Source of the DNA: Undaria pinnatifida | Lineage: Eukaryota > Sar > Phaeophyceae > Laminariales > Alariaceae | Length of the DNA: 64,000 nucleotides | Direction of reading: 5' to 3' | NCBI GenBank assembly: GCA_012845835.1 | Contig: JABAKD010000016.1 | Span: 19,460,696 to 19,524,695 of the forward strand | In this document: positions 1 to 64,000 of the stretch, piece by piece | Position numbering within the stretch: position 1 is the stretch's first letter | Layout: the number at the start of each line of letters is the position of its first letter | Program-made: the position numbers and the translations under genes | The notes under the pieces: generated by a model | Database searches by the model: none | What the model saw: the letters and a program-made list of their open reading frames with translations, nothing else | Told to the model about the DNA's origin: nothing

Positions 1-234
1 CGGTTGTCGAGCGGCATTGGTGGTATCCATGGCGGTAGCGGCGGTGATGGTTTTATCGGCGGTGGCAGTGGAGGTAGCGGCGGCGGCGTCTCTCCCAGCG
101 GGAAGGTGACCGAATCACCATGGACTCGGGGGTCGATTTCGCCAACGAGGAGGGGGCAGATTTCACCGGGGCGGCGACGGTACGGTTCGTCGTCATCAGG
201 CCGACGGCGCGACGAGGTGGGTCTGCTGATGAGA
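1..234 (+). CDS. Probable upstream exon of the TBC gene (3' part)
   Basis: The frame is open from the window edge and encodes a Gly/Ser- and Arg-rich stretch (SPTRRGQISPGRRR). Donor-like sites occur after 216 (GTGGGT) and after 234 (GTACGT). Either gives a phase-0 junction with an acceptor ending at 711, which follows about 100 bases of pyrimidine-rich sequence. The reading frame beyond reaches a stop at 370-372, so an intron is needed to connect it. The exact donor is not settled. Confidence 0.4.
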
Positions 235-3200
235 GTACGTATCGCACGTGATTACGCCCATGCGCGCACACTCGTACGTAGCGTCGCGCATGTTTCGGTC
301 CAGGCCCCACCTGCCCAGTCCGGTCCACCTAGCTGGAGCTGCACTGCGCGCACTTTTTTTTTTGTCTTTTAGTTGTTGTGCGCCGCTAGTTACAGTCGAA
401 GGTGCTTCTACCTCCCGTTAGTGGTCGCCATCGTTACCAGTGTCGTAATCGTACACGATATATCCAGGCAGCGTCTTCCGGACTTGCCGTCCCTCCGTAT
501 CAGACGAAGCGGTGGGCCTGACCGACGTGCCGCCCTTCGCGCAGCCCGACTGACGCCCTCCTTTCCCTCTCGTTCCTTTGTCGCTGCGTTTTCCTCCCCC
601 TCCTTCTCCTCCTCCCGCTGCCCCCCCCCCACGACCCATTCCCCTTCCTCTTCCTCCGCCTGTCCCCTCGCTCTCCTCCTCCACCCTCTCCTCCCGTTAT
701 CCCCCGCACAGACAACACCGTCGCTATCCCCCACAGGGCCGTCGGTAAACTCTCGCGGGAGGGGGTTCGCCGCCCTCCAAGCCGCGCGAAGGATCCACCA
801 CTCGGCTTCGCCCGCGACCAAGGGGCAGCCACCAGAGGGGGTTAGGACCGCCGCTTGGAGCCTCGGAAAAACATCGCTTGCCGGCGGCGGCCGTTCGTTG
901 TCGTCGCTAACGTCGGCGGAGGCGGAGGCGGCGTCGGTGGGATTATCGGCGGCTGGCGACGAGCTTGTCGGGAGTGGTGGTGGTGGGGGTGGGGGTGGGC
1001 CGAGCAGCGGTGTGAAGGATAGCTACAACGGTGCCGGCCGCCACCGCCGCCGCTCTAGTGAAGGAGTACAAAGAGGGGGAGGCGGTGGTGGCTCTGCAGG
1101 TGCCGATGTCAGAACCGGCAACATCATCAACAATGGCAACAGCAACGGTAGCGGTAACGTCGGTGGCGGCGGCAGCGGCGGATGTAGCGGAAGCGAGACT
1201 GAGGCGTGCGCGACGGTGGCTCGCGAGCTGCCGGCATTCCTAGCGGAGGTGGTGAGTCTCTCGGGGAGCCTGCGGGCGTTGGCGGCGTGCCGGACGGTGC
1301 ACCGGACCTGGTGGAAGGCCCTCGGCGGGGACCGTGGCAAGGCACTGTTCGGCAGCATCGTGCGCAACTCGGGCGTGCCCCCTACCCTCCGGCCGGCGGT
1401 GTGGCAGATGTTGGTTTTGAGAACGGCCAAGGCGGGCGCAGGTGTCCGCGGCGGCGGTGGCGGCGGCGGCGGCGGTGAGTGCGAGGTTGTGGCGGTGCAT
1501 TGGTAGATCGTATATTTTTTGTGTGTGCTTTTGTAGGAGACGCCATTTGTTGGTATTTGTTTAGCCGTGTTCGCTGTCTCGAGCTTCGAAGTATACGCGT
1601 ATCAATCTGCCGTTTATTTTTGTCCAAACATGCCCCCCCCCCCCCCACCCCCTCCCCCGCCGCCGCCGCCGCCATGAATATTGAGTACATCCCCCCCCGC
1701 CGGCGCCACCGTGCGTGCGAGTGTGCTCGTTCATTCGTTCCTGCAACCCAAACTTCCCATTTTTTTTCTGTCACCTGTTGATGAACTTACGCGTGGCACA
1801 GATACAAATGGTTTGGCGTCCGCCAAAGCTGTCCCCTGGACAACAGCAACACCATTATCGGGAGGAGGAGGAGCAACAGCAGCAGCGGGAGGAACTTCCG
1901 CAGCTTGTTCCTCGTCTTCTTCTTCCCCCTCCTCCGCCGCACTCTTCTCTTCTCGGTCGTTTTCCCACCTTATCGGCGTTGGCAAGGCCGGGCCCCACGC
2001 CGCCCTTATCATGCGCGACGTCCCCCGCGCCTTCGGAAACATCGCGCCGCACAAGCGCAGAGAGCTCGTCGAGAAAAAAACCGCTAATGCTAATGCTAAC
2101 ACTGATGCTAACGGCAGCGCTCCCAGTCCGACCGGTCGAGAGCGCCCGATTCGGGGGTCGCCGACTAAGTCTAGGAGGAGGGTGACGATGGGCGGTAGTA
2201 GTGATCGCGGTGACGGTGGTGGCGGTGGCGGTGGTGGTGGCGGCGGTGGTGAAGGGTTCTTTGAAGGCGGAGTGGAGGCGTTATCGAACCTGCTCAGCGG
2301 ATGGAAGCCGGGGCAGAGCGACTCCTCGTCCCTCGCGCGGACGACGTCGCCGCGATCGCAGCAGCAGCGCTCACGAGATCGGAAAGGGTCGTCGCCTTCC
2401 AACCACCGCCGCCGATCTTCGACGGCCTCGAGCACGGGGTGGGCAGGAAAAAGCGATGGCCCGTTCAGCTGGCTCAACCCTATCGTGGTTAGCCCGGGCG
2501 CGAACTCTCCGCCGCGGGGTGGGAGCGTGAGCCCGCCGCGAACCGCCCGCGTTGGCGGCGGCGACGGGGGTGGTGGTGGCGATGGCGGTGACATCAGCAG
2601 CGGCGACAGATTTTCCCTTGCGAGTCTCCCGATGTCCCCGCTTGGAGGCGGTGGCGGTGGCGGTGCCCGCAGCCCACGTCGCGGCTCGCCAGTGAATAGG
2701 CGGTTAGCTTTCGGCGGCGGCGGCCGCGGGGGTCACAACGGTCCCGCCTGCCGCCGCGGCGGGGACGGAGGGCTTTCGCCGGGCAGTTTGTCGCCGTGGG
2801 GCCTGACACCAACTGGCTCGTCGCCGGCGGATGGGTTTGGACGGCAGGCGGAGGCGGCGGCGGCGGGGGGTGGGGGCGGGCGGTGGAAGCGGGATGATAT
2901 GGGCGCGGATGGAAAGGTTCGGGCGGGGTGGTCGCCCGTTGGGGGGCCCAAGGTCTCTCCAGCTGGGCCGCCCGCGTCTAAGAGGGTGGCGGAGGGGGTG
3001 GGGGAGGCGGCGGCGACGGGAGCAGAAGAGGGACGAGGAGAGGAAAGGAAGAGGAAAATATGGTGTGATGAAGATTGGCTGGTGGAGGCCGAGGCCGCGT
3101 GGACCGCTGTTCCTGTGGAGTCGAAGAGGCAATGTCTCGGGAACGTTTTGCTTGCCATCGCTGCCCGCTTCCCGGACGTGGGGTATTGCCAGGTAGGTCG

Positions 3201-6200
3201 GTTGGTTGGTCAGTTGGTTGGTTGATTGATTGACCGGTCGGCAGGCTGGTTGGCCGGTCGGTTGGTTGGTAGGTTGGTCCGTTTGGTTGGTCCGTTTGGT
3301 TGGTCGGTTGATCGGTAGGTTGATTGGTTGGTCGGTTCGTTGGTCGGTCGGTGGGTTGTCCAGGTCAACCGCGTCGTTCGCGGGCACTTGCGCGTGTTTT
3401 GTCATACGTTACATCCTATGGAAATCGAATAGAATCGACGGAGGTGCGGAGTGGCTTGTATGCTGTCGAGTGCAATCGAATCGAATGGAAGGGGAGCTGG
3501 AGTGGAGTAAAGTGAGCGAATGTTGCTTTAGCTTCGTCACCCGTTGGTCATCAAGAGCAAGAAGACGTTCGCGCCGTGCGCCAAGGCGTTGTGCATAATA
3601 TTAGGTACAGAAAAACGTCATACGCATTCTCGGTTTGGGTCGCGAGGCGTGTGGAGGCACCCCTCCGCCCCCCACCCCCCCCCACCGACCAACCCACCCA
3701 CCTACCCACCCACCAATCAACTACGGGCGCAACCTATGTCTTAACCTCCCCCCTCACCCGCCTCCTCCCCGCTTTGCTCGCCTGCTTATCTCTCTTACCG
3801 TGATGGTGTCGTGTGTCTGTGCAACTACAGGGCATGGACCGGCTTCTGACCATGCTGATGATGTTTTACTTCATCTCGCCCGAGGACACGGCCACCACAG
3901 TTGCTGCTGCCGCCGCCGCCTCTAACGCTAATGCTAAGGCTAATGGTAGTGGTGTTGCTGCTACTAATGCTCATGCTGCTGCTTATGCTAATGCTATCGC
4001 TAGTGCTAATGCTGCCGGTGGTAAAAATGGTAATGTTGCTGCTGCTGCTGCTGCATCCCTGGCGTCGCCGCCACCACCACCACCACCGGTATCGCCGTCG
4101 CCGCAGTCGCCCGCACAATCTTCCGCGCGGTCGCCAACACGACCACCTCCTCTTACGTCGCCCTCTCTGCGGTCACCGCTACCGTCTTACGGATCGCCAA
4201 GGCGGTCACCCAAGGGTTCACCGAAGCGTTCATCGAAAAATCTGTCGCCGAAGTGGTCACCGAAGATTTCGCCGAAGCTGTCGCCGAGGCTGTCGGCCTA
4301 CGTCGGTGCTGCCGGCAACAGGCACTCGTCCGATGGGCGCGCAGGACCGGGGTGGGGGGGGGCGGGGGAAGAGGGAAAAGTGAGCGGGGGTGGCGGCGGT
4401 GGTGGTGGTGGTGGGGGGGGGGGTAGAGGCGGCGCGACTAGGCGACGTTGGAGCGCTAGTGGAAGCCCGCGGGCGAAGTCTTTTTCTGTTGACACCACTG
4501 CGGATGCAACTGGTGGTGGTGGGGATGGGAAGTCTTCGAAGGATCCCCGGTCCCCCTCGCTGCATGCCCGCTCGGCGTCCGCGCCTTCGCAGGCGTCTCC
4601 GTCGTCGCAGAAAGAGGTATTGCTCGGAGAGCGGGTCTACACGGTGTTCGCCGGACTGTTCGAGGGGTTTCGACTGCATGATCTGTACCTGCCGGAGAGG
4701 GGAGGCGTTCTCGTCTGCACCGAGGTACGGGGGGAAGGGAGTTGTATACCGGGCGTCACGGCGGTTGTTACGGGTTGCGGCCCATTTTTTGTTTTTGTAT
4801 GTTTTCTCTCTGTAAAATGATTGATATTTGTTCTACGCCACAGCAACCCCTCACTTTATGAATCTTCACCCCGATAATCTTCACAGGCGATGGGGGCTCA
4901 GTCAAGGTTGTAGCCAGTCGCCCAGGTGGTGTAGTGGTTAACCTCGAAAACTACAAATATTGGAGTCAGAGGCTAAATATCTTGGTTTTGGAGATTTTTG
5001 GTCTCTAGAGACACCCTCTGCCGAGAGCACCTTATAGCGTGGGTAAGCTCACTTCGTCGCGAGTCGACGAGGGAAGAAAGTGGTAAATGGTTCTCGCGAT
5101 AAAACCGAAGGCGCGTACCGTAGTGGGGAGGGGGAAGAAGAGCTTGCTTAGTGACCACGGGTCTGAGTCACGTCTAGCGAGGGAGAAGGAGGAAGAAAAT
5201 GTGCGAAGATAATAAATTGGACGAGCATGAAACAGCTTTTACAGTAGTTTGTATTTGGTTCCGTACACGTGCTTCGTTTGTGCCTGTATAGTCGCCCTTT
5301 TTTTTTACGGCGCATGGTCGTTTTTTCCCTGCCTGTATCTCTTTGGTTGAGTACGCATGCTCCATGTGTGTTCCAATTTTCACACGGCTTGCGGTGGCGG
5401 ATGGGTGCTTTTGAGCTGTCTTTTGTGTCTAATTGGTTAAAAAATCGCGTGCTCTATGCGCTTATTTTCCACACGCCATGTTACGGCTTTTGACATTTGC
5501 ACCTCTTTTGCCTTTCGTTGATCGGATCCAGGTTCTCCACATGCTCGTCAGGGGCCGAATGCCGGAGCTGATGAACCATTTCGACGACATGGATTTTTCC
5601 GTTGACATGGTGAGTAGGCGGCGTTTTTCTTGTGGGGATGGGGGTGCAACTACCGGTATGTCGGTTGACGGTCTACTTTTGGCCCGCCGAGGCCTCCTCC
5701 TCCTTATAATTTATAGTGTTAGGTAGGAGAATTCCTTGGGAGCTGTCCGTTAAGGGACAAGGGTGCCATCGACCGCCATCTTTGGGTGGAGGTGGTGATT
5801 TGGGGGGGGGGGGGGGGGGTCGGAAGGGGTTTTTGTGGTTGTGCTGTTGCTAATTTTGCTTGTGTGCCTCCTTTGTTATGCTTTCCACGTTTACTTTTTT
5901 TTAATAATTTCCTGTCATGTCGCTCTCATTGTCTTTCTTGCTCTGTCTCGTATCGCTTGTTGTTTATCTTCTCCCTCTCTTTCGTTTGTCTCGCCTCCCC
6001 CCCCCCCCTTCCCCTACCACACCCTCTTTGTGAACCCCACCCTGTCTCTTTTGGTATCGGTACCTACCTCCGTGGCGGTCGTTGACGTGACGCGAAAAGG
6101 TGGCCATGGGTTGGTTCCAGACCCTCTTCGTTTACCTTCACGCCATGCCGCGCGCCACGGTGCGGCGGATCTGGGACTGGTGGCTCTCCGCCGGAGATTT

Positions 6201-9200
6201 CGAGGCAAGTCTGACTCTGTTGGCGTTACGCTTGCTGTCGGTGATTGCTTTTGCTTTCCAGCTCAACTCGTGTGTAGGAGGTTTTACCCTCAGCGCCCTT
6301 CTGGGCAAGCCATGCTCACACGTGTCCACACGTGCACGACACCTGACTAGTGTTCGGTTTTCTTTCCTTTATTCCGTAAGGTCAAACGGCCTAGTTTCTG
6401 GTCAGCAGAGTTGAGGTTTTTTCGAGAATGATTTCCAGATCTCTCATGTTGTAAAAAAAAATGCCTGTTTGGCCCAATTGCCTCTCCGATTGGAGAATCT
6501 GTTCCCTTGGCACTCTCTCGAATGCTGGTCCCACTGTCCCCCCTCCCCGTTCTCCCCCCACCCGGTACTCGTAGCATTAATTGATTCGAATCTGCCATCC
6601 GGTATGCAATAAAGTGCGCATAAGTTGCGGAAGTCCGCCTCACAAGTGGTTCTTAGTAGGATGCAGCTCACCCTTCGTGTGACTCGCCGAATACCTCACG
6701 GCGCTTCGCGCTTGGTGCACGTGATGTCTGCCTCGTCGGTGAAAACCCGGACATGCTCAGCCCCTGGCATTGCAGGGATGCGAGGGTCAATGGTATTCAA
6801 GACTACGGCTATGCATGAAATGAATACGATCCCCCCCCCCCCCCCCCCGTATTTGCCTTCGTAGTTATCGCCAGAAAGGTTCAGCATTCCCACTGCTCAT
6901 CGATTTTTCATCTTTTTTTTTTTGCCAACTCTCGATCTCGCACTTTTGGGAAACATACATAAACACCTACGGGGGGGTTAGGCTACCACCCTCCTGCTGG
7001 CGGACGTTCAGGGAATCGAATCAGTACGTTTTAGCACCTCACTCGTCTGCCTGGTTTCATTTGCCATGGATATCTTGTCTCTGTCTCGTGATTGGTGACC
7101 CTGCACTTAGATCGCCCCCTTTTTGTGTGTCGTTTCTGGGTGTATGTAAATATCAGTTTTGAACATGTTTGGTGTGTGCTTTGCTTCTTTGTGGTTCTTG
7201 TTTGATTTTTTCCGCTTTTTTTGTTTTTGTTTGCCGAGCAGGTCTTCTTCCGAGTTGCGATGGCGCTGTTGGACCTGAGTAAAGAGCACCTCATGATGCT
7301 GGACTTCGACGGCACCATTGGGTGAGCAGGACATGGTGTGGTGCGGACACCCGTAGCGGCCACGGCTACGACACAGCAGTGTCAGTGACAGTGATGTAGC
7401 AGCGGCAGCGACGCGCAGTGGTGCCAGCAGTGCGTAGCGTTGTAGCAACCGCGACCATGTAGCCATCGCAGCTATTGACACATATCGGTGTAAGCGACAG
7501 TGGTGTTCCCCGTAGCAAGTTTGCAAAGCGATCTCGGTTTCCGTTTCTTCGCCGGATTTCTGGTCGCCGCGATTTCCGTCGCCGCTAACTGTATTTGCCC
7601 TTTTGATACTTGTGTACATGCCATTGTATCTATGGCACACGCTATGTTTCACGTACAGTTACGTAACTTGTCACCTGATGAGTCATCCCACGGAAGGGTG
7701 TACGCTTTTTGGGCGAAACGTTTCTGACCGATTCGACCGGTTGAGCTCCTCAGCCGTGGGGCTATCGGTTACCATGATGATTTTTCGAGTGCACTTATTT
7801 TTGGACTATGAAAGCGCATAGAAAGTTAGTCGGTTTGGCCGATGAACGTCTTCGAAGCCATATTTCGGACGAGATATTGAGCTCCTCATGTAGGAGCTCA
7901 GAAACTTTTTAGAATCTGCTGCACTCCTAGCGTGGCGCGGCGCAATCACCGTCTCGGTCGGCGCTAACTTAACCAGGTGCTTCAAGAACGTCCTGAATCC
8001 TAGTAGGCGCTTTAAAGCTTGTATACACGCCATTCTCTACAACAGAACCCCATATCGTGTGGCAAACTTGTGTAATTTTTTACCTTATTATGGCTTGATC
8101 TTGTTTTTTTTCGGTCGGCACTGACTGAGTAGGTATTTCAACAAACCTTCGTGCCGTAGGCCAAAGATTTTGAGACTCGTGTTACATGCAACTATCTCTA
8201 CAACAAAACCCAACAACGTCGCGTAAACTTGTATGACCTCTCACTTTTTTGGCGCGATTTTTTTTTTCTATCTCGGTCGGGGCTGACTTGATCAGGTACT
8301 TCAACAACTTCCCGAATCCGCGAGTGCTCACTCCCGAGGTACTCATTCCGGCGGCCGCTGCGGTGAAGGTGGAAGATGGAGAGCTCATGTACCTTGAGCT
8401 GCAGGTGACCAAATTATAAGTTTTGAAGATATTTGGGGGGAGGGAGGGAGAGGGGGGCGGGGGGCGGCCTTGATATGTGTGGGCCAATCGATTGACTGGT
8501 TAGGATTGGTCGGGTGGTTGACTACAATAGCCGATGTGGAGGATGGAGAGTTCGTGTATCTCGAATTGCTGGTGACGACACGGTTGATAAGGGCTGAAGG
8601 GGGGGGGCGTCGGCAACGTTTGATTGGTCTCGGCCAATTGAAATGCGGGTTGAAACGATTGGTCTAGGCGTGGGTTGGATGGTTGAGGGGATTGGTCGTT
8701 TGGTTGACTAGTTGGCGGGTTGGTCAACTGGTTAGATGTTTAGTCGCTTGGTTGCCTGGTTGGTTTGATGGGGTTGGTTGAGAAGGTTGGCGACCAACCG
8801 ATTGATTGCATTTGAGATGGTTGGCCGCGACCAATCGCTTGATGCATTTGCGGTGGTAAGGTGTTTTCGTTTTCCAATCGCTGTTGGATTGCTTGGTTGC
8901 CCCGTTGGTTTGAGGGGGTTGGTTGGGATGTTTGGCGGCCAGTCGGAAATTGGTTGTGGTGATAGGGTGTTTGTGTTTTCCAATCTGTTGGGTTGAAAAT
9001 ATATAAAAATGGTTTTGAAGCCGCAGGTTGTCATAATAACCCAAAGCCAACCAACCCACGAAAAATTGGGTTGAACTACAATAAACATCGTAGAAAAGCG
9101 TCTTTCTAAAAAAAAAAAAACGATTTTTTTTTTCGTGGGCTTGGATTGTTGACATCGACGGTTTCAATATATTTCCATACCATGATTATATGTTTTCCTA

Positions 9201-10976
9201 CCAACTCCCAGCCAGTCAAATTTGGTTCTGGTAGCTCGCGAACACCGTGGTAGCTAAGGCTGCGCGTTGGCTAGGTTTTGATGGTAACATTACCGGTGTC
9301 GCTTATCCGAAACTACGATTGACGCTCACTGCGTACGAGACGAAAGAGGAATAGCCCAAAGTTCTTGTTGATTACGTTGGGGTTAAGGGTCGGGGTTTAG
9401 TTGTGTTCGTATCATATGGAGTGGCCCTTAACCCCTTTCAAGCTCCTACAGCTATCCTAGTCAAAATCTAGGAGTTTTGTCCTCATATCGGGGGTGGAGT
9501 CATGCCACGGTAGGTGTGTGGGCTCGGTGTTCATCCTTGGCCGTAGTCGTATGACCATATGGTATAGCCCCTCGCATCCCTACTATGCCGGGACGGAGCA
9601 TGTAGGGCTTTCACCGGCCAGGCAGACATTGCTCGCACCAAGCGCGGAGCGCCTTGGGGTGTTCGGCGAGTCTGAGCTGCATCCTTCCAAGAACCGCTTG
9701 TGAGACGGATGCATATGAATGACGGCTTCGATGAGTTTGTTAATTTATTTTCCGGTATGGCCACTTCCAGAGACAGCAATGGGAGTAGTATGTAACTGCC
9801 TCGTCGGTGCCTTTTCATAAAGACTACGTGCTATGTACGATCATTCCCCTTGTGCGGAGTAAAAGCTCCCCACCCCGCACAAATGATCTAAGTCGAGCGC
9901 CAGCTGTGATCGACCGCCAATAAAGACAAGGAAAAAAACTGCACCCTGGTGGTCTAGCTCATGTGGTGAGCGGCATGTTTTACAGTGTCGGTGCCAACCG
10001 ACGCGAACCCCACCTATATTATTAAAGTAAAAGTGCACTCCAGCTGTGGGATCGGAGATTTTGTCGAAACTCATCTTTGCAAGCTGTGTGTGATACTCCG
10101 ATCGCGCGTATTACGGGTTGTGTCTCCTCATTAAGAATATAGGTCGGCGACATCCCTTGGAACTACAGAAGTGTAGCTTGTACCAGGGTCATTCCAACCT
10201 ACATATACTATAGACCAGGGGGGGGTTGCACTATGTTTAGGCCAAACGCCTCTGCCCGGTGGAGCTCCTGAAATGTGGAACTCTCTAATAGCTTAATAGT
10301 TTAGGAGTAGTTGGCGTTTTAGGACTAGCGCATTGAAATGCTGGTCGGGTCGGTTCGCGCGAATGAATGCCTTCGACATCATTTCTTCGGGTGAGATATT
10401 GAGTCCCTCATGATAGGAGCTTGATTTTTTTTGGAATCCTCTGCACCCCTAAAGTGGGATGAGTCGGTTTAACTACAGTGTCGAAAAAGTGGCAAGGTGG
10501 CCGCGGACTTGCCGGCCAGTCGTTTTTTATACCAGGCAGTTGTTAGCTGGCTTATTGCGGCTGAGCAAGTGTTTGAATTGTTTGGTCTCGGTCTATCGCA
10601 GTAGGAGCGGCTCGCGCTGTATGAAACCCACGTGGGAGTGTAGTGAGCTTGAATTATACTTTTCCCCACCCCGAAGAGGATAAAACGAAAACGAAAAAAT
10701 ATTAATTGAGATGGCCGGTCGTCCAACGATAGGTTGAGTGAGATCGTGTAGTGTTGTGTGTTTACATTTCTGCCTTGTGTTCATCTGCATGCCTTCTGTT
10801 TTGCCTGTGGGGCTATTTTTGTGTGGGTTCGTGTTTGGGCTCCACATTCACCCCCACCCCCCCCACCCCCTTGCCTCTGCTTTTGTGGAATCCTCTCTTA
10901 TTGGATGCAGGTCCGGCGACGGGAAAATTTGGAGGTCCCGTCGTTGACTCAACTCATGCTGCGCCCGGCGCTGTGA
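1..10976 (+). CDS. TBC-domain Rab GTPase-activating protein, 5' end outside the window
   Basis: TBC proteins speed GTP hydrolysis by Rab GTPases and so control membrane traffic. Exons read here are 712-1474, 1802-3192, 3831-4724, 5532-5609, 6100-6204, 7242-7321, 8296-8404 and 10911-10976; their 3486 bases join without phase conflict into 1161 residues plus TGA. Counted from base 712, the TBC signatures are GVPPTLRPAVWQM (about residue 220), IMRDVPR with the arginine finger (residue 330) and YCQGM with the glutamine finger (residue 718). The C-terminal half of the domain follows as RIWDWW and FFRVAMALLDL. The two fingers are normally about 35-40 residues apart; here about 350 extra Gly/Ser/Pro-rich residues lie between them, and another such block follows YCQGM. 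Both catalytic residues are kept, so GAP activity is plausible. No ATG opens the 712-1474 frame, so the start lies upstream. The Rab target cannot be read from the sequence. Confidence 0.85.
712..1474 (+). CDS. TBC gene exon with the N-terminal TBC motif
   Basis: Low-complexity Ser/Gly-rich sequence leads into a folded-looking segment ending at GVPPTLRPAVWQM, the first TBC signature. The donor is GTGAGT at 1475. One base is left over, which matches the acceptor at 1801 and rebuilds an Asp codon. The 5' boundary at 712 is inferred from a CAG after a pyrimidine tract; CAG at 736 is a weaker choice because its phase does not match the upstream donors. Confidence 0.7.
1802..3192 (+). CDS. TBC gene exon with the arginine finger and a giant insert
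   Basis: Opens after CAG at 1799-1801. It encodes IMRDVPRAFG, the second TBC signature, with the catalytic arginine codon at 2026-2028. About 340 residues of Gly/Ser/Arg/Pro-rich sequence follow, then an acidic-aromatic segment (WCDEDWLVEAEAAW), ending in DVGYCQ with the catalytic glutamine codon at 3190-3192 directly on the splice junction. The frame stays open for 1391 bases despite heavy repeats, which argues that the insert is coding. Confidence 0.8.
3193..3365 (+). repeat. GGTTGG-type simple repeat in a TBC intron
   Basis: Degenerate tandem GGTT/GGTTGATC-like units directly follow the donor at 3193 in an intron of 638 bases. A similar tract lies at 8490-9000 in the last intron. No coding function is expected. 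Confidence 0.7.
3831..4724 (+). CDS. TBC gene exon continuing the glutamine-finger helix
   Basis: Begins GMDRLLTMLMMFYF after the acceptor at 3828-3830, completing the YCQGM signature across the intron. It then runs through Ala/Asn-rich, poly-Pro and SPK-type repeats (SPKRSSKNLSPKWSPKISPK) and a Gly run. Structured sequence returns at VYTVFAGLFEGFRLHDLYLP near the end. The donor GTACGG at 4725 is in phase 0. The SP/SPK repeats would be targets for proline-directed kinases if expressed. Confidence 0.78.
4915..5220 (+). mobile_element. SINE family B, tRNA-like head, in a TBC intron
   Basis: A tRNA-like start (GGTGGTGTAGTGGTTAA, box A-like) is followed by a body with the landmarks GCGAGTCGACGAGGGAAG, TCTCGCGATAAAA, GTACCGTAGTG and an end near GATAATAAA. 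The same body recurs at 40250-40440 and at 41203-41371 plus 41698-41800, so this is a dispersed family and not a tRNA gene. No clear terminal target duplication was found for this copy. Confidence 0.6.
5532..5609 (+). CDS. TBC gene exon (26 codons)
   Basis: Encodes VLHMLVRGRMPELMNHFDDM, matching the helix after the active-site half of a TBC domain. It is bounded by CAG at 5529-5531 and GTGAGT at 5610, phase 0 on both sides. Confidence 0.8.
6100..6204 (+). CDS. TBC gene exon with the RIWDWW motif; GC donor
   Basis: Encodes GWFQTLFVYLHAMPRATVRR followed by IWDWWLSAGDFE, the classic third part of TBC domains. It is phase 0 on both sides. The downstream intron begins GCAAGT at 6205, a GC-AG intron, the only non-GT donor in this gene. 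Confidence 0.82.
6655..6835 (-). repeat. Dispersed repeat family D, copy 1
   Basis: Read on the minus strand it contains CTCGCATCCCTGCAATGCC, TTTTCACCGACGAGGCAGAC and GGCGAGTC blocks. The same blocks recur at 9545-9690, 30085-30215 and 58930-59035. The sequence is AT-neutral with no clear ORF. It could be a SINE or MITE core; its class is unknown. Confidence 0.6.
6860..6955 (-). mobile_element. SINE family A fragment
   Basis: This short minus-strand piece contains the GGAATGCTGAACC and CGCGAGAG-like landmarks of the family A body found whole at 41372-41697 and 60150-60468. The tRNA-like head is missing. Confidence 0.45.
7242..7321 (+). CDS. TBC gene exon (phase 0 to 2)
   Basis: Encodes VFFRVAMALLDLSKEHLMML followed by DFDGTI, the last well-conserved helix of TBC domains. 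The acceptor CAG ends at 7241 after a T-rich tract and the donor is GTGAGC at 7322. The two leftover bases (GG) are completed by the first base of the exon at 8296. Confidence 0.82.
7945..8310 (+). repeat. Degenerate tandem repeat of about 160 bp covering an exon start
   Basis: Units starting near 7951, 8111 and 8271 share TCGGTCGG, then a TGACT-like block, CAGGT and TTCAA-AAC. Each therefore carries a copy of the acceptor and first codons of the exon at 8296-8404. Only the last unit has the intact CAG acceptor and reading frame. A fourth, weaker unit may start near 7570. Confidence 0.65.
8296..8404 (+). CDS. TBC gene exon (36 codons)
   Basis: Encodes YFNNFPNPRVLTPEVLIPAA and ends VEDGELMYLELQ before the donor GTGACC at 8405. 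The first base completes a Gly codon left by the previous exon. The segment lies after the TBC core and is not diagnostic alone; phase agreement supports it. Confidence 0.7.
8490..9000 (+). repeat. GGTTGG-rich simple repeat in the last TBC intron
   Basis: Long degenerate GGTTGG/GGTTGAT units, similar to 3193-3365. No exon was found in the 2506-base intron 8405-10910; its remainder holds family C and D repeats. Confidence 0.6.
8529..8575 (+). repeat. Partial duplicate of the end of exon 8296-8404
   Basis: Encodes ADVEDGEFVYLELL followed by GTGACGA, against VKVEDGELMYLELQ and GTGACCA in the real exon 160 bases upstream. It lacks an upstream acceptor in phase, so it is probably not used. Confidence 0.55.
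9545..9690 (+). repeat. Dispersed repeat family D, copy 2
   Basis: Contains CTCGCATCCCTACTATGCC, GGGACGGAGCATGT, CAGGCAGACATT and GGCGAGTCTGAGCTGCATCC, colinear with the minus-strand copy at 6655-6835. Confidence 0.6.
10015..10200 (+). mobile_element. Family C element, single arm
   Basis: Shares GCACTCCAGCTGTG, AACTCATCTTTGCAAGCTGT, GATACTCCGATCGCGCGTAT and ATATAGGTCGGCGAC with both arms of the inverted-repeat element at 36395-36940. No inverted partner is nearby, so this looks like a solo arm or a fragment. Confidence 0.55.
10911..10976 (+). CDS. Last TBC gene exon with stop
   Basis: After the acceptor TGCAG at 10906-10910 it reads VRRRENLEVPSLTQLMLRPA then Leu and TGA at 10974-10976, phase 0. 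The choice rests on phase, a good acceptor and a compact final ORF; an alternative terminal exon in the long intron is possible. Confidence 0.55.
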   Translation, partial: VRRRENLEVPSLTQLMLRPAL

Positions 10977-11819
10977 TTTGTCCAGGCAAGCGACTTTTTT
11001 TTTTGGAGGCTGGCCTTATGCATGGCTGCACACTTCTCTCTCAGCGGAGCTTGTGACGGGCCTTACCCCCGCGCAGCGCCTACCCCCCGGAAGCGTTCGC
11101 ATGCTGCTGCTGCGGCTGCTGTGGCTGCGGCTGTCGTTTCAGACAACCCCCCCCCCCCCCCCCTCCCCCCTCCTCCCCCCGTCTCCCCCACGATGTTTTC
11201 ACGATTTTGACTGCATCGTGGCCAACGCATATTGTTTTTGGCGCGAAATCCAGCCGGTCCGTCGATGCATCGGGGTTGTGGCCGATGCCGGGTTAGGAAA
11301 CGGAACGGGGGTGAGGGCGGGAGTCGGAAGGGCGAATAGAAGGGGGGCAGAAGGGAGTTTACTACAATCATGTTTTGAGACTGGGCGGGTCCGTTTTCCC
11401 TTTGTGTGTTTTCTTGCTTGCTTTCTTATATCACGAGATGACGTGCGAGTACACTTTCCCCTTCCTTTTTTGCCCATGTTTTCTGTTTTACGTTGAGAAA
11501 GGGTGGTCACCTGTATCCTTTTTTTGCCTGTGTTTTCTGTATTTTGTTTTGTCCTTCCTCTCTTGTGTGGCATGGGGACAGGACGCCCGCCGGTCCTTCT
11601 TGCCGATTTGCTGTCTCAAAACTCGGCCTCTACTACCGTAGTACGGATGTTGCTGTCCTCAGTCACACCAGCACCTTCCGCTGCCGTTCTGCTGCTCTTG
11701 TACCCTATGTACCTGTGTGGCTGCCCCCATACCACATCGGTATTCGTAGTGTAGTGCGGCACCGGAACCGGCCATTCGACGCGAGGCGATCCGACTGCCA
11801 ATTTGTCATCCAAATGTAT
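10977..11819. other. Intergenic stretch after the TBC gene
   Basis: Poly-C and CT-rich tracts, a CTG-rich patch near 11100-11140 and T-rich sequence. Overlapping ORFs on both strands look like products of base composition. No gene, RNA or element was recognised. Confidence 0.5.
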
Positions 11820-13230
11820 TTTTAAGTCTTGATAGCTTGGGAAACCCGGGGAGCTCGGGCAGCTTGGAAAAATCGGACACTTGGAAGGTCCGATTATGGT
11901 TGGACTTGAGATTCTTGCCGTCTTGATAGCCTGGAACTTTTGGAGGGGTGGGACGCTCGGGTACTCGGGGTAATTTGGAAACTTGCGAAAGTTGGTTGGA
12001 AGCTAATATAGTCTATATATACGTCGAATGTTAGGAATCTCGGAAACTAGCAAAAGCTTGGCAAGCTTGAGCTTGAGAAGCTGGGCAAGCTTAAGCTTGA
12101 GAAGCTGGGCAAGCTTGAGCTTGAGAAGCTGGGCAACCGTTTTACTTTTTGAGTCTTGGATCCTTGGAGCCTTGGATGCGTGGAAAGTGTGGGAAAGCTG
12201 AAAATGCTTGGGGGTGTTTGAGATGATGGCACTTTTGATCCTTGGAGCTCGGCAGTTTGGGAAGCTTGGAAATTGTTCACACATCGGATGTAGATCATAT
12301 CCCCGTTCATGATTTATGTCTTGGAGGGGAGACAAATCCCTTTATTTTATCTTTTTGTGAATGGCCTATAGATCATGTTGCCGGGTGAGAGCTGTATGAT
12401 ATGAATGATCTAGCTCACGTCTCCTGGGTTTGATCTGTACTAATACGCAGATCCTGCAGATCATATCATGACCATAAGGTGTAAGATATAGATTCTCTAG
12501 ATCGTGATCTGCCCGATGTGTGGAAATTTTGAAAAGCTTGGCATGCTTGGGATGCTCAGGAAGCGATTTTATTTTCATGTGTTGAGTCTTCTTGAAGTCT
12601 TGGAACTTTGGACCCGTGCAAGCTGGGAACCTTAAAGCCTTGGAAGTGTGGGATGCTTGGAAGCTTGCAAGTTTTGGGAAGCTTGGAAACTTGTAAAGCT
12701 TCTCGGAAGCGCTTGGGGGACTTGGGAGCTTCGATGCTTGGGAACCACGACGAGCGCTTATTCTTTGAGTCTTTGAAACCCTGGAAGCTTGGCGAGCATA
12801 GGAAAGTTTGAGGTTTGGAAGCTTGGCCCTTGAAGCACTGCATCCATGTTTTTTGGGGACAAACCACTTGGAGTTTGTGTGGATTTTGTTTTGCAGTCCT
12901 GCAAGGGTTAAGACGCTTGCAAATCGATCTTAGTCTGACTGTTGGGGTCTTGGAGCCCTGTTGAAACCTTGGAAGCTTGGCAGCTTGGAAGCTTCAGGGG
13001 AAGCTTCGGAAGTTGGAACAGCTAGGGATGCTTGGGAAGCGATTTTACTTTTGAGTCTTGGAGCCTTGGAGCCTTCGAAGCTTAGGAACTTGGGGCGGTT
13101 GGGAAGCTTGGTATCTTGGGCATTGTGGAAATCTTGGCAGTCTTGAGAACGCTTGGAGTCTAGGAACCTTGAAAAGCCTGGGAATCGTGGAAGCTTGGGA
13201 TTTTGTAATATTGTAATCTTGCTAAATACT
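11820..13230. repeat. AAGCTTGG-type degenerate minisatellite
   Basis: About 1.4 kb of irregular GGAAGCTTGG / CTTGGAGCCTTGG units. A cleaner 27-bp unit (AGAAGCTGGGCAAGCTT core) is repeated about three times at 12057-12135. Short ORFs reading KLGSLE or PSFSSSSL are translations of the repeat. The stretch around 12370-12530 shares AGATCGTGATCTG-type sequence with kinase-intron DNA near 29500 and 57420. Confidence 0.7.
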
Positions 13231-13419
13231 GTTGTAGATCACAGCCGCCCGTAGCTAGTTGCAGCAGGGCTGTGCGGTTGACGTGCGTTGTGCTCTGGAG
13301 GGATGTCGACCAAATGTGCTAAAATTTATAGTGGCGCATAATATACCTGGTATTATATCATACCTTCGGTGTATGTACGTACACTCGTCTTAGTAATTTA
13401 ATGGATACATGTAGGCACT

Positions 13420-13700
13420 CGGCGTCCTCGGTGGTCTAATAGCAACACCCGCGTAACTATTGAGATCGAGTTTCGTAGGTTCGAACCTCACAAGGGGCTC
13501 TTTCTTACAAATCGACAGGCCGAAAGCGCGAGAGCGTTGGCGAAATTCGATGCAAATCCACGATCGAAACCTGAACAGTAGGAATGCTGAACCATATGCG
13601 CGGTAAAATGAAGGCAAGTGCCGGGGGGGAGAAGGAAAGACACCTGTGACCAACATGGCTTGTCCAGAAGGTCACTGAGAGTAGAACCTCTTTCGAGTTG
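13420..13700 (+). mobile_element. SINE family A copy
   Basis: A tRNA-like head (GTCCTCGGTGGTCTAATAG, box B-like GTAGGTTCGAACCTCAC) leads into a body with CTCTTTCTTACAAATCGACA, CCGAAAGCGCGAGAG, GGAATGCTGAACC and CTTGTCCAGAAG. The body matches minus-strand copies at 41372-41697 and 60150-60468. The head differs from theirs, suggesting subfamilies. Confidence 0.65.
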
Positions 13701-15300
13701 CGCTGGAGAGTAAAAGTGACGTAATATGATGAGAAGAGTCGTTTTTGTTTTTGGGGGGCGTGGGGGTTGGGTGGGTGCGGGTTTATGTTGTATGGTGGCA
13801 TTTTGCGCGAGCGTGGGTGCGCGGGTGCGCGGGTGCATGAAAGGGTGATGAATGAAGTCGGTTTTTTATTAGTAGTGTTTTGTTTATTGACGCATGATAT
13901 TTTTGTACAGTAGTGGTCCTTCTATCATGCTGGTTGAGGAGCGTCGGTTGCCCTCTAAGGGGATCGCTCGGCACACATGGCAACAGCCGGAAGTGGCAGT
14001 ATTCAGAGTAGAACCGGTCGTCGCTATCGTGCCGGTATTTCCGGCTGGCATATTCCTGGTACCTGCGCAATACAGGGACCGCTGCTGTACCATCCTATGT
14101 GTCTGGCCGTACGTCTGGACACGTGCGTGCATTGCCCTCCCTAAGGCTGTGTGTGCGTTTTTGTTTTGGGCGCGATGCGTCGCCGCCTGCTAGCACGCCA
14201 AACAGTCGCCGCTTGACATTTTCCAAGAGGAAGTCGTTTTTTTTCGCAAGATGTATCGAGAGGAAATAACCTTTTTGCAATTTTAGAGATTCGTTTTTTG
14301 CAAACTTGAGGGATAGACCTGCTGGGGTACGTAGTAATTATTGGTGCTTCTCGTTGATGGACGACGATGATGTTGCCGCCGTTGCTGACACTGCTGCCGC
14401 TGCTGCTGCTGCCGCTGGTACTGATCCTAATCATTGACGGGACCACGGGTGTCTGAAGACTTGAGGTGACGGGAGAACAGGAGACGAATACAGAGGCGTG
14501 CCTGATCGACCGGCCCCCTTTTTATTGCCCCGTTTTATCCTTGTGGTTGTAGTGGTCGTTGACCTTGTCGTGCTCAGCGGTTCATGGTAGTTTGGCGGGT
14601 AACAAATCACGCACGCCGATATCCGAGTGGTCTTGGTCTGGTTTGGTTCGGTTTGGTTTGGTTTGATTTGGTCTGGTTTGGTCTGTTCTGGTTTGGCCTG
14701 GTCTCGTTTGGTTTGATTTGGTCTGGTCTGGGTTGGTTTGGGTTTGGTTGGGTTGGGGTGGGATAACTTCGTGCCGTTTCGTGCCGCTCCGCTGCGTCAG
14801 CGTGTTGGGAAAGCGGGAAGGGAGTGTTGTGAGGGGGGAAGGCGGTCTATCGCTTTTATGACTATAACAATATGAATAGGTAGGCGTTTGTTGTTGTATT
14901 GACGCGTCCTTTTTTACAACCGTGTGCTCGTCGCTGTTATTTATCGTTTGTTTTTTAGTCTCTGTTAGTTTTTTATGTCACAACTTAATATATATATATC
15001 TCGGGTAGTTTTTTTTTTCATCATTATTCCCCGCGATTATCTAGCATTGCGCCGTTCCTGGTTGCTGCAGTTAGCAGTACAACCCTTTTGGGACCCACGT
15101 GCACAACCGCCAAAGGGAAGCACGGTCTCACCAACCTTCAAGGTTGCACGAGGTGCATTAATATCTACGATTAGCAATCATGCCTCGAACGCGTCTTGGA
15201 ACTCCTTGCAGTTCCGAGACGAAGTGTGCGTGGTCTCCTGTTATGCCCAGCCCAGTAAAAAATAACAGCGGCGCCGGGTTATAACCTCTTTGGGACTTGA
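13701..15300. other. Intergenic stretch without a recognised gene
   Basis: Contains a plus-strand ORF of 99 residues at 13894-14193 that resembles nothing I recognise, a CTG/CCG-rich patch near 14370-14420 and a GGTTT-type simple repeat at about 14635-14760. The ORF lacks signs of selection visible by eye. Confidence 0.4.
14635..14760 (+). repeat. GGTTTGGTCT simple repeat
   Basis: Degenerate pentamer/decamer array of GGTTT, GGTCT and GGTTC units. Confidence 0.7.
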
Positions 15301-17991
15301 GAGGGGGAAAACGACGCATTTTGTCGTTTCACGTCTTCATTGTTGAACATTACTTTTTGTGTCTTCATCCCTCGAGATACAGCATACCGCAAGCTCCCTC
15401 CCGCCCCCCCGTACCTCCCACCCCGCCCCCCCGCCCCGTCGTTCCTGGAGCACAACTTCGCCGCTCTGACACCAGTGGATCTGAGCAGTCGAGAATCTTC
15501 TTCAAAAGACAATGGGCGGAAAACTGATTGCTACCCGCCCCTGGCTGACCCTGCTTGCCGCCATAATCAGCCTTTCTGTCCGTCCGCCCCACAAACACCA
15601 CGTTTACCAACGTGACCACGTTTACCAACGTGGGTCACAAACACTACGTTTGACAACGTGGGCCACAAACACCATGTTTGCCAACATGCGTACTACTGCA
15701 GTACCCATGGTACTAGTAGATATTCGTATGCATGAATGCCGGTAACGCTTATCATACCTGGAATGTCTGGTATATTCGTAACGCGACCAAGATATACCTG
15801 GTAACAGGTACCTGGTTTACGTTACCGAGAGACATGGTGAAAATCAAGCCGATTGCTTACGAGCTGATTTCACACCAGGCGTACGAGTGTTAACGGCCCC
15901 TCCTTCCCTGTCCCCCCACGCTTGCTACGCTTGCTCTGCTTGTCACAAGTAACGAAGCGAATCAGACCCTACCCAGCCCTGCCTCAGGCACGTACTACTC
16001 ATGCAGCAGAGAAGCAAAAACGCAACGGGTACAAGGGAATAGAAGCAGGGTATACTTATAACCCCCCCACCCGTTGACAGCACCAGTATCACGATTGGGA
16101 ACACCACAACGCCGTCGTCTGCTTGTTGAGCACTGAAGAAAAACGCTTTTAGTACGAGTCACAGGCTGCTTCCTATGGCTTCCACCATCACACGAGTAAA
16201 GCAGTCCCTGCTGTCCAGTGACATCTGCAGCGATAATTGCTTTGGGCATAGATAGGGAAATATGAGTACTTTTATAACTCTCCTTCGCTATACCGTTCGG
16301 TAGGCGGTATGCCAGGAGGAGACACCAATAACACCTGGCACGTATTCCCCACCACCAACGGCGATAACACTTTCGACACCACGCACAGAACAACGTAAAA
16401 TACCCATATGTATCCAAACGACGCTCGTCACATTTTTCGTTATTTTAGCACTCTTTCAACATCAACCAACCAACCAATCTGTACGCTACTCACGCACTTT
16501 AATGTAGACTATATGCTAAATATATAGTCTATATATGTATGTAGTCCAGCTTAAACCTACCGTAGTTCTTTACGACTGCATGAGCGCGAGAAATATATAT
16601 AATCTCGTTATCCCTGGGCGAAAGCCTTTCGATGAAGCAAATGCGTGTACACGGTCCTGGCTGCCTGCAGCACAACCCTTCAATACTTTAACAACTTTCA
16701 CGTAAAGCTCTGAACTCTCCTAGTACCGAAATGCACTTAGTCTGCAGAAAAACGTATTGGACGCTGCTCCCGGAATCCAATCCGTTTACAGTGCACAACA
16801 TAAGCAGTGTTGGTATCATAGCGACCGCTCCACGCGTGGGTGGGCGCGTGGGTGGGCGCAAGCGTGATCAAACCGCTTGTTCAAATGGAACAAGCACGCC
16901 CACGCATTATACGCCTCCGATTGCACACATCTTGGGCACCAATAAAACTGCTCAAGAGCGGAGTAAAACGCACTTCAGACCACCGACCGAACAATTGCCC
17001 GGACCGATCTGGCTGCAGCAGGCGCAATCAATGTCCGTAACTCAAGAGTCCCAGCCAAAAACGGAAAACAATGACAACACTTTCGCCGGTAATTCTGACA
17101 CTTTCTTCGACCAAGCACAAGTTCTGCTGCGATGATGGGCAAGTAGATACGCCACGTAACGAGAAAAATCACCTCTCTGAAAAACACAAACAATAACAAA
17201 CTCTCTGACCACGAACTCAAAATTGCGGCAAGTAATGCCGCCGGTACGGCGCTCCGCGGGTGAGGATCGAGATGGACGAGTCAGACGTCACGCGGCTTTT
17301 CTCTACGTTCATCACACAGCCAACAGCCACCCGCCAGGGCTCCACGCGACACGGGGATTCAGACGGACGAGTCCGACGTCACGCTGCTTCTCTCTACATC
17401 CATCACACAGCCAACAGCTGCCCGCCAGGGCTCCACGCGAAAAGCAAACGCGGGCTGCCTACGCAATAGGGCGCGAGGTTCAAAAGCAAGCAGAACAGGG
17501 AAGGGAGAAGGGCAAGGATCACTGTGCCTCAACCGGTCGTCAAGCACTGACCGTGGAATTGATGTACAGCATTAGCTGCTGCAATTTGCCATCAACCACG
17601 ACCACCATACTCCGGAACGTGGCTTGGAGCCCATAAGACCTGCACCAAACACGCCGTTCTCCACACGACAATATCACTACCGCTGTTGTGACGAAAACTC
17701 TCATCCAACAGAGCATGGGGTGGGGAGGGGGGGGTAGCTATCCACCATCGCCAAACTCAGCACCCACCCACCCCTCCACCCTTCCACACCCTGCCCCATT
17801 TCGCACAATTCCACTCTATCCTAGAAGCGGCAGAGCAAGCCAAGGACGCAAAACCACCATCACGCCAAACCACTCCCCTCGTCTCCTCCGGTGAAATAAC
17901 AACCACGCAACCACCTCACCCCATCACCCCGCAGGAGCACACGGTGCACACCGCCTCCCCCGCGCCCGTTGTAGAAAACATCAACCGGTCA
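15300..17991. other. Region 3' of kinase copy 1, no gene recognised
   Basis: Apart from the short tandem repeat, it holds sequence alignable with 46040-49166 and a small hairpin at 16507-16529 (arms GACTATAT / ATATAGTC). ORFs here are short and not shared in frame with copy 2, so coding is unlikely. Confidence 0.45.
15592..15687 (+). repeat. Short tandem repeat, unit about 28 bp
   Basis: About 3.5 units with the core CACGTTTACCAACGTG, which is itself nearly self-complementary and could form small hairpins. Confidence 0.6.
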
Positions 17992-20361
17992 TTATCTCAC
18001 GCGGTTGGCATACCCCACGCGGCTAGCGTACCAGGCTGACCCGCCGTACCAGCCCTGACCACGGTGTCCAGCTTGGGGAGGGTAGTAATCCGCCCCACTC
18101 ACCACCGTCGCCTGGTGCGCGAAGGACCCACATGCGGCAACGGGCCGCTGGGAGGGGACGCCAAGCGCATACCGTCCGCCGTTGCTGCACGCGACCTGGC
18201 GAGCGGCACTGGGCGAGACCGGGAAGTAACGGGCATCGCCACGCCACTCACTGCCACTCACATCGACGCCATCACCATATCTGCCGGAGACGTTGCCGCC
18301 GCCACCGGCAGCCACCATCGGAGGAGCCCTCGTAACAGCAAGAGCAGGAGCCACACATCCTTGGTGTGCGGGTCGGTGGAAGGCACCTGTCTCTCGGAAG
18401 GCGGATCGTTGGTGGTGGCGCGGGCTGTCGCCACTGCTCTCGTTCCCTCTCCTTGAGCGCGTGCCCGAGCGAGGGGAAGCGTTGCCGCGAGTTCGACGGG
18501 TGTTCCGGCGATGGAAAGAGGCGACGCCACCGTTGCCGCCGCTTCTGCCGGTGCCACCACCACTACCGTGACTACCGCTACTGTGGCTGCTGCTACCGCT
18601 ACTACTACCGCAGCTGCCGCTACCGTGACGGTGGTATCCGCTGCCGTGGCCGCTACCCATCGGGCTCTTCCACTCTGCGCGATGGTTGTGGCTTGAATTC
18701 GGTGTCCGTACTGCGGTATGTCTAGGTAGGTGTATGGCGTTCCCATTGGCCGTATTTTTTTTGTGATGGTGGCTGTAGTGGTGGTGGTGGTGGCGGCGGC
18801 CGGGAGCGCTGGCGGCTGGTCTCGCGTGGCGAGGAGTGTAGGACGCCCTGTCCCCTCCTTCCCATACACTTCCTCCTTCTCCACAGTCGCCTCCCCCTTC
18901 TTCTCCCCAACCCCCATATCTTGCGCTACGAGGACTGGAAAACGTCTCTTCCCTTCCACCCCAACCCCCTCCTCCGTCGCCTCTTTCTTCTCCCCCCCAC
19001 CCGCCGTCTCTTGCGGGTCGGGGGCTGGAAGTCGTTTCTCCTCTTCCACCCTGTCCTGGTCCTTCTCGCTCACCCCATCCTCCTCCTTCCCCGTCGCGTT
19101 CTCCTCCTTCCCCCCATCCTCCATCTTTTGCGAGACGTGGGGTGCAAGATGTCGATCGTCCTCCTTGGCCTCTCCATATGTCCCCGCCAACCCAGAAAAC
19201 CGTAGAAGGAGTCACATACCCTCCCTCGTCTCCGTCGCCACCCCCACCGCCGAACGTGTTACGGCAGGTGCTGCTGCCACCGTTGCCGCGCGTTTCCTGG
19301 TGTGGGGTAGAACTCCCAGCTTGCATGACCTCCAGAATACCACCCGCTTTTCTCCCCACGAGCGGCGTTGGTGGTGGCGGCACGTTAACATGAGGCGCCG
19401 GGGCGAGCCTCGGGAAGCCGAGGTGGCCTGTTGCCGCTCCGGATGTAGCCGACCCACCGTCTACATAAGTAGCCCCGGGGGTGACCTCCTCTGTGACCCG
19501 CGCCACGGCGGGCTTTGGTGCCGGCCCCCGAACGGCGTAGCCATCAACGTACGCTCCTCCACCATCGTAGCTACAACCAGCGCCTTCACCGGTATCATCG
19601 ACGGCACCACCCATGCCCACCGGCGTCACGACGTTACCCTCCGGAATGGAGTAGCGCACCGCGCCGTCTCCTCTGTCGACGGTGACAGTTGCGGTGGTGG
19701 TGGTGATGGCCGCAGCCGTGGCAGCGGCGTTAGGCGCGGGGAAACTAGCTCCGCCACTGTCGACGACAAGCAGACCGGGAGGAGGTCTCCGGACGCTTGC
19801 TGTACCATATTGTATCCCGTCTGCTGTATGATCGGCCGGCCCGCGGGGAAGACTCCCCAAAGACGTACCACCATCTTCGCGACCACCAGCGCCACCATCA
19901 CCGCCGCCACCAACAACACCGCCACCACTACAAAATAGACCAGGAGGAAGCCTCCGGACGCGTGCAGTCTCTTCTGGTGCTGGGTCCTCTTTCGCAACGG
20001 CTAGTGTGAGGGGAAGGTCCCCAGCATAACGAACATGAGAATCGGAGATGGCGGCGGCTGCAGCAACAGTGTCAGAAGCAGCAGCACTAGCTGCACCACC
20101 ACCAGCAGCATCAGAAGCGTTTTTCTCCTCAGGAAGTCCCACCACTCCAGAAAGGACTGCAGTAGCGCCAGTTTCCAAGGTATCGGTTGCTGGAAGAGCT
20201 CCCGATACAGTTGCAGCGGCAGCTGCAGCCACATCCGCGGAAGAGGCTTTCTCAAATTTTAGCTGACGGCCGTACAGGCCGATCATGCCCCTCAGCAGAT
20301 GTTGCATTGTGGGGCGCTCGCTGGGGTTGGCCGCTAGCGCTGGGTCGATGAGCTCGATGAG
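17992..20361 (-). CDS. Kinase copy 1 last exon: end of C-lobe plus low-complexity tail
   Basis: Starts LIELIDPALAANPSERPTMQ after an AG at 20362-20363, completing the kinase C-lobe with its conserved arginine. It then stays open for 789 residues to TAA at 17994-17992. The tail has Ala-rich, GGWGE-like, poly-His and Gly/Ser-rich stretches and RG-rich pieces (HRRNTRRTRGN). The final residues ASRVGYANRVR are conserved in copy 2 (ANRAGHANRVRR), so the frame has been kept to the very end. Confidence 0.8.
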   Translation of the reverse strand, partial: LIELIDPALAANPSERPTMQHLLRGMIGLYGRQLKFEKASSADVAAAAAATVSGALPATDTLETGATAVLSGVVGLPEEKNASDAAGGGAASAAASDTVAAAAAISDSHVRYAGDLPLTLAVAKEDPAPEETARVRRLPPGLFCSGGGVVGGGGDGGAGGREDGGTSLGSLPRGPADHTADGIQYGTASVRRPPPGLLVVDSGGASFPAPNAAATAAAITTTTATVTVDRGDGAVRYSIPEGNVVTPVGMGGAVDDTGEGAGCSYDGGGAYVDGYAVRGPAPKPAVARVTEEVTPGATYVDGGSATSGAATGHLGFPRLAPAPHVNVPPPPTPLVGRKAGGILEVMQAGSSTPHQETRGNGGSSTCRNTFGGGGGDGDEGGYVTPSTVFWVGGDIWRGQGGRSTSCTPRLAKDGGWGEGGERDGEGGGWGEREGPGQGGRGETTSSPRPARDGGWGGEERGDGGGGWGGREETFSSPRSARYGGWGEEGGGDCGEGGSVWEGGDRASYTPRHARPAASAPGRRHHHHHYSHHHKKNTANGNAIHLPRHTAVRTPNSSHNHRAEWKSPMGSGHGSGYHRHGSGSCGSSSGSSSHSSGSHGSGGGTGRSGGNGGVASFHRRNTRRTRGNASPRSGTRSRRGNESSGDSPRHHQRSAFRETGAFHRPAHQGCVAPALAVTRAPPMVAAGGGGNVSGRYGDGVDVSGSEWRGDARYFPVSPSAARQVACSNGGRYALGVPSQRPVAACGSFAHQATVVSGADYYPPQAGHRGQGWYGGSAWYASRVGYANRVR

Positions 20362-23300
20362 CTTCAAAATACGCGGTAAATAGATTACGTGGGACGGGGA
20401 GAGAGTGGGGGTGGGGCAAGGATTGGTGTTAGCGGCAGGGATGGGCGGAGGCGGCAGCAACGGTAGCAGTAGATGCTGTGGAGGTAGATACCTTGTCGGG
20501 AAGATAAATGAAAGGGATATGGAAGGGGAAGAACGGGCGGGGGTATTACGGCGGGAAAGCCGAACCGCGGTATCGTATTGCATGAACCATCGCCAGAGAT
20601 CTCATTGCAAAATCCACACATGATTAATATCCCACGTTAAATCCACGCAGGTTGTCCCTGTGGTTCATACTTCTAAAGGAATTAATAGCTCTACAGGAAT
20701 TCGACGAGCCATTTGTAATCAGGGACCAGCAGGGGGGGAGGGGGCGGGGCGGGGCTGCAACGGCTTCGACTAAATTGGTCGATACTCGATGCTTGTTGGA
20801 CATCAACTGTCCTTACGTACGTACGGAGGAAGAGGCATCCAGAAACACACAAACGGCCGTACCTCATTGCTCATGTGCTGGAACTGAGCAGACACAATGC
20901 TCGGGTTGAGGACGGCACTTCGAAAGCTAGGTTCCGTCAGATTCCTTATTGTGATATACTCCTGCGCGTGGCGTCACGTGCAAAACCAAGTGAGCAGGCG
21001 AGGGGTTAATATTTACGTCGAGGTCAAGGTCGAGGCTAAGGTCAAGCCCAAGGGTCAAGGTCGAGGCCAAGGTCAACCCCAAAGTCAAGGTCAACATCAA
21101 GGTCAACGTCGAGTTCAATGTCAAGGTCGAGGTCAAAGTCAAGGTCAAGGTCGAAACCAACACTACGGCAGGTGGTACCCCAATTTTTTCCGAGAATAGG
21201 CCACCGGCGCACGAGGTTCTGTATCTCGATAAAAAGCGCTCATAAAGATAATTTTATGGGCTTTTCTGCAGCATAGTGAACCGTTTCCTGGTGGTGGTGC
21301 CCATCGCAAAGAAACCGAAAGCGCACATGCTTAATATTGCAAAAACTAAGGTAGCCACTAGCACAAGCCTCATCAAAGCCACGATAGGGGGAGGGTACCC
21401 CAAATCTCGTTATGGAAAGAAGCAGTTGAGGAAAGAACAAAGAAAGCAGAAATGAAGCCGTGATTTTGAGCCAAACCAGAGTGTCGGCGATTACGCACGT
21501 AATTGTACGCAGTAATGGCGGAGGGAGGGGAAGGCGTCTGTTAGCGTGGTAACAATGCGGGCTCACTCACGATGTAGCTCCTTGCAGACTCGGCATCCAT
21601 AGCCACCAACCGCCTCTTGTCGTCCGCTGTAACGCACAGCTAACGTTACAAGCAACGAGGTAGAAGGAAGCGATCACGGGTGGCGGAGGGCGCGGCGGGG
21701 GGGAGTAATTTCTTACTTATTCGCCGCGCCGAGGACGGATTGTACGCGGGGACAAAGAGAAGTGCAAGGAGCTGAAAACGTTCATGGTATAACATATGCG
21801 TATGATACTTACCAGGTATTGACGATAAAAATTGACTCGGCGAGGACGAGAACATTAATACGGCGATTATGTAACTGCGTGGCAATGAAGGGATTCACAC
21901 GACGAGAAGGAAACTCATGCGACCCTGGTGATGACGAGGTGACACACATGCTAAGACGGTTGTGACGACATGTGGCTGCCGGAAATTAAATCAAACCACA
22001 ACCCTCAAATCCTAAACCCAAAACCAAGGTGGGCAATGGTGTGAGGTTGTGAAAGTCCAAAACACAGGGCACTCGCCTATCGTTAATCGCGTCTGGTGGC
22101 TTGCTCACAACGTTAGACATGCACCATGGCCACTGGGCTAGCAATCAGCGCTGATCGCCATCATAGCTCCGTGGGCATGGGGTATCTCTAGCTAAAACAC
22201 GATATGGAGTTCAAAAAAATCCCAATGCACACTGCCGGTGTATACTGATTTATATGAATAATCTCTAACAATGTTGGGTTCGAATCCCCGCAACGTCCTT
22301 CTTCGACACGCTATTCTTGCCAAAAGCCTCTTCCAATCTACCCTTAGATTTACCCTACCCTACCCTACCCTACCTTACTCTACCCTACCCTACCCTGCCC
22401 TACCCTACCCTGTCCTACCCTACCCTACCCTACCCGCCATCCAATCCTCAGGCGGTCGAATTCTCAAGCTCATGCCAATTCATCACAACAATTACCTGGC
22501 TAGCGAACATGTTGGCGAATTTACACTCCACCTTCGCCACCAAAACGAGGACTATGTGCGCAAAGGCGAAAACGTCCTGACTGGGATGGCACGGAACCTG
22601 TCTACCCTGCATCGCTTCGGGCGGAGTTCCCCCGAGAGTTCCCCCCCGCCGCATGTCACCGATCGCTGTTGTTGTTGTTGTTGTTTTCACGGCGCGTTGG
22701 TGTGAAGTTTATGGACGCGGGTAAGAACAGGAAGGGCGGAGGGAGGGGCGAGAGTGTTACGTTCGGCCGAAATGTTGGTTGATGGCTGTGGTGGCGGTGA
22801 TGGCGTTAGCGGCAGCGTTGGCGGCAGCGGTAGCGGTAACAATGGCAGTATCGGTAGCAGCGGTAGTAGCGGAAGAACATCTCCGAGCGAAGAAAGATGT
22901 GCTTTAGTTTATGATACGCATACACGGAAATGCCGAGGACGGAAATGTGACAACCCAAAGCATCCAACTCATTTATTGCACATGCACCGTTCCTAACCCC
23001 CCCCCCCCCGCCCCAACCCCACTCCGACTTCGCCACCCCACCGTCCTCCTCTATCCCGCGCAAAACGCTTCTCGAAGCCAAAATCACACCACAGCCCACC
23101 ACAGCCCACCACACTACACAGCACACTACACCACGGCAAACCACAGCAGACCACAGCAGACCAGACCAAACTACATGACACGACACGACACGAAACGACA
23201 CGAAACGACACGAAACGATACCACACGACACCACACCACACAATACCACGCCACACCACATACCGCACCACTACTCAGTTTTTGATCGCTCACCACGGGC

Positions 23301-26300
23301 CAGGCCAAGGTCCGCTATCTTGCCCGTTGTTTTGGTACCCGGGCCGGAGGAGAAGACTAAGATGTTCTCAGCCTTTATGTCGTTGTGCACGTAACCGTTA
23401 TCATGCATAAAGCTAGCCCCGGTGCCGCCCTCGATGATCAGACTGCAAGCATTTCCGGGATTCAGCGGAGACGGAGGGGAAGGGGGGGGGTGTTACCATT
23501 GCCATACACCGCCGTAGTTCGTAGAGCCGGGGGGTGGAGGGAGGGTGAAGGGAGGGGGGGGAGCGTGCTCATTTGTTACTTGCCTTAGTCGTTTGACCAT
23601 TGACCACGCATCCCTTTCGAGACGGAGCACCATTCCTATTCCTACTATTAATAAAGACACCTCCAACATTTGGGCGCTCATTACGCTTCTTCCATATACT
23701 ACATAGAAACTGTTTGCTCATTCTGTGCCCGTCCTGTTTCGCCGTCCGCAGCCACCATCCATCTCCTAGGATAGCGATCGTTTTCTCGCTACTCTCTAGC
23801 CTATAAAACTCTTCCATGTCACATCCGTCCAATTTCCTCATCTCCTCCTCTAACGCATCCCGTTCCTTCTTGTGTATTTCACATTCTTATGCTGCGAGAG
23901 TCCTACTCTCTGTTGTTGTCCCACACGAGCACATATTTGTACGCACTTCCTCCTCCTCCCGAATACTGGCATATCTCTTTCTTCTTTCTGGTAGGTCCAG
24001 ATCCCCTACATGAAATCGATGTTTCAGTCTTTTCGCCTGGTCCATTGGGCCGTGCAGATACGTTTTCATTCCAATATCTTCCCTCAACCCCCCGTATATC
24101 TCAAAGTGCTTCTCCTCTTTTACCTTATTTCTTGGCGCTTGCCTTTCCCTTTCTTCTATTCTCTTACTTTTGTCTTGCATCCGCTAAACTTCTCTGTAGA
24201 CAGTACCTCCTCTCCGTCTCTCCCTATATCCTTCTATATTTTCTCCACTACGTTGTCCCATCTTATTCCAGCTCGCCCTTTTGTTGTTTTCTCCCATAGT
24301 CTACAGTATTATCAACCATGTCTGGCAACCTCTTTTCTGGCATATTCTTCACTTTAAATTGCCATTTGAACTTTCTCGCGTCTCTATTTGTTTTTAGTGG
24401 GTAGATTCCTAGTTCTGCTCTTAGTACTACATTACTCGTCATACTTGGGCATGCTAGAATCTTTTTAGCTGCTGTCATATGCACTGTTTCCAGTTGCTTT
24501 ACGAATTTCTCGTTCCCTTTCCATGGTTTTCCTGGATACTCTAACTTTAGTACAATCACAATCATCAGAATACATATTTTATTCCTAATGTCAAGGTGCG
24601 GGTCTGTTAGGATAGCGTCCGTCTTGCCTACTTGTGATTTGCCCTTTCCTATTACTTTCGCTATGTGTGCATCCCAAGAGCAGTCCTTAGAGCTATCTAC
24701 CCCAAGGTGCTTATATTGGTCTACGATCGGTAGTTCATCTTCTCCCCCCCCATTTAAAGTTTACCGGATTCACCTTATCTTCGTAACATATAACTACTGC
24801 GCATTTTTTCACGTTCGCTGTTACTCAACATTTCCTAGTGTACCCTAGTGCTTTCTCTATATGTTTCTGCAATCCTCCAGGTGTTTCTGATATCCCCACG
24901 AAATCATCCGCAAACATCAACCCCGACACCGTATCTTCCCTCATCGTAACTCCTTTCTTTGCTGCTTCGACTGCTACTATCATGTCTCTAACATATACCT
25001 TGAATAGATTGGGTGATAGTGTACATCCCTGCGCAACTCCTCGTAAAATATGAACATATTTGGATATTTCCCCGTCCAGCATCACAGCACTTCTAGCACA
25101 TTCCGTCAATGCTTTCTCCACATCTTTCCTCCGATCCCAACTTCCCACATACTTTTCCGCAACCCACTCCTCCATACTAACTGTGTCATAGGCCTTCTGT
25201 ACATCTAAGAAGAAACAACACGTCGTTAGCCGAGCGCCTCTCCTCCCTTGAATTATCTTACCTCATGCCTACGCAACTGCGGCGTGGTCCAAATCTTGCT
25301 TGCCCTTCGCTTATTTTTTCGTCCTCGTCCAACATTGCTCCCATTCTATGGTTCAAAATCTTACAGAACTTTGCCTATGGTGCTTAACAGCGTTGTTCCT
25401 CGGTAGTGTAATAGGGCCAGCCTTATCTCCTTTCTTGGATAAGTTTACTGCTATTCCTTCTCTCCACCTGTTAGGCGCGCACACGTTTTTCCATACCCAA
25501 TTATACAACATAACCAACATGATAAGCATACTTTCTCCCCCGTACTTGATACATTAATTCACTATTTCATCTACCCCGGCTCACTTTCTATTCTCAAGTA
25601 TAGCTACACACTTCACTACTTCTGCTCTTGTGAACTATCTCCGTGACCCATCTCAACCACGGTCTTCCCTTTCTGACACACCTACGTTCGCTTCTGCCCG
25701 CGCGCTGATTTCCTTATCGAATTCTACGTCGAACGTTTCGTTGGCTGTGGGCGTTCCTAGCTTGCGGTAATGTTCTACAAGTACTTCCCTCTTCCCCTTC
25801 GAGCTACTAACCATTTTACCGTTCTGTGCTCTCAATGTAGCTATTCCCCTGCCTGCCTCGTCTGCTTGTTGGCCCAGTACCTCCTTCATCCCTACCCACA
25901 TCTGCTTCATCCCGCCATCAAGGTCTTCGTTTGCTTTATGAATTTCGTCTGTCCACAACCCCTTCTTCTTCTTCTTCTCTACCATTTATTTTTATTTTCC
26001 TTCTAGCCGCAGCCTACTCCTCCCATCCTGCCGTAGTTTTAGTCGATATAATTTTTTTCGTACGCCTCTCTCCTTACTCTTATGGCCTATTTTACTTCCT
26101 CTTCCAAAATATTTTACTGCTCTGTTGCATATTATCACTTTCTTCCCTAATACTCTACTTGTTGTGTTCTTCACCAATTGCTCCCATCCTTCTATAACCC
26201 TGTCTCCTGCACTATCTCGTTCCGTATCGTTCTCTGTTGTACCTATTATTTCCAACAGCTCAGAAACACACTCTGCATTCTTGGTCATCTCTTCTTGGAA

Positions 26301-29300
26301 CTCGCGCTGTTTTTCTTTGACTTCTGGTTTATCTATTCTTCATCTCTACAGTTTCCCACCTCGTCTATTCTTGATAACTCTCGTCCGTTGACTCTCTGTC
26401 CATATTAGACGGTGGTCAGTACTTCCTAAGTCCGCTGCGCATACATGTATTTCCGTTACCTTTTGGTTTCAATTTTTCCATCACCATGAAGTCAACAACG
26501 GATCTTTCTCCCTTTGGTATCCACTGTCTGGTCCATTCTGGCCCTGCTTTCTTCACTCTCTCGTTCAACGTCTTCATCTCGTTGCTCTCAAGGAATTCCA
26601 AAACCTATGCCCCATTCTTATGCTTTGTTTATTTCAATGTTTTCACTGGGATGCTTGCCTTCCCGATTCTTGAACTAAAATCTCCCACTAAAACTACTTC
26701 TCCTTGCCTTTTATATATTTTATAAATGATTTCAAGGACGTCAGCCGTGAGTTCGACGAATTTCAGGTCAATACTCATCTTTGCAAGCTGCGTTGTTGGT
26801 ACTCGTAATAATACATATGGGTGAGTTTTTATTGGGAGGTGTCCTATTTTTTGTCCACTATAATGGTAAGTGTTGGTATTTATACTATAGGTGGGGAATT
26901 TTGAGCTAGGTCTAACATCACATCTATTTTATAAATTTATTACCGTATATTTGTACATCTACTGCTATCTCCCCGATCTTCTCTGTATTTCTTTTTTTAC
27001 CGTACTCTTCGACTTTGGGGGCATGCAGATGTTTACTGAGAAGAAATATCTCGCTCCCCTTTCCCCTGTACCCTTATCCATATGCTTTCGTCGTATGTTG
27101 TGTCTTCGATCACCTCTATTTTGGCACACAATAACTATTTGAATAGAAACCCTACTCCCCCCGCCCTCTATTTTTTCTATCCTGCCCCATTTTCTTTTTC
27201 CCTATCCATGCGTACTCTCCAACTTTGCATCCTGTTCCCCCCCCTTTTTCTCCCATGACTCTTGAATTCCCACTATATCTAACTCGTCATTACTTGTTCG
27301 GCTATTTCTGGCCTTCTGCGCTCTTCCGTGGCGAATCCACACACGTTCCATAATCCTATTTTCAGCTTCTTTTTCGCTAGGCTATGCACTCTACTTTCGT
27401 CTATCGTTCCTTCAATGTCTTTACTACTCCTATTCTCTCTACTGTTAACTGTCTTTCCTCTTCTGTTTATGGAATGTCTGAGGAGGTAGGGGGGGGGGGC
27501 TTCATGTATTGATTGCCTTAGTCATGTGACCATTGACCATCCATCTCTTTCAAAACGGAACACCATAGCAACAATTTAACAACCAACAACAACAGCACCG
27601 ACACCAACGCCAACGCCAACGCCGACACCAACACCAACGCCAACACCAACACCAACGCCAACGCCAACGCCAACACCACCAACGACAACAGCAACAACAA
27701 CACCACCAGCGACAACAACATCCATATCGACAACGACAACGACAGTGACAACGACGACAACAACAACCACAAAACACAACAACAACCACAAAACACAACA
27801 ACAACAACACCGAAAGCGAATAGGAAATAGGAACAATGATGTGATGATATCAATACTGTTTATGAGTGATCGCCATTGAAGCGTATGACATGCTACACAT
27901 ACCAAAACAGAAAACTGCTTAGTCAGGGAGATGAAATAAGTCGATAGAGGGGAGGGAGGGGTGAACTCTAGAATCAATTCTTACTTATTCGAGACGTTAA
28001 TTGTTTTTCATGGTGGAGGGAGACGATGCAACGACAATACTAGCAATACAATTTTAATTCCCTCTTTTATGGATTCCTCTCTTTGTCTACTTCCTGTGAA
28101 TGATACGAGTGACCGACGTTGCAGCTCATGCTGCTGCACGTTGAAGGATGGCAAACATGGTAGATATATCGTGGATACCAGCAAAAAGGGAAAAAGAAAA
28201 ACGAAACGGCGATGTCAACGACCTTGGAAGGCAAGACTGGAATGAACGTGATGTCTACTCTTAATCAACCTCACCGCATAACTTCGCTCTCGATCATTTT
28301 TGTTCGTTTGGCGATATCTTCCAGAAGATCCCCGTCAGCCAGCGGATACACCAGCCAAAAGTTGCTCTGCCCGGTATCATTAATTCCCACCGCCTGGTTG
28401 ATGTGAGGGTGGTCCGGCATCCTACGAACAGCGAACAAATGTCATGTAGGTGAACGATCGGGGGGGGGAATGGGAATAGGGACAAGGGATAGCGGTGGGA
28501 TGACAGGCTCGGGTGAATACGTAGGGGTTGGGGATTAAGGATTAGGGATAACGAGTAAAAGTGGCTGAACGGTGCCGGGTGAATAGCTAAGGAGTAACGG
28601 GGAGGGGAGGCAAGGCTGTGTGTGCGTTTTTTTTGTACCACCAGACACATGATGACACAGCATCGCACAGCACAGTAAAAGCCACAGCGTGACACCGCCG
28701 CAAAGCACGGCACAACACGACATACCACAGCACAGCACAGTATGACACAATTCACTTCAGCCCAGCGCAGCTTAGCAGAACACAGCACATCACATTATGC
28801 AGTGCACCGCGTGTACGTGGGTGGGTGGGTGTTGACTCCTGAAGACGGATAGGCTACGGAATACGGGCGCATTGAGGCCACCGAGTATTAAGACCATTTT
28901 GGTCCTAAATATAAGGACCGTTAAGATATTAATATGTATATCCTAACGTTTTTAAAATTTCGTTCGGAGTCAGTGATGCTTGGTATGGCGCAAGCGACGC
29001 GATACTCCCATTTATGGATGGGTTATTTAGTTGGTTTCGTGTGATAGTCTACAGTACGTCCAACCCAACCAAACCCAAAATTGCTGGGATTGCGCCTCAT
29101 TTACCACCCAGCTACTAGTCATTGTACTGATCCCGGCCGTCGAATGGGACTCGCACGCACCAAAGCACGCATGGAAAATGGGACACGAGAGTCTAGGAAT
29201 CAGCCCCTATTCTTCGGATGAGTCGGAAATTAGAATTTTCGATTCGCTTGACATGAAACCCAAAAGCAAGGAGACGCTGCACACAGCAACAGCAACGATA

Positions 29301-32300
29301 ACGCAAAACTAAATAAGCACGAAAGCCCTGCACACGACCTCACTTGATCAGGACTTCCATTTCGCTAAAGATACCCATGGGGCCGAACCCCATCACGCCC
29401 GAGCTGATGTCTCCCTCGCTCCCCTGGTTGGATGTCGGCGGGTGATTGGTACGGGCACACGCACAGGTACAACAGGTACAACATGCACAAGCTGTCCATT
29501 AGAATAACCATATGTCGGACAGATCACGATGTGGATGATCTATCACGAAGATTTATTATTGGTAGTCGGATGGAATGCAAGAGAAAAAACCGGGGGGGGG
29601 AATCCCCGTTTGTTTTTCTAGCTTTTCATTTCAGAGCACTTCCCCCCCCCGGTCTACACGCTATACAAGAGCCCCATACGAGCACAGCCTATCCGTCACA
29701 TCGGACAGCTCACAGATCACAGCTCAACTCACAGCTCGACTGAAAAGACTGAGATGCTTCCTTTATTGTGTTAAATTTGGTCCTGGTATCCGTGATAGAT
29801 CATACAGGTCATATATATATCCGTCGGGGCATGGTGTGATATGCAGGATCGGTGTAGCACAGATCCATACCAGGCAACATATGCCAGATCATGCAGATCG
29901 TTCAGATGATCCGGATCCCACCCGACAACCTGATCTATGTATAGGTAACACAGACCACACAGACCAGGGATCCGCCTTCTCTGAAAGACACAAATCATCA
30001 ATATGAGGGATTATGTCGTCTGCGCAATGTGTCCAAGTAACGGCAAGAAGGGCCATGGTGCACGGTGCCAAGAGGGGGGGGGCACCCATTTCATGATTCA
30101 TAGCCGTAGTGTTGAGACCACAAACCTCGCATCTCGCATCCTTACAATGCCGGGACGGAGCACATCGGGTTTTCACCGACCAGGCAGACAACGCGTGCGC
30201 CCAGCGCGAACGTATTGATTGGTAGGGGAGATACACAACCAATATGGTTAATCGTACTGTAATTACTTTCATTTGCACCTGTGGTACCGGCACTAGTTTG
30301 GCATGCTACAATGTGCGGCATGATCTTCAACGTCGGTCACTCAAAACAAGAATTCTCAGTAGAAGGAAGGAAGGAAGGAAGGAAGGAAGGAAGGAAGGAA
30401 GGAAGGAAGGAAGGAAGGAAGGAAGGAAGGAAGGAAGGAAGGAAGGAAGGAAGGAAGGAAGGAAGGAAGGAAGGAAGGAAGGAAGGTACGAAGCTATGTC
30501 TGCGGCCGCGAGCAGAGACATACAAAAAAAAAAAAAAACGAAACAGAAAAAACACATAAGAAAACTCACAGGGACAACCGTTTGCCCTGGTGCCAGGGTG
30601 TACACACAAGGATGTACTGTATACACATCGGCAGCAGTTCCAACCCTTCACAATTTATGAGAAGATCACCACCACCACAATTTCGTTTTCGGGAGTGTTT
30701 AGTAGTAGTCGTAGTTGCATAGTAGTGATCGAGGTTGAAGCTCATGCTGCACATCGTCCGATGACAAGCAATATATTTTTTAAACAACACGATAGATGGA
30801 AAAATGTAAAGCAGTAGCAAAAACAGATGAAATTATTTTTCCGCGGCTTTTCTTTGGAAGATCTTCCTATTACCATGGTACACTTACTTGTATACCTTGT
30901 CCATCCAAAACCGACCTTGAGAGAAACGATTAAAACGCAACTCAGTGAGCAATGACACGGCTTGGTATTAGCATTAGTAGTAGTGTTGGCAAAGTACGTG
31001 TGCTACCGTAGAATAGAGGGGCACCGATTATTTTATGATGCTCCTCACTCGAGAGAAGCTACGATACCAACAAAAAAAATCTCTCCCAAAAACTGATTTT
31101 TTGGGGGGGAAAAACGCCACGTATAACCTAAAATATAAATACCAACACTTACCATTATAGTGGACAAAAAATAGGACACCTCCCAAAAAAAACTCACCCA
31201 TATACTCCGGAGTAGTATGTTATAAGTACCAACAACGCAGCTTGCAAAGATGAGTATTGACCTGAAATACGTCGAACTCACGGCCGACGTCCTTGTAATA
31301 TTTCTTATAAAATATAGGCTATATACCAGATGAAGTAAATCCCGTGGCCCATGTAGGTGTACCACGAAAAAGATTGCAAAAATATATATATATATTTTTT
31401 TGACGATTTTGGGTTAATAAGCAGTCCCGTGATTCAGAAAACGTTTTAGCCAAAAGTGCTAGAGTATGATACCGCCACCGCAGAACGCGTCAAACACAAC
31501 TACTGCTGCGGCTATATAACCCAACGATATTGGGGAGTTCCTCACTCGAGGACCCCGACCCGTCACCACTCACAATTATTCTGGCAATAAAAAAGGCTAC
31601 CCCTATGATATCACTTGTCAAGTCTCACCGCCTTGGAAGTCTTCATGGTGCACGTGACTCCGAGGGTATCCCGAAAACAAAAATATCGACATTCCTACGA
31701 ATGCATGTTTGTAACTAGCTTGAAAAAAATACAGGTACAATTCCAAAGCTATCTCACCGCCTATAAGGTCTTCATAGCGCCGGCGAACCCAATATCCGGC
31801 ATGGACACCATCCTGACGCACCCGGAGCCTCCCTCCCCCAAAAATCTCCCCAAAACCATACCCGGTGGGCCTATCGTAGCAACAGTGCCAGAAACAGCAG
31901 CAGTAGCAGCAGCAGCCACCACCCTCTCAGCGATAAGGACGGCGATAGGGTTACCACTGGCTCTCGCGCGCTCTACGCAGGCGTGGTGGTATTTCCCCGG
32001 GAACCAGCTACTAATTGCACCGGGTACACTGTTAGCCGGGAGGGGGCAGAGGAGCTCCACCGTAGGAGATACTGCCACTGCCGGGGTTGCGTCGTGCTGC
32101 GGGGGGGGGAGCCGACCCTAGATAGGATAAGACGAGCAGGGAGGGGTAGCGGGGGTGGAGGTGGGGTGATGACAGGGTGTCTGTGGGAGGCGGAGAGAGG
32201 GGGTGAGCGGGGGGGAGACGACTATGGGTGGGATAAGACGAGCGGGGGTGGGTAGGAGGGGTGGAGAGGAGGTGGGGGGGTTGTTGGGGGGGGGGGGGCA

Positions 32301-34943
32301 GGGAGGGGGGAGTTACGGTAGGGAAAGGGGGTTGAGGGCAGGCGACGGAGGGTGAGGGCAGGGGGAAGGTGAGGGCAGGGGAAGGGGGGGTGAGCGCAGC
32401 GGACGGGGGGAGGGTTCCTTCAATGCGTGCTAGCACGGTACTGAGGGAAGGGGGGTGATAGTGGGGGGGGCAGAGGGACTGCCACACGCACGAACAGGTT
32501 GAGAGCAATTGTAGTTGGCAGCATGTTTGAGGCCTGGCGGTGGTGGATTGAAAGTGCCAAGAAGTATCCTCGCGTGTAGAATAAGGGTGGGGCGGGCGGG
32601 GGCGAGGGCGTTATACCACGCGCGATCAGGTAAAACGTTCCTCGCTTCTTGTTTTTCAGCGTTGTCGAACTCATCGCTTTGGTGGACTGAAATTCGAGAG
32701 CAACCATCAACGTGTGCACACCAGGTACAGCGTATTGGGCGTGGGGGTGGGGGGGGGTGTTACACAAGCGAAGACAGTTACTAATTATGTAGATTAGTTT
32801 TGCATCCTGGCTCAACCCATGATGGAGGCGGGCCAGTATACTGATGCACTCCAGCATGCTGACGAAGCCATCGTAACATCTACTGATGGAGGCGTAGCTA
32901 TTGATGGGAATACAACCTTGTGGTATGTATGATACAAACCAAGATGTGAGGCATACATCGGCGAGCAGTGGGGATGCTGAACCAGATATGACCAATATGA
33001 TCGTGTCACAGCTAAATAGCGCTTGCTTCGGCTTGTCACAGGGTGCTCTTAAAAATGGGGTACCCGGTATAGCGCTTTCTTTATCTACTTTGACCACTGA
33101 TGCCGCTGCTGGTGGTGCTGTTGGTGGTGCTGCTAATCCTGCTTGCTGCTCGCGGGCGACACGATTTGCTCGTTTCACTCTTGTGGCTAAGGCCGGCAAG
33201 TCAGCTACTACTAGTAACTGGCTACGCCAGCCTACTTGCCGACTAAAGTCAAAGGTAGTCGGCTTCGCTGCCTACTGTAGCGATGCCTACTGTAGCTACT
33301 GTAGCTATTATTGGCTATTCGTCGTGATATCCTGCCGACCCACCACGCACTTATCGGCCGATTTTGATACTACCGTTTTTATTGCAGCGACTTATTCAAA
33401 GTACCGATACGGCCACTATAGTTAGGTAGCTGCTGTAGTGCTGCTGTCGTTGCTACGCGATCAAGTTGCACACCGGCTGTTATGCGAAAAGACTAGCATA
33501 ATAGACTAGCAGGTGGGGCTTGTTGCTCCTGCTGTTAGCCGGTGGAATGTGTGAAGCTGAATTATTCGCCCAGTACGTAGAAGGCGTCTTCTTGTCTTTA
33601 GTCTTTACGTCTTTACGGACCGTTGCATATCCCACGCACCACTCTAAACACCAGTTAATAAGAAAATAAAATGTACCGCCGGCGGATTTTTTCGGCGAAA
33701 GGGAGGCGGAGGGGGAGGAGGGCGAGATCGAGGAGGAGCATCAAAAGGAGTGCCCACCCGTAACCCACCCAGAGAGGGTACCCTCGAGCGCACGGGGGGC
33801 ACACCCCTCCGGCGCCGAGCGAAACGGGGATGGGGTAGGGTATCGTAGAACACAGAGTTGCTCGGGTGAGCTTTAAGTACCGCTCTGTTATTTTTTTTCG
33901 CCGTGGAATTACCCACGCATTCGATAAAAAAAAATGCGACACCCCAAGCGAGAACAAAAATCGTTTCGCCTTCCTTCCGAAAAACTACCACAGACAGGCC
34001 CAACGGGTGATCCACTAAGTATTAGGCTGTGCCGCCTCGTCGACCATACACTTTCTCACCTGCTGACCTCCGTCCGGGTTCCCATCTTTGCTTGTTGCCC
34101 GCTCGCTGCCGCGGGCTTCCTCGCGGGTTGCAGGAGGAGCAGGATGAGCGCTCTTGTTGGGATGCACTCGTAGCGATATCATGCCGCCCTTCAGATTGCT
34201 AATGTTTTGTAATTTAGAAACACAATATTCGGTTCAGGGCGATCAGTTAGTCACGCGCGAAAGGTGAAACCCGCCGCACACTGGACCTGCTGTTCGATGC
34301 ACTAAACTGGCCGTGCTGTGGTGAGCTGTGTTCACCTGCTGGCTGGTTCGGTATTTCTTCCCTAGCTTGTGGGTGGTATCATGTGTGCGTGATCATCAAC
34401 GTTTTGGAACAAATGTAAGCATGGAACAACCTCCCCCCCCCCAAACAGCGTTCATTGGTGGAAAAATACTACACATACATGCTGAGTGTGTTGTTTTGGT
34501 CGCGAAAAGCACTGATGATGGTGCCGCATGCCTCCGGAGCAACGCAACCCATCCCGCACAGCACGTGCAACGCGAACCACCAGCTGAAAAATTGGTTGCC
34601 GCACCCAACAAGTTCGACACAAACGGCAGACCGCAGTACAGAGCTCTCTGTTTAAGTTGCATAAGGACTCCTTCCTCATCTTTTTTCTTCTCGGTTCTTC
34701 TGATTTCAACGAGGTACGAAAATTTCGATTTCAGGCATCTTCTCTACCTGTGGTATGTATTATTATCTGCTTGCTCGGTTTCATTTTGCAATTGATTGGG
34801 GAGTACCTGTAGCGTAGGCAGCATCAACACAGCAGAAGCGTTGTCAGCCGTCAGAATGTTTCCGTCCGTTCCACAAGTACGAGTACATACCGAGTATCTG
34901 TGTTCTTCGAATATCCCGCCGAGGTCCGGCCAAGGTCCCACGG
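17992..34943 (-). CDS. Protein kinase, copy 1 (non-RD type, long tail, one in-frame stop)
   Basis: Exons in gene order: 34943-34807, 34182-34060, 32096-31758, 29423-29344, 28421-28275, 23442-23294, 22665-22496, 21639-21571, 20961-20863 and 20361-17992. From the third exon on, phases match and the exons sum to 3423 bases. Kinase landmarks: LGEGGSGCV glycine loop, AMKTL lysine, SEMEVLI alpha-C glutamate, HPHIN, HNDIKAENIL catalytic loop (D and N kept, HRD arginine replaced by Asn), KIADLGLAR for the DFG site, GTPPEAM for APE, QDVFAFA for subdomain IX and NPSERPTM. A Gly/Ala/Ser/His-rich tail of about 750 residues follows. A TAG at 31763-31761 lies shortly after the lysine codon, so this copy may be dying or may need alternative splicing. 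Substrate and pathway are unknown; the 5' end is uncertain. Confidence 0.75.
20863..20961 (-). CDS. Kinase copy 1 small exon EYITIRN (33 codons)
   Basis: Encodes EYITIRNLTEPSFRSAVLNP plus 13 residues. It is bounded by CAG and GTACGG, phase 0 on both sides. Copy 2 has the same length and nearly the same protein, which is the main evidence. Confidence 0.7.
21019..21165 (-). repeat. AAGGTC hexamer minisatellite in a kinase intron, short allele
   Basis: Imperfect AAGGTC/GAGGTC units, about 147 bp. The matching array in copy 2 is about 420 bp. ORFs reading VKVEAKVK or LTLTSTLT are repeat translations. Confidence 0.8.
21571..21639 (-). CDS. Kinase copy 1 small exon TADDKRR (23 codons)
   Basis: Encodes LCVTADDKRRLVAMDAESAR plus SYI, between a TTAG acceptor and a GTGAGT donor, phase 0 on both sides. 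Copy 2 (53324-53256) is the same length with conservative changes. It would lie in the alpha-G insert region of the kinase C-lobe. Confidence 0.68.
22351..22436 (-). repeat. TACCC pentamer array in a kinase intron, short allele
   Basis: About 86 bp of CCCTA/TACCC units on the plus strand; telomere-like in look but a pentamer. Copy 2 carries about 210 bp at the same place. Confidence 0.8.
22496..22665 (-). CDS. Kinase copy 1 activation-segment exon
   Basis: Encodes GGTPPEAMQG (in place of GT..APE) and PSQDVFAFAHIVLVLVAK (subdomain IX, aspartate kept). Bounded by CAG and GTAATT; it completes the Ala codon left by the previous exon and ends in phase 0. Same 170-base length as copy 2. Confidence 0.8.
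23294..23442 (-). CDS. Kinase copy 1 catalytic-loop exon
   Basis: Encodes FMHDNGYVHNDIKAENILVF and GKIADLGLAR. The catalytic Asp, the Lys two residues later and the metal-binding Asn are all present; the arginine before the Asp is Asn. Splice sites are CAG and GTGAGC, and its phase matches both neighbours. The intron before it (23443-28274) contains the LINE. Confidence 0.88.
23583..27566 (-). mobile_element. APE-type LINE with flanking direct repeats, in a kinase intron
   Basis: A non-LTR retrotransposon of about 3.9 kb, antisense to the window strand. Endonuclease motifs in order: LKIGLWNVCGFATEER (about 27350), DIVGIQES (27270), VLVGDFSSRIG (26680), QWIPKGERSVVDFM (26500), TDHRLIW (26400). 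Reverse transcriptase motifs: FLDVQKAYDTV (25190), GVAQGCTLSPNLF (25020), MFADDFVGI (24905). The C-terminal part has DLDLPERRKRY and a CSC pair. The reading frame is broken in several places, so it is inactive. A direct repeat of about 55 bp at about 80% identity flanks it (23583-23637, 27511-27566), longer than usual for a target duplication. Copy 2 lacks the element. The clade was not assigned. Confidence 0.85.
26711..26888 (+). mobile_element. Small interspersed element nested in the LINE
   Basis: A block of about 178 bp with GGACGTCAGCCGTGAGTTCG, ACTCATCTTTGCAAGCTGCG and TTTGTCCACTATAATGGTAA interrupts the endonuclease part of the LINE. A second copy lies at 31120-31330 on the minus strand. 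It shares the ACTCATCTTTGCAAGCTG core with family C. Confidence 0.65.
27585..27830. repeat. CAACGCCAACACC trinucleotide/hexamer array
   Basis: Imperfect CAA/CAC/GCC units in the kinase intron. The matching place in copy 2 (55300-55500) has CAACAACAG units. Leu/Val- or Cys-rich ORFs here are artefacts. Confidence 0.75.
28275..28421 (-). CDS. Kinase copy 1 hinge exon (HPHIN...LVYPLADGDL)
   Basis: Encodes MPDHPHINQAVG (start of beta-4), NFWLVYPLADGDLLEDI (beta-5, hinge, alpha-D) and AKRTKM. Acceptor TAG, donor GTGAGG. The first base completes AAG (Lys) from the alpha-C exon and the last two bases complete CGT (Arg) in the catalytic-loop exon. Confidence 0.85.
29344..29423 (-). CDS. Kinase copy 1 alpha-C exon (80 bp)
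   Basis: Encodes GSEGDISSGVMGFGPMGIFS and EMEVLIK, the alpha-C helix with its glutamate. Acceptor CCAG, donor GTGAGG, phase 0 to 2. Four relatives of this exon occur in copy 2. Confidence 0.8.
30085..30215 (+). repeat. Dispersed repeat family D, copy 3
   Basis: Carries CTCGCATCCTTACAATGCC, GGGACGGAGCACAT, TTTTCACCGACCAGGCAGAC and GCGCGAACG blocks, in a kinase intron. The equivalent position in copy 2 has 58930-59035, so this insertion predates the duplication. Confidence 0.6.
30363..30486 (+). repeat. Perfect AAGG tetranucleotide microsatellite
   Basis: About 31 uninterrupted AAGG units. The homologous site in copy 2 (about 59180-59225) has only a few decayed units, so the array expanded in copy 1. 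The KEGRKEGR ORF is an artefact. Confidence 0.9.
31120..31330 (-). mobile_element. Small interspersed element, copy-1-specific insertion
   Basis: The reverse complement matches 26711-26888 over its length by eye. The homologous site in copy 2 (about 59825-59880) lacks it, although both flanks align there. It is non-coding and may be a MITE; its terminal structure is not clear. Confidence 0.6.
31629..31660 (-). other. Decoy copy of the lysine-exon end, copy 1
   Basis: Reads ITCTMKTSKA-like sequence followed by GTGAGA, imitating AMKTLKA plus donor of the real exon 130 bases upstream in gene order. Copy 2 has the same at 60492. No acceptor in phase is evident. Confidence 0.45.
31758..32096 (-). 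CDS. Kinase copy 1 glycine-loop and lysine exon, with TAG near its end
   Basis: 113 codons from CAG (acceptor) to GTGAGA. Encodes HHACVERARASG, an Ala-rich patch, then LGEGGSGCVRMVSMPDIGF and AMKTL, the ATP-binding loop and lysine. TAG at 31763-31761 sits two codons before the donor, where copy 2 reads Lys. Length is identical to copy 2. Confidence 0.75.
32110..32420. repeat. G-rich GTGAGGGCAGGG repeat
   Basis: Purine-rich, strongly strand-asymmetric tract of GTGAGGGCAGG-like units with long G runs. Copy 2 has the counterpart at 61010-61320. Pro-rich ORFs on the minus strand are artefacts. Confidence 0.7.
34060..34182 (-). CDS. Kinase copy 1 N-terminal exon (41 codons)
   Basis: From ATG at 34182 to CAG before GTGAGA: MISLRVHPNKSAHPAPPATR and 21 more residues ending DGGQQ. 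Copy 2 is exactly the same length with an open frame, which supports coding. The ATG may be the start; alternatively an AG six bases upstream makes it an internal exon in phase with 34807-34943. It ends in phase 0, as the glycine-loop exon requires. Confidence 0.55.
34807..34943 (-). CDS. Candidate 5' exon of kinase copy 1
   Basis: Encodes PDLGGIFEEHRYSVCTRTCG and more, between CCAG and GTACTC. Copy 2 differs mostly at third positions and by one in-frame 3-base deletion, a coding signature. It implies the gene starts still further upstream. Confidence 0.4.
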
Positions 34944-35210
34944 CTGGCATTTTACTCAATTGCCCTGCCAACTTCCAGTCACTGCTGTAGTTATACACAC
35001 CAAACTAATACCTACTACCTCTTGACTACCTCGAAGTATTAGTCTAGTACACGAGTCAACCAACTTGTAGGACTCGACTCAACCACGGCTGGCTCAAACA
35101 TGTACCAGGCATGTGCTACACATACACTATAGTCTACTACTACCGGTAACGCTAGGATACATCGCTATAATGGCTTGTCTCACCGAAATAACCCTCTGAA
35201 CAGCAGGCAG

Positions 35211-36390
35211 TGTCAATCATGCAGTCTGGACAAGTCACCCATCATTTATTTATGGCGTGATCTCGCACCTGGCACGTGCTACTTGCTCCTTCCTACGTCG
35301 TTGTTTCCTCGTTCCAAGTCCCGCCGGTGGTACAAGATAGCAAGAGCAAGAAAGGCAAGACCTCGCAGAACGCGGCAGAAAGCCAGCATTTTGGTACCAG
35401 GGTGCCCCGCATTGTTTTGGTCCTAACAAAACCGATCCGTCGATCAGAGCCTTTAGCTTGCACCGTCATCGCGGCGGCAGTAGCCGTGGTGGTCTGAGAA
35501 GAGGAGGAGGAGGAGGAGCAGGAGGAGGAGGAGAGCCGAGGGGTGTGATACGATGTGATGGCACGACAAGAGAAGAAGGTGAGAGCACGTTGTCCCGATG
35601 TCTGCGGCCGATGTTATACTACAGTACGGCAGTGTAGGACTATTAGCACCAAAAGTGCTGGTGCCTTGAATGGCGCCGATGTGTTGGGCTGGCACTATTT
35701 AAATAGAGCTGGCACCTGGCATACTTTCCATTGGGAGACCCCCCATGCTCTGTATCACAGTACCTGGACCTGTGGTACCATCAGGTATGTACTACTCTGA
35801 ACGGAAATTTAGCGATCGTTTAGCCGATAAAATAAATACCATACGGTTCTTATATTTAAGTATATAGCTACCTGGTACCAGGTGCCATGCGTATTATTGA
35901 TATTAATAGTACTATACCTGGTAGTTGATTGGGTTCTGTTGAGCTGTTGGGGCATGATACCTCAACGACAGCAGTTGTCCCGCACAAGCCAACTACAGCG
36001 GCATGACCACCGGCATCAGCATCAACAACAACAACTCTTCTGTGTGCGGTGCTATTATTGTTCAGTCGAGGCGCAGCTATATTCCCCCGCAGCCGTCTCA
36101 AGCTTGACATCATACTCGTAAAGAGCCGTGCGTGGGTAATAATGACGTAAAAAATGCAACTGCTGTTCATCTTTCTTGATGTTTGACGGTGTGTTCAACA
36201 ATTTGTGTCCAGGTACTCTGTATGTACCAGTATATACTCTGTGTGAATAGAGCACCACAAACGAAGGTCACGGGCTCCCTGTACATATTTCTTATTATTT
36301 CTACGGTAAAATTGACGATCCGAGGGCGAACGGTAATACATACCTGGTACCAACCAGTGGGAAGGTGTAGACGGCAGCAGCAGCAGCAAT
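35211..36390. other. Spacer, no gene recognised
   Basis: Contains a GGA/GGAGCA run near 35501-35535 and several TACCAGGTA/TACCTGGTA motifs. ORFs are short and unrecognised. Confidence 0.4.
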
Positions 36391-36394
36391 ATTA

Positions 36395-36940
36395 TAAAAA
36401 TTAAAATACACTCCAGCTGTGAGATCGAATATTTTGTCGAAACTCATCTTTGCAAGCTGTGTGTGATACTCCGATCGCGCGTATCACGGGTTGTGTGTCC
36501 TCGTTGAGGATATAGGTCGGCGACTCCCCATGCAACTACAGCAGTGTAGCTATCTGGGTCAACAGCAATACGTATCTTGGCGTTGTGCCCTTATTCTTTG
36601 ACAAACAAACCAAAATGTAGGGACGGGTGGGCTCCTGTTTTACACACAAGATACTATATATACAGGATACACTTGATAAACTGATGCGTTTCCTTCCACA
36701 TCTGTCAGATTTTGTCCCTCTCAAAAACGGGTTTTATAGTTTCCGCGCACAGACTGACTAACATCACCCTGTTGACCCTGGTAGCTACACTGCTGTACTT
36801 CTAAGGGGAGTCGCCGACCTATATTCTTAATGAGGACACACAACCCGTAATACGCGCGATCGGAGTATCACACACAGCTTGCATAGATGAGTTGCGACAG
36901 AATCTTCGATCTCACAGCTGGAGTATATTTTTGTTCTAAC
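36395..36940. mobile_element. Family C foldback-like element
   Basis: The arm at 36395-36570 is repeated in inverted orientation at about 36770-36940. Shared landmarks are CACTCCAGCTGTGAGATCGA, GATACTCCGATCGCGCGTAT and ATATAGGTCGGCGAC. About 200 bp lie between the arms, with no transposase ORF. The layout fits a MITE or foldback element. Confidence 0.65.
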
Positions 36941-37234
36941 TCGAACACGTCTCGGACGCTTATGGTTTTCGAAGCTAATTTTCTCGAGGAGCGCGGGAGG
37001 TCTCAAAGTGTTTGTAAACACCCGGCGATGCGTCTATGCAAATACGTCGGCGAGATATTTCGAAGATCACACAGCTTCTGGAAAGATGTAGAGGCGCCAT
37101 TACCGGCGTGTTGTCCCACAAATCGTACCAGATGAAGTACCAAATATATTTTACTTTATAGAGGTTTTTAAGCTGTTTTTTTTTGTTTTTGTGTTTTTTT
37201 TTTTGTCAAATCATGAGAGAGAGGGCGTCGACCG

Positions 37235-37283
37235 ACCCTAACCCTAACCCCAACCCCAACCCCAACCCCAACCCTAACCCAGG
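37235..37283 (+). repeat. Interstitial telomere-like CCCTAA/CCCCAA array
   Basis: About eight hexamers of CCCTAA and CCCCAA on the plus strand, internal to the sequence. Confidence 0.7.
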
Positions 37284-37300
37284 CTAGGGCTCCGACCCGA

Positions 37301-37317
37301 GCGCGGCTTCGCCGCGC
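37301..37317. other. Perfect 7-bp stem hairpin
   Basis: GCGCGGC, loop TTC, GCCGCGC, starting 17 bases after the telomere-like array. Too short to call a terminator in a eukaryote. Confidence 0.5.
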
Positions 37318-38209
37318 GTTTTGGAAAAGCTGATAAAAAAACGTGCGGACCACCTCAAACATCGAAATACACTTTATCTGGTATGATTTGTGGGGTGACA
37401 GCATCGCAAACGCTACTGAGCATGTACACGAGATCTTCCAAACATCCCCCCCCTTTTGGTCGCGTCCCCCCCCATTCCCATTGTTTCCGAGGAAATCGTC
37501 TCTGAAGTTGGTTTTAGGGGGTGAGCTGTTTTTGCGTGTTACTCGTACAGTAATAAATAACTACGTATTATACACGCCAAGTCCAGCCAGCTATCATTCC
37601 CAGGAGAAACCTTTGACCACGGCGTGTCCACAAAGTCTTCATTCGTAAAAGCGCTCGTGCGATATTAGCTGAGGATCAAGAGCGATACCAGAAAACATCA
37701 AAACGTCGTGTGCACGGAGTACCAAGCGTGCTCTGCTTGCCTACGAGGTCATGTAGGCGGGGGTAGATCATCACGCTCCCCTCCCGACATGACTTGAATA
37801 TCGCACTGAACGGAAACATGGCGGTCGTTGGGGTATAAGAATGATTATCAAACGGTATATAATCTTCTGTTCAGAGTGGTACACCGTAGGCAGTGACTAC
37901 GAGCTGCCCACATTGTTGTAGCGGCAAACCACACGCACAACTGTTGGGGGTTTTTCTTGAAGACGAGTGACCGAAACGACCTTAACGTACGTTGCTTCCA
38001 TTTTACCTTGTCGGCTGGTGATAGTACCGGTACGTGTCCGTGATGTGACAATAGTGATAAAAAACACCTTCTTGCCCCCACCAAGACTCTTCTTCTCTTC
38101 ATAGTATCACCCCAATTTTGCCATCTGATAATGTGTAGCGTTTTTCCGAATCATGCATCCACATGTAAATTGAAATGTTATCGTTCTTCTCCGGTGGCCA
38201 TCGTACACC

Positions 38210-39211
38210 ATGCTGATGTTAATACTGACGACGCAGGCTCAGCTAGTTTTGACTGGCAAGGTCAGTCGTTGTACTCGGGGTACGTTTGGCGAGGTTGGTG
38301 TCGTCGCTGCTCGACACGGCGGTCTTGGAGGCAGCGGTACGGCTCCGACTCGAGTAGCTTCGGCGGTGGCGGGGGCGGTGGTTGCGACGGCAGCAATGGA
38401 GGCGGCGGAGGGAGTTCGCCTGTCAGCACAGCTGCAACCCTTTCAGGAACCGACAACTGTAACGGCGACAGCGGTGATAGCATTGGCTGAGGGGGCTCGC
38501 CTGTCAGCTCAGCTGCAACCTGCTGCGGAACCTGAAGGGGCGGTGGCGACGGCGGCTCCTATCCTAGGAAGAGCTGTCAATCAAAGGGCCTGTGCTAAGT
38601 ATCGCCTCTCAGCACATGCTGCGAGCTTTTAAGAAACGACGGCAGCAGCGGCAGCGGCGGCAGTGATGGTGTTGGCGGAGGCAGTTTCTAACACCACCTT
38701 AAGATAAACTATCAGCGGTGGGGACTCTACTACTTCATTCCGCGTCTCGCCCATCAAGGTTGGCTCTCCGAAGCGCTCATCATCACCGCCGCCGCAACCT
38801 TCTTCACACAATATTGGCGGGAGACAGGAACCGGTGCTCCTGTCCCCTCGTACGTGACAAAACAGGGCACAGGCCAAAGTAGCGGCAATGAGACAGTTGA
38901 TCGGGGGAAAAAAGCCACCGCCGCCGCAACAATCACACCTCGTGGTCGAATCGCTCCCTCCGGCTCCTCCCGCAGGAAGAACTGTGAAGTCGACTTGGCG
39001 AGGGAGTTTGCGTGCATGACGAGGCGTTTCGCTGAAAGAGAAAACGCGGCTGCGGCGGCGGCAGCAGCGGAGGCGGAAGTGGAGGTACCCGCTCTGCCTG
39101 GGTTCGCTTGCAGTGTCGTGGCGTGGCCTAAGCCGTCGCCTCTCGGCGCGTCGGTGCCGTACCCGCTGCGTTGCACACCTTATGGTGCTGTATTCAGTGC
39201 AGGAAGAGGTA
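38210..39211 (+). CDS. Possible low-complexity coding segment, unrecognised
   Basis: Two plus-strand open stretches (38210-38632 and 38854-39211) rich in Ala and Gln. The first contains two repeats of RLSAQLQP and a GTFGEVGVVAARH stretch that superficially resembles a kinase glycine loop. The second ends at a GTAACT donor-like site. An open frame on the other strand overlaps (38754-39176), so composition alone may explain this. Confidence 0.22.
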
Positions 39212-39282
39212 ACTCACCACTTGTGTATGGAAGGATAATCGATTTTTTTATCGGAACGACGTCTATCTACCATATTGCCCAA

Positions 39283-39283
<1 letters not shown>

Positions 39284-39338
<55 letters not shown>
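39284..39338 (+). repeat. AAT trinucleotide microsatellite
   Basis: About 18 uninterrupted TAA/ATA units. Confidence 0.92.
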
Positions 39339-39341
<3 letters not shown>

Positions 39342-40249
39342 GAATACCACGGTACGTCTACTTTTTTTTTGTATGCTTAGGACATGGGTTCGTGCATCGG
39401 GTTGCATTCTCAGTTCACAAAAAAAAACAGGTTTTGGGTGGGGTATAAAGGACAGAATTGCCGGTAAACGAAATAACGGTCTCTCCGTAGATGTAGTGAT
39501 CGGCATACCGCGGTTTATTGTAAGTGGGACTTAGGCATGCTTATACCGGGACCTGGGGAGGGGTTTTTGGACTCGGGGGTAGACGAGCGCAAACTGGCGC
39601 CTTCCTCTCTCACGGTTGAGAGCAGACCTCACGAGTAGGTTAGCAAGACCGGGTCGAGTTCAAGCGAGTCGGGGTTCTTGCTGGGAGCGTCAGCAGATCG
39701 AGGTAGTCTGTGGTTTGGCCAACCCAGCCAGACGTCTGTGCATCCCCCTTCTTCTTCTTCCTCTCCCCCCCTTTCTTTCTTAGCTTCTCAAAGTAAAGGG
39801 CTGCCTTGGTGTGGCCGATAATGATGCCGCAACGGTCACGAATGAATGTTAATATAGTGAATGGTCACGTTCTTGTTCTTTTTACCAACTCTCCCTCTGA
39901 AGCCCCGGCGCTCCGATCGATGTCCGACTCAAGTCACTCGATTCCTCCCATCTATATAATCGCCTACAACATGAATTCGTTTGGGCTGGTTGGTGCTACT
40001 TGACTGGTTACTCGCCCCGTGGCGTACGAGCACCTGATACGAGGAACGAACGCCTCACAGAGGCGACGGGTGATGGGGTCAATTTTTTTTTCTTTTTGCA
40101 AGTGAATCGAGCTTACTTGGCCCCCCTGTTCGATGCACGGTCTTAAGTTTTCGTGCTGTGCTAATTGTGCGATATGAACCCGCAATGGATTGGAAAGCTA
40201 CGCTGCGCGAAAAAAAACGCCTACATAAGGTATCTTGGTCAGCAAGGTA

Positions 40250-40440
40250 CAGGGTAGCGTGGGTAGGTACAATTCGACGCTAGTCGACGAGGGAAAAGAA
40301 AGTGCTGAATTCTTCTCGCGATAAAAATGAACGCACGTACCGTAGTGTAGAGGGGGGGGGAGGACCCGCTATGTGACCCCAGATCTGAGTTGCTACTGGG
40401 AGGGAGCGCGAGAAGAGTAGTGCAAGGATAATAAAGGGGG
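40250..40440 (+). mobile_element. SINE family B fragment
   Basis: Body landmarks CTAGTCGACGAGGGAAAAG, TTCTCGCGATAAAAATG, GTACCGTAGTG and GGATAATAAAG align with 5030-5215. The head is lost or unrecognisable. Confidence 0.6.
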
Positions 40441-41202
40441 ATGAAGAGAACAAAACAAAGGGAGTCACTCGTGCGAGTGGCTCAAAGCGGGTAGCGAAGG
40501 AAGTGGTACCCCCCGCGCCCTTAGCGTAGCCTCTGTTGCCTGTAATCTCCATGTTTAAGCTTGCGACATCTCCGGGGTTTCAATTAACCCCTCCCTGTAG
40601 AGCCCCGGAACCACCCCATACTAAATCCAAGTAATTTTGTCCCTCAAAACGGGTTTCCAGTTGTAAAGGGGTCAAGCCGCAAGTAAGCCGCAATCAACCC
40701 CGATGAGGAACCGTTTCCTGCCGCCGATGCCGTAATCGTCACCTCGTCACTTTTTTTAAAAGACAACTTTCTCCGAGGTCCCGGCGCTCCGATGTACCAG
40801 GTACGATTCAAGTTGCCAGGTTTCCCTCATCTATGCATTATACGGAGCACCCTGGCATGTGTTATTGCTTCCGCTTGCCTATGTATCAATGTTACAATTC
40901 ACAAACACTTACTTAAAGTATACAAGACACCTATTAATGTCAAGAAACAGGAATTCTGACTCACGCAAGATTGCTTGTGTGAGAAAGAATGCGCTCGGCA
41001 CTCTCGTACGTTTAGCATGAAGGCTTCCGAATTTCTTATCTTCCTGCAAACCTCACCCTGGCTTCCCTGTTTTTTATTGGGCGTCCTGTGCTCTGTATTC
41101 CAAAGAAAGGTCGATTTTGCGAACTCAAGCACCCTCAAGGAACGTTTTCGTGCGCAAAACTCGATAGGCAGAGAACTCCAACTACTGTGTGCTGCAGTAG
41201 CC

Positions 41203-41800
41203 GGCGTCCTCCGTGGTTCAATAGTAAGCCGCATAACTACTGAGGTCGATGTATTCCAATTCGGTCGTCCTTTGGTGCGAGTCGACGAGGGAAGAAATAG
41301 CTGAATGGAGTCTTCTCGCGATGAAAATGAAGGCAGGTGCGTACCGTATTGGAGAGGGAGGGGAAAATAGTTGGCTTTTTTTTTTTTTTTTTTTTTTCGC
41401 ACACTTTTACTTTCCAGCTTCTGGACAAGCTGTGGTCACAGGTGTCGTCCCTTCTCCCCTCCGGTTCTTGCCTTCAATTTTTATCGCGCATAGGATTCAG
41501 CAATCCCACTGCTCGTCGATTTTTTCATCGAGTGTTGCTAACTCACGCTCTCGCGCTTTCCGCAAGTCAATTTGTGCACAAGAAAAAGTCCCAACGAATT
41601 GATACGAGTATGCACTCGGCGGGGCTCGAACTCACGAAACTGACCTATACCAGGCTCGAAGATAACCTGATACGCCACCGGGGCGACCGGTTGGCTTATT
41701 AATACGTCGTAGTGGCCCCGGATCTGAGTCAAGTCCAGGGAGGGAGACGGGAAGGAAGAAAAGCGCGAAGACAATACGTAGAAGGGATGAGCAAACAAAA
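41203..41800 (+). mobile_element. SINE family B copy split by a family A SINE
   Basis: The tRNA-like head GTCCTCCGTGGTTCAATAG starts at 41203, and the body GAGTCGACGAGGGAAGAAAT runs to 41371. The body resumes at 41698 with CCCCGGATCTGAGTCAAG and continues to about 41800. The gap is exactly filled by the minus-strand SINE with its target duplication. Confidence 0.65.
41372..41697 (-). mobile_element. SINE family A, complete, with 8-bp target duplication
   Basis: GTTGGCTT occurs at 41372-41379 and 41690-41697. In element sense (minus) it begins GGTCGCCCCGGTGGCGTATC (tRNA-like box A), has GTGAGTTCGAGCCCCG (box B) and the family body, and ends in a poly-A tail (poly-T at 41376-41398 on plus). 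Pol III-type SINE, non-autonomous. Confidence 0.82.
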
Positions 41801-41822
41801 AAATTAAAATGCAGGTGGGACT

Positions 41823-41957
41823 GATTCGAGCTCCGCAAGGGACTCTTTCTTACAAACTGTCTGGCCGAAAGCGCGAGAAGAGCGTAGCGTTCGCGTTGGC
41901 GGGATTCGACACAAATCGACGAGCATAAAAAGCTGGAAAGTGGGAATGCTGAACCCT
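41823..41957 (+). mobile_element. SINE family A fragment
   Basis: GGGACTCTTTCTTACAAACT, CCGAAAGCGCGAGA and GGAATGCTGAACC match the family A body. It starts inside the box B region. Confidence 0.55.
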
Positions 41958-41982
41958 TATCCCGGACCCGACTTACCAGGTA

Positions 41983-42651
41983 CTAGTTACGAATAAGCGG
42001 AGGTGGGGGGAGCTGGTGGTGGAGAAAAAGCACCAAAATGCTCGAGAACACCAACCAAGCAACGCTGATCCCGGTTGTTGTGGACCAACATATTATACGT
42101 TTAATAAGACAGATTGCAGACCAACATCTAATATGAATCCGTACGTATAGACTATGGTAAGAGTAGTTGGATACTCCAAAATACTTCCCTATTCCTAACC
42201 CCTCCCGGACATGATTGATGGTTGATGGCTGGTTGGTGGTTGGTGGGCTTGGTTGGCAACACGTGGGTCGAAATGCCTCGGCAAAAGATTCAGTAGGTCT
42301 CCGCAAGTTGCTTGGTAAGCCTCTATAGTAGGCCGCAGCACCTTGTTTGGTAGCTACTGCTTGGGTTGTGGCATGGCTATCGATACTCAAGGGCAACACC
42401 AACGACAACGACAGCGACGACGACGACGACAACACCCCCCCCCCCCAAGATGAACGAAAAGGGAGGGCGACAGAAACTAGGAAATACGTCATACGCATAT
42501 ATTCGATAATCGAAATACCAAGAACGACGGCGCAGAACAAACGACAGGTTCTCAGGCTATTCTTATCTCTCCTATATATCACATGATGCGGTGTAGAAAT
42601 CGTTACGATTTGTCGTTCGAGTTCGTACGTCATGAGGCACAAACCAAACAA
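41983..42651 (-). CDS. Unrecognised ORF of 222 residues
   Basis: The longest ORF in the spacer. It has a Ser run that translates a GAC microsatellite and a hydrophobic C-terminal part (WLVFSSILVLFLHH). Nothing in it is recognisable as a domain, and no homologous frame exists elsewhere in the window. It may be chance. Confidence 0.15.
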   Translation of the reverse strand: MFGLCLMTYELERQIVTISTPHHVIYRRDKNSLRTCRLFCAVVLGISIIEYMRMTYFLVSVALPFRSSWGGGVLSSSSSLSLSLVLPLSIDSHATTQAVATKQGAAAYYRGLPSNLRRPTESFAEAFRPTCCQPSPPTTNQPSTINHVREGLGIGKYFGVSNYSYHSLYVRIHIRCWSAICLIKRIICWSTTTGISVAWLVFSSILVLFLHHQLPPPPLIRN

Positions 42652-42659
42652 GAGAAGGC

Positions 42660-44040
42660 GAGCACTTTAGACGCCCTCGTTCACAGCAGTTCATGATGAA
42701 AAGCAGTGGAGCCGAACGGAGCGGAGCAGGGGATATGGGTGGGCGCGTTCAACAAGAAAAAAAAAAAAGTGCGGCCACGTCGTGGTCACACCAAAAAATA
42801 CTAGGTATTTTAGGCGTCCCTCAATTAGCTACCCTCAATGTGCAAAATCAGCTTTCACGTCGATTATTCAAAACTCAAGAACAGCTACTAGTCTACAGCT
42901 GCAGTAGGAATTAAAAGAAGAGACAAAACCTGGGAGAAAAATCAAGAAGTGACCTCCATTGGAAAGTTAAAGGCGCCTTTTAGTACCCACTTCCAAGCTA
43001 CTCCACTTGTTGATCATTTTCCATGCTCCACCCTCTCTCATTTGCACGCTCGTCTGCGATGGGCTCAAAGGCAATATTGTTGCATCGCACCGGGTGTAGT
43101 GAACAAGCATTATGCTCTGTACCTGGGTGTCAATTCAATAATATGTTTGCGCTCCTCTATCCACACGCACTGACCGCTCTCTCGAGTAGAAGGGCGCATT
43201 GCCTATACATAGCCTAACTACCGGAGTGGGTACAACGTGTGCGATTCCAAAGTTTCTCACCTTCCACCACCACTTCATCGGCTCCAACATTGTGGGTTCG
43301 AGTCACGCTTGATTGAGGCTCGCGACGCCCACCTCCTTTTATGCAACGCCACAACGCTGGAGTCCACATGCTTATTATACGAGCCACAACAACTGCTGCT
43401 TTGCTGTAGACCTCATCACCTCTTGGAAGGCGGGGAGGCGTAGGGAGGGGGTGCAATCGTCGATGAAGTGGCTGGGGGATTTGCTGGTCGAAGTGCCTCT
43501 GACATGATGCTACTTTGGTCTATTCATGTCTTGTACGCAATTTGTAGAGTACGTATTTTTTTATGCACGTATAGTAATATCGTGTGTGCTTTGTTTGCTG
43601 ACCGGTAAGAAAAGTAAGAATATGAATTACAAGGTACCAGCCAGGTACCAGTATACCGTATACGACAGCGTATGTACTGGTACGGTATAACGCCGACAGC
43701 AGTATCCTGAATAAAATACTCCGCCACACACTGGCATGCCAGGACAAATTAACTTACCTTGCTTGGTTGATTTCGATGGCTCTATGCGGCTAGCGTGATT
43801 GCCCTTTGGTCGATTCTATCAACGGAGCTCACCCGTACTCTCGTTGGCCGTTACGAAATGCGTTTTACTTCTTGCTACGATCGCCCCCCCCCAATCTATA
43901 TAGCAGTGCACACATCATATGGCAAATGCGCCATACCCACTTGCTTCTTTTCTTCCCCCCTCTTCCGGCGAAAATTGATCCCAACTGCGGTGGTACTGGC
44001 TGTGCGTTACCGCGTCCGTCCGTTCATGATCCGATGCATA
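42660..44040. other. Spacer, no gene recognised
   Basis: Short unrelated ORFs and TACCAGGTAC motifs near 43630-43690. Nothing else stands out. Confidence 0.35.
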
Positions 44041-44300
44041 ATACGGTGCTGGTCTGCCTGCAGGTGTTAGCGCCTTCCTTCGTGGTGAATACAGTACAGA
44101 CGACACGCGGGGTGCTGGTCTGCTTGCAGGTGTTGCCGCCTTCCTTCGTGGCATAATATTCAGTACGACATGCGGGGTGCCGGTGGTCTGCTTGCAGGTG
44201 TTACCGCGTCCGTTCGTGGTACCACCCGCCTGGTGGTAGTATGCTTACAGGAGTATGCTGCCTCTTTTGTTCGTGGCATGAATGTGTGAAGTACGGGGTG
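44041..44300 (+). repeat. Tandem repeat, unit about 65 bp, about four copies
   Basis: Units start near 44046, 44111, 44176 and 44231 and share GGTGCTGGTCTGCTTGCAGG followed by TTCCTTCGTGG. Each unit carries a CTTGCAG|GT-like sequence that resembles a splice site, probably by chance. Confidence 0.7.
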
Positions 44301-46039
44301 CTGGGTTTCTCGCAGATCTCGGCTTTCACGCCCACAGGCCTGACCCACGACGACGACATTGTTTTGTTCTTCTTGTGTTAACCTGACAACCAATACCCTT
44401 GGGGCTCCGAAGGCGGAAAATTACTAAAATAAGTGGTATCATACATGATATGGCGATTAATTACCGCATCGTCCACACGAAGCAATCCTGGGGGTAGGGG
44501 ACGTGTCCCAAGTGCGACACAGGGGGGTGTACGATTGGCGCGTAGCACGATGATGAGACTTGTACGGCTGTAGCGCTCTTCTTCCTATTCAGAGACGGTT
44601 GGTTGGGTTTGGTAAGACCACGCTTCTCGTTGTTTTCGCTGTTATTTTGGCCTGGTCTCCGAGCAAAGGCGATTGCTGCTTTTAACTTTTCGATTTTGCA
44701 CCACTCTCTGCGCAGCTAGACCAGCTGCAGACGTCTGCTGGCCAGTATGTTATGAATCAGCCCCTTCCCCTTCCCTCATGCCGCAGGAGTGGCGTTCCGG
44801 AGCCGGGAGGAAGGGGGGGGGGCTACGATAGTGGCAGCAAATTTTGGGTCAAAATATTCATGAAAGATGACGCGGGTGGCTGCTCAGCTGAGGAACTAGT
44901 ACCAGTGCTACCGTACCCACCATCATCTTGGAAACACCTTCGGTGTTTGTTTACGTTATTTTGGTTTGTTAGTATAGTCTATAGGCCATGGGGTTGGTTG
45001 TTCATTGTTTTCCCTCATCATTTTTTTTCTGTTAAATTCGCTTTTTGGGTGGGGTACAAGTATAGGGTATGGGATTCTTCGGATGGGGACGGGGAGAGGC
45101 CTGAACAACCACTACGTGCGCCACTCCCCTTACCGTAGGATGGTTATGATAGGGAGGCGGGAGGCGGGAGGCGGCGGAAACATTTTTGGGACCCGATTGA
45201 TGCCACACCTACTAGCTGAATATGTGCGCTCTCGTTGGGGGGTTGCAGACGCCAACCCCGCGGGGAGGTTTAAAGCAGGGGCCGGGGGAGAAGGGGTGGG
45301 GGAAGAGGGGGGGGCACGAAGGGACGGGCGACGGAGGAGGAGGGAGGGAAAGAAGTTGTGCTGCGATGATTACTTTTTATTGAGCCCGAACTTTTAGCGC
45401 CGACAGGCGGGGCTACTCAACCGAGGAGCTGCTCAGTATATCCGGATACAATGTGCATGTTACTACATTTTTCGTTAGATACCCATCCCATCATATTTTT
45501 CACTGGGCTTAGACTAGCGTTGTTTTGAATGTCAGCTGGTGGGTGGGGTATAGGGATGCTGAAGTAAAGAGCCTTGGTAACGTTTAGGGACTACCATTGG
45601 GTATCCCCTATCGTAGCACGCGCCGAATTGAGGGAAGGAGGAAGGTGGAGGGGGAGGGGGGGGAGGGAAAGGGAGGGAGGGAGGGAGGGAAAGGGGGAGA
45701 GAGGGAGGGAGGGAGGGAGGGACGGAGGGAGGGAGGGAAAGGGGGAGAGAGGGAGGGAGGGAGGGAGGGAGAGAGATAGAGTCGCGCCGGCGGTTCCTGA
45801 GGGGTACTACATCATCGCGAGAAGGAGATGTGGTATAGAGACCCGTGGCTGTTGCTCGAGTGCAGCAGAACGTCAGGTAGTCGACCAAAAAGCACAACGA
45901 ATATTATCAAGGCGAACAGGCCGCCACCAGACATCTTATGCCTGGTTAAAAACCTCTTGAGGCGTCCTTCCCAGGCTGCCACAGCGGCCCGATTCGTTTT
46001 GGAGAACATTCACACGACACCCCTCCTCCTCACGGCGGA
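44301..46039. other. Spacer before duplication copy 2
   Basis: Contains a plus-strand ORF of 128 residues at 44752-45138 with no recognised domain, G-rich tracts and the GGGA array. No gene is supported. Confidence 0.35.
45640..45776 (+). repeat. GGGA microsatellite cluster
   Basis: GGGA units interrupted by AAAGGGGGAGAGA blocks, the interruption itself repeated. Confidence 0.85.
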
Positions 46040-46928
46040 CGTGGGGCAGATATGTCATATCTTCATCAGATTTTTGAACAGTATTGCTTATCTTCCATCA
46101 CCATCGGCGTTACAGCGCACGGCCAGCCGCTCCCCCCACCCTCTTCCCCTCCCCGCACCCCCAGCGTTCCTCGAACCATAGAATTCACCGCTTTGACCCC
46201 AGTGCATTGGATCGGTCGAAGCGCTCGCCACGAACAAGTCCAGGCGAGAAACTGCTTGCCACCACTACCACGGGTGTCTCAGCATGTCGCCACTACCAGC
46301 CTTTCTGTTCGTCCGCGTCAGGGCTACATCTTCTTTCGTACGTACACGCGATATTGGTAGATTATATATATATATATGCTTGTATGCCTGTCTGAACGAC
46401 TGTATGCCTGTACGTCTTGATGACTGCATGCCCATACCAGACATCTTTGTGAAATATATCGTGCCACAACAGCTACGATACACACCACTCAGGAAGGAAA
46501 CGTAAGGACCGTTTTGTGGTCAAGTTCATGCCGTAAAGGCCACTAAATTTTCATCCGTTCAGCTTGGTGTTAGATATTGCGAGAGATGAGAGCCAACGAT
46601 AAGCGATAGGCCTATTAATAGTAGCTGTTTTTACGCTAGGCGAATGAGTTCCCCCCCCTCGCCCCCACCTTCGCCCTCGCCCCCCCGCACATTCTGATTG
46701 CTACAAGTCGCACGGCGAGTCGGAGCCCGCCCAACCCTGCCTCGGCTACGCGCAATGGAGAAGAAAAAAAACAAGGGTGAGGAGGGAGTGCAGGAGTACG
46801 GCATAATCATTACCCCCCCCCCCTTATCCCTTGACAACACCATTTTAGTATTTTTGTATTGCTGGGAACTGGAACTACACAGCACCCTCTTCTGTTTGTT
46901 GGCCAAAGAAGATTGATGCTACCAGTAG

Positions 46929-47890
46929 AAGCTGCGTCCTATCGCTTTTCACCATCTATAGCGGCGTAATGGTAAAAAAGCAGTAACTCAGTCCAACGAT
47001 ATCACAGCAGTGTTTTAGACTTTTGGACATCTGGATATTTCAATAACCCCCCTCTCCTATACCAGTATCGACGGGAACGCAAGGGCCGATGTGTATTCAT
47101 AGTAATGCCACCAACGGTCCCGATAATTCTGTCCCTATTGAATATTTCAGTAGGAAGTATGCTAGTACAATAAACTCAATAATACCTGGAAGTTATTCCC
47201 CACACAGCAGTAACGACAGCATTTCGACACCACGCACGGGACAAGATATGTCAAAATGTATCCACACAACGCACGTAACAATTGCGACATTCTTGCGCCA
47301 CCAAGACATGACCAGCAAACCAACCAACCAACTAACTTCTACGCCACTCCCTCCCTCCCTCACTTACGCTTTTTTTACTTCAGCATAAACCTGTCAGTGA
47401 AAGCTGCGTCCTATCGCTCTTCGCCATCTATAGTGGCGCAATGGTAAAAAAGCAGTAACTCAGTCCAACGATGTCACAGCAGTGTTTTAGACTTTTGGAC
47501 ATCTGAATATTTCAATAACCCCTCTCCCCTAAATCAGTCTCGACGGGAGCGCAAGGACCGATGTGTATTCATAGTAATACCACCAACGGTCCCAATATTT
47601 CTGTCCATATTGAATATTTCAGTAGCACGTATGCTAGTATAATAAACTCAATAATACCTGGAAGTTATTCCCCACACAGCAGTAACGACAGCATTTCGAC
47701 ACCACGCACGGGACAAGATATGTCAAAATGTATCCACACAACGCACGTAACAATTGCGACATTCTTGCACTCTTTCAGCACCACCAAGACATGACCAACA
47801 ACCCAACCAACCAACTAACTTCTACGCCCCTCCCTCTCTCCCTCCCTCCCTCCCTCCCTCACTTACGCCATTTTTTACTTCAGCATATAC
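46929..47890 (+). repeat. Tandem duplication, two units of about 470 bp
   Basis: Units 46929-47398 and 47399-about 47890, nearly identical by eye, each starting at GCTGCGTCCTATCGC and containing CATCTATAG-GGCG-AATGG. Copy 1 has no such doubling near 16330. No gene is inside. Confidence 0.8.
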
Positions 47891-49166
47891 CTGTTGTAAT
47901 GCTGTGTAAGTACGACAGGAGTCTTTCAACGATGCAAATCCCTATACACCATAAACGTTGCATGCTCTACTACTTTTTTTGTTTTTATCATAGGAAGCTT
48001 TGCCTAAATAGAGCTCTAGCATACACCCTCTTATTACTACAGCAGCAAGTGTATAGAAAAAAACGTGTCTGACGCTGCTCCCGGGATCCAAGCCATCTAT
48101 ATTGCACGCCAAAAACAACAACGCTATCATGGCAAATATTCCGCTCGGGGTGGGGGGGGGGGGCTTCAACGTTTTGCTCGAATACGCGTACGCATGTCTA
48201 TCCACGCATTAAACGCCCCCGATCGCACACATCGTGGGCACCACTAAAATGCTCAAGAGCGGCGTAAAGCGAACTGCACACCACAGACCGACCAATAGCT
48301 GCACGGACCTAGCTGCCGCAGGCGCAGGCGCAATCAGTGCCCAAAACTCAAGAGTCCCAGCCAAAACCGAGAAACGACGATGACATTTCCGCTGGTACCT
48401 CCGACATTTTCTTGTATCACGCGCAAGTTCTGCTGCGATGATGGCCAAGTAGATGCGTCACGTAACAAGAAAAAACGCAGAAAAAATGCCACCCTGAAAA
48501 CACAAAATGTAACGAAGTTTGTCTGATCGTCAACCAAGATGGCGGCAAGTTATACCGCATGTGCGACACTTGCGGGCTGGGGATAGAGACGGACGAGTCA
48601 GACGTCACGCTGCTTCTCTCTACACCCACTACACGGCCAACAACCGCCCGCCAGGACTCCACGCGAAAAACAAACGCGGGCTGCCTATGCAATAGGGTGC
48701 GCGGCTCGAAAGCACGCAGAACCGGGGAAAGCGGGTAAGGGAGGGATTACTGTGCGACGATCGGCCGTCGAGTACTGGCCGTGGGGATGCTATACAGCAC
48801 CATTACTGCTGCAGTTCGCCATCAGCCACGACCACCATACCCCGGAACGTGGCTTGGAGCACACAAATCCCGCACCAAACACGCCGTTCTCCACACGACA
48901 CTACCACTGCCGCTGTTGTGACAAGCCCCGCCCAAGAGAGCATGGGGCGGGGGGGGGCTATTCACCACCGACAAACTCAACACCTACCCACCCCGCCACC
49001 CTTCCACGCCCTGCCCCATTTCCCACAACTCCGCTCTCTCCAAGAAGCGGCATAGCAGGAAAAGAAGCAAAACCATCACTACCCCAAATACTCCACCCGT
49101 CTCCTCCGGTCAGATACCCAGCACGACACCGCCTCCCCAGCGTCCCCTCTAAAAAACAGCGCACGC
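47891..49166. other. Region 3' of kinase copy 2, no gene recognised
   Basis: Aligns with 16700-17990. Shared blocks include GCTCAAGAGCGG and the stretch around CCGGAACGTGGCTTGGAGC. ORFs are not frame-conserved between the copies. Confidence 0.45.
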
Positions 49167-51107
49167 TCATCGCCTCACGCGGTTAGCATGCCCCGCGCGG
49201 TTAGCGTGCCAGGCTGGTCCGCCGTACCAACCATGCCCACAGTGTCCAGTTTGCCGACCGCACCCAGCGTGTACCCCGTGCCCAGCATGCCGGGGGTAAT
49301 GCGTCACCGCACCCACCGTCGTCGCCTGGGAGGCGAAGGACCCACACGCCGCGACGGGCAGCTGATAGCGGACGTAAGGACCACACCGTCCGCTGTTGGT
49401 GCACTCGACCTGGCGAGCGGCACTGGGCGCGGCCGGGAGGTAACGGGCATCGCCGCGCCACCCGTTGCCGCTCACATTAACGCCATCACCACCATCGCTC
49501 CCGCGGAAGTTGCCGCCGCCACCGGCAGCCACCCTTGGGCAAGCCCTCGCAACAGAAGGAGCAGGAGCCATATCTCCATGGTGTGCGGGTCGGCGAGAGG
49601 CACCTGTCTCTCGGAACGCGGATTTTTTATAGTGGCGCGAGTTGTCGCCCGAGCGCGGAGACGTTTTGCCGCGAGTTCGCCGCTTATTCCGGCGATGGAA
49701 GGATACGACTCCACCGTTGCCGTCGCTTCCGCCGGTACCACCCCCGCCACCGACACTGCTGCTACTGTGGCTGCAGCCACCGAGACTGCCGCTGCTACCA
49801 CTGCAGCTGCCGCTACCGCGGCGGTGGTATCCGCTGCCGTAGCCGCTATCCTTCGGAGTCTTCCACGCCGCGAGATGGTTCTGGCTTGAAGTTGATGTCT
49901 GTGCCGCGGCATGCCTAGTTGAGGGCGCCGCATTCCCGTTGGCCGTAGTCTCTTGGTGGTGGTGATAGTGGTGGTGGTGGTGGCGGCGGCGGTCGGGAGC
50001 GATAGCGGCTGCTCTCGCGTGGCGAGGACTGTAGGACGCCCCTTGTCCTCCGTCCCATACACCCCCTTCTTCCCCACAGCCGTCCCCGCCTTCCTCTCCC
50101 CAACCCCCATCTCTTGCGCTACGAGGACTCCAAGATGTCTCCGCTCCTCCGCCCCATTCCCCTCCTCCGCCGTTTCCTCCTCCTCCCCACCCCCCTTCAC
50201 TTGCGGGGCGAGGTCTGGAAGTCGTTTCTCCTCCTCCACCGCCTGCTGGTCCTTCTCGCTCACCCAATCGTCCTACTTCTCCATCACCCCCTCCTCCTTC
50301 CCCCCATCCCCCATCTTTTGCGAGGCGGGGACTGCAAGATGTCCTTTGTCCGCCTACCCAAGAAACCGTAGAAGGAGTCACACACACTCCCTCATCTCCG
50401 TCGCAATCGCCGCCGCCACCGCTGCCCCTAGTGGCGGTGATGACGGTAGTAGCGGAGGCGGTGGCGGTGGTGATGGCTGCAGCCGTGGCAGCGGGGTTAG
50501 GCGTGGGTAGACTGGCTCCGCCACTGTCGGCGACAAGCAGACCCGGAGGAAGTCTCCGGACGGTTGCTGTGCCGTATGGAGCTGTGTCAGCTGTAGCAAC
50601 GGCCGGCGTTGGGATAATTCCCCCCGAAGCTGTACCACCATCTTCAGCACTACAATCGCCGCCGATACCACCAACACTGCCAACACCACCAAATAGACCC
50701 GGAGGAAGCCTCTGGACGCGTGCAGTCTCTTTTGGTGCTGCGTCCTCTTTCGCAACGGCTAGCGTGGTGGGAAGGTCCCCAGCATAACGAGCATGGGAGG
50801 CGGAGATGGCGGCGGCGGCAGCAACAGTGGCAGAAACAGCAGCAGTAGCTGCACCACCAGCAGGGGCTTCCTCCACACGAAGTCCCACCACACCAGGAAA
50901 GGCTGCGATAGCGCCAACGGCCAAGGTATCGGTTGCCGGAGGAGCGCCCGACACAGGTGCAGCCGCAGCTGGAGCCACAGCCGCGGAAGAAATCTTCTCA
51001 AATTTCAGTTGACGGCCGTACAGGCCAATCATGCCCCTCAGCAGTTGTTGCATCGTGGGGCGCTCGCTTGGGTTGACGGCTAACGCTGGGTCGATGAGCT
51101 GGATAAG
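49167..51107 (-). CDS. Kinase copy 2 last exon: end of C-lobe plus low-complexity tail
   Basis: Starts LIQLIDPALAVNPSERPTMQ after the TTTTGAAG acceptor and is open to TGA at 49169-49167. The tail repeats GGWGEGG-like blocks, a His run and Gly/Ser-rich stretches, and ends ANRAGHANRVRR. Against copy 1 it differs by many in-frame indels, as expected for a tolerant disordered tail that is still translated. Confidence 0.8.
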   Translation of the reverse strand, partial: LIQLIDPALAVNPSERPTMQQLLRGMIGLYGRQLKFEKISSAAVAPAAAAPVSGAPPATDTLAVGAIAAFPGVVGLRVEEAPAGGAATAAVSATVAAAAAISASHARYAGDLPTTLAVAKEDAAPKETARVQRLPPGLFGGVGSVGGIGGDCSAEDGGTASGGIIPTPAVATADTAPYGTATVRRLPPGLLVADSGGASLPTPNPAATAAAITTATASATTVITATRGSGGGGDCDGDEGVCVTPSTVSWVGGQRTSCSPRLAKDGGWGEGGGGDGEVGRLGEREGPAGGGGGETTSRPRPASEGGWGGGGNGGGGEWGGGAETSWSPRSARDGGWGEEGGDGCGEEGGVWDGGQGASYSPRHARAAAIAPDRRRHHHHHYHHHQETTANGNAAPSTRHAAAQTSTSSQNHLAAWKTPKDSGYGSGYHRRGSGSCSGSSGSLGGCSHSSSSVGGGGGTGGSDGNGGVVSFHRRNKRRTRGKTSPRSGDNSRHYKKSAFRETGASRRPAHHGDMAPAPSVARACPRVAAGGGGNFRGSDGGDGVNVSGNGWRGDARYLPAAPSAARQVECTNSGRCGPYVRYQLPVAACGSFASQATTVGAVTHYPRHAGHGVHAGCGRQTGHCGHGWYGGPAWHANRAGHANRVRR

Positions 51108-54100
51108 CTTCAAAATACGCGGCAATTAGTTTACGTGGGACGGGGAACGGGAAGAGGGTAGGGGCGGCGCAAGGATAGGGATTGGTGGCAGGGGTGGACG
51201 GGGGCGGCGGCAGCAGCGATAACAGAAGATGCGGCGAAGGCAAAAACCGGTCGGGGAGGTGTCGGGAAAATCAAAGTGAGGGAAATGGAAGGGAAACAGC
51301 TGGCGGGCGGAGGTATGACGGCGGGAAGGCCGAACCGCGGTATCGTATCGCACGAGCCATCGTTGGAGATCTCATTGCAAAAATTATGCATCAAAATATA
51401 TTTCACACTGACTCCACGGAGATTTGCCCCAAAACCAAGGGCCAAACTACTAATGGAACTCACAGCTCTACAGAAATTCGACGAACCAATTTTAATCAGT
51501 CACCAACAGGGGGGCGGTGCTGCTACGAGTTCGGCTAATTTAGTCGATACTCCATTTTTGGTGGACATCAACTGTCCTTACGTACGTACGGAGGAAGAGC
51601 CATCCAGAAACACACAAACGGTTCTTACCTCATGGCTCATGTGCTGGAACTGAGCAGACACAATGCTCGGGTTGAGGACGGCACCTCGAAAGCCAGGTTC
51701 CGTCAGATTTCTTATTGTCATATACTCCTGCGCGCGGCGTCACGTGCAAACCAAGTGAGCAAGCGAGGGGTTAATAGTAATGTCAAGGTCCAGGCCATGG
51801 TCAAGGCAAATGTCAACGTCGAGGCCAAGGTCAAGATCACGGTCAAGGTCAATGCCAATGTCAAGGTTAGGGCGAAGGTCAAGGTCAAGGCCGAGGCCGA
51901 GGTCAAGGACAAAGCCGAGGTCAAGGTCAAGGCCGAGGTCAAGGTCGAGGCCAAGGTCAAGCCCACGGTCAATGTCAATGTCAAGGTCAATGCAAGTCAA
52001 GGCCAAGGTTAAGGCGAAGGTCAAGGTCAAGGCCAAGGTCAAGGTCGAGGCCAAGGTCAAACCCACGGTCAATGTCAATGTCAATGTCAAGGTCGAGGCC
52101 AAGGTCCCCCACGGTCAATGTCAACTTCAATGTCAAGGTGGAGGTCAATGCAAGTCAAGGTCAAGGTCAAGGTTAAGGCCAAGGTCAAGGTCAAAACCAA
52201 CGCTACGGTAGGGGGGGTACGCCCACTTCGACCGAGCATAGACCACCGGAGCAAGAGGTGTTGTGTTTCGCTAAAAACAACGCTCATAAAAATGCTTTCA
52301 TTTTTTTTTCTTGCATCGCAGTAAACCGTCCCCTGGTGGCGGTGCCCATAGCGAAGAAACCGAAAAGCGCCATGATCAATATTGCAAAGAAACAAGGTAG
52401 CCACGAGCTCAAGCCTGATCAAACCCACGATAGGGGGGGGAAAACCCCAAACTTCGCTTCCCTATATAGGCCACCCGCGCGAATGGCTCTGTACCTCGCT
52501 CTCTGTTTACGAGTGCACCGTACCAAGCACTTCCATGGCCGTGGCGCATGTCGTGAAACACAAAAACACGAAAAAAATGAGGATTACAAACAATTTAGGT
52601 ATAGCGTAGCCATTGGTTCCGACCCTACCGTATACAGCAGTAGCCTTGGTCGCCCATAAATGGGGACCCCTCTACCGCATACAGTAGTAGCCTTGGTCGT
52701 CCCAAAAGGGGAACCCCTACCGTATACAATAGTAGCCTTGGTCGCCCCTAAAGGGGGACCCCTCTACCGTATACGGTAGCCTTGGACTCAAGGTGGAGGT
52801 CATTGTCAAGGTCAAGACGTATGCTACCTTTAGAGGTGCACCTCTTTCTTCTGAGGCTCGTTTGTTATGGAGCTCTACGATGGCCGAAAACCGTGGGTGC
52901 GAGAAAAATCGAAAGCCAAACCGATGAACATGGTAAACCGTAAATGTCTAATGCTCTTCACACAATACTCAGTATCCATAGCTCCTCGGTTGCTCGGGTG
53001 CCCCGTGGGTTTCGGCAACAAAATGCTGCCTTTCTCAAGGCCAACGTCTATGTCGAGGTCAAGGCCGAAGACAACGCACATAAACTAGGAACACAACGAA
53101 GGAAGAAAGGAAGGAAGGAAATAACTAAGAAAGAAGAAATTTTATGTGATTTTGAGCCAAATTGGAGTGTCGGCGATTACACATGTTATTGCAAGCAACA
53201 AAGGCGGAAGGGGGGAAGGGGTCTGTCAGTCTGGCAATAACGCGGGCTAACTCACGATGTAGATTCTTGCAGACTCGGCATCCATAGCCACCAACCGCCT
53301 CTTGTCGTCCGCCGTCATGCAAAGCTGACGTTGTAAGCAACGAGGAACAAGGAACCGGTCACCGGTGGCAGAGGGCGACGAAAGAGGGTTTTTTAGTTAC
53401 TTGTTCGCCGCGCTGAGGACGGATTGTACACGGTGACAAAAAAAAGGCACAAGGAGCTGAAGACCTTTAAGGTATACCAGGGTATACGTATGATACGTAC
53501 CAGGTATCGACGATCGAATTTCACTCAGCGACAACGACAAAATTAATATGACGACTATGTAACTGCGTGGCAACGAAGGGATTCACACGACAACAAGGAA
53601 ATTCATGCCGCCATGACGACGACATTACGAGGTGACAAACAAGCTAACCCGGGTGTGATGGCTGCCGAAAATTATATCAAACCCCAACGCTCAAACCCTA
53701 AACCCTAAACCAAGGCGGGCAACGTGACGGCTTGGCGTGAACTGGAGAAGGACCAAAACACAGGGCACCCGCATGTTGTTCATCGCGTCTGATGACTTGC
53801 TCACAATGTCAGAGGTAAACCAAGATCACGGGCTAGCAATCAGCGCTGACGGGTATCATAGCTCCGTGGTCATGGTGTATCTCCTACAAAAGCAGAATCT
53901 GGAGTCCAAATAACCCCAAGTGCCGACCGCCGGCTTTTACTGGTTTGGATTAATCTCTAAAAACCGCATGATGTGGGGTTCAAATCCCCGCAACGTCCTT
54001 TGTCGGCACGCGATCCTCGCCAAAGAGTCCTCCAATCTACCCGTAGCCCTACCCTATCCTACCCTACCCTACCCTGCTCTACCTTACCTTACCCTACCCT

Positions 54101-57100
54101 ACCCTACCCCACCCTACTCTACCCTACCCTGCTCTACCTTACCTCACCCTATCCTACGCTACCGTACCCTACTAAAGCATACTCTACGTTAACCTATCCT
54201 ACCCTACTCTACCCCACCCTACCCTGCCCTACCCTACCCTACCCTACTCTTCCCTATCCACCATTCAATGTCCAGACGGTCGAATTCGCAAGCTCGTGCC
54301 AACCCACCACAACACTCACCTGGCTAGCAAACATGTTGGCGAATTTACACTCCACCTTCACGATCAAAACAAGGACCATGTGCGCGAAGGCGAAAACGTC
54401 CTGACTGGGATGGCACGGAACCTGTCTACCCTGCATTGCTTCGGGCGGAGTTCCCCCGAAAGTTCCCCCCCGCCGCATGTCACCGATCGCTGTTGTTGTT
54501 ATTGTTGTTGTTGTTGTTGTTGTTGTTTTCACGCCGTGTTGGTGTGAAGTTGGTGGACGCGGGTAGGACAAGGAAGGGCGGGAGGCGGGGCGAGAGTGTT
54601 ACGTTCGGCCAAAATAGTGGTGATGGCTGTGATGGCAGCGATGGCGTTAGCGGCAACGTTAACAGTTCCAATGGCATAATCGGTAACGGCGGTGGCAGTG
54701 GAAGGACATCTCCGAGCGAAGAAAGACGTACTGCAGTTTATAAATGCATACACCTAAACCATCCAACCACTTTATTGCACACGTACCGTTCCTACCCCTG
54801 CGCCCCCGGCCCCCACCCCACCGTCCTTCTCCATCCCGTGCAAAACGCTTTCCGAAGCCAACAGAAAAACCACAGCACACGACACCACAGCACAGCACAA
54901 CAACTTCACAGCACAGCACCGCACACTACACCACAGCACACACTGGACCACTTCTCATTGTTTTTCGCTCACCACGGGCCAGGCCAAGGTCCGCTATCTT
55001 GCCCGTTGTTTTGGTACCCGGGCCGGAGGAGAAGACTAAGATGTTCTCAGCCTTTATGTCGTTGTGCACGTAACCGTTGTCATGCATACAGCTAGCCCCG
55101 GTGCCGCCCTCGATGATCAGGCTGCAAGTATTGCCGGGATTCAGCGGAGACGGAGGGGGGGGGTGTTGCGATTGTCATGCATCGCCGTAGTCCGTAGGAG
55201 CGTTGGGCGGGAGGCGGGAAGGCGAGGGGCGTCTTCATTCATTGCATGCCTTGTAGTCATGTAACTTGTGGCCACCCATCCTCTCCAGACGGAAAACCGT
55301 AACCTACAACAATTACAACAACAACAACAGCAGCAGCAGCAGCAGCGGCAGCGACAGCGGCTGCGCCACCGCCAACAACGCCAACAGCACCAACAACTCC
55401 AACACCGCCAACAACGCCAGCAACAGCAGCAGCAACAGCAGAACAACAACAACAACAGCAACAGCAACAACAACAACAGCAACAACATCAACATCAATAG
55501 GAACAATGATGTTATAATAATAAATATCATGAGTGATCGCCGTTGAAGATTATGACATGCTACACATTGTCGGATAGCAAACATAATGGCAACTACACGA
55601 CGTTACGACAATAACACCAACTTCAAAACAAAACAAAATGCTCAGGGGATATATCGATAGGGGTAGGGGGTGGAAATTAAAAACGTTTCTTATTTTTTCA
55701 AGATATTACTTGTTTTTGATGGTAGAGGGAGACCATATAACAACAATCCGAGCAACATAAATTAGATCCCTCGTTTCGTGGATTCCCCATGTTGGCTTGA
55801 TTCTACGCTATGTGATGTGTACGCGTAATCGGCATTGTAGCTCATGCTGCTGCACATTGAAGGATGGCAAACATGGCAGACATTTCGTGATGTATACCAG
55901 AAGGAAAGAATGAAAAAACGAAACGACGATGGCAACGACCTTGGAAGGCAAGACTGGAATGAATATGCTATATATTCTTAGTCAACCTCACCGCATGACT
56001 TCACTCTCGACCATTTTGGTCCGTTTGGCGATGTCTTCCAAAAGATCCCCGTCAGCCAGCGGGTACACCAGCCAGAAGTTGTTCTGGTCGGTATCATTCA
56101 TTCCCAGCGCCTGGTTGATATGGGGGTGGTCCGGCATCCTACGCACGGCGAACAAATATCAACGTAGGAGGACGGGCGGGGGGGTTTAGGAATAGGGGCA
56201 AGGGATAGCGGTGGGATAACAGGCTCGGGTGAATACGAAGGGGCGGGGGAATAGGGAATAGGGACAACGAGTAAAGGTGGATGGACGGTGCTGGGTCAAT
56301 AGCTAAGGAGGGGAGGCGAGGCAAGGAAGACTGTGTGTGTTTTTTCATGTACCTTAAAAGACAGTACGGCGCAACACGTGACGGCACAGCAAAGCACAGC
56401 ACACTAAAAGCCGCAGCGTGTGGCACCGCCGCAAGGCACGGCACAACACGATACACCACAGCACAGCACAATATGGTACAGCACACGTCACTATTAATAG
56501 ATATTATGCCAAGCGATTTTACAGGGTAGCAGACAACCGCCACTACAGAGGGACTTCTACCGTGCAGCGGTAAATCCCCTAGGCTGCTTTCACTTTCTGG
56601 AAAAAAATTGTGAGTGTTCGACGTTGAAGCTCAGTCATGCCGCACATTGTCGAGCGGCAACAAAACCTTAATAGCGACGAAGCGCTGCACAGCAACAGCA
56701 CCACGAACGCGATAACAACAAAAGACAACAGCGCTGCACACCAACAACAGCAGAAGTAACTCGATAGTATCGAAAGACAAAGCGCTGAGCACCACCAACA
56801 ACCACAGCAGCCATGCAATAGAAACATTATACAGTACAATGCGTTGCACATCAACAGCAGCGGTAACGCAAATATACTGCAACCCTCGCTAGGATTCGTG
56901 CTGGTGAATGTTTGAAACTGGTGTCAACCATGTGCATAGGTGGGAAGCAGGAAAGACCCAACCCAACCCGAGTAAACCAAGTCCAGCCCAACCAAACCCG
57001 AGAAGATGCTGGGATCGTGCCTCATTCACCACCTTACTAGCCATTACCCTGATCCCCGTCGTCGAATGGGACGCGCACGCACCAAAACACGCATAAAAAA

Positions 57101-60100
57101 ACGGGCATGCGGGTCTAGGGATCATCCCCTATTGTTTTACATTGTCGGAAATCAGAATCTCGCTGTGCTCGAAAATAAAATTGAAAGACAAAGAGCTGCA
57201 CAGCAACAGCAACGATAACGAAAAATAAAAAATCAATTACCCTGCACACGTCCTCACCTGATGAGGACATCCATTTCCGCGAATAATCCCATCCGGCCGA
57301 ATCCCATGTCTCCATCGCCACCCTGGTTAGATGTCGGCGGGGGATTAGGAAGGGCACACGCGCTCAGGTACACCGTATACAGCATGTCTATTGGAGTGAC
57401 CACACATCGGACAGATCACAATCTAGATTATCAAGTAACCACACATTGAACAGATCACGATCTAGATGATCAAGTAGCCACACATGGGACAGATCACGCT
57501 AGGTGATCTATTTTACGGAGATCTATCATAGTTAGTCGCATGAATGACAAGATAAAAACTGTGGGGAGGGAATAAACATCCCCGTTTGCTTTTAGCATTC
57601 ATTCGAGAGTATGTTTGTTTCCCGGTATACTAAACGCATTACAGATCCCTCACACCAGTACAGACCAGTCGTCAAATAGGACAGCTCCACTCGACTGAGA
57701 ATGGGGCAGATGCTGCCTTTATCGTGTTCCACTTCGCCCAATTTACAATGGACCTCAGGGATTATTGAAAAATAACATGTATCTGTCGGGGCATGATGTG
57801 TAGTGCAGGATCGGTAGAGTAGATCGTGATCTGTCCAATGTGTATCCTCCGGCAGATGGGGAAAAATAAAGCTTTAGCTCACCACACTTCCACGTATTTT
57901 CTTACGCGTCGTGTGTCGTTTCATACGCGTCGTGTGTCGCTTTAGAAGACATGCTGTATGTGTTGTACTGTGCGTATGCCCTTCCCAATTCCCCGCCGAC
58001 ATCCAACCAGGGGGGCGATGGAGGCGACATGTCGGGCGTCATGGGGTTCGGCCGCATGGGCATTTTCAGCGAGGTGGAAGTCCTGATCAAGTGACCCAAT
58101 CCCCCGCCGACATCCAACCAGGGGGGAGATGGAGGCGACATGTCGGGCGTCATGGGATCGGCCGGATGGGCATGTTTAGCGAGATGGAAGTCCTGGTCAC
58201 GTGTTCAGGACTTCCACCTCGCTACACATGCCTATGCGGCGGAACCCCATGACGCCCGACATGTCGCCTCCATAGCCCCCTTGGTTGGATGTCGGTGGGG
58301 GATTGAAGGGTACACGCACAGGTACATGATATACAGCATGTCTATTGGAGTACCCACACATCGATCACGCTCTAGGTGATCTATTTTACGGAGATCTATC
58401 GTAGTTAGTCTGTTGAAAGACAAGAAAAAAACGGTGGGGAGGGAAGAAACATCCCCGTTTGTTTTTAGTTTTCATTCGAGAGTATGTTCGTTTCCCGGTT
58501 GACTGAACGGCTATACAGAGCCCCCACACGAGTACAGACCAGTCGTCACATAGGACAGCTTCAGCTCGACTGAGAAAGGTGGAGATGCTGCCTTTATCGT
58601 GTTTCATTTCGTCCAATTTACAATGGACCTCAGGGATAGGTGAAACAGATCATGTATCTGTCGGGGCATGATGTGTAGTGCAGGATCGGTGTAGTACAAA
58701 TCCACCCCAGCAATTATGTTCTATAATAGAGCATCCGGATTCCACCCGGCAACCTGATCTTTGTATAGGCAACGCAGACCATACAGAGCAGGGATCGGCC
58801 TTGTCTGAAAGACGCAAATCTTCAATAGATCATCAATAGGAGGGATGATGTCGCCTGTGCGATGTGTTCAAGTAACGGTAAGAAGGACCATGGTGCACGG
58901 TGCCATAAGGGGAGGGCGGGCGAGGGTGCACTCATTTCATGCGCATACTCTCGCATCCCTACAATGCCGGCACGGAGCACGTCGGAGTTTCGTCGACCAG
59001 GCAGATCTCGCGTGCGCCAAGCGTGAACATGTTGATTGCTAGGGGAGATACTGCAACATATTGAGCTTCTCTTACCGTAATTATATTTATTTGCACCTGT
59101 GGCACCGGCATTTTTATTGTTCATGCTACAAGGAGCAGCGTGAGATTCAACATCGACAACTAGAAATAAGTATTATCAGAAGAAGGGAGGGAAGAACGGA
59201 GGTATGACGTAAGGAAGGTACGAAGCAATGCCTGCGGCCGCGAGCAGACACACAATCAAAAAAGCGAAACGAAAAAAAAAACTTACACGAGAACGTGACC
59301 CGGGTGCCAGGATGTACTTGTACATACAGGATGTAGGCACCGCGGAAGCAGGTCCAATGCCTCACAATCAGAAAGTCATCACAACCATCACCATCACCAC
59401 CACAATTTCGTCCCTGGGAGTGCTAAATAGTAGTTTTATAGCAGGAGTGATCGACGTTGAAGCTCATGCTGTGCACATCTTCGGATGACAAGCAACAAAC
59501 TGGCCGGTATATAAAGAGTACTACAGTACGAATGACAACATTCAAAGCAGTAGCAAATACATGCATACTTGTATGACGCGATTTTTCTTCGGCTTCTCTT
59601 CTGAGGATCTTTCCATTGCCATGGTACTTGTATACCTTGTCCATCCAAAACCGACCTTGAGAGAAACGATGAAAACGCAACTCAGTGAGCAATGACACGG
59701 TCTGGCCACAATATCAGTAGTATTGGCAACCGACGTGAGGTACGGCAGAATAGAGGTGTACCGATTATTTCATGATGCTCCTCACTCGAGAGGAGCTCTA
59801 AAAGAAAAAAAAAACTCTCCCAAAAACTGAAATGGGAAAAAGATGAAACTGCTCCAATATCCAATGAACAATTCCATGGCCTCCGTAGGTACACCACGAA
59901 AACAATTGCAAAATAAATCCGAAAATTCCGACGACTTTGGGCTAAGAAGTCCCGTGATTCAGAACACCTTTCAGACAAAATTGCTACAGTACGATATCGC
60001 TATCGCAGAACGCGCCCAAACACAACTACTGCTACTGCTATACTAAACGCTATATAGTCCAACGACATCGGGGAGCTTTTCACTCGACGACCCCGACCCC

Positions 60101-63100
60101 GTCACCACTCGCAATTATTCTGGTCAACAAAAAAAAGGGCTACTCCTATGTTTTTTTTTTCCTTTTATTTTTCACGCTTCGATTTTCCAGCTTCTGGACA
60201 AGCCGTAGTCACAAGTGTCGTCCCTCCCCCCCCCCCGGTTCTTGCCTTCAACTTTTATCGCGCATCGGGTTCAGCAATCCCACTGCTCGCCCATTTTACA
60301 TCGAGTGTTGCTAACTCACGCTCTGGCGCTTTCCGCCAGTCAATTTGTGCGCAAGAAAAAATCCCTCCGAATTTATGCGAGTATGCACTCGGGGGGGCTC
60401 GAACTCACGAAACTCACCTATACCAAGCTCGAGGATAATCTGATACGTCACCGGGGCGACCGGCCTCATGGTATCACTTGTCAAGTTTCACCGCCTTGGA
60501 TGTCTTCATGGTGCACGTGATTCCGAGGGTATCCCGAAGACAAAACAATTCGTAAGCCCATCGGGTTTATTTTTGGAAGTAGCTTGTGAAGAAAAAACGC
60601 GGGTACAACTCTAAAGAAATAACACGCTTAAGAAAATTGAGCTATCTCACCGCTTTTAAGGTTTTCATGGCGCCGGTGAACCCAAGGTCCGGCATGGACA
60701 CCATCCTGACACAGCCGGAGCCTCCCTCCCCCAAAACCCTCCCCAGAGCCATCCCCGGGGGGTCCACCGTAGCGGCAGTGCCAGCAGTAGCAGCAGTTGC
60801 AGCAGCAGACACCACCCTTTCAGCAATGAGGACGGCGATAGGGTCGCCGGTGGCGCGCGCACGCTCTACGCAGGCGTGATGGTACTTGCCCGGGAACCAG
60901 CTCTTAATTGCACCGGGTACGCTGTTAGCCGGGAGGGGGTGGAGGAGCTCCACCGTGGGAGATACGGCCACTGCCGGGGTTGCGTCGTGCTGTGGTGGGG
61001 GGGGGCGACCCTAGATAGGACGAGACGAGCGGGGAGGGGTAGGGGGGGGGGAGGTGGGGTGATGACAGGGGAGGTGTGAGAGGCGGAGAGAGGGGGTGCG
61101 CGGGGGGGAGACGACCATAGGTGGGATAAGACGAACGGGTGGGGGGGGGGTTGGAAGAGGGGGTTGAGGGTAGGGATATGTGAGTGAGGGTAGGGCAAGG
61201 GGGTTGAGGGCAGGGAAATGGGGCTGAGGGCAGGGAAGGCCGGATGAGGGCAGGCGACGAGGGGTGAGGGCAAGGTAATAGCGAATTAGCGCAGTGGACG
61301 AGGGGGGGGGATCCTTCAACGTGTGTGCAGTGCGCACGGACAGGGTGAGTGTAGACGTGGTTGGCAGAATGTTTGAGACCATGGCGGTGGTGGATTGGAA
61401 ATGTCAAGAAATGTCCTCGCATATAGCATGATGGGGGGAGCGGGCGGGCGGGCGGGCGGGCGGAGGGGGTTACACCACGCGCGAGCAGGTAAAGCGCTCT
61501 TCGTTTGTAGTTTTTCAGCGCCGTCAAACCCATCGCCGCTATGTGGTGGGCTGAAATTCGAGATCAATACTCGATTGGTGTACAGCAGGCATTCTTGGAG
61601 ATGGGAATGGGGAGGTGTTACCACAGGCGAACACAGTTATTTATGGTTTACACACTGCATAGTTTTTCATTACGGCCGAACCCATGGTGGTGGCGGGTCA
61701 GGTCTCTGATACATTCCAGTATACTGACGCAGTTCTCGTAAATATCTACTGATGGAGGCTGCCAGTGCCCAGATATTGATGGGAGTACAACCTTGAGGTA
61801 CGCATGATACCCACCAAAATCTGAAGACTCAATCGGCTATTCTAATAGCAGTGGAAATGCTGAACAACGAGCACTGTGTGTATCATACCTGGTGGCTATA
61901 AACAAGAGAGCTTGTTTCGGCTTGTCACGAGGTGCTCTTAAATCGGGCTACCCGCTACGAGCATAGCGCTTTCTTCATCTACCGGGACTACTGATACCGC
62001 TAGTGGTGGTGGTGGCGGTGCTGCGTTTCCTGCTTGCTGCTCGCGGGCGATGCGATTTTTGCTCGTTGCACCATCCTGACGAAGGCCCGCAAATCGGTCA
62101 CCACTGGCTTCGCCAACCCACGTGCCGACTACCGTCACAGGCAGAAGGCTTCGTTGGCTTGCCTAGCCTAGTAGCCTAGCGATTTCGTTTTAATAGTCGT
62201 GATATCCTGCCGAATCGCAGCCCTATGCACTGCGTTGTATGCAGTTTCTCGGCCGATTTTACGTCTACCGTTTTGTAGGCGCTAGTGCCTACCTGGCGGT
62301 GCCCTTGCAAGTGCTCTATGCTATACTAGTGGTGAATACTGGTGATCACTGCTGCCGTACGATCAAGTTGCACGCCCGCTGTTGTGCAAAAACTAGTAGG
62401 TGGGGTAGCTGCTGCTGCCGGTGTTAGCCCGTGAAATGCATGGTGCTGAAATAGCATCCCACAGTACAAGTACATAGAGGGCGTTTTGTCTGTACGGACC
62501 GTTGCACCTCGCACGTACCGCTCTAAACACAAGTTGATAAGAAAGTAAAGTTTACCGCCGGCGGAGTTTTCGGCGAAAGGGAGGCGGAAGGGGAGGAGGG
62601 CGAGATCAAGGATGAGCACCAAAAGGAGTGCCCACCTGCAACCCCGAGAGAGTCCCCTCGAGCGTACCGGGGGTACGCCCCTCCGGTGCGGAGCTATGCG
62701 AGGGTGGGTTAGGGTGCCATAGGGTACTGCAGGTGCTCGGCGGGTGTGCGAAGTGACTGCTGTGGCTGATGTAATGTTTGCGCCATGGAACGATCACCGC
62801 GCTGGATCGAAAAGAAACGCCACACCAAGCAAGATCAAAAGACGCTTTGCCTTCCTTCGAAAACCACCTCAGGCCCAACGGATGACCACCGAGAAACACT
62901 GTGCCACCTCGTGGATCATACACTCTCTCACCTGCTGACCGCCGTCCGCATTAACTTCTTGGCTCGTCGCCGGCTCGCTGCCACGGTTATCCTCGCGGGT
63001 TGCAGGAGGAGCAGGATGAGCGCTCTCATTGGGATGTAATCGTGGCGATCCCATGCCGCCCTTGTTCTGTTTAGATTTGACCTCAGATTGCTGCTGATGT

Positions 63101-63787
63101 TTGGAAATGAAGAAAAATCACCTTTCGGTCGGGGGCGATTAGTTTCTCGAGCGCGAATGGTGAAGTCCGCCGCACCTCGGGTCTGTCGGCCGATGCACTG
63201 AACAGGCGGTGCTGTGAGTTTCGCCTACCTGATAGCTCGTTCGGTTTTTCTTTCCTAGCGCGTGGGTGTTGTGATGTGTATGTGATTACCAACGTTTTTG
63301 AACAATTATAATCATGGAACAACCCCCCCCCCCAAACAGCGGAAAAGTAGTAAAACTGCGGCGTGTTGTTCTGATCGCGAAGAGCACACTGATGATGGTG
63401 CCGCATGCCACCGGAGCAACGCAACCCAAACCACACAGCACACGACGCAAACCAGCTGAACAATCGCTTGCCGCACCTAACGCACCCAACAAGTTCGACA
63501 CGAATGACAGATCACGGTGCAGAGGTATCCGCTTAACTTGGATTCGGACTGCTTCCTCATCTTCTTCTTGGTTCTTCTGAGGTACGAAAATTTCGACTAT
63601 TTCAGGCATCTTCTATCTGCTCCGTTTCATTTTGCACTTTGCGATTGGGGTACCTGTAGCGTAGACAGCAACAACCCAACAGAAGCGCTGTCAGCCGCCA
63701 GAATGTTTCCGCCCGTTCCAGTACGAGTGCATACCGAGTGTTTGTGTTCCTCGAATATCCCGCCGAGGTCCGGCCGAGGTCCCCCGG
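49167..63787 (-). CDS. Protein kinase, copy 2 (non-RD type, long low-complexity tail)
   Basis: Exons in gene order: 63787-63654, 63054-62932, 60989-60651, 57322-57258, 56138-55992, 55121-54973, 54489-54320, 53324-53256, 51727-51629 and 51107-49167. From the glycine-loop exon on, 2979 bases join in phase into 992 residues plus TGA. Landmarks: LGEGGSGCVRMV, AMKTLKA, AEMDVLI, MPDHPHIN, LVYPLADGDLL, HNDIKAENIL, KIADLGLAR, GTPPEAM, QDVFAFA and NPSERPTM. The lysine, alpha-C Glu, catalytic Asp, Asn and DLG Asp are all present, so catalysis is plausible without RD-type activation-loop control. The tail is shorter than in copy 1 (646 against 789 residues in the last exon). No transmembrane or signal segment is evident in the recovered part. 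Family, substrate and true start are unknown. Confidence 0.8.
51629..51727 (-). CDS. Kinase copy 2 small exon EYMTIRN (33 codons)
   Basis: EYMTIRNLTEPGFRGAVLNP and 13 more residues, CAG to GTAAGA, phase 0 on both sides. It differs from copy 1 by a few residues only, while the surrounding intron has diverged more. Confidence 0.72.
51781..52200 (-). repeat. AAGGTC hexamer minisatellite in a kinase intron, long allele
   Basis: About 420 bp of AAGGTC, GAGGTC and AATGTC units, nearly three times the copy 1 array. It contains internal higher-order repeats of about 130 bp. Confidence 0.85.
52460..53085. repeat. Copy-2-specific insertion with a satellite
   Basis: The flanks align with copy 1 across a single point near 21415, so about 620 bp were gained here or lost in copy 1. 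The insert holds the satellite at 52622-52790 and, near its right end, more AAGGTC-like units. No ORF in it is recognised. Confidence 0.55.
52622..52790 (+). repeat. Tandem repeat, unit about 57 bp
   Basis: About three units of ACCGTATACAGTAGTAGCC, TTGGTCGCCC and AAAGGGGACCCCT. Confidence 0.8.
53256..53324 (-). CDS. Kinase copy 2 small exon TADDKRR (23 codons)
   Basis: LCMTADDKRRLVAMDAESAR plus IYI between CAG and GTGAGT, phase 0 on both sides, same length as copy 1. Confidence 0.7.
54049..54258 (-). repeat. TACCC pentamer array, long allele
   Basis: About 210 bp of CCCTA units with point variants, at the same intron site as 22351-22436. Confidence 0.85.
54320..54489 (-). CDS. Kinase copy 2 activation-segment exon
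   Basis: Contains GGTPPEAMQG and PSQDVFAFAHMVLVLIVK; CAG to GTGAGT, 170 bases, phases as in copy 1. Confidence 0.82.
54973..55121 (-). CDS. Kinase copy 2 catalytic-loop exon
   Basis: CMHDNGYVHNDIKAENILVF and GKIADLGLAR; nearly identical to copy 1, 149 bases, CAG to GTGAGC. The intron before it is about 0.87 kb because it lacks the LINE. Confidence 0.88.
55300..55500. repeat. CAACAACAG trinucleotide array
   Basis: CAA, CAG and GCC units at the site matching 27585-27830. Poly-Gln, poly-Asn or Cys/Leu ORFs on either strand are artefacts. Confidence 0.8.
55992..56138 (-). CDS. Kinase copy 2 hinge exon
   Basis: MPDHPHINQALG and NFWLVYPLADGDLLEDI, then AKRTKM; TAG to GTGAGG, 147 bases, phases as in copy 1. 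Confidence 0.86.
57258..57322 (-). CDS. Kinase copy 2 alpha-C exon (65 bp)
   Basis: GGDGDMGFGRMGLFAEMDVL and IR, CCAG to GTGAGG. It is 15 bases shorter than in copy 1 but keeps phase 0 to 2 and the alpha-C glutamate. Confidence 0.75.
58011..58090 (+). other. Antisense alpha-C exon copy, intact
   Basis: On the plus strand, against the gene: CCAG, 80 bp encoding GGDGGDMSGVMGFGRMGIFS and EVEVLIK, then GTGACC. Length and frame equal the copy 1 exon, so it is an intact exon in the wrong orientation. Confidence 0.75.
58122..58200 (+). other. Antisense alpha-C exon copy, one base short
   Basis: Tandem to the previous copy with a period of 111 bp. It has one base less in the GGGTTCGG region, so the frame is broken; the CCAG acceptor remains. 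Confidence 0.7.
58206..58290 (-). other. Sense alpha-C exon copy, decayed, forming an inverted repeat
   Basis: Reads GGDMSGVMGFRRIGMCSEVE in gene sense. The acceptor is AAG and the donor is lost (AACACGTG). With 58122-58200 it forms a head-on inverted repeat centred near 58200. Confidence 0.65.
58930..59035 (+). repeat. Dispersed repeat family D, copy 4
   Basis: CTCGCATCCCTACAATGCC, GCACGGAGCACGT and CAGGCAGATC blocks, orthologous in position to 30085-30215. Confidence 0.6.
60150..60468 (-). mobile_element. SINE family A, copy-2-specific insertion
   Basis: Complete body and tRNA-like head, poly-A tail as poly-T at 60151-60160 on the plus strand. In copy 1 the flanks are contiguous (CCCCTATGATATCAC at about 31602). 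A possible short target duplication is CCTATG / CCTCATG. Confidence 0.8.
60492..60523 (-). other. Decoy copy of the lysine-exon end, copy 2
   Basis: ITCTMKTSKA followed by GTGAAA, at the same place as the decoy at 31629. Its presence in both copies dates it before the duplication. Confidence 0.45.
60651..60989 (-). CDS. Kinase copy 2 glycine-loop and lysine exon
   Basis: 113 codons, CACAG to GTGAGA, phase 0 on both sides. Encodes HHACVERARATG, an Ala/Thr patch, LGEGGSGCVRMVSMPDLGF and AMKTLKA. Open to the donor, unlike copy 1. Confidence 0.85.
61010..61320. repeat. G-rich GTTGAGGGCAGGG repeat
   Basis: Counterpart of 32110-32420, with GGTTGAGGGCAGGGAAATG-like units. Confidence 0.7.
62932..63054 (-). 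CDS. Kinase copy 2 N-terminal exon (41 codons)
   Basis: MGSPRLHPNESAHPAPPATR and 21 more residues ending DGGQQ before GTGAGA. Same length as copy 1 and open. Start or internal exon, as discussed for copy 1. Confidence 0.57.
63654..63787 (-). CDS. Candidate 5' exon of kinase copy 2
   Basis: PDLGGIFEEHKHSVCTRTGT and more, TCCAG to GTACCC, one codon shorter than copy 1. The first exon, if further upstream, would lie beyond or near the window end. Confidence 0.4.
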
Positions 63788-64000
63788 CTGGAATTAATAT
63801 ATACACAGCAAACTAGTACTACTACTGTAACACATACACGGGTCAACCACAACATACAGGTAGGACCCGACTCTATCACGGCTGGCTCAAATATGCTACA
63901 TACCAGGTACGGTATACTACCGGTATTACTATGATACATCGCTGTACCGCTCGTACTGCTGCTGTAAGGCTTGTCTCACCGAAATAATCCTCTCAACAGC

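Follow-up and report, generated by a model that had tools for sequence, protein, structure and literature searches.

Two tandem copies of a protein kinase gene in a kelp genome and the kinase array to which they probably belong

Introduction

Tandem gene arrays are shaped by unequal crossing-over and gene conversion. The kinase array described here shares several features with arrays of this known kind (see also the RPP8 paper, PMC6771003), namely head-to-tail units, mosaic similarity and dead copies; it differs from them in having mirrored half-arrays around one centre. Two further described systems invite comparison. Non-RD kinases are reported to be linked to innate immunity (PMC8463890). 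The kinase studied here shares with them an HxD motif without Arg, but a Pfam scan of a 392-residue piece of one gene copy (copy 2) gave no receptor part, and the likeness is one of sequence. Brown-algal ROCO genes have been proposed as immune receptors (PMC11378527), and they too form a repeated gene family, probably in the same algal class. They are ROC-COR GTPases, whereas the scan of the 392-residue piece, which covered the kinase part up to the tail, matched no such domain.

Set beside these systems, the kinase array is ordinary in kind, being a tandem gene array, and is notable for its scale, its mirrored arrangement and its HND catalytic loop. In a limited search of open-licence literature we found no paper whose title or first abstract lines indicate this array as a subject. 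A large mirrored non-RD kinase array in a kelp genome would be a natural place to seek lineage-specific signalling or recognition genes. It is conceivable, although we consider it doubtful, that the array represents a fast-turnover recognition or immunity locus of a brown alga, in which dozens of mirrored HND kinases would undergo conversion, with a catalytic core that stays alike and a long low-complexity tail that changes quickly. An array with a known copy order, and with inserts and stop codons that serve as markers, also lends itself to direct tests of gene conversion against crossing-over.

Results and Discussion

Two colinear copies of the kinase gene

The window, by which we mean the whole stretch of 64,000 nucleotides that was analysed, corresponds to C22:19,460,696-19,524,695. 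Self-BLAST of the window gave a same-strand colinear chain that joins 16,900-35,204 to 48,202-64,000, with 70-82% identity per piece. A more sensitive self-alignment added a weak left end to this chain (15,339-16,947 against 46,070-48,249, at 58-60%), and the overall same-orientation extents are therefore 15,339-35,204 and 46,070-64,000, weakly at the left end. Block alignment of copy 1 with copy 2 showed identity at 941 of 1,026 bases in exons 1-7 (91.7%), at 4,491 of 5,884 aligned bases in the introns (76.3%), at 2,200 of 2,842 in the DNA upstream of the gene (77.4%) and at 767 of 947 in the DNA downstream (81.0%). Two blocks aligned poorly, 15,300-16,899 at 52.6% (global alignment) and 28,745-29,339 at 57.6%.

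A preliminary description of the window had proposed two same-direction copies with colinear flanks, arisen by an old tandem segmental duplication, and both alignments confirm this arrangement. One outcome it had named as fatal to its own proposal, similarity confined to the exons, is rejected since the introns and both flanks also align. For the same reason the duplication is segmental. The shared orientation, the homology of introns and flanks and an intron divergence K of 0.21-0.35 (approximately 18-28% differences) support the view that the pair is an old, real tandem segmental duplication of a protein kinase gene. Indels such as those reported for the introns are evident too. Aligning the copies in 11 blocks took 218 gap openings, 45 of which fall in the two blocks that aligned poorly, and there are large insertions on one side only. 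One of these is a LINE-type insert of about 4 kb in intron 3 of copy 1 (23,634-27,624, minus strand), absent from copy 2; it matches a reverse transcriptase, and its frames are interrupted. Another is a 317-bp element in copy 2 (60,151-60,467, no strand assigned), absent from copy 1, with relatives elsewhere in the window. Taken on its own, the pair in the window amounts to an old tandem duplication of the ordinary sort, in which one gene is probably a pseudogene.

The spacer is at least in part a portion of the repeat unit

The duplicated segment is real, but the size of 17-20 kb first given for it was set by the window edge, and the homology runs on: copy 1 and copy 2 correspond as far as 36,130 and 64,865 (window-relative), the latter lying 865 bases past the window end. 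The spacer of about 11 kb, which had been described as separating the copies, does lie between the aligned segments. Pieces of it at 43.2-45.9 kb nevertheless match, in order, DNA at 80.5-82.9 kb ahead of the next copy (window-relative anchors 43,245/80,469, 44,002/81,344 and 45,634/82,623), and the left end of that next copy follows (46,485/83,441). Part of the spacer (43,989-45,551, no strand assigned) was also matched at 79-80% identity beside a copy at 20.11 Mb. For about 37.6-43.2 kb of the spacer, the equivalent stretch of the next unit yielded only repeats and one short inverse match. Because spacer pieces recur in order before the next copy, at least part of the spacer belongs to a head-to-tail unit and forms its fast-diverging portion. 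We infer a unit length of about 31 kb from the left borders of the two units (46,070 minus 15,339), such that the first unit, on the minus strand, comprises the kinase gene of copy 1 and the so-called spacer (15,339-46,069). The second, also on the minus strand (46,070-64,000), is cut by the window end, its homology to copy 1 going on beyond base 64,000.

Within the window, where the alignment ends at 35,204/64,000 and nothing but repeats is seen in the spacer, the data would agree with an isolated two-copy duplication of 17-20 kb around an unrelated 11-kb spacer. Homology past the window end, the spacer pieces found before the next copy and beside the copy designated A5, and the many further copies described below speak against such an isolated pair, to which we give almost no credence. 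Apart from the known reverse transcriptase, none of ten open reading frames, eight of them from the spacer, had a Pfam match above the cut-off. No tRNA was found, nor any Rfam match at the gathering score, and no relative was found in the scanned viral contigs or prokaryote genomes.

The window holds the left end of a mirrored kinase array

A search of the organism's own genome (511 Mb in 68 contigs) with the copy 2 kinase yielded at least 101 matches. These include at least 26 exon-5-type segments, of which 24 are located on C22 at 19.48-21.47 Mb and two on contig C1. Among the matches listed, the series of 24 segments on C22 begins with copy 1, and the window holds the left end of the array; to the left of copy 1 there was no match at E <= 0.01 in the window part and in 20 kb further left (excluding 695 bases between the two). 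By strand, the 24 listed segments comprise eight on the minus strand at 19.48-19.75 Mb, eight on the plus strand at 19.86-20.19 Mb and eight beyond these that are mixed.

Copies were assigned to types A, B, C and X by similarity only, the X pair being weakly typed. Outward from about 19.81 Mb the types run B A C X B B A on each side, which accounts for seven of the eight exon-5-type copies per side, and the midpoints of the mirrored pairs fall within 8 kb of one another (19.8066-19.8144 Mb). Each side has one copy that lacks a partner: on the left this is copy 1, and on the right it is a copy of type C at 20.19 Mb. Chance is a weak explanation for the mirrored order, because 420 orders are possible with the type numbers fixed (60 without the weakly typed X). 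Mirrored gene order in opposite orientation, the hallmark sought for an inverted duplication, is thus present. Past A5, the right side matches the spacer between copies 1 and 2 only to 43,989; beyond that point it matches the DNA left of A3, except at short repeats and along 0.7 kb that resemble 38,494-39,229.

On this evidence we consider it highly probable that copies 1 and 2 are neighbouring units of about 31 kb at the left end of a kinase array on one chromosome. The array would have grown by unequal crossing-over together with at least one large inverted duplication, its copies presumably exchanging sequence by gene conversion and some of them dying. A second haplotype that was misjoined could, however, also produce this kind of mirrored order of gene types, and an assembly artefact, in which the assembler set haplotypes in tandem or mirrored the arms, has to be weighed. 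Usual allelic divergence is far below that between these copies. The introns of copies 1 and 2 show about 18-28% differences, the mirrored pairs that were compared (copy 2/A5, A3/A4, and B1 with its partner) differ by about 5-13%, and stop codons and insertions vary from copy to copy. An artefact therefore seems scarcely probable to us. In particular, two alleles placed in tandem are very unlikely, to judge from the sequence, because the divergence is high and further non-identical copies lie in the same chromosome sequence. A real array remains our preferred explanation.

Gene structure and kinase motifs

We built the exon model from conservation between the copies, splice sites and phase. 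Each copy, on the minus strand, has eight exons that join in one frame and a candidate first exon with an ATG, giving nine coding exons rather than the ten originally proposed; the eight pairs of equal length stand, and the last exon alone differs (2,370 versus 1,941 nt). Exon phases and splice sites are consistent, and exons were recovered in other copies of the array. The candidate first exon (123 nt; 34,060-34,182 in copy 1 and 62,932-63,054 in copy 2) has an ATG and a donor, GTGAGA in copy 1, that are conserved between the copies. It has a weak match about 9 kb upstream of exon 1 of the paralogue C1, on the same strand (E 0.088, 38% over 42 positions), the runner-up among the 18 listed matches of that search having an E of 0.58. 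Exon 1 (339 nt; 31,758-32,096 and 60,651-60,989) encodes the glycine loop and the beta-3 lysine. Exon 2 (53 nt; 30,888-30,940 and 59,628-59,680) ends at the donor GTAAGT in copy 1 and at a weaker one, GTACCA, in copy 2. It was found in neither of the two paralogues examined for it (B1 and C1), and we infer from phase and conservation that it is a real exon. Exon 3 (147 nt; 28,275-28,421 and 55,992-56,138) covers beta-4/5 and the hinge, exon 4 (149 nt; 23,294-23,442 and 54,973-55,121) the catalytic loop HNDIKAEN and DLG, and exon 5 (170 nt; 22,496-22,665 and 54,320-54,489) the motifs PPE and, as read in copy 1, DVFAFA. These are followed by exon 6 (69 nt; 21,571-21,639 and 53,256-53,324), exon 7 (99 nt; 20,863-20,961 and 51,629-51,727) and the last exon (17,992-20,361 and 49,167-51,107), with the end of the kinase domain and a long low-complexity tail. 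Copy 2 lacks about 440 bp of the last exon that are present in copy 1, A3, A4 and A5; the absence is in frame and the reading frame remains open.

Just downstream of exon 1, both copies contain a partial repeat of the end of that exon, with a Lys. A mutually exclusive exon at this repeat (31,664-31,623) was considered and rejected, since the equivalent position of copy 2 lacks an acceptor.

The presence of a minus-strand kinase gene in each segment, as first described, was borne out by a scan of 392 residues of spliced copy 2, which matched Pfam PF00069 (Pkinase) at 85.5 bits against a gathering cut-off of 31.7. In a phmmer comparison of the kinase part with solved chains (704 distinct sequences at E <= 0.001), scores were at most 52.5 bits, and the best chains by sequence were CaMKII and then PAK4. 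Protein kinases are recognized by catalytic residues that include the beta-3 Lys, the Asp of HxD, the Asn and the Asp of DFG. Copy 2 displays the motifs LGEGGSG (glycine loop), AMK, HNDIKAEN, ADLG and PPE, and the beta-3 Lys (AMK), the catalytic Asp and Asn (HNDIKAEN) and the Asp of ADLG are present in both copies. The kinase is thus like Pkinase in its glycine loop, beta-3 Lys, catalytic Asp and Asn, the D of DFG and an APE-like motif, but has HND for HRD, DLG for DFG and PPE for APE. The usual alpha-C Glu may be lacking as well: it is unmatched in the phmmer alignment, where Met/Asp stand at or adjoining the Glu of CaMKII.

Asn takes the place of the Arg of HRD in exon 4 of copies 1 and 2, A3, A4, A5, B1 and C1. 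Exon 4 of B2 likewise reads HND, but after a stop, and extra exon-4-like pieces in B1 and B2 vary. Because HND occurs in all seven copies named, and in B2 after its stop, the family as sampled is, by its motif, of the non-RD type. An intact copy most likely encodes a non-RD protein kinase with HND for HRD and a long low-complexity tail. Copy 2 itself is most likely an active kinase, its low-complexity tail (judged by eye) being probably disordered.

A stop codon in copy 1

In copy 1 the reading frame meets a TAG within the kinase domain (31,763-31,761), one codon short of where exon 1 ends; copy 2 has AAA at this site. A Lys codon occupies this position in copy 2 and in all five paralogues that yielded exon 1 (A3, A4, A5, B1 and C1; B2 yielded none); in A4, 104 of 113 residues of the exon could be read, with Lys present and no stop. 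Because Lys is found at that position in all of these copies, the stop in copy 1 is, on comparison, the derived state. It is the single stop in the 342 codons of exons 1-7 of copy 1, and the last exon is open throughout its 789 codons. Copy 1 most likely gives no product or only a truncated one, of approximately 152 residues should the candidate first exon be correct.

Comparison of copy 1 with copy 2 gave a dN/dS of 0.22 over exons 1-7 (bootstrap 0.13-0.33) and of 0.52 over the last exon (0.41-0.65), with 0.55 for the part past the kinase end. The low value over exons 1-7 would suit two working copies of diverged function, the TAG of copy 1 being bypassed by unusual splicing or reflecting a base error. 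The occurrence of just one stop in exons 1-7, the open last exon and the Lys-bearing partial repeat downstream of exon 1 in both copies point the same way. On the other hand, TAG is two bases from AAA and one base from the AAG of B1, no donor was seen by eye between the beta-3 lysine and the stop, and, again by eye, the equivalent position of copy 2 offers the partial repeat no acceptor. We therefore consider two working copies unlikely, and favour loss of the full-length product in copy 1.

Relationships and sequence exchange among copies

A tree of the five close copies separates copy 1 from the rest first and copy 2 next, followed by A4 with A3 and A5 (support 97, 91 and 99). The 317-bp element of copy 2 is also found in A3 and A5; because it is absent from copy 1 and present in these three copies, it most likely entered after copy 1 had split off. 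Provided that exon 2 is real, a TAG within it is common to A3 and A5. Identity between A3 and A5 is 97.7% over 2,854 bases and 93.6% over 1,449, compared with 94.2% and 94.7% between A3 and A4, 86.7% and 91.0% between copy 2 and A5, and 88.2% and 91.5% between copy 2 and A4. Coding differences number 6 in 915 for A3-A5 versus 13 in 915 for A3-A4. A3 is thus nearer to A5 than to its mirrored partner A4, both in the 2,854-base stretch and in coding sequence. Because mirrored partners are not the closest relatives, one clean inverted duplication does not, on these distances, explain the array.

Similarity also varies along the copies. Copy 2 and A3 are 97.9% identical over the 1.4 kb of 59,377-60,769, compared with 86-93% in their remaining main pieces. 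The similarity of A5 to copy 2 also rises in part of this stretch, and the rise may be regional rather than specific to one pair. Such mosaic similarity fits exchange between copies. Exon 4 of copies 1 and 2 contains an identical run of 114 bp; permuted columns gave at most 33 in 1,000 trials, which did not model the higher likeness of exons. The exon shows one synonymous difference in 35 sites, versus 46 in 239 across exons 1-7. Conversion between copies 1 and 2 was considered as the source of the run. Exon 4 is almost unchanged in A3, A4 and A5 as well, however (0-3 differences in 144-147), and the run is thus not attributable to this pair. The likeness of exon 4 reads instead as family-wide homogenisation or constraint.

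Repeats within and beside the kinase genes

In both tandem copies of the minus-strand protein kinase gene, the end of exon 1 is partly repeated a short way downstream of that exon, on the minus strand at 31,688–31,614 in copy 1 and at 60,551–60,477 in copy 2. The partial repeat reads ...TMKTSKA, followed by GTGAGA in copy 1 and by GTGAAA in copy 2, and a stretch resembling this repeat is also readable in A4, a close paralogue on the same chromosome outside the window. Intron 2 of copy 1 carries a 125-base run of perfect (GAAG)n repeats (30,362–30,486). In the leftmost part of copy 2, self-alignment of the window revealed a sequence of about 0.5 kb duplicated in direct tandem at 88.8% identity (46,923–47,894); judging from overlapping matches, A5, another such paralogue, seems to have a single piece only. 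The B-type copies, which form another similarity class, possess an additional exon-4-like piece that lies next to the normal one in inverted orientation (G000:C22:19,552,125 on the plus strand and 19,552,433 on the minus strand; C22 being the contig that holds the window).

Spacer and left flank

Within the spacer of about 11 kb that separates the aligned copies, self-alignment of the window also disclosed an inverted-repeat element at 36,389–36,931 with 163-base arms (~91%), relatives of which lie at 10,016 and, to the right of the window, at window-relative 76,817–77,073. A further spacer stretch (38,494–39,229), which could represent a small gene or some upstream element, has matches of ~72% at C22 19,697,118–19,697,844 and 20,126,349–20,127,077. 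To the left of copy 1, an open stretch carrying low-complexity inserts extends over 1678–3225 on the plus strand; its match to the Rab-GTPase-TBC domain is weak, at 15.3 bits under a cut-off of 25.2.
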